From Siphonodentalium dalli (taxonomy: Eukaryota > Mollusca > Scaphopoda > Gadilida > Siphonodentaliidae): a stretch of 64,000 nt of DNA. Position 1 is the stretch's first letter. Every line of letters starts with the position of its first letter. Both the position numbers and the translations under genes were made by a program. Shown in pieces: positions 1 to 64,000 of the stretch. The notes below the pieces were generated by a model. It was given only the letters and a program-made list of their open reading frames with translations, was not told the origin of the DNA and ran no database searches. Location of the stretch: contig CP136065.1 of the NCBI GenBank assembly GCA_032622095.1, positions 93,069,343 to 93,133,342 of the forward strand, in the 5' to 3' direction.

Positions 1-600
1 TACAACCTAATAATCTAACAGGGAGAAGTGACTTCACCAAATTTGAAATCTAGGCTGGTTCCTGCTCATATGTGAATAAAGTATTGTACATGCACATTTA
101 TTAATAACAATCATAACAAATATATTACTTGGCAAGTTTATCTGTCCATGGGAATGTACTATACTAAAGCTCCATGTTAGATGAAAAGTAAGGATTAGGC
201 CAAATGAAAATCCAGTGTTCTCAAGCACTTTCCTTGTCCCAGAAATTTTCGTTTAAAAAGATTTGTCACACCTTATTTTCAAATTTCTGTTACAAATATT
301 GGATTTGAACAATAAAAATAAAAATTTTGTTTGTTTCTGGAGTTGAATCTGTTTTTCAGAGTTTGAGAAAAAATAAAAATAAATAGCCTCCGTCCCTCAT
401 CCCAGAATTGAGATCTAAATTCCCCGAGAACAAGGATATTTTATTTTAATGGCCGTATATATGAATTTAGGATCATAATCACATTGGGCGCTTTCTTGAT
501 ATAAGAAAATAACATTTAAAGAAGCCACGTCAGATTCGACACAATAAAACTACGATCGGTATGTATTCTATACGCTACCAGAAAATAATTAGATCATACT
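1..600. other. AT-rich sequence, nothing recognised
   Basis: Only short chance ORFs; no repeat family seen here that recurs elsewhere in the window. Confidence 0.5.
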
Positions 601-614
601 CATGAGCCCATTAA

Positions 615-773
615 CCCTTCCATGGCCAGAGCTTCCTGAAAATTTGTCAAAACCCTGTGCCAATGCATTCTCCTATATATGCGAGTCTCCCATTGGGTGC
701 CTCGCATATATAAGAGAATGTACTGTCACAGGATCTTTAATGATGCACCAGCACAGCTCCCATTATCAAGGGG
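615..773. mobile_element. TTAA MITE, family M3 (CATGACTGGAGC ends)
   Basis: TTAA on both sides. Ends CCCTTCCATGGCCAGAGCTT and (right) CAGCTCCC..AAGGGG. The centre is one copy of the shared palindrome GCATTCTC..TATATATGCGAG read inward from both arms. Confidence 0.75.
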
Positions 774-1123
774 TTAATAGCAAGAGTTGATAGTCATATG
801 TCAACTCTCAAATGAGGAAGTTTTAACACATTTTTGAATTTTTGTCAGACAAGCAAAAATTTCAATGATCGTCTCTGATAAAGAGCGTCCATGCTATCGT
901 TTCCCAAAAACGGTAGATAATGATGAGCATTCTCAATTATGAAGTTTTGTACTTGGTTTCAAAATAAAATCTGATGGATACTTTTTTAGACATTCATGAT
1001 GTCTATGACACACGATGATGGTGATATTAGTATTTTCTCTTCAATTTTCTTTTTCCCAAAAAGCTGAAAAACACCTAAGGAAATTTTGACTAATTTGGTG
1101 TCAAATCTGACTGTGTATCTTTC

Positions 1124-1270
1124 ACCCTTTCATGACGGGAGCTGCACTTGTGCAGCATTAATCCTTTCATGATGAGAACTGCGCTAGTGCAGCGTTAACC
1201 CTTTCATGACGGGAGCTGCGCTGGTGCCGTATTAACCCTTTCATTATGGGAGCTGCGCTGGTGCTGCTTT
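1124..1270. repeat. Four 37-bp tandem copies of the M3 terminus
   Basis: Copies begin near 1124, 1161, 1198 and 1235; the unit reads CCCTTTCATGACGGGAGCTG, then CGCTGGTGCAGC and TTAA. It is the end of the M3 MITE repeated head to tail, leading into a degraded palindrome core at about 1275-1345. Confidence 0.8.
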
Positions 1271-1274
1271 AAAG

Positions 1275-1345
1275 ATCCTGCATTCGCTTATATATGCGAG
1301 TCTCCCATAGGGAGCGCTGCATATATAAAAGAATGGACTGGCTTA
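1275..1345. mobile_element. Degraded M3 hairpin core
   Basis: Contains TATATATGCGAGTCTCCCAT and the opposite arm GCATATATAAAAGAATG. No clean right terminus follows. Confidence 0.6.
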
Positions 1346-1884
1346 TGCGTAGATCAAGTCATCTCGGTTCACAACAGCTTTATATATTGGTTGGGATGAT
1401 GCTGTTTTTGGACCGAGTCCCACCCGTTGCTCTTCTATAATGGACGTACTACATAATGGATGTTATGCCCAGAATCATGGGCGGGAGTTATATTGCTTGA
1501 ATGTCTGCGGAGTATGTCAGATGGAAGCTTTGCGTATACGAACATAGATGGCCACTTTTCCCAGGCATGATGGTATCAAACATGCATCAGAGGTCCGTTA
1601 AAGTTCAAAGCAACGAGATATATAAGTAAACAAAGCCTAGTTTTCCAGAGAATTTTGATTTGTCCCGCTATCAGAAAATGCATGTAAAGAATACATTAAA
1701 GGATCGTATCATCACTATACATTTTTATATCACAGTAGGTGATATATCATTTTGAAGAAAGATTAATTGCGGACATATAAGGTGATTAATCATATTAAGG
1801 GGTTTATGTGAAAACCCATGCTCCAAATTTACATGTACATGCAGTACATCCTTTGAATTAACGTCCATTATAGGAGAGTATAGA

Positions 1885-1980
1885 ACATAGAGGCTCCCTA
1901 TGGCAGACTCACATATATATAAGAGAATGTATTGGCACAGGGTTTTCGCAAAATTTCAGGAAGCTTCTGGCATGGGAGGG
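1885..1980. mobile_element. Right-hand half of an M3 MITE
   Basis: ACATATATATAAGAGAATGT, GGCACAGGG, then AGCTTCTGGCATGGGAGGG and TTAA. The left half is missing. Confidence 0.6.
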
Positions 1981-2055
1981 TTAACAGGGTCATTATAGAA
2001 CTTTTGGCACTATCTCATGGCATGAATTTTGGCATGCCTTTTGGCTCGAATTTTG

Positions 2056-2496
2056 TAACTTCTCCTGACTAACATTTAGGCACCCATATCTGACATTAAT
2101 TTTGTAACTGCTCCTGACTAACATTTAGGCACCCATATCTGACATTAATTTTGTAACTGCTCCTGACTAACATTTAGGCACCCATATCTGACATGAATTT
2201 TGTAACTGCTCCTGACTAACATTTAGGCACCCATATCTGACATGAATTTTGTAACTGCTCCTGACTAACATTTAGGCACCCATATCTGACATGAATTTTG
2301 TAACTGCTCCTGACTAACATTTAGGCACCCATATCTGACATGAATTTTGTAACTGCTCCTGACTAACATTTAGGCACCCATATCTGACATGAATTTTGTA
2401 ACTGCTCCTGACTAACATTTAGGCACCCATATCTGACATGAATTTTGTAACTGCTCCTGACTAACATTTAGGCACCCATATCTGACATGAATTTTT
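2056..2496. repeat. 49-bp tandem array, nine copies
   Basis: Unit begins TAACTGCTCCTGACTAACAT and ends CATATCTGACATGAATTTTG. The first copies carry small differences; the inner ones are almost identical, indicating recent expansion. Confidence 0.95.
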
Positions 2497-2499
2497 CGC

Positions 2500-3560
2500 A
2501 CCTCTTCTCATCACTTTCAACATTGACACCCACTCCGAGAAATTTTTTGGCACTCCTAATAGCTTGAATGTTGGCACCAATCAAATTGGCCATTGACTTC
2601 ATTTATGTTGAAAACAATGAAAAAAGCTATTTATGTACTAATATATAGATATAAAAATGCTATAGGCAAGGCATAATCAAATTTGGCAAACTGGAAATTA
2701 CATCAATCAAATTAAGGGGACAGATTTGCCGACCAAGAAGTTAATATTACATAAACAGTTTAAGTGGCAGCATTATCTACATATTTTATTTAACCACCGC
2801 ACAAAACTTCCCCTCGTTGCTGAGATGACGCCCATATATAGTTTTATGAGTCAATGTAAGCTATTTTCTGACTTTGGTAAAATGCGGTGCAGAACAGTGC
2901 ATAACATTTTGACATTCACATTAAATTACAAGTGGGTTACATGGCTTGTTTTTGGTTAACCCATTGTTCAGTCATGCAGGGAAAAATGGTTAACCCAAAA
3001 TTTTGGACGAAGTCCCGCCAGATAACTTCAGCAACACTTTTGAATAAGTATCACATGAAGTTGGTCTTGGGCAAATGTTTGTGGTCAGTATTGTCTCCTA
3101 GCAACTCATTCAAAGTGTATTCTAGAATACTGCCAATAATGAGTACCTTCTAGGTTTGATTCATTGTTTATATGTTTAAGTAATTGATGATGTTCATGCA
3201 TTACAAGTTGTGCAAATTTGAGGATGTTTGGCCAACTTAGTCTCGTTTATAACCCATTCATCGTTTGTGTGACTCAGTAATGAACCAATTGTACGCTCTC
3301 AAGTGTTATGCACTGCAGAAGAAAAAATGATAGTTCTTTAATAATTACTTGAAACTTTTGTTGTACTACGTATAGTATATAGATGTTTCAGAATGAAAAA
3401 AACATTTCCGTTTTCACATTTTGTATCAATTGCATTGAACTAGAGATGAGAAAACTTTGTGAATCATAATGACATCATTTAGGTCAATTGCCATTATCCC
3501 ACGTTATTGGCGCAATTTATATATAATTACACAATGAAAGTAGTACTAACCTAATAAAGT
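2500..3560. other. Region downstream of the gene, nothing recognised
   Basis: Short ORFs of 73-77 codons show no motif and overlap each other. No repeat ends seen. Confidence 0.5.
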
Positions 3561-3569
3561 TACACTTAA

Positions 3570-3796
3570 AGGGGGACTATACACTAAATCCAGCCATTTA
3601 TGGGACCATCTCCTTTTATGCTCAGCATAAACTCATTTTCATTTTAATTACCATGTTGTTTGTATGGTTCATAATAGACCACATGAGTGTATTTTGCACT
3701 AATCCATGGCTCAAATTCTTCATTTGTTGCATATATTCTGTTGAGTAAAATAGGAGATGCTCCCATAAATGGCAGGACTTAGTGTAGAGTACCCCT
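3570..3796. mobile_element. TTAA MITE, family M7 (AGGGG..ACACTAA ends)
   Basis: Flanked by TTAA at 3566 and 3797. Ends AGGGGGACTATACACTAAAT and its imperfect inverse GACTTAGTGTAGAGTACCCC. Related sequence occurs at 45005-45168 and a longer relative at 27396-27969. It forms much of the likely 3' UTR of AGTPBP1. Confidence 0.8.
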
Positions 3797-3801
3797 TTAA
3801 T
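3796..3801 (-). promoter_or_regulatory. Candidate polyadenylation signal (ATTAAA)
   Basis: This is the nearest polyadenylation-like hexamer after the stop, about 115 bases into the 3' UTR on the minus strand. No AATAAA was seen in the first 1.1 kb. It overlaps the end of a TTAA-flanked MITE. Weak evidence. Confidence 0.25.
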
Positions 3802-3914
3802 GTTTATCAAGCAGGCTTTATGTAGGCAATGGAGGTAGTGAGTGGTCATACATTGCAGAAAACAACAGGTATATGGCAGCCTCAAGCTATAACTGTTAAT
3901 TGACGGCAATGATG

Positions 3915-4086
3915 TTAGAATAAGAGGGTGTCTTCTGTGGGCAGTAGTGTATCATCATCATCATCTGCGTCAGCCTCATAGTAGCTGTCAGATGAAGTGT
4001 CAGATGCATTGTGTCGATCATCAACGTCATCAACATCATCAAATGGAACATCAGATCTATCGCTATCACCGACCTTCCCAGAAGAG
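3915..4086 (-). CDS. AGTPBP1: AGTPBP1 exon 24, acidic C-terminal tail and stop
   Basis: Residues 1185-1241 and TAA. Asp-rich ([23 protein letters not shown]) and ending TLLF; vertebrate CCP1 also ends in an acidic, weakly conserved tail. The exon completes the split Ser codon of exon 23 and starts after acceptor TTTCTCTTACAG. Assigned by phase, acceptor and composition. Confidence 0.85.
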
Positions 4087-7000
4087 CTGTAAGAGAAATA
4101 TGTAGAGACGTGATAGCTAGTAGTTATCCAGTCAATATGAGCAAGCCTGCAAATAGTGTGTCTGTCATTTGCAGAATGAGGTCCCCAGAGAGTGAATTTA
4201 GTGACGCGAAACCACACCAGGGTTCATGCTGCCATAGGCCTTACCCCAAAATCGGAAATCTAATTCAAAAACCCAAATTTATTTAGTATCGCTAAAAAAA
4301 CATGTACCAGGAGTTTCAAGAACCTGGAATTCCTAAAATTAATTTCCCAGTACTTTCCAGTTTCCATGATAGGTGTACAGACACTGATTTGTCTACAGTA
4401 TTACATATACTCCAATTCCCTCAGTGTATGAACCCTGATTTGTCTACAGTATTACATATACTCCAATTCTATAGGTGTATGAACCCTGATTTGTCTATAA
4501 TATTACATATACTCCAAATCTATAGGTGTATGAACACTGATTTGTCTATAATATTACATATACTCCAATTCTATTGAACAACATGCAACAGACTTGACTA
4601 GACACTCTTTATAATGCAGCCAATGCAATGAACACAATACAATGATTACAGCTTTAGTGTATAGTACCGGTACCTGGATCTTTCATATTTGCAAGCCAGA
4701 GAAGGATTTACTTCTAAATTGATTGGCAGTTTAGCAGCAGTATCTACAGCAAATTTTCCCCGCATGAGTCGCATTAACCCTTCACAGAACTTCTGACCCA
4801 TTTCCTCCAGAATTCTGGTTGACACCAGCACATCCTGTTAGAATGAAAAAAATAAATAATCACTGATTGAGAATGAGTCTGACATAAGATTTTATTACAT
4901 TACTTGCAGAGAAAAAGGACCTTAGTCAGTTTTTGGGATTCAGATTCGGATTTACAATAGAAATGTTACTGCCGAAAATAGTTTCCCGACACGGCTTCAG
5001 CTTGTGACAAAACGTCGCAGCTCTAGCTCAATAAGAACCTTATTGTTTTTTAAATATCGAGACATTTTACATTGACTTTCTTGTTGATCTACAACGAAAA
5101 AATAATGAGATGTTGTCGTTTGATACTAAAATGTCTTATTGTGACAACAAATTTAAAGAAATAGCTCTGAGCTCTGATATGTAGTCAGACCTGATTACAT
5201 TAAAAATTGGAAATAGGGAGATTTGTCCTCAGAAATAGGGAGATTTAGTGAAATATAGGGAGATTTTTTTTCAATGTCAGCATCAAGGAAAAAAACTTCA
5301 TATTTCTCATTTAAATGTCATATAGACTGCTGCATTGGGTTTGCGTCTGCCACAAACACGTTTTATGCAATGCTGTTAAATAAAAGAGAATCAATGTTGT
5401 GTCAACATTTTATCACTGTTTGACTCGCAGGAGATATGTTCTTAATTGATTTGTAACACTATAGCATGCAAGGCTTAACGCTTGCAACAGCCGTTGGCTA
5501 ATTTTTGGTTTTATCTTTTGAAACCGGAGAATTCATTTCATGATCGGGAGCACAGGAGAAATGACAAAATCGGGAGACTCCCGCCAAAATCGGGAAAGTA
5601 AACAGGTCTGTATGTAGTCATAACAACAAAGCACTGCATGATTACTCGCAGCATATTAGGTCAGCTGGGGATCCAGTTATATAATATCAAATGGTGTTTT
5701 TGCCTCGTCCAAACATCACAATTAACTGTGAACTAACTGACTTCATTTAACCCTTTGAGTGCCAGGGGCCAATCTCATCGGCCCTAAACCTACAAAATAA
5801 GTCTGTTAAAGAATATAAGAATAAATTATTAAAATTGTAAAAAATTGTATAAAAAAAAAAAAAAAAAAAAAATATTGTTAGACCAATGCATTCTCTTATA
5901 TATGCGAGGCGACCTATGGTCGACTCGCATATATAAGAGAATGTATTGGCACAGGGTATATGGGTTGATACAAAAATCGACCTGGCACTCAAAGGTTTAA
6001 GAAATGAATGTAGTTGAAGAGTGTTTTATTGATGGGTATGGCGCTTTGGCCATAGGGCACATTGTGTGCACCACTAAAGGGCTCCAATGGCCATAGTGCC
6101 ATACCCCTCAATAAAACACACTCAAAACTACATTTATTTCTTATAATTATATAGATTAATAAAATTCAGCTGAATTGTGTTCTGAAGTCTGCATGCAGTG
6201 TGGATATTATACCATGGCCCACTCTGTACTGTACAATGTTCTATCTGTGAATTATCAATCGATTAGTCTATGGCCATACACTTGAAAAAAAACACTCCCA
6301 TCTATCTACCACTTTTGGTTATGTACCGGTAGGTCAACAAGATGCGATGTGAGTTCGTTTTATGGTGTGTTTCATTAGGATTTAGTAACATGCTACATAA
6401 ATTTAAAAATAAATTTGAATCTTTTAACATAAGGAAATGTGTGAAATAAACACATAACAAAATAAACATTGATGGCTAATTAAACGACAACAATTGTTTT
6501 ACAGTATTACGTTAATTGACAGCTTCTGATTAATTTATATTGGCATACCTTGTATTTGCCTTGGTCAAAACTTGAGTAAGTACTCTCCATGGTGTAACTT
6601 CTAATAATGCCAAGTTGTCGCCACACGACCACCCTTGCGGACCCCTCCTTACATTTAGTGATCGCATAGCTGCAGTCTTGCAGTGAAAATGCTGGAGCTA
6701 TGTAATCAAGTATGCGGGGTAGAATCTGTAAAGTGAATAAACAAATATTCAGATCAGTCAGAACAAAAGCATCGCTAGGGCATGGAACAAATATGCACGT
6801 GGTAATTTCAACAAAGGGCCATACCTCTGGTAAAAATTGGCAGGCGAAAACCAAATTTGAACTTGACCTGTATTTTGGGCTAGTAAAATTACATACCAAA
6901 TTTCATTCCATTCAGTTCAGACTTACTAAAGTTACCATCCGGAAACGAAAATTGGTTGCAAATTCCAACAAAAAGGGCCATAAATCTGGTCATAATTGGC

Positions 7001-10000
7001 GGGTGGAACCAAAATTTGAACTTGACCAGTAATTTGTGCTGGTAAACCCATACCAAATTTCTTTCCATTCTGTTCAGACTGAACAAAAAAAGTGAATGGA
7101 TGGCAATATCAATGATAGCGTGTTTAAAGACATATTATGGACATGTACGGGTGCATGAAACTGTTAAGGTAGTACTCAGTTGCTATGCCAACTGTGGGGA
7201 ATGTAGAATTCTACTAACATCGCCGAATATCTCAAAGAATTCGACCATACCACTCCATAGAAATCATCGACTGAACTATGTTTAATTGTAAATATTTACA
7301 TCTCGATTCGGGACGTAAACAACCGGCGATAAGCTAATGCAAATGATTTCGCCATCGGGAGTCGTTGCATTTAATTAATATATAATAATGACAGTATGAG
7401 CTGTAAATTTGGATTAATATTTGTAAAAATAACTACTTTTAGCAAGATTATTCTCCATCTCTATTTGATCACCCAACCGGTGTGTTTCACATCACTTTAA
7501 GGGCTTTATGGATTACGAGCTTAGGAAGAGTCCATATTAACAGGTTTAAGGGCTAGTTTGAATATCTATATTAGCATACCACATATACAGCATACATTAG
7601 GCCCAAAAAAAAAAATTTGATTCTCAGGCAATATATTTTTTGAAAATCAACGAGGAAGCGAGGGTTTTATTTTTATTTTTAATTTTTTTCTCATCCCATA
7701 GTAACCATTATTATACCAGATAAAAAAAATGTAGTGAGCTTTGTAAAGGATATAAAGTAAATTAACCTGATATAAAGCATATCGATTTATATAAAAACAT
7801 GGAACGTAGATACAGTCGAAACGCAAAGATAAAGTGATCTCCCAAACTATCATAGAAAGTCTTGATTCACTTATTCCGCTGCTTAATTAAAGACTGTATA
7901 TGTACCACAATGGATGATAAGACAATAAAACTTAAAATAAAAACATAACATGGCTAATATACATGTATACCGCTGGTCAAACTGTATTGTTTTTGTTCCT
8001 TCAAATGGCAATAGCATAGCAAGGGGAAAAACTCAATCTTTCAGGGTTACTTTTTATATACCTGTTTTTTTTTCAAAACGGGCATACAAAAAGAACAATA
8101 TGAAGCATTATTGCATTATTGGATATCGATGTTGTTCTATCACAGATTCTATCAAAGATCGCAGGGTCTGCATTGGCCTGAAATTTATTTTAGTCAAAAT
8201 GATTTTCCAACTAAAATTATGTGGCAGAAACTGATAGCATTTAGAAGTTGCCAAATGCTATCAGTTTCTGCCACATAATTTCTGTCTAATATTTCACCAA
8301 TCACTGTTGAACAGCTTTTGATATCGATCTGAAAGCATTTAATTATTAATAATTCTTGCCTACATGTAGCTCGGCACTGTGGTTTATCAAAAACCAATAA
8401 ACCAATCACCGAACACTAAAATCGTAGATGGTTGCTTTGTCAAAAGTGGGCATCAAAACTAAGAGGATTAGGCCAAAAAAATAAAGGGTTTTGATTATCT
8501 GGCATAGCCGCGTCTGGAAAAAAGGCCCGCGTTGAACCATTTTATTACGATTTTCAAATTTGACCACACTGTCAAATGATAACACGAAAATAGGAAACTA
8601 GAAAACAGAAATTAGTTTATGTTTCAAACACCAAATATGATAGACATACAATGGTGTATGTGTTGGTATTCAAAAACAGACACTAGGCAACGATAACTAC
8701 CAGGTATATTGTCACCACAAGGTGCCCAAACCCCAAGTTTATTGAGTCAAATGTGTTCAAATATTTCGGTATTTTATCAATTCGAAAAGGTAAACGGTAA
8801 ACGGGAAACAATTCTGAGATTTACCATTCGGAAAGAAATATGGTGCGCATTGGCGATGTGTATGCTGGTTTGATCATCGATCTACACAATATATGTCGAT
8901 GGTTTAATATTTGAAGTTGTTATGGCTGGCATGTATTGAGGTACATAATATTTATTCAGATACGGCAGAATAAGTCATTCTAGACTTTCTATGAAGATCA
9001 CTATATATATCTTTTCGTTTCGATTGTATTCAATTTCTGTATTTTTATTTGAGTAATTGAACCAGATGTTTAGCTCTGTTTGTTGTTATTAAACATGCTT
9101 GTTACGAAACAATATTAGAAACGCAAATATTATCTTCCCATTAAATGTGACAACAGGTGATAAAACGTTAGTAGACTGGTCCATCTACAACGTTGAGAAC
9201 GATCTTATTATGGTCATTCTTTATAGTGGAATACATTAGTTTATAAAATTATATCAAAACAATGTTCTCCTTACATTTTCTTAACCTGGGAAAGTATAAC
9301 CCATGCTTTAAAATATGGGCATTATCCCCATAACGAAAATAAAAAATAAAAATAAAACACTCGCTCCCTCATCGATTCTCAAAAAAAATTGCCCGAGAAT
9401 CAAAACACTTTTTTTTTTTGGCCTTAGGTATGTAACTACCAACACTAGTAATCACTCTACTCTTTGATACTAATGCTATCAGATTAATGCATCTCCATAG
9501 AGGTTTGACCCTTCCATGACTGGAGCTTACCGAAATATTACAAAAAACCCTGTGCCAATGCATTCTCTTATATATGCGAGTCTCCCATAGGGAGCCTCGC
9601 ATATATAAGATAATATACAATGGCCTCACAATGTCTACATTGACCTTGTAAGCCAGTGTATTCTCTTATATATGAGAGGCTCCTATGGGAGATTTGCATA
9701 TATAAGAGAATGCATTGGCACAGGATCTTTAATGCTGCACCAGCGCAGCTCCCATCATGAAAGGGTTAATATAAAATAGTAAACACTTTATTGAACTAAA
9801 AAAGTTGGCACAAGTAAATGTCCTGACATATAACACAAGTATGAAATGAAATAAAATGAATAGAGAATACCTACAGTTTTTTTTTGAATACCGAAATATC
9901 TCGTTCATGACTGGAGAGAAATATCAAATTTTCATGAGCGGAGCCCTATAAGCCGCGAGTGAAAATTCAATATTTCTTTCCAGCCACGAATGAGATGTTT

Positions 10001-13000
10001 CAGGTATTCAGAAAAAAATGTAGGTATTCTTTTTATTATATGCACATTATTAAAGCTCAAAGTTATGCGGCATTTATACCTTTAATGGTACAGCAATTTG
10101 AACAATACTAGGAAGAATACTTCTTACAAATCATAAGTGCACAATCACCTAGATAACTCAACAAAACACAGAATTGAAACTAACAAGTCTCCATGTCAAT
10201 CACAGTCGAAATATATAAAAAGCCCACGCCACGGCCGGGTCACAGCTACATAGTGCGTGATAATTTGCGGCTAGCCAATCAAAAATGATGACTTGCTGAT
10301 GACACTTGCATGATCAATCGATAAATGGATGTCGATAAGCTACAGTGAAATAACGCTATCTAGAGTGAAATAATGACATCGTATTTCACTGTGGCTTCTA
10401 AGAGATAAATACAACGATCTATGTTTCGTAAATTCCTGCTATTTTATGAGCAAGCATATAATAAATATTATCTACTGTCTGCATTATTTCCTGAACATCC
10501 CCCCAAATGAATAATAGACCACTCCAATGTATACTTTTGCGGGAGAATCCATTTAGTAAACGAATGGTCAATGTAAACTAACCCTTGATGCAGTGTCTTC
10601 CTGTTTGTTGCCAGTGCATGCTGGATTTCTCGTGTCGTTTGGCATCCACGACTTCGTCGGACAACATCCGTATAAGAATATATTCTTCTTCCTGGAGTGG
10701 CCATGAAGATCACAGTACAGCTACAATGTTTAATATGGTATTGTATTTCATGTGACTTTCTTTCACTGTTTGATTGCCCGGATACAATTGCTATACAAGG
10801 TCATTAAAATAATACTTTTATTATGTCAGCTCTTGCGATTAGCCAATTAGCGTCGATAAATAGTGACGGTATATGAACCCATATTAGGTCAGTGACCCCA
10901 TATGAAATAAATATTAGGTGCTTAAACACCATCTTGTTTTCAGAAACTCCATTGCCTCGGGAATATTTTTGGTGCCAAGAAAGGGGATATCTGTCGGAAA
11001 TCATTTTCTGCAAATTTAGAGTCCTAGTACCATGAACCAAAACCTGATGCGATATATTTGGGGAATTCTAAAGACTATCAAACTCAACAAGTTTTCCTAC
11101 TTCTGGTAGTTAGCCATTGGTTCAATGCGTTGACGTTGAACGCCCATGGCGCGTCACTGTGACGTTACATAAGTTAATGGCCATAGACGACACATTTAAC
11201 TTACCAAATTACATTAGATTACAACAACGATTAATTAAAGGCCTCGCCTAATATTGATCACTTCACCTCACACGACACCATATCCAACCACTAAGCGTCC
11301 CGTAATTTATAGTATTGTCAGACAATTATATATTTTGATGAAGAATGACACTTTATTTTTTTTTATTTCTATTTTTTCAAGAATTTAGGAAAGTACATTC
11401 ATTACAAAGAATACATTACTATTATATGGTTTTGACATGCGAAATCTCATTAATGGTGAGTTTTTAATGATGAAAATAAGAAAAAAATCAATCAATTTTT
11501 TTCACGTACTTGTTGATGATAGTTGTTTTACAGACTTTTATGTTATTTTCCATTAACTCAATTCAAAGGCCTCGAGTCCCTTTTATTCTAGTCACTTTCA
11601 CTCTTTTATTTTTTCTGATACTAAATACAAATTGACGAGTAGGTCCCTTAGGAAGTATTCAGATAATAAATTCAACAAACGACAATATGTCATTTGTTGA
11701 ACTTATTATCTGAAAATTTCCCACCAATGAATATGAATCATTCTGCACTTTTATTATCTTTTTGTTCACCTGTCATCTGATTCTATTACCTGAATATCCC
11801 TCCAAATGAATAACAGACCATTCCAATGTATACTTTTATGGTTGAATGGGAGAATCCATTCATTATAGAAAGTGTTACTGCGTAGGTCTATTTTTATAAA
11901 AGTCGCCTGAAGTTTTATATATTAAAAATGCTGTGTTATTTCTTTGATAACAGGGACTTTCTGATCTGACAGATTCTATAGAAGGAACACTTCTCTAGAT
12001 CAGACTAAATGGTCGGTCTGGACGGTGTTCGGTTTGGAGAGTTTTTACTGTAATTGCAATGCTATTGGTCATGTATCAAATGATAACACAGAAAATTTAC
12101 TGCGTAGATTGAGATGAAGCAGAGTTTTAGTTATGTTCTATATATATAGTATTCACTATGTGTGAAGTTTGAGATACGCACCAGCGGAGATTTATCTATG
12201 TTCTGTAGATATTGTAGCAGTCCCTTGCTGTGATATATCGTCGGATGAAGCTTAGAACAAGGATACAACCATTTCCTGTTCAAGTCTTCTGCAACCAATG
12301 ACGTTCGGTGACTGAAAGAAATTTATGTACAACTAGAAAATAATATGAAATACAATGGTAGGCCAAAACAAAAAGACCTGTGTTTCCAGTAACCCGCCCG
12401 CACCTATTTCGGCAGCCCCGACCGTTTTCATTTTAATTATTTCGCAAAATTAGTACACGTTCAATTTTATTTTCCGTGTAAACTGATTTATTTCCATGTA
12501 AAACGGACACATCACATGTACTGTTAAATTGGAAATTACACCAAACTTCAATTAGGTCACAGCCGAATCAAACTTCTAGTCCTGTTTGTGGTGTCAGGGA
12601 ACTTAAAAATGTTCGCTAGTAGTGTTTTAAATGGAGAAGACCTACCACAGTCAACTTAGTATAGGGTATAAACATGCTGTCTGGTGTGATCTGGGGACAT
12701 TTATTGGTGGCTTTTACAATGTAAAATGGATATTTTTTGTCGGAAAAACAACTAATAAACTCCCAAAATCTCACGAGACAGTTGGTTTATACCCATTCCA
12801 ATTCACACCGACCGAAAAATCATGCTATAGACACAAGAATCTGCCAACAAGTCGCTGAACTGGATATGCATTAATTATATTAATGAAAGTGTCAATGACA
12901 CTGTAGCTCAACTTAGGTAGGGGAATAATTTAATGGTCGACAGTAAATGGAGGAATAGGAAAAGTGCTAATTGAAATGTCTAAGTAAGACTAGATGTACA

Positions 13001-16000
13001 TGTCAATATCAACATTCATAACAGGTTTCATAATGATCGGATCAGGGATGTGGTGATTATGGTGTGCCAAAGGATTTATTGATGCAAAGAGTAAATTCTA
13101 AAATGGCCACCGGCAGCCATGTTTTTTTCCGAATTACCCACGAAATGACTTGTTCCCATCTACAGCCTTTACAAATCTCATAATGATCTGATCAAAGGTA
13201 CGACCTGTAGCCTGTGCCAATAGATTTAGTCATGCAAAGAGTAAAATCCAAGATGGCTGCTGGCGGCCATGTTTTTCGGCTGAACGACCCCAAAATGACT
13301 CGTTTCCCATCTACATGTCATTGTTAACATACATGACAAATTTCTTGAAGTTCCGACCAAAGCTACGACCTGTAGCCCGCACCAAAGGATTTATTCATGC
13401 AAAGAGTAAAATCCAATATGGCTGCTGGCGGACATGTTTTTTAGCCAAACGACCCCAAAATGACTCGTTCCCATCTACATGTTAATATTAACATCCATGA
13501 TAAATATCATGATGATTAGACAAACAGTACGACCTGTAGCCCGTGCCAATGGATTGAATTTTGAAATCCAAGATGGCTGCCAGCGGCCATGTTTTTTGGC
13601 CGTATGACCCCAAAATGACTCGTTCCCATATACATATCAATATTCATGACAAATTTCATAAAGGTCAGAACAAAGGTACGACCTGTAACCCGCGCCAAAG
13701 GATTTAGTCATTGAAAGAGTAAAATCCAAGATGGCTGCTGGCGGCCATGTTTTTTGGCCGAACGACCCCAAAATCACTCGTTCCCATCTACATGTCATTG
13801 TTAACATCCATGACAAATTTCATGAAGTTCTGACCAAAGCTACAACCTGTAGCCCGCGCCAAAGAATTTAGTCATGCAAAGAGTAAAATCCAAGATGGCT
13901 GCTGGCGGCCATGTTTTTTGGCTGAACGACCCCAAAATCACTCGTTCCCATCTACATGTCAATGTTAACATCCATGACAAATTTCATGATGATCAGACGA
14001 ACAGCACGACCTGTAGCCCGAGCCAATGGATTGAATTTTGAAATCCAAAATGGCCACCAGCGGCCATGTTTTTTGGCCGAATGACCCCAAAATGACTCGT
14101 TCCCATCTACATGTCAATGTCAACATTCATAACAAAATTCATAAAGATCAGACCATAGATACGACCTGTAGCCCGCGCCAAAGGATTTAGTCATGCAAAG
14201 AGTAAAATCCATGATGGCTGCTGGCGGCCATGTTTTTTGGCCGAACAACCCCAAAATCACTAGTTCCCATCTACATGTCATTGTTAACATCCATGACAAA
14301 TTTCATGAAGTTCTGATCAAAACTACGATCAAAATCACTAGTTCCCATCTACATGTCATTGTTAACATCCATGACAAATTTCATGAAGTTCTGATCAAAA
14401 CTACGACCTGTAGCCTGCGCCAAAGGATTTAGTCATGCAAAGAGTAAAATCCATGATGGCTGCTGGCGGCCATGTTTTTTGGCCGAACAACCCCAAAATC
14501 ACTAGTTCCCATCTACATGTCATTGTTAACATCCATGACAAATTTCATGAAGTTCTGATCAAAACTACGACCTGTAACCCGCGCCAAAGGATTTAGTCAT
14601 GCAAAGAGTAAAATCCAAGATGGCTGCTGGTGGCCATGTTTTTTGGCCGAACGACCCCAAAATCACTCGTTCCCATCTACATGTCATTGTTAACATCCAT
14701 GACAAATTTCATGAAGTTCTGACCAAAGCTACAACATGTAGCCCGCACCAAAGAATTTAGTCATGCAAAGAGTAAAATCCAAGATGGCTGCTGGCGGCCA
14801 TGTTTTTTGGCTGAACGATCCCAAAATCACTCGCTCCCATCTACATGTCAATATTAACATCAATGACAAATTTCATGATGATCAGACGAACAGCACGACC
14901 TGTAGCCCGCGCCAATGGATTGAATTTTGAAATCCAAAATGGCCACCAGCGGCCATGTTTTTTGGCCGAATGACCCCAAAATGACTCGTTCCCATCTACA
15001 TGTCAATGTCAACATTCATGACAAATTTCATAAAGATCAGACCAAAGGTACGACCTGTAGCCCGCGCCAAAGGATTTAGTCATGCAAAGAGTAAAATCCA
15101 AGATGGCTGCTGGCGGCCATGTTTTTGGCCGAACAACCCCAAAATCACTCGTTCCCATCTACATGTCATTGTTAACATCCATGACAAATTTCATGAAGTT
15201 CCGATCAAAACTACGACCTGTAGCCTGCGCCAAAGGATTTAGTCATGCAAAGAGTAAAATCCAAGATGGCTGCTGACGGCCATGTTTTTTGGCCGAACGA
15301 CCCCAAAATGACTCGTTCCCATCTACATGTCAATATTAACATCCATGACAAATTTCATGATGATCAAACGAACAGTACGACCTGTAGCCCGCGCCAATGG
15401 ATTGAATTTTGAAATCCAAGATGTTTTTTGGCCGAATGACCCAAAAATGACTCGTTCCCATCTACATGTCAATGTCAACATTCATGCAAAATTTCATAAA
15501 GATCAGACCAAAGGTACGACCTGTAGCCCGCGCCAAAGGAAATTGTTGACGGACACACAGACGACGGATGCCAAGCCATGGCAATAGCTCAAACTTACAA
15601 AAGTAAGTTGAGCTAATAAACTAGCTGAAACAGGCTCCCTTTGAGAGTATTTATTCAGCAGCGGAGGGGCCTCTGGTCCTTTTTTGCACTTCGCACACAT
15701 TTTTATCTTAATCATTTTTATCTTAGTTCAGCCCTACACAAACAAAGTTTAAAGAAAAAACAATATTTTTTTTTTTAAATCAAGTTTCGTCAAGGTATTA
15801 CACTACACTATTGACAGGCCATTGACATTGCATCAGTGGTCAAGGTGTCGAGCTTCGAACAGTGATCAACGGTTTGCTCTTTGCAACATCATGTCTGCTG
15901 TCAAATATTATTACGTCATATACTTCGAATTTCCAGCTGTTTACATTGTTGTCCGTAGGAACGAAGGTCCTTCCAGTGGAAATTGTGTAAGGATTAAGAT

Positions 16001-19000
16001 TTTTTCATCGGTGAGCAGGCCTCTAACTAGTGCAGGGACCAGCCGAGAGGGCGACGTGGGCAACTTCTTCGCCCTAGCGCCGTCCGCTTCGCCTTATTTT
16101 TGCAGTCGGGCGAAGTTCAAGTCGCCCTGAAAATTCCAAAGTTGACTGACGAAAATCGGCAAAATGCCCCAAATAATTTATGATAATTTACAACTGTCAA
16201 CTGTGATTACACACAATACTCCACTATCAGGGTGTTATAAAACAATTAACACCTGTATTGCTCCAATCTGGAAGAATGTTGACAACGGAGTCTGATTACT
16301 GGCAGCTGTGAAAACATCGTCGGGCCTCAAGTGTTAATCTCGTTGTTGTGATTTTTAGATTACCGTGATTACCACACCTTACAATGAAGATTACAACTCA
16401 CAGCTCTCACAATGTGTCAGTTCATCACTCCCTCTATGGAGTTTGGTTAAAGAAATTTTAAAACAATTCATTTGTGAAGCATATTAAAATTTCAAACGGG
16501 ATTACTAATAGAGCGCAGTAAAAGTGTTTATGATTTCGTTTCGTTTCGGTTTGATAAATATTGTTGGCATTTTTAAAAACCCGAAAAATATGAAATAAAA
16601 TCCTGTCATTCTCCCACAATTACGATATAAAATGTTGCTATCCTCTCACAATTATGTTTGGGTATTATTAATAGTTATTAGGGTCATGAAGTGAACATAA
16701 AGACTCCATATTTCAACCATTATTTCATAAGTTTAATTGACATATTACATCTCTCCTATTTTCGTTCTATAGCGACTCCTGTCGTAGTACTGATAAATTC
16801 AAATTTTGTAGACTCACTTCGCCCTATAGAACGGCCACTTCGCCTTATTTTTATAGTAGGGCGAAGTCATTTCGCCCTGAAAATCTGGTCTAGGCTGGTC
16901 CCTGAACTAGTGTAAAATCATATGATTATATGCCAGCTGCACCTGTTCTCATCTGGGCAACTGACTGATCGGCACCGCCAAAATTGGATTTACCTGCTAG
17001 AAGGCTAAATGAGTGAATTAGAATCCTAATTATTATATAACTTACTTTCCGTTAATAACACCATCAGGATTTAGCATAGGGACAATCTTGAAGATGTACT
17101 GCTCTCTCAGAGTGGAGGCATGAAGTCGCTTACTCAGCAAGTAATCAATTACACCTGGCAATGAAGGAATAAAAAATGTCATGTTTGGTACATAATCAAT
17201 ACCGGTACATTTCATTTTTTGTTTCTATTAAAGTACAATCAAATAGGCATAAACATTAATATATAAACCTGGTGCTAAATATCTAGAAACTGTTCTGGAG
17301 ACACCCATTTAACCCTTTCTATACTAAATTAAGCATCATTGATGAGTAGTGGAAAATCACATGAAAATGTTCAGATAATAAGTTCAACAGGTTGTTTTGT
17401 AGAACTTATTATCTGAACATTTGCCACCAATTAATATGAATCATTCTGCTTTTGTATTATCTTTATTCTGAATTTTGTCTGCTTTTATTACCTGATCATC
17501 TCTCCAAATGAATAATAGACCATTCCAATGTAGACTTTTGTAACTGAATGGTATAGAAAGGGTTAAACAACAGAACAAGTTATGTTAGAGAAAAATACAT
17601 TTCTCTGTTTTAGTCAAATGATAGCAGTTTGTTATATGGTTTGAACTTTGAACCCTTATCGCCAGTGCTGGAGGGCAAAATGGCTTGGATGGTACCCCTA
17701 ACCGATTGAGCCACCGAGGCCCCCCCCCCCCCCAATATAGTGTGAAATTGGCAGGCCATGTGAATATATTGTAACATATATGAGCTTACCTTTCATCACC
17801 CAGCTTGAGTTACTTTCCCCAGGATGCACTCTGGCTGACAGGTATATGTACGGCCGACTCCCTGCAAAATATATTTAATTATATAGAACAGCCATATAGT
17901 TTCATATGAGGGCTATTTAGTGTTATCCAGCATATAAAATTGCTACTGATCACATGAAAAACTATAAACACTAAATAATAAGTTCAACAAACAGCGCTGA
18001 ATATATTACTTGCCCCACCCCCATCGAAATTAATAATGAATATTGCTCGAAGTTATCATCTGAACAACTCAAAACCCAAAAACTGCAATACAGATTTATA
18101 AGTAAAACAGAGGCAAAACTGAGTCAAAATTTCTTGGACCTTGACAAAATAGAACTTGCCCTGCATCTTCTCAAATGTAAACCACGTACCAAATAACAAG
18201 AAATTCTGTTGAATATTGCTGGAGTTAACATCCAGACAAGGATTCAACATATGACACACTTATGGATGGACATGGCTCCTATCACTATCGTAGTCAGCTT
18301 TTCATATTCGCGAATAGAATAAGAACTACAAAATTAAAGAGATTTGTACAAGATTGGAATCAATGTCGCATAACTCGCATATGCGAAAAAACTAACGCAC
18401 CATATCCTTGCTCCAATTTTATATTCCTACAGTCAATGTGTGCACCCATGGTGTCCCAAACGTCGACTTTGAATGACTGACTAATAATGTAATCAAGCCT
18501 AGATATAGAAAGAGGTCCCCTGAGAGTGAATGTAGTGATGCTATCTTGTAAGGTGCTCTAGCATCACCAAATTCACCCTCTGGGAACCTCATTCGGACTA
18601 GGCCTCGATTAATATGTGAGAAGTTGAAGTTCCCCAGTTGATTTTGGTAATGTTCACTCATTAGTCAACTCGATTATGCAATTTATCATCTGCAAATTAG
18701 GGGATATAGAAAACTGAACAGAAGGGAAAAAATAACTAACAACAATGCTAATTTTAGACTATAGATACTTCCCAGAAGATGAGCCCTAAGCAGAATGAGG
18801 TCCCCAGAGGGTAAATTTAATGATACTAGCCCACTGTGCGTGATAGCGTCACTAAACTCACCCTCTGGGGACCTCATTTTGTACATGTCAGACACACTAT
18901 ATCCGGACTTGAATGTGATCAGACCATTATGACAATGACCAACATCAGCGATCATGAGAACTGCATTAAACTTTTGCGCAACCTGTATTCATTCATTGCC

Positions 19001-22000
19001 TTTTCATTTTAGGTAACATCCAGGTGAACTGAACAGTTGTTAAACTCAAATTTTCAGGCTTAGATATCCTACCCTTGTCATTACTTACTGAACTCAATCA
19101 TAGCTTCTCTGCTTAGAGACTGTGGTCGGGCGGTGATTGTCAGCACTGGAACAGGGTTTCCTGCGATTGTCTCACACAATGTCTGATGCTCAAAGTAGAT
19201 ATCATCAGTATCACAGTTTTTGCTCCAATTGTGAATGTTAGTCTAGAGAGATAGGTAAAAACAGGTAAAACGACTGACTATCATCACATACATGTAATTA
19301 GCCCCTAAATCCAGCCTCATATGTTTTAGTAAGACACATGTGTATTATCGGCACGTGGAGTGACGTAAGAGCCTAGCGCATTGATGTTGATGTCAATGCC
19401 GGATCTTTATTATGTTAATTAGAATATAATTATGATATACAAGTTGTATTTGGTTATTTAGTGTTGACTGTGAGATAAACATGGGTGGTAAGGGTGGTTG
19501 AACCATTTTGTCAACATGAAAAGACACATTTAAAATTGAACTATATTTTTTCTTGAAGGTGTCTTTACTTCTTGTGGTTGTGATAAGGAAATCAATATAT
19601 ATTTATTTTTTAACCCCAGCCATTTCGAGATTTTTTTTCCTTGCTAAAATGTGATTATGTGATAAAATGGGTCTCAAATTCTTCGCAATTCTATACAAAA
19701 GCTATTAACCTTGTCCACTAAATTTGATTAATATAATTTTTGTATAGAATTGTGGCTCATTAGAGACATATGACTGCCAATATTACTGGCAGAAACCCGA
19801 TTCAACAACCGGCATATAATAGAATTAAAACAGCAAACATTTTGCCAAAAAAATCATTTTAGGTTACTATGTAAGTAAACTGCCAAAAAAATATACAAAT
19901 TTATTTTGTTCGTGAATGAAAGGATACCATCCCGATAACAGACTGAGAACCATGTAGTAGATATTAACTTCTTACCTTCAAAATGGTATTAAACCGACAT
20001 GTCCCAATAAAAACCCCACAATTATGTACACATAATTTGGTAAAATGTATCTCAAAACATACGTATTTTGTTTCAATAAATTTGTTTCAATAAATTATAT
20101 TTTGTTTCGTTTGAGTGTCAGTGGTCACGTAAAAATTCTAACTGTAGACCATTGAAAGAAAATCTAGAGCTGTCATCACTGTGATCGTATATGGCACGGC
20201 ATTTAAAATAGTTTCATGTTACGAAAACACAATATACCTTTTCTGGATACTCCGTTTCCAATTCCAGAATTGTTTTTTTATTGAGACCCAATCACAGTTT
20301 TAAAAGATGTATTTTTTATGACTTCAGAAATGCGTCTTTCTGGGACATATAGTGCTCGTAGAAAGGTAGTTTAGTGCAAACTACCATGTGGCTTTAGGTT
20401 TGACTTAAATTTGATTTTGTGTTAAGAAATCAACATTCTACTGATGTGGCCAAATAATGTAATAATTTCTCAACTCGATCATATTTTCAAGTTAAAACTT
20501 GCTCTGTCATCAGGTGACATAAAACTTTGCATGCCAGAGCAACATCACGATTGATGTAAACTGTCAGTTGAAGGTTCATTCATATACCCCTGATTTTCAC
20601 GTGTTAATATACCAAGTTTTATATAGTTTCCATGGTATAAAATAATAAATATGAGTCGAGGACAGCTGTCTGGAAACGATTATATCAATTAATATTGATT
20701 TTATATTCGTTATTTTCTTATATAATGCGATAATCAAGTGGGACATTTTTTGTTACTATTTTTAGAATTTTTAGATAGAGCTATGCTACCCTCCGAACGA
20801 ACGCGAGCCGTAAAATGTCCCAATTTATTTTATGTATATTATATCAGAAAATTCAAAATAAAATCAATATTAATAGATAGATGCATTTCCGGACAGAGGT
20901 CTTCGATTCATAATTATTATTTTATATGCAGGAAACTATACAAAACGTTATAGAAAGAGATAGACCATCTTTAAAATGTCCAAAGATATACAAACCTTTA
21001 GTGTACTATAGGTGTATGGGAAATGGTAAGCTAGGTAGCACACATCTCTGGTATGTTTGAACACTACAGTGAATGTTCCGGTGTAGTAAGACTTTCCCTT
21101 GACGCCATCAGTCGCTTGGGAACTCCGACTATAGTGATTTTTATAATAACAGATGCCGTTTCCGGACCTAATCCAATATGGCCGACCTTCCAAAGCTTCA
21201 GTAACTGAGAACAGCAGCGGCTTCATCCCTGAAAAATGAGGAACACATACTCATGTTCTATTCTAGAGTAACTATTATTCCACACCCACTAGCGTGGAGC
21301 GCATATCTTCAACAGAATCATTGCCACTGATTACACATTACTATCTCCCACACATTAAATACAATCTGGAAGTTTTACATTGTGCTGATGTCGCTAGGAA
21401 TGATGATGATAGTGGAAGTCAGATATTTGTGTTCAAGTCTGGATATAGTGTGTCTGAAATCTGCAGAATGATATCCCCAGGGGGGTGAATTTAGTGACAC
21501 TATAGGGACCTCATTCTGCTTAGGCCTCATCTTCTGGGAAGTATCTATAGTATCAAATTAACATTGTTTTTAGTTATTTTTCCCTTCTGTTCTACATCCC
21601 CTAATTTGCAGAAGATAAACTGAGGAACTTAAATCTGATCCTAGGTCTGTTGAGGCCTAAGCAGAATGAGGTTTCCAGAAGGTGAATTTGGTGATGCTAA
21701 CTCACCATGCGGGATAGTGTCACTAAATTCACCCACTGGGGACCTCATTCTGCAAATTTCAGACACACTCTATCCAGTCTTGCTTGTGTTGATGCCTGAG
21801 TAATTGACATTTTTTTTTATGACAGACTTAAATCTCAATTATGGTAGCTATAACAGCAATGAAACAATGATTGGCTTTACCTGATGTATAGATGTAGAAT
21901 AAATACAGAACACAACATGCATCAGAATCTCAATTCTGTTATCGAACTCATTGTAGATGACCTTTGGCATTTGTGAAATATATCCTTGGTGTACACATAG

Positions 22001-25000
22001 TCATTTTCATATCCTAATAACATACATGTATGTAAATGACATCAGTTCAAACAAACATAAATGTAATAGTGCATGCATACATAAACGGAATGCTTGGAAA
22101 GGGGATTAAACAACAAGCCGAGGGGCTTATATTAAGTTTGTTCCTTTTTGTTGAGCGCTCCCTCTCCATTAAAGTAGAGTTGGGGGATCGGAAGGGAAGG
22201 ACTGGAAATATAATGTCGGGAGAGAGATACATGTAATATTTTTCGTGTCGAGAGAGGTGGATGGACAGAGAGGTTGAGAAGGAGAGAAACCTTGGGAGAA
22301 GAGAGGTTTGGAAAGGAACACAGTGGATGTAATAATGCACAATATTCATACACCAGACATCATGGGAGGGGGATCTGCCTTGAACATCTAAACATTTCAT
22401 GAATTATTAAAGTCACATGCCGGTTTGCATTCCAAAATACACCTAATAATATTTTGTTTGAATTAGCGGTATTCCCGGTATCAAAATAGGTTGATAAATA
22501 CTTGGAACTACTTTTCTACGAGCATTAAATTTCCCAGAATGACGCATTGAAGTCATTAACAATACAACTTTGAACACAATGTTCGGATACCAAACACACA
22601 ACAGCCATATGTATGGTATGGAACAGGAAAAGAGCGTTCTGTGTTAGTCTATTCCTGATATGGTAGGAATAAAGAGCGTTTTTTTCACTTCTGTGTGAAA
22701 AATTTAAAACAGCTGGAAAATGGCTGTGACCATGGCAAGTATTTTTCAGAGCAAACGAATCCGGTATATCAATATTTCATATATTTATCAACCTATCTTA
22801 TACCTTCTTTCAAATATCTAGAACAAATTTGAAAGCTTGAATGAGCCATGTCTGTTTAAGTCTTATCGGTGTAGACGGTGGAATTTGAATTTTGGATCAG
22901 ATGATATGAACATTTATATATTATTCTATTCTACATCAGGTGAAACTTTTTGTTCTTATAATGTACAGTAATGCCCTAAATAATCGACTCCTTAACCACA
23001 GCAGAATTATGGGTAATTTTTCAGGATTTAGTCGGAAATATGGCTTGTTGCCATTCATCGGAAAGCTCTCAGTGAGAGCTTTCCGATGAATGGCAACAAG
23101 CCATATTTCCGACTAAATCCTGAAAAATTACCCATAATTCTGCTGTGGTTAAGGAGTCAATTATTTAGGGCATTACTGTATGTCTGCACTGCATCGAAAA
23201 TGTTTTTGTTTTCACAGGAGCCTGAGTTCATGTGATCCCCACAGAAGAGTCTTCTCTGAAAGGATGATGTTTAGAAGGGATTTAAGGAGAACTTTTCTTT
23301 GTTCGTGGCAAAACTGGATATAGTGTGTCTGACACCCAGTGACCAAGAGGGTGAATTTAGTGACACTATCCTGCATGGTGGGCTAGCATCACCAAATTCA
23401 CCCCTCTGGGAACTTCATTCTGCTAAGGCCTCAACTGCTATGCATGACCTAGATACTTCCCAGAAGGTGAGGCTTAAGCAGAATGAGGTCCCCAGAGGGT
23501 GAATTTTGTGATGCTAGCCCACTGTGCGGGATAGCATACTAATTCACCCTCTGGGGACCTCATTCTGCAAATATCAGACACACTATATCCAAGCTTGGTT
23601 CTTGGTAGAATGTACACTCTAAAAGATATTGATACAATGTCTTTAGTTCTCCACACAGACAGAATGGGGAAGTATTGACATGATTGCATGTCAGATTATA
23701 ATTATATCCATACGACATCCACAACTCATTACCCAACACGTCCGAATTTGTCGGCATCCAGGTTTGCCAATGCGTCGGCAATTGTCAGCATCTGACATCA
23801 GTAAAAAAAGATATATTATTAATCTGTTTGGCACCACATTTGAGCATTTTTAACAAATAAATAACCAACAGTTAGTATCTTTAGAAAGCTGAGATCATAA
23901 TATATATAAGATTTTAGAGGCAAGGACTCAGTATGAGTGTTCATTGCTTCTTATTTGCTTATCTCAGTGATCGTGAACAAATTCTTATTTCTTATTGAAA
24001 TGGCCATGTGTCGATCAAAATCGGTCCCGATTTTCGCCCATGCCAGGGTTCGAACCAGCGCCAACCTTGTCTAGCTTTCTTTCTAATTATTTGGTACTTT
24101 TGATTGACGTTATCAAGATTTTCATTGTGTAAACCTTTCAAGATAACTTTTATTCCCAACAACAAAAATATTTGGCGAAGCTGCCTTTGCGTTTGTCGCT
24201 GGTGTCAGACAGTGTCCTGCAAGGTTGCAAGGGCAAAGTATATGACATCTTCCAACTTTATATTGGTAGCTATATAGGGAAATGTGTCATTTATAAGATG
24301 TAGACTTTTTATTTCAAAAAAGTGCATCATTAATATATTCTTACGAGTCCCGAAAATGGTCACAGATAACCAGATTCCAACATAATGTTTGTGTAACTGG
24401 GACATTTTTCATGTCAAATTCCCATTTGTTATATCAGTCACGTCATGATAACAAATATACTAATAATCTAAATAAACTAAAAAAATAAATAATTTTAATC
24501 AGTTCTATCATATATTTATTAAATATCATTTAAAATTTATTAAACAGCAATGAGAGAACCTTAGAACAAACTTCCTGAGAAACAGCACTCTCTAGCAATT
24601 TCGAAACATGTGTGTCAGAGGCTGGTGCGCCATTTTGAATCTTATAAATGTCACCAAACTAGTTTTCGTGAGATATTTATCATTTTTAATTGCCAAAATT
24701 TTCACAATTATGAGAGTCCTTATATTAAGTTATACCTACACAATATATTTCTAAAGAGTGTATTAAAAGCATGAAGTTGGTCACTACACTGACAAAATGT
24801 CAAAAGTACTGATTCGTAACAAGGTGAAGGTTACCGGCGAGAATAGAAAGAAAATGCACATGGTATTATCAATGAATATTCAATAATTAAATTGATATCT
24901 GTTTGGGTTATGAATCACATTCTTTTGCACATTCACATGCTAATGTACTAGATGTAATGGGTCACAAATTGATGTAAAATAATCAAGAAATTTTGACTAA

Positions 25001-28000
25001 AAACAAAATAAATAATTTGTTAAACATGCCATTATCAATTATTTTCGTCTTCAAGTCAACCAGTGTGAACAGGTTTTTGTCCATTTGTATACACATGAAT
25101 ATCATCAGAAACAACAATATATTATTGACTGAAAATTACATTTTAATAGTGATATTTTATTTATGGTGATCAATTCATTTATTTATAGTGATAAAAGGGG
25201 AATAACTCCATCAGAAATGGTCAGACCTGTATTCTCATGTGATTAATCACATACTAAATTTTAAAGCTATCGGATACCGTCACAACTTGAGATATCATCC
25301 AGACAACAAGATAATCAGCAAATTATAAGTTGAAAAGGGGTATAACTCCACCAGAAATGATCGGACCGGATCCATATTCGAACTTGATCAGGACTTTCTT
25401 ATAAGAAGACCACTACCAAGTTTCATCACATTCTGTCGAATTCTATTAAGTTAAGTTATCATCTGGACAACAAACATTTCAGATGGACAAAAGGACAGAC
25501 AGTCAAATTGGTGGATGGACAGACAAATGGATTGCTGGACGGAAACAACTAATTTCTATAGATTTTTTTAGGGGTAAATAATTTGTAGTTATTAGCTGAA
25601 TGAATGAATCCATATGGGCTTCTCTGTCCGGGTAATCTCTATAAGGGTCACAATCAAGGAATACTGTAGTAAATAATAAATAAATGTAAAAGATAGTAGT
25701 CCATACCAAAGTTCATTTCACTGTTGAGTTTCTCAAAGTTGATGATGTTGAATCTATATGGAACATCAGCCATCATGTTGGCGACCTCGAAGTAAAACCA
25801 CTGGTGGTGATGGTTAGAGTTTACATCTGGATTCAGTATCAAGTCAAACTCATTTTCTCTCACCTGCGAGGAAAAAAACTACTTATTGTGGTAGTCAGGT
25901 GAGTACATTTTCAAATTGATTAATATTATCCACGTTCAACTATATATTGAAGATAATGGTGTATAATTACAATAGTCTGTCAAATTAGAAAATGTTCTAA
26001 TATAAGTCGAGTTGTTAAAAATTATGGGTGCCTTCAAGCACATTATTATTGCATACAACAAAATATATACAGTAATGCCCTAAGTAATCGACCTCTTAAC
26101 CACAGCAGAATTATGGGTAACTTTTCAGGATTTAGTCGGAAATATGGCTTGTTGCCATTCATCGGAAAGCTCTCCCCGAGAGCTTTCCGATGAATAGCAA
26201 CAAGCCATATTTCCGACTAAATCCTGAAAAGTTACCCATAGTTCTGCTGTGGTTAAGAGATTGATTACTTAGGGCATTACTGTAGGAGGCACTCATTTAT
26301 ATGTTAACCCTTTACCCAACAAACCGGCCAAAACCGGCCAAATAAAGCTTCAACAGCCTAAATTATCTTGGGTCTGTCTCAATAAAACCATACAAATATG
26401 GATATCATTGGAACCGGCTCATTGACCACATTGTGATGGTTACAGTTATGCCCTGTGCCAATGCATTCTCTTATATATGCGAGTCGACCATAGGTCGCCT
26501 CGCATATATAAGAGAATGCATTGGCCTAAAAAAAATATTTTTTAAACACTTTTTACCATTTTTTCTTACATTCTTTAACAATTTTATAATTTTTAATGTG
26601 TTAAGCCAATGCATTCTCTTATATATGCGAGGCGACCTATGGTCGACTCGCATATATAAGAGAATGCATTGGCACAGGGCCCTTCTGTTGGGTAAAGGGT
26701 TAATGTGTTTATTCACTGGATCACTAACCTGAATAACCCTTCTCAGGTTTCCACTCTCAAACTGAGAATTGAATTTCAGACAGTCAGGGCCAACTTCATA
26801 CTTGCCGATCCTGTAGTAAAAGATTGGAGAACTTATAGCACATAATAGTCTAAACTTTTATATCATATGAACTTATAGCACATAATAGTCTAAACTTTTA
26901 TATCATATGAACTTATAGCACATAATAGTCTAAACTTTTATATCATATGAACTTATAGCACATAATAGTCTAAACTTTTATATCATATGAACTTAAAGCA
27001 CATAATAGTCTAAACTTTTATATCATATGAACTTATAGCACATAATAGTCTAAACTTTAATATCATATGAACTTATAGCACATAATAGTCTAAACTTTTA
27101 TATCATATGAACTTATAGCACATAATAGTCTAAACTTTTATATCATATGAACTTATAGCACATAATAGTCTAAACTTTTATATCATATGAACTTATAGCA
27201 CATAATACTGATGTTGTGTTATGATCTACGGATTAGATTGTTTTTGAAATTGCACAGTTCGCAAAGATAGAATTTTATTTTTTAACAAAAACACTTTTAA
27301 TGTTTCTTTAGGTATAATCTGGGTTTTCAAATGCAATTACAGTTTAAAAACATTTGCCTAATTACAAAAGTTTGTGTTTAGGCAAATGTCTTTAAAGGGG
27401 TACAGTACACCATTTTCAATAAATTCCTGGTAATATTAACAATGATCTAATATCGATAATACATAGAAAAATAAGTAATTTTAGTTGAAGATGTACTCTG
27501 TAAACGTTCAGGTTAATAGGTTATCTTAAAATCAAAGTTAATAATTTGATATAAATTTAATTTATGGCTTGAGCCATAAATTAAATTATGAATTTCCGTG
27601 TACATGATGTAATCAAATCAATTAACAGATAGTGGATTGGGCAATGAGTGGCACACATGATCGTGTAAAAAAAATATGTTGAAATGGGGCATAAACTCAA
27701 GCCACTCACTGACTAGTGACTATACAATAACTTAAATGAGTACACGGGACTAGTATGCATATAATATAACATTTATTTGATACATTTGCTTGATAAGTGT
27801 ACAAAAAATTATTTGACAATGACAGTTTGTATTTTTGCATTCCGACTAATCTGCCATCCATAACATTACTTTGTACTGAACAGACTTTCAAATTTTCTAA
27901 ATCTGGTTACCTTATTCTACAACTCAGAGACTATAGAAACCAACAACACCATTTGAGTAGAGTATCCCTTTAAACTGTGTCCCGCACCATATTTCCAGGC

Positions 28001-31000
28001 CTGTCCAAAACGCATGAATGTTGGGAATACTGTTTCTACAGCACTATGTCTTAAACACCTTTGTTCATTTATACAATTCTATAATTTCTATAATTTACAC
28101 ACCTTTGTTCATCTCTGTTGGAAACGCTGTTTTTCCCAGCTCTGTATCTTGCGTGGTTTGTAATCTCATCAAGATCATAGACAACTCTATCAATAATGTT
28201 CTCAGGGTGAATCATACGATCAATGTCCTCAAACACTTTAGCTCTGAAATTTGAAGATCTTAAAGCTACTGACATTTGCAACTTCAAAACTTCAAATGTT
28301 TTGAATAAATGATATCAATGGAAAAACCACAAAAAATGAAGTGTAATCTTTATCAGAAGAAAACAATCCACAGAAATAACATTTTCAATAGAAAATACAT
28401 ATTCCCTAATAAGATACTTACACACTGAACTACATGTTATATTCATTTTTATTCACAAAGAGAGGATCTATGAGATCCGTTTCAAATTTATTATTTTGGT
28501 ACGAAATAGCTTAACCCTTTACCCAACAAACCGGCCCAAACCGGCCAAATAAAGATTCAACGGCCTAAAATATCTTCGGTCTGTCTCAATAGAACCATAC
28601 AAATATGGATATCATTGGAACCGGCTCATTGACCACATTGTGATGGTTACAGTTATGCCCTGTGCCAATGCATTCTCTTATATATGCGAGTCGACCATAG
28701 GTCGCCTCGCATATATAAGAGAATGCATTGGCCTAACAAAAATATTTTTTAAACACTTTTTACCATTTTTTCTTACATTCTTTAACAATTTTATAATTTT
28801 TAATGTGTTAAGCCAATGCATGCTCTTATATATGCGAGGCGACCTATGGTCGACTCGCATATATAAGAGAATGCATTGGCACAGGGCCTTCTGTTGGGTA
28901 AAGGGTTAAGTACCTTTTTGAATCATTATTATGACGTAGCAAGTCACAGGTCACGTGTCCACTAGCTGTATATAAGGCAGTGGACATCCACATGTAAGTT
29001 CTCTTTTCATCCTCTTGCAAGATTCGAGTGGTGTGACCGAGCAGCGGGGAGGGGAAATCCCAATTTGGGAGAGCCATGTGAGTTCAGTGTGTAAGTATCT
29101 TATTAGGGAATATGTATTTTCTATTGAAAATGTTATATTCCCGTCAAAGATACGTTACACACTGAACTACATGTTAGAATCAACTCATAGGAGGAGGCTG
29201 CGAGGAATGAGATACTATTGTATTTTGGTTAAGAGCAATTCTTTTGAACCTGCTGAGTAGCAACAAATGAATCCAAAAGGTACTGATTCGCAGATTTGAT
29301 TTATGATACACGGTAAAGTGGAGAAAGTAGATGAATGAGCCCAATGGCTGAATCTTAGCCCCCCCCCCCCCTTTTATTCCTGAAGTCAGGCAAACCAGTA
29401 ATTTTGAAAACTCATTTGGTAGAAATCGCCCAAAGGTCATATGCATGTACATGCAGGTGCCGCCTCCTCCATGGAGCAAGCTGGTCATATGCAGAAAGCA
29501 TAGACCACTCTGATCCATGCTTGTGACTGAACGAATCAAGATATCCCGACGTTTCGACACCAGAGGAAGGAAATCTATTGCTCCCCTGAATAGACAATCT
29601 GGATGTAAAATGAGGAAGAGGTGAATGTAAATACGATTAGAAACATACCAAACCTCATTTCAGGCGAAGAAAACCCAGATTTCAATAGCCGCATAACCAT
29701 GATTGTGAGTTTTGCGACATACTGTCAGTAAAGGTGCAAACCCAATTTTGTTAACCGGTCAAGGCTCAAAATAATTATTTTGTAACTGACTGTCAAAATG
29801 ACAGTAGTTAAATGTCCAATCGACGTATTAGTAGTCAATGAGGCTTCACAGTGTAGTGAGCGTCCAATTGCTACCCAGGAAAACCCATGTTATTGTTTTC
29901 AAAAGTGCCAAGACTTTACTTCGAGTAAGAAATACACCGGAGATAAACCATCTCCATCGGACAATGACATGACCAGCATTTACTATGAGCCGTGAAACTG
30001 GTTGGAAAAAAAAACCCTGGTAAACAAAGGTCAACACTAGCGTGATAGGATTTTGAAATTCCTAAAATGTTTTCTGGTATCGAAACAATCGAGAAGAAAA
30101 TAAGTCCAGAGAGTCCCGAGTTGTAGTAACTGCCTCCACAGCCTGTCGATCCAATCGAGTGTATTCAGTTACCTTGATGGAAAGGGACACTTGAAGGCCT
30201 GAATGTAATATATTAGAAAATGTTTGGAAGGAGGAAGCCCAGCGAGATGGAACAACTTCAAACGGTCGGAAAGGATGAACAGGCTGTGGAGGATGAAGGT
30301 CTAAAAACAACCAGAATGTTGATAACAAGAAGAATGTGTCTTCTTGTTATTCACTGATTGTTCTTAACCCTATACCCAACAAACCGGCCAAAACCGGCCA
30401 AATAAAGCTTCAACAGCCTAAAATATCTTCGGTCTGTCTCAATAGAACCATACACATATGGATATCATTGGAACCGGCTCCTTGACCACATTGTGATAGT
30501 TACAGTTATACCCTGTGCCAATGCATTCTCTTATATATGCGAGTCGACCATAGGTCGCCTCGCATATATAAGAGAATGCATTGGCCTAAAAAAAATCTTT
30601 TTTTAACACTTTTTACCATTTTTTCTTACATTCTTTAACAATTTTATAATTTTTAATGTGTTAAGCCAATGCATTCTCTTATATATGCGAGGCGACCTAT
30701 GGTCGACTCGCATATATAAGAGAATGCATTGGCACAGGGCCCTTCTGTTGGGTAAAGGGTTAACAGACGAAGGGCCCGGGTCCATGAGCTGTTCGTTTTT
30801 CCAGCCCACTGTAGACACTAAGGTGAAGGCATAATCTCGTTCGACAGTTGGTCGAGAGGAGTCATGTTACGGAAGACCAGTCACATGTGAGTATGGTCTG
30901 ACAGTTGTCTGTCTATCATACAGCGAGGACCCGGACCCTAGTTCCTCCCCGTGGGCAGAGACTCATCTGTCACCAACGGTGATTGCCTCATGTGCGCCGT

Positions 31001-34000
31001 TAGACGGAGTGCCTGCCTGTTTGAGTTATTCAAGACAGCGTGTCAAAAAGGAGCACTGAGTACAGCAATGCCCTAAATGACCCACAACCCCCCGGAGGAC
31101 TCAATCATTCAGGGCATCACGGTATGTCGTTGGCATGACGCAGGGCTCAAAATTCTGAAATGCGCCTGTTCCCATGGAACAGGTTATTTATTTCTTACCA
31201 GCCACCTCAGAAGATTGCATGATTTCAATTGTCTATATCTGAACCCGATAAGCTAACCCAACTATAAAAGCCACTATATCGTCAGAGAATAGATCTAAGC
31301 CTGGTACTACAGGTGAACAATCATTGGGAATTTTCTAAGGCTGGAGCAGGCCTTAAAATTTGACAAGAATCACAAAATCGATTCTCGTAATGATTCTCAC
31401 AAAACATTTCAATTTTCAGTGCTTTATGACTGACTTGATTCAGCATTTGATTCTCCCAAAATTAAATATATTTTGAGCCCTGCTGGAGAGCCAAATGTTA
31501 ATCAAATCATTTAATCTCGGAACAGGTCATCCGACCTTTAGTTCCGCTAATGCTGATACAAGAACTGGAAAAATTATTTGTGTTCGTCACATGGACGTGC
31601 ATGCAGCTACCCGTCATACGTGAAATTTTTCGCTGTAAAAGTGATAGTCGATTAGAGTTTTGAATTGTTCCAGCATCTCTGCAATCACAATAGATTCTGG
31701 AAGTTTATTCCACATTTCTGCCAAGCGATTGGTGAAGAAATACTGCCCGACATCCTTCGATGAATGGTGTTTTTGTAAATTAAAACAATGTCCTCGGGTC
31801 TGAGGTAATAAACTGGGTTGAAAGAATGAATGCTCTATGCAATTAGAAATGTGATTCGCAGCTTGGTTTGTGGAAAAGCAGCTGATCGCTGTAGAAAACC
31901 AGATTGACCTTCGCAAATTTGTTGGAAGGATTCCAAGGCTTGGAGTTCCGCCACACGGAACCTTTAGTAAGGGTGAAAGATGATCTGTGTAAAGAGGAGA
32001 ATTTACATTCAGAAGAATCGATTGGTTACCCATAAACAAAGTACAATGCCAATCAGGGACAAGTGAAAGGTAATAAGTTTGAGCCCTGGTAACTCCATGG
32101 TTTAAACAACAAATTGAGCGTCTGTTAAAAGTCTCTGCCCAGGCCGATGACTGCGCTATGTTAACTGTTATGTACAGCACCCGAGAAAACTCGGTATGAG
32201 ACAGCGCGCTGTCTGATGGCCCAACGCTCGGTTCCCCCTCGAACCCCCCAGGACACATACCGGGGGAGAGAAACTGTGTCTGATTTTCCTCGATGCCCTG
32301 CAATTGTCTCTATTTCTTTTTTCCATACAGACACAAGAAATACATGTAGCAGCAAGCGTTTTCCGAAATCCCAAGTGAGAAACGTAATTCACGTCAGATG
32401 GCAATAAGCCCTGTTAATTAGAATTGTAACTAAATGTCAGATCATTATACCCAACCAATGGGTTTTTTCTGTATAGTAAAAAACTGAATAAACAGGGCTG
32501 AGTAAAGCCTGGAAAGAGGCATTGAGGTATGATTAATGTGCAGACTGTTTCCCCCTAACCCGGAGCCAGCTTAAAATCGGACGAGAAGCAGAATCATGCT
32601 GTGCAGCCATTAGGGCAGCGGCGACACACTCGGTCATGACACGATATAAATCCAGATAACCGACCAATGAAACGATACAGATAACGATACACTCCACTAG
32701 TGTTTCTAAATGAACACTATCTGCATTGAACTACATGGTTATGGGGCAGATCAGTCAAATAGTTTACATAGAATAAACCGAAACGTTGGTTTACACTAGC
32801 CCATAGATATGCAGATATTACTTGATTCGTGTATCGCTATACAAGTATCACTCCAATGAAATTTACGATGAATCGCTACAGCCCCAGCCGCTACATGTGC
32901 GATAATTTACCTTCCGCCTAATATCAAGCATCTTAAGGCCATGCAGAGTCCCGGGAAGTGGTCTTATCAGTAATTCCACCCGAGGGTGGACTCCAGGGAG
33001 CAAATTACTTTGGAAATTTTGATTATCAAATAGCCTCTCATTGACATGATTAGAGAGCAACAGTCCTTCCCAGGAGACGGGAGTGATTGCTCGCGCACCC
33101 ATACACACTCGTAATTTTAAAATCACGGGTGCTAAAATTCGCACCCGACCCTCATCTCATTAAATACTAATGGAGACTATAATTGTTGGGTCAACAGTGA
33201 ACTATTTGAAGGTTTATTTAGATCCTTTACCAGCTCAGTTCAACTATGGCATATTAAAGTGTAACTAGACATAGGTCTATTCCACACTGCCTTTTTGTTT
33301 GAGAAAAAGTATGGGTGCAATATTACACCCGTCGTCTGAATTACGGGAGCAAATAAATGCTCTCGCTGCGTTTTCCTCGTGGGAAGGACTGGAGCATTGT
33401 TCTCAATCTCAAATCACATCAAATTCATACCAAATTGCATGGCTATTATCCAAATTTGGGTGGCAAATTGTGATGCGATACCAGTTAATTTGCTCCCTGG
33501 GGGACCGACAGAGCTTGGTTCATCGCACATGCTAGTGAAAGGGATGTGGGAGGACGAAAATCTGAGGTAGGATCCAGCAGGAGCGGTCAAGCATGGTTGG
33601 ATCCGTGAACACTGGAACTTACCCGCGGAACAGTATGGCGCCTTTTGCCTACAGTGACATTGGTGAAGTATGCAGCTGGGCCACCTCAAGGTCAGCATGG
33701 AACGAGGATAATTGGATTAGCCTGAGCCTGCTGGACTGGGGTTACTGAAGCCGAGGCAACACGAGGAAGAAAAATAGCCTGTTGTTGACCATTGATAAGG
33801 ATCAGGAAAGGGACCTCAAAATTGACCATGAAATTAGGTGACTGATGAGTCACGTTATGACTTGTCTCAGAGCGATCTGATCACTGGACACCAAGTTATT
33901 TTGTTGGCAAACAACCTCGGTGTGTATATTAAACTAATTCATAGTGAACTATGAACCAAGCAAAACCACACAAAGTGAGTTAATTCATAGATAAACGAAA

Positions 34001-37000
34001 ATGGACCCAAACCTGATCCCTAATTTTGCAGGGAGCAAATCACTGTTAAAATTTGGATTAGCAAATAAGTTAATTAGATATCATTGTGCTAAACCCATAG
34101 CAAAGTCATGACAAATTACATAGCTATAATCCATACAAATGTGGGTAGCAAATTGCGATGCTATGCCAGTTAATTTGCTCCCTACGCATTCGCTACATTT
34201 GTCAACATGAAACATATTTGTGAGTGACAATTTCAACGTAAACAAAACCAATGTTGTCACGTTACAATTTCAACATAAACAAAGCTACAAATCCAATGTT
34301 GTCTCACTGATCGAAGGTTCGAAATAATACTTACATTCTAAAACCAAATGAACAGAGATAACATAGCAAGTGGACTGTGTAAACATTGTTCCAGAAGAGA
34401 GTTCGACACGCGAACCGGAAAAGACGAATTCAATTCGGAATTGTAAACCACGTGCGTCGTTACCGGAAGTTGGGAAATTTCCCACAATTCTTAACAGAAC
34501 AAAGATATTTTTTAATTTTATTTACATAAGACAAATAAATTCAAGTATGAAATTGTCACTCTGATATTAATTTAACAAGTATTGTGTCGTTTCTCAAATT
34601 GAAACGAAGTCACAACAAGTTAAAAATATGGAACGGATTAGGTTAAACTAAAAAATGAACCCGACAGTATTATGTGGTTCATTTCCTCATAGCGTTTACT
34701 TCCCTCAATCTTGTCGCACAAAGATGAAAAGAGAACTTACCTGTGGATGTCCACTGCCTTATATACAGCTAGTGGACACGTGACCTGTGACTTGCTACGT
34801 CATAATAATGATTCAAAAAGGTACTTAAGCTATTTCGTACCAAAATAATAAATTTTATACGGATCTCATAGATCCTCTCTTTGTGAATAAAAATGAATAT
34901 AACATGTAGTTCAGTGTGTAACGTATCTTTGACGGGAATATGAAGTGTACTCTTATCAGAAGAAACAAACCTTGTATACATTATGAAATTGATTCTGCAG
35001 ATCAAGCAGACTGAACTGAAGTAAGGTTGCATTTAAATTTCTAGCTGAACTTCATCTTATAGCTACAATGGCAGAAAATTGTTACTGTTGTTGGTTATCA
35101 TATCAACATGTAAAATAATAAGATCCAACAACAATATAACAAATCTAATTTAGAAATCACACAGGCTCACAAATACCAAACAATGTTATTTTGTTATTGA
35201 AAAATCAACAAGTTAACCCTTTCCATACTAAATAGTCATTGATGAGTTGTTCCCTTAGGAACGGTTTGATAGATAATAAGTTCAACAAACGACCATCAAT
35301 GAATATGAATCCTTCTGCACTTGTATCAACTTTTCGTATGTCTGTCATATTCTCTTATTACCTGAACAATCCAATATATACTTATATATAATTGAATGGG
35401 AGAATCCATTTAGTAAAGAAAGTGTTATTTATTACTGTCGCTCAAAATGACAGAAACTGTATAAAATAAATAGAAATTGGTCTGGAACCTAATCTTTAAC
35501 CCTTGATGACTAGAGCTTTCTGAAATTTTGCGAAAACCCTGGGCCAATGCATTCTCTTATATAGGCTCCCATAGGGAGAAAACATTGGCCTAACAATATT
35601 TACCTTGACCTTGTAAGCCAGTGCATTTCCTTGCATATATGAGGCTCCCTATGGGAGACTCGCATATATAAGAGAATGCCATGGGTATGTTGCTGGACAT
35701 TTGCAGAATGAGGTCCCCAGAGGGTGAATTTAGTGACCTCATTCTGCATGGCCTCATCTGCAATGGGCGATCTAGACACAGATTTAAGTTCCAAGATGGT
35801 TAAGATGGTGATGTGCGCCTATTGGGTGAGAGCTTTCCAATGAATGGCAACAAGCCACATTTTTGACTAAATCCTGAAAATTTACCCATAATTCTGCTGT
35901 GGTTAAGGATTCGTTTATTTAGGGAATTACTGTACTATTACATAATAATTTATTATTTACCTCTGAACTCCAATCTTCCTCTTGTAAATTATCTCCTGGT
36001 CCGGTTGAGATCTACATCCAATCAGATCTGGGTATGCAGATTTCTCAAACATGTAAGCACTTTTCGTTGAAACTGCCTTACTTTTATACAGAACTGGGTC
36101 ATACATAAAGAGTGATCGAGAATCATTGATTTCATCATTGATTGATCTTCCTTCGAAGTCGAGCGGAAGCTCTCTAGGTGAGGCAATCGATTTTATTGAT
36201 AATTCGTCAATGAAATCTGCTGATGCTGCTTGAGACTTCTTGCTCTTTTTATCCTTGGTTTTCGAGCCTGCCTTATTTCTACGTAACGGCTTTTGGATGC
36301 TTTGTGCCCTAGCTGACTGCGAGCGGCTTGACGATGCTGATGGCAGATGAAGGTCCAATGAAAACACACTTGTTCCTGTCTTCAGATTAATGGCTGTAGC
36401 GGATCGACTAGATTTATTCAGATATTGATCGGATAAATCTGATGCCGAAGAATTCTGTAGCACAGAACTGTCAGTATAAATACCACTGTCCGTCGTCGTA
36501 CTTTTGGAGTTTGTTAACGAGGTTGATGATCTGAGCATTCGGTCACCAGATGATTTTCGAGATTTGGTGAGACATCCGTCAGATTTGTTCCTGGGTATAT
36601 AGTTCGTCTTAACACCCAGGGTTTGGCTACTGACACTTTCTTCTTCATCATCGTCACCTCCTTCAGGTATCTACAAAATCATAAGACCACGCAAAGTAAA
36701 TTTCCCTTTTCTCAGGCCAACGCGAATGGTCCTGAAATGCTGCGTGTGCAACCTTGTTATTCGCGTTTTATATCAGAAAAAATTATAATCGGTGACGTAT
36801 TATTTGAGGTAAATTTATACAAACTTGCTGTGAACTGAGATAGAACATACCCATTTCCATATTCAAATTTCCGATTAACACACGACCGTCATGATGACTT
36901 GCATCTGCAAACTCATTAAATGAAAGTGTCAATGACACTGTAGCTCAACTTAGGTAGGGGAATAATTTAATGGTTGACAGTAAATGGAGGAATAGGAAAG

Positions 37001-40000
37001 GTGCTAATTGAAATGTCTAACCTGCGCCAAAGAGTGATGCAAAGAGTAAAATACAAGATGGCTGCTGGCGGCCTTGTTTTTTGGCCAATTGACCCCAAAA
37101 GGACTCGTTCCCATCTACGTGTCATTGTTAACATCCATGACAAATTTTATGAAGATCTGACCAAAGCTACGACCTACAAACTTCATGATGATCAGACGAA
37201 CAGTACGACCTGTAGACTGCGCCAATGGATTGAATTTTGAAATCCAAAATGGCCCGCGCGAAAGGATTTAGTCATGCAAAGAGTAAATCCAAGATGGCTG
37301 CTGGCAGCCATGTTTTTGGACAGAATGACCCCAAAACGACTCGTTCCCATCTACATGTCATTGTTATCATCCATGACAAATTTCATGATGATCAGACGAA
37401 CAGTACGACCTGTAGCCCGCGCCAATGGATTGAATCTTGAAATCCAAGATGGCTGCCAGCGGCCATGTATTTTGGCCGAATGACCCCAAAATGACTCATT
37501 CCCATCTACATGTCAATGTCAACATTCATGACAAATTGCATAAAGATTAGACCAAGGTACAACCTGTAGCCCGCGCAAAAGGATTTAGTCATGCAAAGAG
37601 TAAAATCCAAGATGGTTGCTGGCGGCCATGTTTTTTGGCCGAACGACTCCAAAATCACTCGTTCCCATCTACATGTCAGTGTTAACATCCATGACAAATT
37701 TCATGATGATCAGACGAACAGTACGACCTGTAGCCCGCGCCAATGGATTGAAATTTGAAATCCAAGATGGCTGCCAGTGGCCATGTTTTTTGGCCGAATG
37801 ACCCCAAAATGACTCATTCCCATCTACATGTCAATGTCAACATTCATGACAAATTTCATAAAGATTAGACCAAGGTACGACCTGTAGCCCGCGCCAAAGG
37901 ATTTAGTAATGCAAAGAGTAAAATCCAAGATGGCTGCTGGCGGCCATGTTTTTCGGCCGAACGACCCCAAAATGACTCATTCCCATCTACATGTCATTGT
38001 TAACATCCATGACAAATTTCATGATCTTCCGATCAAAGCTACGACCTGTAGCCTGCGCCAAAGGATTTAGTCATGCAAAGAGTAAAATCCAAGATGGCTG
38101 CTGGCGGCCATGTTTTTTGGCCGAACGACCCAAAAATTACTCGTTCCCATCTACATGTCAATATTAACATCCATGACAAATTTCATGATGATCAGACGAA
38201 CAGTACGACCTGTAGTCCGCGCCAATGGATTGAATTTTGAAATCTAAGATGGCCGCCAGTAGCCATGTTTTTTGGCCGAATGACCCCACAATGATTCGTT
38301 CCCATCTACATGTCAATGTCAACATTCATGACAAATTTCATAAAGATTAGACCAAAGGTACAACCTGTAGCCCGCGCCAAAGGATTTAGTCATGCAAAGA
38401 GTAAAATCCAATATGGCTGCTGGCGGCCATGTTTTTTGGCCGAACGACTCCAAAATCACTTGTTCCCATCTACATGTCAATGTCAACATTCATGACAAAT
38501 TTCATAAAGATTAGACCAAAGGTACAACCTGTAGCCCGCGCCAAAGTATTTTGTCATGCAAAGAGTAAAATCCAAGATGGCTGCTGGCAGCCATGTTTTT
38601 TGGCCGAACAACCCCAAAATCACTCGTTCCCATCTACATGTCATTATTAACATCAATGACAAATTTCATGATGATCAGACGAACAGTACGACCTGTAGCC
38701 CGCGCCAATAGATTGAATCTTGAAATCCAAGATGGCTGCCAGCGGCCATGTTTTTTGGCCGAATGACCCCAAAATGACTCGTTCCCATCTACATGTCAAT
38801 GTCAACATTCATGACAAATTTCATAAAGATCAGACCAAAGGTACGACCTGTAGCCCGCGCCAAAGGAAATTGTTGACGGACACACAGACACACGGACGAC
38901 GGACGCCAAACCATGGCAATAGCTCAAACTTACAAAAGTAAGTTGAGCTAAAAATGTGTCAATGATACTTTATTTGGTGAAATAAATCATATGGGCATTT
39001 GTTTGTTGGGTACTAAATGAACAATGGCAACTGATATTAAAACCAGAGCTAGCCAATCCAGCAATTGCTTTGTTGGCGCGGGCCCCAGAAATAAATAATT
39101 AAATTAAAAACTGCGTGCTCGAATGCTTTTCAAAACTTTTTGCCCCGACCAGTGTTCGCCCTGCCGTTAGCAAATTTAGCAAATTGCGAAAAAAAATACG
39201 AAGTGGCTAAAATAAATATGCTTGTGGCTAAAAATATGGCTACAAACATTTTTTGTGTCGACCGGGGACTCAACAATTTATTGTAAACAAAGAGACTTAA
39301 CGTTATTAGCGAGAGCTGACGAGAAGTGCGAGAAGTTACGGGTGTGTTCGATTAGCCATACTATCTGGCGTTGGTTTCACGCCATGGGGAATAGTTAATG
39401 GTCGTGTAGAGGTGGATTCTTAAGACGCTATCACAATTGAGTAAACATAGGTTTATGAAATGGCTTCCTGTGTAACAAAAGAGCTTTATTTTACGGTGTT
39501 TTAAACTGATTGCAAAAGAGTGAAGTCATATATACGCTCAATTCAATAGCTTCTCACATTCCCCCGCAATGGATAGTGTTGAATGGGACGAGACTCGCGC
39601 CTGTTATGAATCAGTATAGGCTTTAGGGGCAATTAATTTGAATAGAACAACGCATTCAGGCTTTGTTTAACTAATTCGGAGGTGTGGATACCACTCCAGA
39701 CGGTTTTATGACATCGTCTGATACCATGGCGTCTGTTGTTTTAAAGACTCCTTTAAATGTGGAGAGTTTGAAGAAAGTCCACATTCCGAATTTTCACAAT
39801 GAATCGCAAACGTAAATTAGATTTCGGCACGAGTCAAAATGACCAACCGTGTAAAGTTAAAAAACTTACTGATTTCTTTATCCCACAATATGTGGCTAAA
39901 CTTTTTTAAAAGTGGCTAACAAAATTGCACAAGTGGCTAAAAAAATGGCTACAAAATTTTTCGGGCCAGGGCGAACACTGGCCCTGACAAACGGGAAATT

Positions 40001-43000
40001 GACTTTGCATGACCTAATAAAATAAAAGGCCACTAAGCCACATGTCCCCCAAATAAGGTGGCTATATTTGACTGGTGACTTTTTTAATAATGAAATATTG
40101 GATTCTGAGAACAATCATTGAATCAAACTGTCTATGTTGCTAACATATTTTATCAGACACCAGAATAATTAACTCATCTAGTTATTTTTGATTAGAGACC
40201 GGAATAATTAGTACATTTTAACTTTGTGAAGTTATCATCTGAAAACCAAAATAATCTGGAAATTCTAAGTCAGCAAGGGTCATAACTCTGTTATATATAA
40301 GTGGTCAGAACCCATATTCGAAATTGGCCTTTATTTTAATGTGAGTAATCCATATACCAAAATTTCAAACAATCAGATAACTAAAACTAAAGTTAGCACC
40401 TGGAAACAAAAATGATCAGAAAATTAATAAGTCGACAATGAGGACAATGACTCTGGTTAAAATGGGTGGGCCGAACCCATATTCAAATTGAACTGTATTT
40501 TCATGTGGGTAATCCACATGCCAAATTTGAAAATAAACAGATTAACCCTTTGAGTGCCAGGTCCAATTTTTGTATCAACCCATTTACCCTGTGCCAATGC
40601 ATTCTCTTATATATGCGAGTCGACCATAGGTCGCCTCGCATATATAAGAGAATGCATTGGCCTAACAATTTTTTTTTTTTTTTTACAATCTTTTACAATT
40701 TTAATAATTTATTCTTATATTCTTTAACAGACTTATTTTGTAGGTTTAAAGCCGAAGAGATCGGCCCCTGGCACTCAAAGGGTTAATAAATCTAAATTTA
40801 ACATTCAGTTTAATCATCAAAATTATAAAGTACCATGAAGTTTCAGAGCGATGACAGCTCTAGATTTTCTTCACATGGTCTATAGTTGCAATTTTGAGGC
40901 AACCATTGACCAAAACAATTTAACGGGCACAAACGAAGCGATCTCAAATTTATTGAAAAATATAAGAAACAAAGCAAGTATTTTCAGCACTATATTGACA
41001 AATCTGTTCGGAAATCTTCAGTGTAATTATGTTTTGAGATACCTGAATTTTGGGTTATGAACGAGCCATGTCCAATTAACACTTGATAATAAACACATCA
41101 ATGAGAGAAATATAGTTTAAATTGAAAATGTTCGCTCTCTATTTTCAATATTATAAATAACAAACCTGGTACTGGATCAATTCTTGGAAGAATTTCTCGT
41201 ACATTTTAAGATCATCAGCAGATCTCTTGTACGGAGGATCGGGGTCTTCATCCTGGTCATCGTCACCCTGATAAAAAACTATTTATATCATAATCATTTT
41301 TATTTTATAGCATAAAGTAGCAAGTAGCTGCTGTACAAATTAAAGATGGTCTATCTCTTCCTATAACAAGTGTTACCCGGTATATAGTTTCCTGGATATA
41401 AAATAATAAATATGAATCGAAGACCCCATCTGGAAATTAATATTGATTTTATTTCAAATTTTCTGGTGTAAAAATTCTAAAAATATTAACAAAAAAATGT
41501 CCCACTTGATAGAAGCGTTTCCAAAAATGTGTCTTCAATTCATATGTATTATTATCCATCCCTTAACTAACACCATTTCCGATTGGGTAAAAGCCGCCAC
41601 GTGATAGTCCTGGAAAAAGTCATATTGGACTCCCGAAAGTCATATTGGACTCCCGACTGTACAATATGACTTTTCATATTGGACTCTGTGACGTCACGAA
41701 TTAACTCTATTGCGAAATGAATCGGTGAAATTGTGATGCGAGCGCAACATTAATGGATTTTAGCAGACGTTTCACTTCCGCATTGAGTTTTTTCTCACTT
41801 CCGTGTTTACTTTTCCAAATCATGCTTTCTGATGATCAATATACGGTACAGGCTTTTATAGAGAATTAAGTGCCGACAAATACCAAAAATAACCACAAAA
41901 TTTTTATTTCCAAAATTTGGATAAACATAGATGGATAATAAAAATGTCATTATACAATGTTGTGTACAGTATGAAAAACACATCCTGTACACAACATTGT
42001 ATAATAACTTTATATTATGTTATACCCCGGAAACTATATAAAACTTATTGTAGGAAGAGACAGACCATCTATAAAGTAAAAGAAATGGTTAATGGCATGT
42101 TATGGTTTCGAGCCTCAAATTATACCTAGTAATTATTGATTTGTCACATCACTGTCTGGTTTTGGCGATCAAAATAGGTCCATAAATACACAGAGTTATA
42201 TACAAACTAAATATGCCTTATTGAAATCATATGAATTACTTCTTCAGAGACAAAAGGAGGCCCTGTTTCCGCCAGTAATTTTTAAATAAAGATCACATTG
42301 CAAACTATAAACAATAAAGATGTCTGTTAGTGCTTCTATGAAAATTTAGACAGAAATATTGCTCGAAGGTTGTTCAAATGAACCATATCCGATTAAATAC
42401 AACATAAATTAGACCCAATTGATGGAAACTCTTTTACAAATTCTATCACTGAACTGCAAAATACATAAACCCCGAAGATCCATATGAAGTATGGTGATGA
42501 CCAGACAAGGGATGTGGCCTGTATGGTGTGCCAAAGAAAATTGTTGATGAATGCACTAAAGACAACCAATGGCAATAGCTCATACTTCATCAAGTTCAGC
42601 TAAAAATGAGGAAATCATCTGAAAAATGAAAAAAAATTGTTTTAATTTGAACTGACCTCCTCAGTGTTGTCTCTTTTAAACTGTTCATCGTCGCTGTCAA
42701 TATCATCATCGTCGTCCAAGGAGCTGTGATCACTGTCCGCATCTTGACTGGCATTACCACTACCTGTCCCTACATGTAAAAAACAAATTCAGAGACCAGC
42801 CTAGAGGAAGATTTCTACTCACTCCTGAAATTGATCAATCCTCAGATATTTTTAGAAAGGGAGGTGTGGACCGAGAAGACAACAGCTTGGGATATCGGTT
42901 GGTTGAAGCTGTTTTGGACCAAGTCCCATCCAGTTACTCTTTCATGGGTTATCTTGCTTGTATATCTTCAGATTAGGTCAATGCTATGTGGGGGTCATAA

Positions 43001-46000
43001 CATTCTACACTAAATACTCACTGATGAGTAGTTCCCTTAGAAAATGTTCATATAATAAGTTCAACAACAACCATTGGTCATTTGTTGAATTTATTATATG
43101 AACATCTCCCACGAATGAATATGAACTATTCTCCTCGTGTAGTACCTGTTTTTCTGTCTGCCGTCTTCTTTCATTACCTGAACATCCCTCCAAATGAATA
43201 AGCGACCATTCAAATGTATCTGCTAATGTATGAATGGGAGAATCCATTCAGTATAGAAAGGGTTAATTAACAAAATTCACTTGAACGTCCAATCCCAATA
43301 AAGCCCAATGAACCTAAAGTACTCAATTTGATTTGAAATGACTCTTCAGTTATCAGAATCGAGTAATTGCCCAAAAATAATAAGCGCAGTCAACTATATA
43401 GTATAAAATTGCCCAAAACCTGTTATTTATCAACATTTTGTTCAACATAATTTTTGCCGGTTTGTCAAATATCTGACACAAAAATGCCATTTGATTTTAG
43501 AGTTATCCATCTTCATCAGTAATTTGATCAGAGACCTTCTTCTCGTCGACTGTTTACTGGGCCACTAGACATTAGTAATTTGCGAGCGTTATTATCCATC
43601 TTTAAGTGGATAAGTACAGTAATGCCCTAAGTAATCGACTCTTTAACTACAGCAGAATTATGGGTAACTTTTCAGGATTTAGTCGGAAATATGGCTTGTT
43701 GCCATTCATCGGAAAGAGTTGATTACTTAGGGCATTACTGTAGTTGTTTAGATGGCATTGCAAGCATTATAGAATCCTACCTCGTGCACAGAGAAGCCCT
43801 TCTGGTGTATACAGATCTGATGCTGGTAGTGCATATGTTATAGGACTACAAATGTCAGTTATCGGTAGCTTATTTCTCGGACAGCATTTCCTCATGATGA
43901 CACTGGCCAATAGAATAAGGCTCTCCATCTCTCGACAATCGATCACATCTTGGGATGTCTCGTATAAAAGCTTAATGCCATTTGCATCCAGGAACTCTTT
44001 TCTTCCAGACCCTAAAAGATAAATATTAATAATGTCATAATTGTGCTCGACATCATGCACAGCAATTCTCCTTGGGATATTTATCTCCTTATTGAGAAAG
44101 TGGACAGAATCCTGGCCACTGGAAAAAGATAGCAGATACATAGAAGAAAATTAAAGAAATTTTTTATTTTTATTTGAAGGGGCTTGCCAGGTTTAAAGTG
44201 ATGTGAAACACTCTGCTGGGACAAACAGTGAATAAAGTTAAAACTTGCTCAAAGCAGTATTTTTAATTAATTTGTATCAAAATTTCTATCACACAACATA
44301 ATTCTATCATATAAATCAAATAAAATGACTCACATTAGCAGAATCATTCTCAATTGTTTATCGGCAATTTGTTCTGGACAAATGGTGAACTGTTTGTTTA
44401 AATTTGTGCATTGTTGAGATGCCGTGTTTTACAAAATGGCACATCCATTGTTGTTGAATTTTTCGACAATAATAGTAGTTTATTGATAGATTCTTTAAAT
44501 GTGGGCAGAGGCAAAATATCAGTTTTATAAGTAAAATAAGCAAATAATATGTCTTTAAATCTCATAAAGCATAATATAGAACATACAACAACAATATTGG
44601 AATTTTTTTAATTCTTGTTGAATCATGAAGATAAACATCAGAAAAATGTCAAAAAATTGAAACATATTCCCAAAACACAGAAAATGATGGAATACAGGCT
44701 CGGACAAAAGGGCAATAACTCCGACTGAACCAGCCCTCATAATTGGCTACGACAATTAGCAATGCCATAGCCATTTGCTGAAGCAAACTGGGCCAAGATA
44801 AAGGATTGCCGTAGCAGATTACCGAAGCCAAACAATGTGAATTAAGAGGGCTGGACTGAACTCAAAACCGCAGGTTCCCAATGCTAGTTGATGTGCCAAG
44901 TTTAAAAAATGACCAGAAAATGACAGAATACATGTTTGGAGAAAGTTCCAGACGAACACACGCAAACACAGACGAGACAGTGAGTTTAAGACTCGATTCA
45001 CAAACTAATTTTCATTACAATTACCATGTTGTTTGTATCGTTCATAGAGCACATGAGTGTATTTTTCACTAATCCACGGCTCAAATTCATTCATTTGTTG
45101 TATATATTCTGTCGAGTATAAAAGGAGATGGTCCCATAAATGGCCGAATTTAGTGAACAGTCCCCCTTTTATCAAGAACAACATAATTGTGATTATAGTA
45201 AAACAATTTACTGAGTTTAATAATATTTTTAAGGATATTTAATCAAGACCACTATAATAATGATTATAGTAAAACAACTTACTGAGACTAATACTATTTT
45301 TGAGGATATTATTTCAAGAATACTATTATAGTGATCATAATGAAATAACTTACTGAGATTAATGATATTTTTTAGGATATTTAGCATGGCCTTCCTCATG
45401 TTGATGTGTTTGTGTTTACTGTCGATGGTGTGCCAGTCACAGTGCAGAGTCAGCAGTGTGGGGACTCCTCCCATCCCCACCACTCGAGCGGAGTTACTCT
45501 CTGAAATAAATATAATGTTACATCTTGCATTGTTTAAGCCATTTGCATGAAGCCAAATGAATAAAAGATACAGCATTCTGGAAAAAAAAAAATTTATGAA
45601 GAATTTTCCAAGAGTTCAAAACTCAATCTCCAATGAAATCACTATTAGAAATTTAGATAGGTTTCTGTTGAAGAATTCAATTAATAGTACCAGAAATATC
45701 CATTACTGTTGGAGGTGTCATTCATGAAGAAGCTAACTGGGAATTGAAAGATTTGATTATGGAATTGCAGAATAAACAAGACAGTCAATGACTGTGGTGT
45801 CGCTCACCAGACTGTAAAGATGGAGAAGACTGGGACTCTGAAGACTACAATAGTCAGTATGTTGTTATAACATAATTAATTTTTCAAAATTTTAATTTAA
45901 ATTTTTTGTTTTTAAATTCATAAAAAAAAAAATTGAGCAAGGAGTAACAAAATGTAAATGTTTTTTTTTCTCATTTAAAAATGTTTTTTTATTTTGGTTA

Positions 46001-49000
46001 AATTGAGCAAGAATTTAAATCTAAAAAATAAATATAAAAATATAAAAGTTTTTTTAAAAGATATTGACCCTGGCTCTGCTCATGTTTGCCCCAGTGACCC
46101 CATTTTAACAAATCTGAACCCCAGTAAACCAAGGACCCTCCATACCAAATATAAGCCTAATAGGCCCAATGGTTCATTAGAAGTTGTTTTAAGAATTACT
46201 AGAGAGGGAAAGAGTTATGGCCCTGGCTTCGGAACTAATTGACACAGTGACCTCATTTGAACAAATCTGAATTCCAGTCACCTAGGGAACATCCACACCA
46301 AATATGAACCCATTCGGTCTTATGGAACCAGAGAAGAAGAAGTTTAAAGAATTGTTGACGGACGTTGCGACGGATGGATGGACGGACAATGGACGAGGAG
46401 TGATGACTATAGCTCCACCGGAGACTTCGTCGCAGGTGAGCTAAAAACATAAAAGAGTAGAGACCCAAATATTCAGAAATTTCACATCAGTAAAGGCTCT
46501 TTTGCCAACAAAAAGAAAAACCTCACAGTATCTTTTTTTCCCAGATCAAAATATTTTATAGTATATAATTATAAGATAAACTCACTTGATCTGGTCATGT
46601 TGCACAATATATCGAGACATAGCTTCAGAACTGTGGTGTACTTGCGGCCGCTCAATGTGATTATCCGGAACAGGTGAGGAATACAGTTGTGTTTACCAAG
46701 GTAGGAAGAATTCACAGCTGAACAAAATTTTAAAAGAAAAGTAACAAATAGAGAGACATGCAGCACTGGTTCCTGTGGAGATTCAAAAGTTTTAGGTCCC
46801 GACCAGAGACCAATGACAAAATTGATAGTCATCACACAAATCAAGCCTGGTGTGTCTGACATTTGCTAAAAACACAGTGGGCTAGCATCAACAAATCCAA
46901 CCTCTGGGAACCTCATTCTTCTCAGGCCTCAATTGCTATGGGAGACCTTGGATCAGTTGAAGTTCTCCAGTTGAAGTTGGTGATGTTCACCCATTAGTCA
47001 CGTCGATTATGCAATTTATCTTCTGAAAGTTAGGGGATATAGTAACTAATGAAAGTGTCAATGACACTATAGTTCATCTTGGGAAGAAGTTAATTTTTTG
47101 CTGAGCAATGAATAGAATGATAAAGAAGAAGGAAAGTAAACTAGAGGTCACCCCGAAGAGCCATATGAAGTTTTGTGATGATCGGATGAGAGATGTGGTC
47201 TATAGGGTGCTACAAAGGCTTTAGTCATACAAAGAGTAAATTCCAAGATGGCCGCTGGTGGCCATGTTTTTCAAAGAATTTCGGTCAAAATAGGAGGCTC
47301 CCATCTAGCGGTCACCCCAAAGATACATATGAAGTTTGGTGATCATCAGGTGAGGGATGTGGTCTGTAGGGTGTGCCAAAGGATTTAGTCATGCAAAGCG
47401 TAAAATCCAAGATGGCTGCCAGTGGCAATGTGTTTCATCGAAAAAATTTCAAATTTATAGCTCCCATCTAGAGGTGATTATAAATAATCCTGTAAATTTT
47501 CAAATAAATTCTCCAATAAATGCAGGCTGTGGGGTGTGATGATGGATTCAAATTTGAAATCCAAAATGGCTGCTAGCGGCCATGTTTAAAAAAAAAAAAT
47601 TGTCAAAATAGGAGGCTCCCATCTAGAGGTCACCCTGAAGATCCATATGAAGCTTGGTGATGATCGGATGAGAGATGTGGCCTGTGGGGTGTGCCAAAGG
47701 ATTTAGTCATGCAAAGACTAAAATCCAAGATGGCTGCCAGTGGCCATGTTTTTCATCGAAAATCGTTCAAATTTTATAGCTCCCATCTTAGGAAATCATA
47801 ATCGTGCCTGCAAATTTAAAAGTGATCTGGCCATAAATAGTTTATTTCATATAGTTTTGATGTTTTAGAGGGAAACCAAAAAAGTATTTTGTTAATTTTT
47901 CAAAAACAAAATGATATTCTTTGGTATTTATTGGTCCAGTTTACATGTCATATTTTGTTATCATTTTTTCAACAGAAGAAAGCAGAAAACGATGTTAAAT
48001 TTGATATGTTGCTGTTTCTGCCCTGGGAATTAGCATCGGCAATTGGCCAATGTTGGCATTAATAGCAATTGGCAGTGCCGAGGCTAAAGCCGATGTGAAA
48101 TGAATTTGTGTACGCATCTTTTTTAGCCAAGGCAAATAAAGGAAGACATGTTCAATTAGGAAGTGAAATGGACGTTTTTTGAAGCGCTAGCAATGCAATG
48201 ATTTGTTTTACTGTCACATTTTGTATTAATTCCACAATTGGGCCACACGACACATGCCCATAAAATCATTTTACTCGCAACTTGCACACTTGACACAATC
48301 AGCGAGTGGCATCAATATAAAATATAGCATGGTAATCCAACTCCAAGCAACCAGTTACGGTTGACAGAAAAAGCAGCACCAACTTGAAAGAAGGTCATTG
48401 TGCCACTCGCATGCATGCGACATACCAATCATCTCACAATGTATTCAACTGATGCTAGCGCTTTGATGTTTCCGACGAAGTATAGCCCTCTTGACAAGCA
48501 TGTGCTCTGAAGTTTTAAAACTTTTTCGACCTCATGTTTCCACAATGAAAGAAGCTGATCGTATTTATGAAAATATTTAACACATAGTCACAGTAAGCAA
48601 TAGTCTATAGACCTAGGCCTATACTCATTACGCTTGCTTGTTTATCATGTTTATGTCGTTGGTTGCTAAAGTTATCTAGTTGGAGTACAGAATAACAGGA
48701 AGTCGAGATGAGCAAAATAAAAAAATAAGTTTTGCACCGAACACAATTTGATTATAATAACTGGTCATCATGTCATGTGGTGAAGATAATAATTGAATCA
48801 CAGTCCATTTATGACCTGGATCTGTGTGTTGACATGCTTGACTTGACTCTTATTCTTTTGTTATTCAAATCTTTAAAGTATACACAAATACACTCACTTC
48901 AAAAACACACAAATAATTGATAAAAAATGGTCCTCATGCAGTCCAATCAGGATGGGTCATTCAAAATCAAATTCACTACGGTTCAGTGAGTTATAACTCC

Positions 49001-52000
49001 ACATGCCCAGCCCAAGGGAACAGTTCTTACCTCACCACCTGGGACACATTAATTGAATAAAGTGAATGATAGTCAGATAGAATATAACTTTAATAATGAG
49101 TGTTCTGCAATAAAGCTATCATAACATGTTAGTTTACCTTGTGAGCGACAATTCATCATAATTCAATGAAAACAACACTTTATCGAAAATTGTCTAGATA
49201 AAAGTGAAAATTGCCTAGGCAAAATCATTTTGCCAAGGGGAAATTTTTTTGCCTATGCAAATTTTCCTTAAATTCCCAGGGTTGCTGTTTGATTCATTGG
49301 GAACTTACAATTTGAGGTATAATCTTGAAGAGTTGAGTAGTAAACACTGCTGTATCTACTGCTGTATCTTCATCTTACTCATGCTATGCATTTAGTAAAA
49401 GAATGACCAACATCTTTTCAAGGTTTTGTTCCACAAAAAAATATGGCCATATATAAACAAGATGAAGTGGAAATTTCCAGGTTCCTCATATGTTCACTCT
49501 ATGGAATGTGTGGACAATGTTAACGTAACTAAGCAAATCATGTGACTTTATTTATTAGTGACCCATTTTATCAACTTACCCGATATGATGTCAACCTATA
49601 CTGGGCAAATTTCAAAAAGCAGTCGCATTGCCATGGATGTGATCAGATTCCAGAAGAACATGCATCTCTGGTGGAGGGATGATGGGGAGAATTTTGTTTT
49701 ATATACAAGTCATCTTCATTGGAGTTATGTTTGTATGCCAACTGATATGTGCCTAATCCAACATTCTTGTCAATCTAGTTCTCTGTGTGTTATATATTTT
49801 TCAGCACATGATGTTTGAATTGAATCGTCTCCTTTTTTGTATGTCTTTGTTCTATTCTCCAATTCTAGAGGCAATAAAGATATATATAACATTTGCATCA
49901 TAAATATATTCATTGGGAACTTACAATTTGAGGTATACAACTTAAAGACTTGTAGTAAACACTGCTGTATCTTCATGTTACTCAGGTTGTTTTTTATGCA
50001 GCTCAATGTAACTGGTAAAGCCCGATTAAGACGAGCTTTTACTGCAAATTTTCTGTCTGAAATGGCAAAAGAATATAAAGATCATAACTTTATAAAACAC
50101 AATAAGATCAAAGTTTGACAATTTAAAAATGCGATGAGATAATTACATGCTATATGTGACCTTGTCACAGTATCAGTATCCTCCCCCAATGTTAGTCTAT
50201 ATTAGTATTCTAAATAGCATTCAAATCTGACAATTACTGTCAGAGATGGTAAGGCTGTTTAGATCTCAATTTTTAGATGAGGGAGGGGGAGGGGGAGCAT
50301 AATAACCTAATGAATACTATGGAGAATAATCTAACCTTTGAGTCCGATTTTGGCAAGGATTTGATGGATTGATGTGATAAGCTCTTCAGCACCACCACCT
50401 AGCTGCGATTCGCTCACCATTATCTTCAGTAGCACATTAACAGCACCACTACTAACGAGGATTCCAGCTCGTTTACCGGTCTCTGTCAAAAGACAATTTA
50501 ATCCATGACATAATGATAAGATGCCTCTTAAAATCTGGTTAAAAACGGTAACGCAAAAATAGATTTCAATTTAGTACTTTCCAAAATCATGGCAAAATGT
50601 TGACCGCGATTGTTTAATTCAGCGAAAACTTATGCTGACGAACATTTTTCGTGGGATTTTTAATTTCAGGAACCATGAATATTGGACCAGCACTTATAAA
50701 TTTACCCTTGCTGAATATAAAAAAAATATTTATAGGCTTATAGCACAACTTAGTGATGAACAATGATATACAATGAGAATTTGATATTTAACCTTTCCAT
50801 GATTGGAGCTTCCTGAACTTTTGCAAAAATGTCAAACAACAAATTTAATGGTGTGGCATGTTAGATTCCAAATGTTGCCAAGGCTTTTCCCATGGATTGC
50901 TTATTGCCATCGCCAATTTCAAGGACTGCATATATAACAGAATACATTTTCCTGACAATATTTACCTTGACCTTGTAAGCCAGTGCATTCTCTTATATAT
51001 GAGAGGCTCCCTGGAGACTAGCAAATATAAGAGAATGCACTGGCACAGGATCTTTCATGCTGCACCAGTGCAGCTCCCATCATGATAGATTTAATAGTGA
51101 TAATGATACTAATACATTACTGCTGCCATTATGAGTTTGACTTAACCTACAATTTTTTCCAAACTCAGCATTATTCAAGCTCCCAATTTTCTAACATTTC
51201 TTCAGCATGTTGTTGCATTACAGCATGTTTAAATCATTCCAGTCTTACACTGCTATTATTCACAAATAATAAGCAATGGTTATTCTTTGAATAGTGTTTT
51301 GGTGCACAACTGCACTTGATAGAGTAATGATCGATCTAATTAATCAGTGATAGCGAGACCTTCACGAAACTTCTAGGCAACCTGTTTTTCCTCAGCGCAA
51401 CAGCATTTTTATTTTAGGTAACCTCCAGACGAACTGAACGGTCATTCGCCTCAAATTTGCAGGCCAGTCTGATGTTCATTGTCAAAGAAAGTGTCGCCGT
51501 CATCCAGAGTGAATTATAGAACAGCATATTGACCACTAAATAATGGCAAGATGCCATATACCACTATATACCGTACTGACCCGGTTCAAAGCCCATGCCC
51601 GTGTTTAAGCCCACCCATATATTTTGGCCAAATTCCATGCACAGGGGTATATTCGTGTTTAAGCCCACCCCAAATTTTTTTCAATTTCAGCGGTGGTAAG
51701 TAAGTATTTGCTAATGATACTTCCCAAATAAATAATTCCAATATAACGGGAAGTATATTCACAAACGATCGGTGACAGCGATAATGTCACGAAAAATGGA
51801 AAGTTATACTTCGTAGGCAAGTGATAATAATAAATAAAATGAAATAAAGTGAATCTTAAAATCTCATTTGTTTATTCAATTATACTTTCTGGGGGAAACC
51901 AATCGTCAACAGACGTCAAATACAAAAGAATGCAATCGCTAACGGCGTATATCTGAGAACGCGGTAAACATCAGTCAATTCAAAGAGTCACATGCGTGCA

Positions 52001-55000
52001 TCGCGCACATGTCAACAACAGTACTGTAAAAACATATTCTTTGTATGTCGGTATGTTCCTACATGTGGCCAAACACAAAAAGAACTCATTCCCTGGTTAT
52101 GTAAACACACGGTGGGTATAATAATGGGGACTTGTCATCCACAACACCCCAACAGCAAAAGATGCCTTCAAAAAAAGAGATACCGATGTCGTATTGGTAC
52201 CCGGTGGTTAGTATATAATAATCATTAATTAAAATTTTTAAACTGCTATTTTTCACGTTTTACGGTATAGACTATAGTATAAACATTAATCTGGGAGCGA
52301 TAACTCTAAACATTCAAACACGTGGTTTTTTGTATACGTATTTACATCGTCATTTCGTTAATTAACTAAACTCACTGGCTTTGTTAAATTGGTCACTATT
52401 GTTTTGTAACTCTGTGTCGACAACGGGCCATGAATAGAGCACTGGGTTCATTGTTATCCTAATCGGATTAAGTCACTCTCTTATATGTTGCACAATATTT
52501 CCCTGTACAATTTTCAGACATTTTTTAGTTATTATCTTTGGCTTCGATGACGACGGCAAAGTTGTGTTTTAATTATATTGTTTGAACATTGATATAAACT
52601 ATAGATATAGACTATAGATAGTGGATTTACCCAGCTGTCTGAAATGGCAGAAATCCGACGACCCATGATGCTTACAAACTGTCATTTATGGGAATTTTTG
52701 GCAATAAAACAAGACAAGAAGTAATATTTTAATATACACATCAAAATGAAAAAAATACTTTCTCAAATTAACTTATACTTACTGGTAACTTTATTTAATC
52801 TGGAAGTCGTGTATATTTCCCCGAAACTCTGTGTTGGATCGACTTTATTTTATGGATCTATTTCTTCAGTTTTACTGTCCCGATTTCTTGGGATTTTTGG
52901 TTTGCAAAGGGTCATATCCGAGTTTAAGCCCACTTGGATTTTTGAGCTCAAATAAAACAAAGGCCCCCTGGGCCTAAACGCGGGTCAGTACTTACGCAAT
53001 TTTCCCAGGAGCTCAGACAGAATTGCCACAATGTAAATTGAGATTTGAGTATCAGCACAATTCTGAAAATAAAAACGATAAACAATAAACACAAATAAAA
53101 CATATAGGCTCGTATTTACCAACTGGGTTTATTTTATAAACCGGGTGGTTTATTTGGTAGCGACTGAATGCACAAGGTACCTTCGTTAGTGTTTACAACA
53201 CACATCGATATTATGTCATCGATGCTATAATATTGACCTAATCTATCAAATTTGCCATTTGTCAATAGACACTACATCATGACTAAACACCACATGCAAT
53301 CTGTGAGTTTCTGACACATAGGGTATAGAGACTCAGACTGAATCTTTCTGCGGAATGAGTTTTTAACCTTACAATGACTGGAGTTTCCTGAAGCTTTGCG
53401 AAAAACCCTGTGTCAATGCATTCTCTTATAGGGAACATGATCTTTAACCCTTTGAGTGCCAGGTCGAATTTTGTATCAACCAATATACCCTGTGCCAATG
53501 CATTCTCTTATATATGCAAGTCGACCATAGGTCGCCTCGCATATATAAGAGAATGCATTGGCCTAACAATTTTTTTTTTTTTTTTTTTTTTACAATTTTA
53601 ATAATTTTTTCTTATATTCTTTAACCGACTTATTTTGTAGGTTTAGGGCCGATGAGATCGGCCCCTGGCACTCAAAGAGTTAATGGTACAGGATATTTAA
53701 TGCTGCACAAGTGCAGCTCCTGTCATGAAAGGGTGAAGATCTTAGAATTAGCACAAAGCGAGGAGGAGGAGTCAAGGCAATGTCTCAGCAGGGTTCCCAC
53801 ACCTATTTATCGAGAGGCTGATCACGATCATCAAATATTTAACCCATCCCTTGAAAATCCCAAGTTTTTGTTTAATGATGCTCGAAAACCATGTTGTTCA
53901 CCACCAGTTATTATGCTCATTGGTGCTGATATCAGCCAATATTCAGCCAATACACCCATTTGACAGTACAGTTTCTACACTTTTGTGAAACACTAATCTG
54001 TATGAACTCTATGTAACAAGAGGCCGATCACGATCGACCGATGTTTAACCAATCCCTTGGCGAGAGTAAATTACTATGATCAGAATCATAATTTAGAGTT
54101 TTGATGTTGAATTATAGAGTATACTGTTAAATACTATAATAGACAAATGTACATAATAAAACAAGTTATTAGAATTTATGGGTCAAATAGGGAGACTCGC
54201 ATAAGAGAATGCACTGGCACAGGATCTGCAATGCTGCACCAGCGCAGCTCCAGTCATGAAAGGGTTAAACCATGTCAATGGATACCATGTTCTCCAAAGG
54301 AGGTAACAAATTTAAGTATTACGGTTTGATTAGCATGGCACCGCTGATAATTCTTCCTGGATGTTATCAACAAGAATTATATAAACCTCATTACATAGAC
54401 GAAAATGTTCAAGAGCCTTCCTACAGTGCAGAAGTTATAATGGTATTAGTTTTTCAAATTTTGATAACTTTAAAAAACAAAAATTATTGAACAAGAAGTT
54501 AAATTAAAAAAAAATTCAATTTAAATACTTAAAAAAAATATAATTAAATAGCTGACAGGGGGGGGGGGGGGGGGGGGGGGGTACTCAGGCCTGGGTATCT
54601 TCTCCCAAACCCCAACTCAATCAACTTTTTCTCAGATAAAGTTAATTTCTTGCCATTTCATGACCATATCAAACAAAATAAGCAATAAAATAATAAGTTT
54701 ATTTTTTGCCATATGTTGGCTGCCTGGTAGGTGAGGGGTTGGCAAGTCGAGACTTAAAATATTAAATAAAAAAAATAAAAAAGTTTTTGCATACCATAAT
54801 AATATCAAATAAGTAAATAAACAAGGGGTACGCATCTAAGATGCTTTTGTCGAGTTTTTTGGCAGTCGAACCAAACTTCTGCCAATAAGGTGCACACCTC
54901 CGGGAAAAAAAGTTGGACGGTGGTATATTATTGCAATAGACCTATATACCAAATATCAATTGAATCCGTTAATATTTCATTGAGTTATCGCAATAACGGT

Positions 55001-58000
55001 GATAAAATTGTGATTAAAATAGACAAACTAAGACCCATAACTCCGGAAAAAAAAATTTGGATAAACCAGGTATTCGAACTCGTCCGAGATATTGTTGCAA
55101 TAGACTCATATACCAAATATTGTTAAAATCGGTTAATATTTCATTGAGTTATCGCGCTAACGGTGATAACATTGCTAAAAATAGACAAACTAAGACCCAT
55201 TACTCTGCAAAAAAAATTCGGACAAACCTGGTTTTCGAACTCATCCGAGATATTGTTGCAGGAGACTCATACACCAAATATTGTTGAAATCGGTTAATAT
55301 TTCATCAAGTTATCATGCTAACGGTGATAAAATTGCTAAAAATAGACAAACTAAGACCCATAACTCTGAGAAAAAAATTCGGACAAACCTGATTTTCGAA
55401 CTCGTCCGAGATATTGTTGCAGGAGACTCACATACCAAATATTGTTGAAATCGGTTAATATTTCATCGAGTTATCGCGATAACAGTGAGAAAATTGCTAA
55501 AAATAGACAAAACTAAGACCCATAACTCCACGAAAAAAATTCGGACAAACCTGATTTTCAAACTCGTCCGAGATATTTTTGCAGGAGACTCATATACCAA
55601 ATATTGTTGAAATCGGTTAATATTTCATCGAGTTATCGCGCTAATGGTGATAAAATTGCTAAAAATAGACAAACTAAGACCCATAACTCCGCAAAAAAAA
55701 TTCGGACAAACCTGGTTTTCGAACTCGTATAAGATATTGTTGCAGGAGACTCATATACCAAATATTGTTGAAATCGGTTAATATTTCATCGAGTTATCGC
55801 GCTAACGGTGATAAAATTGCTAAAAATAGACAAACTAAGACCCATAACTCCACGAAAAAAATTCGGACAAACCTGGTTTTCGAACTCGTACGAGATATTG
55901 TTGCAGGAGACTCATATACCAAATATTGTTGAAATCGGTTAATATTTCATGGAGTTATCGCGCTAATGGTGATAAATTTGCTAAAAATAGACAAACTAAG
56001 ACCCATAACTCCGTTAAAAAAATTCGGACAAACCTGGTTTTCGAACTCGTCCGAGATATTGTTGCAAGAGTCTCATATACCAAATATTGTTGAAATTGGT
56101 TAATATTTGCGTGAGTTATCGCACTAACGGTGAAAAACTTAACTAAAAACCATCTAAGATGGATAACTCTTGTTAAAAAGTTCGGACGTGACCCATTTTC
56201 TACAGGCAGTAAATAGTCATTGGGAGCAACTGCCAGACCAAAATTTTTTTGAATCCTTTCACAAATGTCAAAGTTATAAGGCATTCTTTAGGTCCGCCTG
56301 CCCGCCAACCGTCCCTCGTCAAACCATAAGTCGAGTTTTTGAAAAACTCGACTAAAAAATTATCACAGGTAGGGGGAAGATACCCAAAGCGGGGGGAGAT
56401 ACACAAGGCGGGGGGGGGGGGGGGTGGGGGGGGGGGAATAAACTGTTACAGCACTATACACCCAGTAGCTGAATATGAGCCATAAGTTTATAAACACCAG
56501 AAATACAGATATAACCTAACAAGAGTGGCTACGGACTGGCAATATACACCTATGGTAATTCCAACAAAGGGCCATAACTCTGGTGAAAATTGGTGGGCGG
56601 AACCTAACTTTGAACATGATCTGTAATTTGGGCTAGTAAACGCATTTACTTAATTTCATTCCATTCAGTTGAAACTATCTAAAGTTATCACAAGGAAACT
56701 AAAATCGAATGAACAGACCAATAACATGATACGTTATGTTATTTTAAAAACAGGAATATAAAAACATTAATGCCAAAGATTCAGCTGATAGACGCATTCT
56801 AGAAACACAAGTAAAACAGCCCATAAGCAAAACTAAAACGTTTTAATATCCAGACTAAAAAACACCCGTATTAAAGATTCAGTACATAGAAGCATAGATT
56901 CCTCAGTAAAACAGATACAGCTTATAAGCAAAACTGAAACATGATTTTAGGCAATCAGCAACAAACATAAATACACCAGTATGGCCAAGCCTTAGTCTAT
57001 TTCCTGAAGCTCATGACAAAATAGTTTTAAAAGCATGTGTATGCACGATTTTATATTTGATTTTTTATTTCTGGAACACGCGTCAATGAAGCATACCACC
57101 TCTGCATCGGCTAGGTCTGGGTCTAATTTCAGTTCAACTGTGTTAGTAGTCAGGGGATTACCATATCAAACGGAAATAGTTTTACTGGATGTCAACCAGA
57201 AGCATTCAATGGTGTGATTGTTGTCGCTTGTATATATTTATATCAATAGATTAATGATATTGTATGCATGAACATCATAACTGCTTCACAACATGTGACA
57301 ACATTTGAGAGAAGAAACTCACCTCAGCAATCGCAAACAGTAGGTGGAGATTAGCTGACTCTTTGAGAATCACATCTTTTTGAAGCTTATCTGAACAAAT
57401 AAACATTCATATGATTACGCACTAAATGAAATAATGCACTACTACTCTGTATCATAAACTTTCATCAGTGAGGCAAATATGATCATACACTATGCATAAT
57501 TAACAACCGCATGTAACATATCTGCACATGTTAGAAATTCTTAGCATAATCAGTTGATAAAACGGGTCGAACAGCGACGGCATTTATCCCGTCGAGTCGT
57601 TAAGAACTGACAGCTATAAGAGACACGTGTGGGAGATTGTCTATAAAGCTAAGAATAGAACAAAAACAAGATCACGTGCCCGATTGTGTCAGTCGCTAAA
57701 TATAGATTCGATGGAACACGCAGATCGATACACAAATTCAATTGGTAGGATTAACGGGCAGTATTATACGATCATTAATAAGATTTAATCTGCCTGGTAA
57801 CTTATTCACAATGTTACCACAAAACCACAGTAGCATCAATGTGATATATAACCATGATGGTTATCATATTCAGCAAATCAAAGGGACTTAACCAAGTTGT
57901 TACAGGGCCAATCGGCCCTTTTCTTCTTTGAATTTTTTTTTACTTACGGCATTCGCATGCCCCTGATCTGGCAGACATCACTAACCAGGTGGTCTAGTGT

Positions 58001-60568: not shown

Positions 60569-60610
60569 ATTCTTTAATCACTGTATCCTAGCTTGGCACC
60601 CGAACTCAAC
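60569..60610 (-). other. AGTPBP1: 5' UTR part of exon 1, with a possible upstream acceptor
   Basis: Read on the minus strand, a pyrimidine-containing stretch ending in CCAG stands just before GTTGAGTTCGGG at 60610. If it is a real acceptor, a further non-coding exon and the promoter lie at higher coordinates. If not, this is simply 5' UTR. No TATA box or initiator could be assigned. Confidence 0.35.
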
Positions 60611-62150
60611 CTGGAATTGTATAACAAAAATAAATTCTCAATGATCTGATTGAGCCGAGACTTTTGAACAGCTACCGGTATGCGATAGTCTGAAACAGAT
60701 AGCAGGGGATCTCATTACCTTTTTTTTCAAATATAACGGCAACCAACAAATCGCAACAGAATGTAGCTAAAGCCAATAAGAAGATAGACTTTGCAATGAA
60801 TTTTTAAAGCGAAACATGAATAGTGACATCATACTGCGAGGAAAGCTATTGGTGGGTATTGCATTTTTATAAAAAAGCCATGATTTTTTGAGAAATAACA
60901 CTGTGATATATGTTTTTATCGAATATTCCTACCCACCTGAAATTTCTTTAATGAATGTGCTTATGATCCATTTTATTTAAATTGCTTACTTAATAAATGT
61001 TTATATTCAGACTAGAGAAAAATATTAATTGCAGGAATGACCAATCTGCAAAAGCGGTCATGTTGACTTAACTGCCAAGTAACCAAACAGCTTAAAACCA
61101 AGAGCCAAATTAACACCCGTTAATTGACTTGATCAGGCCTTTAATAAATTAAACAAGTGTACTGCACAGAGTATCCCCCGCCAAGGTGGCTTTCCGCTGA
61201 GGTCTTTATTTTCTGATGTGGCTTAATTTGAAAGATATCTAAATCTGGCTTGTTATGACTGAATAATACCTGCATGAATACCAAAAATTATTTAAACCGG
61301 TTCATATCTGTTTGAGTTATCAAGCCAGATAGACCAAAATCCCGAAAAAAATATACAAACAAAACAATGAAACAAGAGGCCAATCACGATCGGCAGATGT
61401 CAACCCATCCCTTGGCGATAGTAAATTACAATTATCGGAATCATAAATGAGAGTTTTGATGTTGAATTATAGAGTATACTGTTATGTACTATTATAGACA
61501 AATGTACATAACACAAATTATTGGAATTTATGAGTCACTCGCGTTTATATAAGAGAATGCACTGGTACAGGACCTGTAATGCTGCACCACCACAGCCTTG
61601 GGTTAAATGTGAAAAGGTGACCTGGACATGTACTACTTGGGTTAACAGAGTCCAATATAAGTTTACAATGGTAATGTATCAAATTCTACCAACAGCCATC
61701 AAGATAAGACACTCACTGCTGACCCATTAATATCAATTATATAGCAGAGCTGTCAACAAATCACAGACATTGTTTATGTTAAAGTCTGCATATCTATTAA
61801 ACCAATAACATTTATAATGACCTCAGACCATCTGTAGAGTGATTGCAGCACAGATGTTCTTGTCTACTATTAATATCATGTGATGTGTATTGTTGAAACT
61901 TTTTTTTAAATAGCTACCATAACTTTCTTTATCTGCACATTGGCATAAGAGATATCATAAAATAATATAGCCTTATCAATAGCTAAGTAGTCCAAAGGCA
62001 TGGGATGGAATTGATGAATTGGGTTTAATGTCGCCCCAAACAAATTTACCAGTACATATCACAAGATTTTGGACCGATTTAAACCAAATTTAGTGTGGTG
62101 ACCCCTTGGCAGAGTTATAATGTTGTTAGTTTTTCAAATTTTGTTAACTT
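60611..62150. other. Sequence upstream of the gene
   Basis: Promoter should lie here or further right if a non-coding first exon exists, but no core promoter element could be assigned. A dispersed repeat with a half M3 is at 61376-61600. Confidence 0.4.
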
Positions 62151-62215
62151 TAACCCTTTGAACCCTGGCTCCCGACAACGATCGACACCCTGACCCTGGG
62201 CTCCCAGTGGTATTT
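62151..62215. mobile_element. Left end of another TTAACCCTTTG element
   Basis: TTAACCCTTTGAACCCTGGC then CCCGACAACGATCGACACCC. No matching right end found in the window. Confidence 0.45.
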
Positions 62216-62817
62216 TTTTTATATTGTGGCCAGTGTTTAGATGTATGGTGTTGTTTATGTTCAAGTGGTGTCACATTTCTGAAACTTTAGATGTATGTTC
62301 CCCATGGACTACTGATTATTTTACGATCTGGTTACATTGCCACATGGTCACTCCCTGGTAACGGTTGCTAGGCATCTACCCAATATTGTAAGTAAAATAC
62401 AATTATAGCTTTTACGGTCGTAATTCAGTCCAAGGAAATGGCGTTTTTGATGCAGTCAACACCCTATTGTGAAATTTGAGATATATCTGGCCAGAAGTCT
62501 GATCCTAACTTGTATTTAAGGGTATTACCAGCTAATGTAGTCACATGATTAAAACATGGCGGGCCCCCGTGAACATATTAATGATCGTACGTAAACAAAT
62601 GTATTTGAAGTGAATAGTAATGTATTCTGCTGACCATTTTGTCTTTATTTGAATGAAATTGGTTGATTGAGAAGATCTGATTTATCTAAGCCACTTTATT
62701 ATGAATTATGCCATAATTAATGATATTTTAACTTGAAATTTAACTTGTTTAAAAAAAAATTGTAACTAACAAGTCAACAATTAGGCCTACATGTATGACA
62801 TACGATACATGTGATGT

Positions 62818-62985
62818 AATACATGAGGGTATCACCCCCCCCCCCCCTTTCGGTATGCGGGATTCAGGGTGTTTTGAAGCCGTACGCAGGATTCATACCC
62901 CCGAGTTAACTCCAGGATTCACAACCAAATTTAACTGGTATTCAGGATTCAGGGGGAGGGGGTGATACCCTCATACATGTCAGTG
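62818..62985. mobile_element. Short inverted-repeat element with poly-C arms
   Basis: ATACATGAGGGTATCACCCC and GGGGTGATACCCTCATACAT, with GGATTCAGG and GGATTCA repeated inside. Confidence 0.75.
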
Positions 62986-63399
62986 TGACACTGACACTTC
63001 TTCCTCTATTCATTTTAGTTATGATGTAAACTCCAGAGACACAATAATACCATATCATATCGTATTGATTTCATTGTCAAGTTGAAATTATGCCATAATT
63101 CATTGTCAAGTTGAAAATGGACACGAGGGGCTCGGGAGGTACTGGTTTGTTTATCCACTTAACCAGTTTCAAACCATACTTTATCATGTTGCACTGTTTA
63201 CATAAAACAATGCCTCCAACATTAATTGAGATATATAGTTCTGTCATACGCTAGAAAATAGTTTGTCTCATGAATTTTGTGAAGGTTGACACTTATATTT
63301 TGTCCATTTTCCAAGAATTAATTGAGAAACAAGAGGTGGCATCAGAGATGCTGTGTCTCGTTTTCGGTGGCTTACCGCCGGTGGCTACCGCCAATTGGT

Positions 63400-64000
63400 G
63401 TGCATCAGTATCGGTAGACTAATTAATAGGTAAAATCGAAAAATGACTAATTAAGGGCCATAACTCCATCAAATTTTATCGGGCCAGGCTGGTTTTCGAA
63501 CTCGTCGGAAATATTCTTGGCAAGTATGTCTATTCCAAATTTTAAACAAATCGGAGGACGTTTGTTGAAGTTATCGCGCTAACGAGCTAAAAATTCACGA
63601 AAAATGACAATTAAGGGCCATAACTCTATCAAATTTTATTGGGCCAGGCTGGTTTTCGAACTTGTCCAGGATATTATTGGAAGACACTTATATACAAAAT
63701 TTCAATCAAATCGGATAACGTTTGTTGAAGTTATCGCGCTAACGAGCTGAAAATTCGTGAAAAATGACTAATTAAGGGCCATAACTCTATCAAATTTTAT
63801 CGGACCAGGCCGGTTTTCGAACTCATCCGAGATATTCTTGGGAGACACCTATATACCAAATTTCAATCAAATCGGATAACGTTTGTTGAAGTTATCGCGC
63901 TAACGAGCTGAAAATTCAAAGGGCCATAACTCTGTAATAAATGTGCGGACAAACCCGATTTATTTGTCTGCAGCTTACGTGCATGGATATGTACTCACAC
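63400..64000. mobile_element. ~160-bp-unit array, cut by the window edge
   Basis: Units at about 63491, 63652 and 63812 share GGTTTTCGAACT.GTC, TTAAGGGCCATAACTCTATC and AAGTTATCGCGCTAACGAGC. Related to the 54849-56352 array through TTTTCGAACTC.TCCGAGATATT and the GAGTTATCGCGCTAACGGTG phrase. Confidence 0.85.

Follow-up and report, generated by a model that had tools for sequence, protein, structure and literature searches.

Cassette-bearing elements in the window

The window, by which we mean the whole 64,000-nucleotide stretch of DNA analyzed here, contains many copies of three element families, E1, E2 and E3 (M1, M2 and M3 of the preliminary description), built around a palindromic core. 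Positions 615-59227 had been described as one mosaic; the elements are real, but the interval is a span of many separate elements and not a single feature. The copies that were read and annotated, together with those of a further family (M5) and a coding exon, are as follows.

611-777, forward strand: E3, single core, with the left end (E3L) on one side and the right end (E3R) on the other
1121-1342, forward strand: array of four tandem E3R ends with 37-bp spacing, followed by one core
5747-6000, reverse strand: E2, single core (5883-5957), A/T stretch and E2 ends
9505-9769, forward strand: E3, consisting of E3L, core, CTAACAATATTTACCTTGACCTTGTAAG-type middle, inverted core and E3R; loop CTCCC/GGGAG
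17309-17566, 35213-35427 and 59932-60192: M5
26304-26703, forward strand: E1 with TTAA ends, 97-98.5% identical to other copies; left arm 26304-26450, core 26451-26525, then an A/T middle, inverted core 26605-26679, right end 26671-26703
28511-28909, forward strand: E1, two cores, inverted
30364-30763, forward strand: E1, two cores, inverted
35496-35679, forward strand: E3, truncated on the right side, two cores
40542-40786, forward strand: E2, single perfect core (40586-40661)
43767-44150, reverse strand: cytosolic carboxypeptidase exon, CCP1-like N-terminal TPR (PF25571, E 3e-14), matching the animal CCP1 family
50788-51094, forward strand: E3, two cores, one of them decayed
53444-53683, forward strand: E2, nested within an older E3 (E3L 53363-53405, E3R 53692-53737)
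58970-59231, forward strand: E3, two inverted cores, both partly decayed

Fragments of E3 are also present besides these copies, and in the tandem array every E3R end at 1121-1277 has a TTAA-like start. M5 (CCCTTTCTATACTAAA) is a TTAA family that lacks the core; at another locus (L047:4933-5903), 17 M5 ends (TTAACCCTTTCTATACTAAA) lie in tandem with a spacing of ~45 bp.

Intact TTAA was found on both sides of the copies at 26304-26703 (E1) and 40542-40786 (E2), and several E3 ends are decayed. E1, E2 and E3 all have CCCTTT termini, which conform to the CC[C/T]T of piggyBac/TTAA MITEs, and they have the TTAA target-site duplication of that group. Each of these three end types is present in the window well above chance; the core sequence CCTGTGCCAATGCATTCTCT has 20 matches with at most 3 mismatches (0 expected) and TATATATGCGAG has 31 with at most 1 mismatch (0.23 expected). 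An Rfam scan of the window gave 0 structured-RNA matches. Past CCCTTT the ends of the three families are unrelated, as had been proposed, their pairwise local scores being near shuffle level. The proposed core number was likewise borne out by the copies read and annotated, with one core in E2 and two, in inverted orientation, in E1 and many E3 copies. The claim that all three families hold one core needs to be qualified: a core is present in each, but that of E3 is an older loop variant, CTCCC-ATA-GGGAG, as opposed to CGACC-ATA-GGTCG in the E1 and E2 core.

Copy number and a fourth family without TTAA

Genome-wide counts were obtained from the eukaryote assembly (2.23 Gb in nine contigs). The 26-base arm CCAATGCATTCTCTTATATATGCGAG matched exactly 137,037 times and its strand-partner 137,117 times, 274,154 matches in all; the reversed 26-base arm, used as a control, gave 0 matches across the whole genome. 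The 75-base hairpin has a copy number above 100,000 and resides inside at least four MITE families with unrelated ends. In the same assembly there are 91,648 matches to E1 ends, at least 18,053 exact matches to the ends of the fourth family, E4, and 1,535 exact matches to 39 bases of the older loop variant. The core arm had no match in viral or prokaryote sequence collections. Core matches are periodic at C1:820024-926267 (~11.17 kb) and at C1:94237018-94292256 (~7.86 kb), both of which are long tandem duplications holding cassette elements.

E4 lies outside the window and was discovered in a random sample of 20 stretches of 6 kb; the E1, E2 and E4 samples are in part skewed toward well-matching copies. 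Elements of the E4 family are ~457 bp long, have ends of the form GTGACCCGCC (GTGACCCGCCATATCAAATCCAGTCGTAAGTCGGGATTTTTTTA) and, in place of the TTAA duplication of piggyBac/TTAA MITEs, are flanked by a 4-bp A/T target duplication (ATTT, ATAT or AAAT), which matches in 11 of 13 simple copies. The cores of E4 are those of E1 and E2. The same core is found between E1, E2, E3 and E4 ends, which represent two or more target-site types (TTAA and 4-bp A/T). The E4 middle includes a stretch like the end of another repeat, CCCATAGAGAGCCCC, adjoining TTAA (L105).

Long E4 copies were considered as autonomous elements and rejected, since no transposase was seen in them, their content being either two E4 elements or a Bcl-2-like ORF. 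Two copies with the ORF, L155:1-1456 (C1:4495955-4497410) and L156:1-1816 (C1:4549530-4551345), are 97% identical and have E4 ends and half-cores; in their interior, inverted GGC/TA-rich arms surround the Bcl-2-like ORF (PF00452, E 1.8e-13; best PDB match Bcl-xL). Judged from its sequence, this is a transposon-like element with a putative apoptosis-regulator gene.

Structure and borders of the cassette

The cassette, termed X, has a CCCTGT start, a 69-bp near-perfect palindrome, an A/T-rich stretch and usually an inverted second copy. The core copy at 40588 (E2) has a folding energy of -36.1 kcal/mol as single-stranded DNA (z -15). X has the features of a foldback element, in that the core is a hairpin and, in E1, E3 and E4, X as a whole is an inverted repeat. 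With a prime denoting inversion, the elements are organized as E1L-core-A/T-core'-E1R, E2L-core-A/T-E2R, E3L-core-mid3-core'-E3R (mid3 being 28 bp) and E4-core-A/T-mid4-A/T'-core'-E4'. The A/T-rich stretch adjoining the core is additionally shared by E1, E2 and E4.

In all sampled contexts (E1L, E1R, E2L, E3L, E3R and E4) X starts with (C)CCTGTG, at -1 base in E3R, and this border is the outer edge of the inverted repeat that both cores form. Cores following unusual bases were counted at 1,045 and 1,615 sites, of which 40 were read; nearly all were known contexts with point changes. The X borders have no common target duplication, being ATG-X-CCG in E1 and AAAAA-X-GAT in E3. In E4 there is a TA at either side of X, a pair that symmetry alone could give. 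No X-free E4 copy was found (0), nor any X-free E1; the seven X-poor E1 copies are all internal-deletion products. Because the borders share no duplication and X-free E1 and E4 were not found, we think that a single founding capture probably gave rise to each family, which already contained X when its own transposase amplified it; repeated entry of X is the less probable course.

Core sequence, end type and age

The 74-bp core consensus is identical in E1L (n=27), E1R (n=30), E2L (n=39) and E4 (n=27); the E3 consensus has a different loop and departs from it elsewhere at single paired sites. Among 123 modern cores the mean distance was 0.0158 within end families and 0.0148 between them (permutation p = 0.73), in a test that understates variance because many loci were chosen by similarity search or exact pattern, the choice being independent of small between-family core differences. 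The 28 end comparisons gave a few borderline values (p 0.02-0.04) across families, which is chance level. Core identity, then, does not follow the ends in E1, E2 and E4.

Pairwise identity (4-5 copies each) is 97-98.5% in E1, ~95% in E2 and 68-87% in E3, and the nesting of E2 in E3 at 53363-53737 makes E2 the younger of the two. The low identity of E3 and this nesting indicate that, of the carriers sampled, E3 is the oldest and, for that reason, the likely source of the cassette. Modern cores lie at a distance of 0.166 from E3 cores, less than the 0.205 that separates E3 cores among themselves; this fits derivation of the modern core from an E3 source.

Mosaic copies and exchange

The left arm of E2 is also found (42/44 bp identical) in a 208-bp palindromic TTAA MITE that has a different interior and is without X; E2 ends therefore occur both with and without the cassette. 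This X-free relative accounts for 9,121 exact 28-mers, genome-wide, that span the point at which X starts in E2. Six short copies that were read (L144-L149) are X-free palindromic MITEs, most of them with intact TTAA on both sides.

Middles and core variants have been recombined across end types. An E4 middle lies between E1 ends in L010, and an E2-type left end is paired with an E3 right end in L005. A single core in L112 has a left arm of the old type and a right arm of the modern type. Furthermore, in two cases (L099 with L140, and L117 with L139) E3 ends occur with a modern core together with a long A/T minisatellite, and the cargo differs between the two. The mosaic organization proposed in the preliminary description is thus supported and extended by the fourth family, by core distances that are independent of the ends and by exchanged middles. 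Two outcomes that it had named as contrary to a mosaic, ends forming one gradient of divergence and a core tree matching end types exactly, were not observed: there are no intergrading ends, E4 has a different target duplication, the E1, E2 and E4 consensus sequences are identical, and within-family distance is not below between-family distance. Most E3 cores do form a separate, older variant, but the modern core is found with E3 ends too.

Several rearranged loci were noted as well. At L141:1-801 (C1:544000-544800), tandem ~97-bp units made of E3 core and middle form a satellite from a MITE interior. Two candidates for free-living X (L081 and L104) were rejected, as both are rearranged E4 derivatives; the second (L104 with L138, C1:12717660-12718371) has X without E4 ends, between the two copies of a 26-bp direct repeat (AATTCACAATGTCACTATAAAATTCTG), an arrangement resembling a repair patch. 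A long E1 copy, L150 (C1:6269600-6272060), was likewise rejected as an autonomous element, since it has a nested 2-kb TTAA insertion and no transposase-sized ORF; the insertion has AGGAAT-type ends (AGGAATTAGTC-type) and is Kolobok-like by look only.

Maintenance of the palindrome

Where core subfamilies differ in the stem, the changes are paired (A-T to G-C at 11/71, T-A to G-C at 36/46 and C-G to A-T at 37/45), which implies that the source elements remain palindromic. Within E3 copies, one-sided changes (218) stand against 22 two-sided complementary ones. We rejected the latter as proof of selection on individual copies, because their surplus over shuffled data (22 against 10.7) mostly reflects subfamily structure (11/71 and the loop). 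Unstable palindromes are expected to show gaps clustered at their center; in the alignments, gap cells number 67 across the 30 central columns and 8 across the 39 arm columns. The one-sided changes and central gaps do not support a function of the hairpin in the host. Perfect pairing is presumably kept in amplified source forms and lost in resident copies, and the palindrome would accordingly be a property of the replicating source. Possible explanations for the core hairpin are a role in mobilization or plain quasi-palindrome correction.

Transposases

The genome contains more than 100 matches to piggyBac transposase, many of them intact. At the limits of homology, one group of copies (L051 and L059) starts with TTAACACGTTGAGTGCCGG, near the E2 end TTAACCCTTTGAGTGCCAGG, and another group starts with TTAACCCTTTATCTGC. 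The 19 piggyBac flanks, the only flanks examined, have no exact E1, E2 or E3 ends. E1, E2 and E3 are thus likely to be mobilized by piggyBac.

Origin of the mosaic

We consider it probable that X is a foldback cassette that came to lie, by capture, between the ends of non-autonomous DNA transposons of several unrelated kinds and was then amplified. Capture may have occurred by gap repair or, probably, by template switching; the foldback would have primed it, and the many cassette-bearing copies that the genome already contained would have been the donors. Captured founders would then have been amplified by a transposase that recognizes the ends, presumably piggyBac for E1-E3 and another enzyme for E4, and upkeep of the palindrome would be due either to selection acting during mobilization or to quasi-palindrome correction, not to host selection on insertions. 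Random template switching alone does not predict the constant border of X (±1 nucleotide), for which a defined unit or cruciform resolution would be needed. Since E1 and E4 are almost never found without the cassette, the capture is undatable, and the reverse, in which X captured the ends, is allowed. In a related reading, which we see as possible while leaning against it, X is a transposon parasite: a palindrome that preserves itself, enters the interiors of unrelated DNA transposons again and again, across superfamilies with differing target sites, and rides their transposases to more than 100,000 copies, its perfect pairing being retained as the carriers change.

Descent from one core-bearing ancestral MITE, of which only the ends diverged, would explain why TTAA and CCCTTT, the piggyBac hallmark, are common to E1, E2 and E3, and E3 is old enough for such an ancestor. 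However, the cores are identical and yet the ends cannot be aligned past CCCTTT, the target duplication of E4 differs, and the E2 arm also surrounds a wholly different palindromic interior, so that the E4 and E2 data contradict descent, which we regard as very improbable. It is improbable, too, that X is itself a transposable element, with CCCTGTG...CACAGGG ends and long inverted repeats, that inserted itself into several MITE families. The uniform start of X at the sampled junctions and the TA on both sides in E4 speak for this, but the E1 and E3 borders have no common target duplication, and no independent X with a short duplication of its own was seen in the ~300 kb sampled; with 0 X-free E4 sites and only seven E1 copies of the deletion type, nested insertion was rejected as the general case.

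Shuffling of middles and ends by homologous recombination or gene conversion within the abundant 75-bp core, once two families share it, would make most of the mosaic secondary to only one or two primary captures; this is a real possibility that we place short of even. It accounts for L010, for the hybrid core of L112, for E3 ends with a modern core and for an E4 copy with unlike flanking 4-mers (L076), but leaves unexplained how the core first entered the other target-site type. The core may instead have been retained as an aid to mobilization, either because transposase binds it at a sub-terminal position or because it folds back efficiently, which would let families that gain it win. Although the very high copy number of core-bearing families agrees with this, and the same was suggested for coral CMITEs (Wang et al. 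2010, PMC2872659), M5 and the palindromic E2 relatives without X are repeated too, and two transposase types would need to benefit from one sequence, which makes the explanation rather unlikely. Taken together, the mosaic is real, and the best account of it is that unrelated ends repeatedly captured a foldback interior and that the resulting elements were then amplified, a mechanism that we infer from the arrangement of the copies.

Comparison with known systems

These observations bear on how MITE families arise and why some genomes fill with MITEs. With one interior at enormous copy number, four unrelated sets of ends and, as a control, a cassette-free version of one end in a single genome, the capture step becomes testable. 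The phenomenon is known in kind, and the CMITEs of Acropora corals are a clear precedent: these TTAA-flanked MITEs, whose TIRs differ and for the most part open with CCCTTT, share a conserved ~75-bp interior of unexplained origin, occur in tandem arrays and are linked to piggyBac (Wang et al. 2010, PMC2872659). E1-E3 likewise combine TTAA and differing TIRs with a common ~75-bp interior, the interiors being likened by description alone, and the coral TIR CCCTTTCACTGCCA is one base off the X-free E2 end CCCTTTCAGTGCCA. The coral elements differ in having ~1,600 copies of ~100 bp, all at TTAA, and thus one target-site type, and their text description includes no hairpin and no X-free control (PMC2872659). 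The coral puzzle is thereby widened from one target-site type to two.

Like piggyBac/TTAA MITEs generally, E1, E2 and E3 have the TTAA duplication, CCCT termini and no coding capacity; unlike in that group, the interior here is also found in a non-TTAA family, E4. Highly conserved domains of SINEs also move between element types, such as the V domain in MER6 (PMC6887750), and are similar to X as internal modules across elements with unrelated mobility signals, whereas X is palindromic and all of its carriers are DNA transposons. Tandem repeats borne by Xenopus MITEs, Xstir and miDNA4 (reviewed in PMC12628747), parallel E3 in their tandem growth (the ~97-bp E3 core arrays at L141), and are described without sharing across families of different ends (PMC12628747). 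What is new here is the second target-site type, which takes the cassette across superfamilies, together with its copy number, the hairpin, the cassette-free E2 relative and the exchange intermediates.
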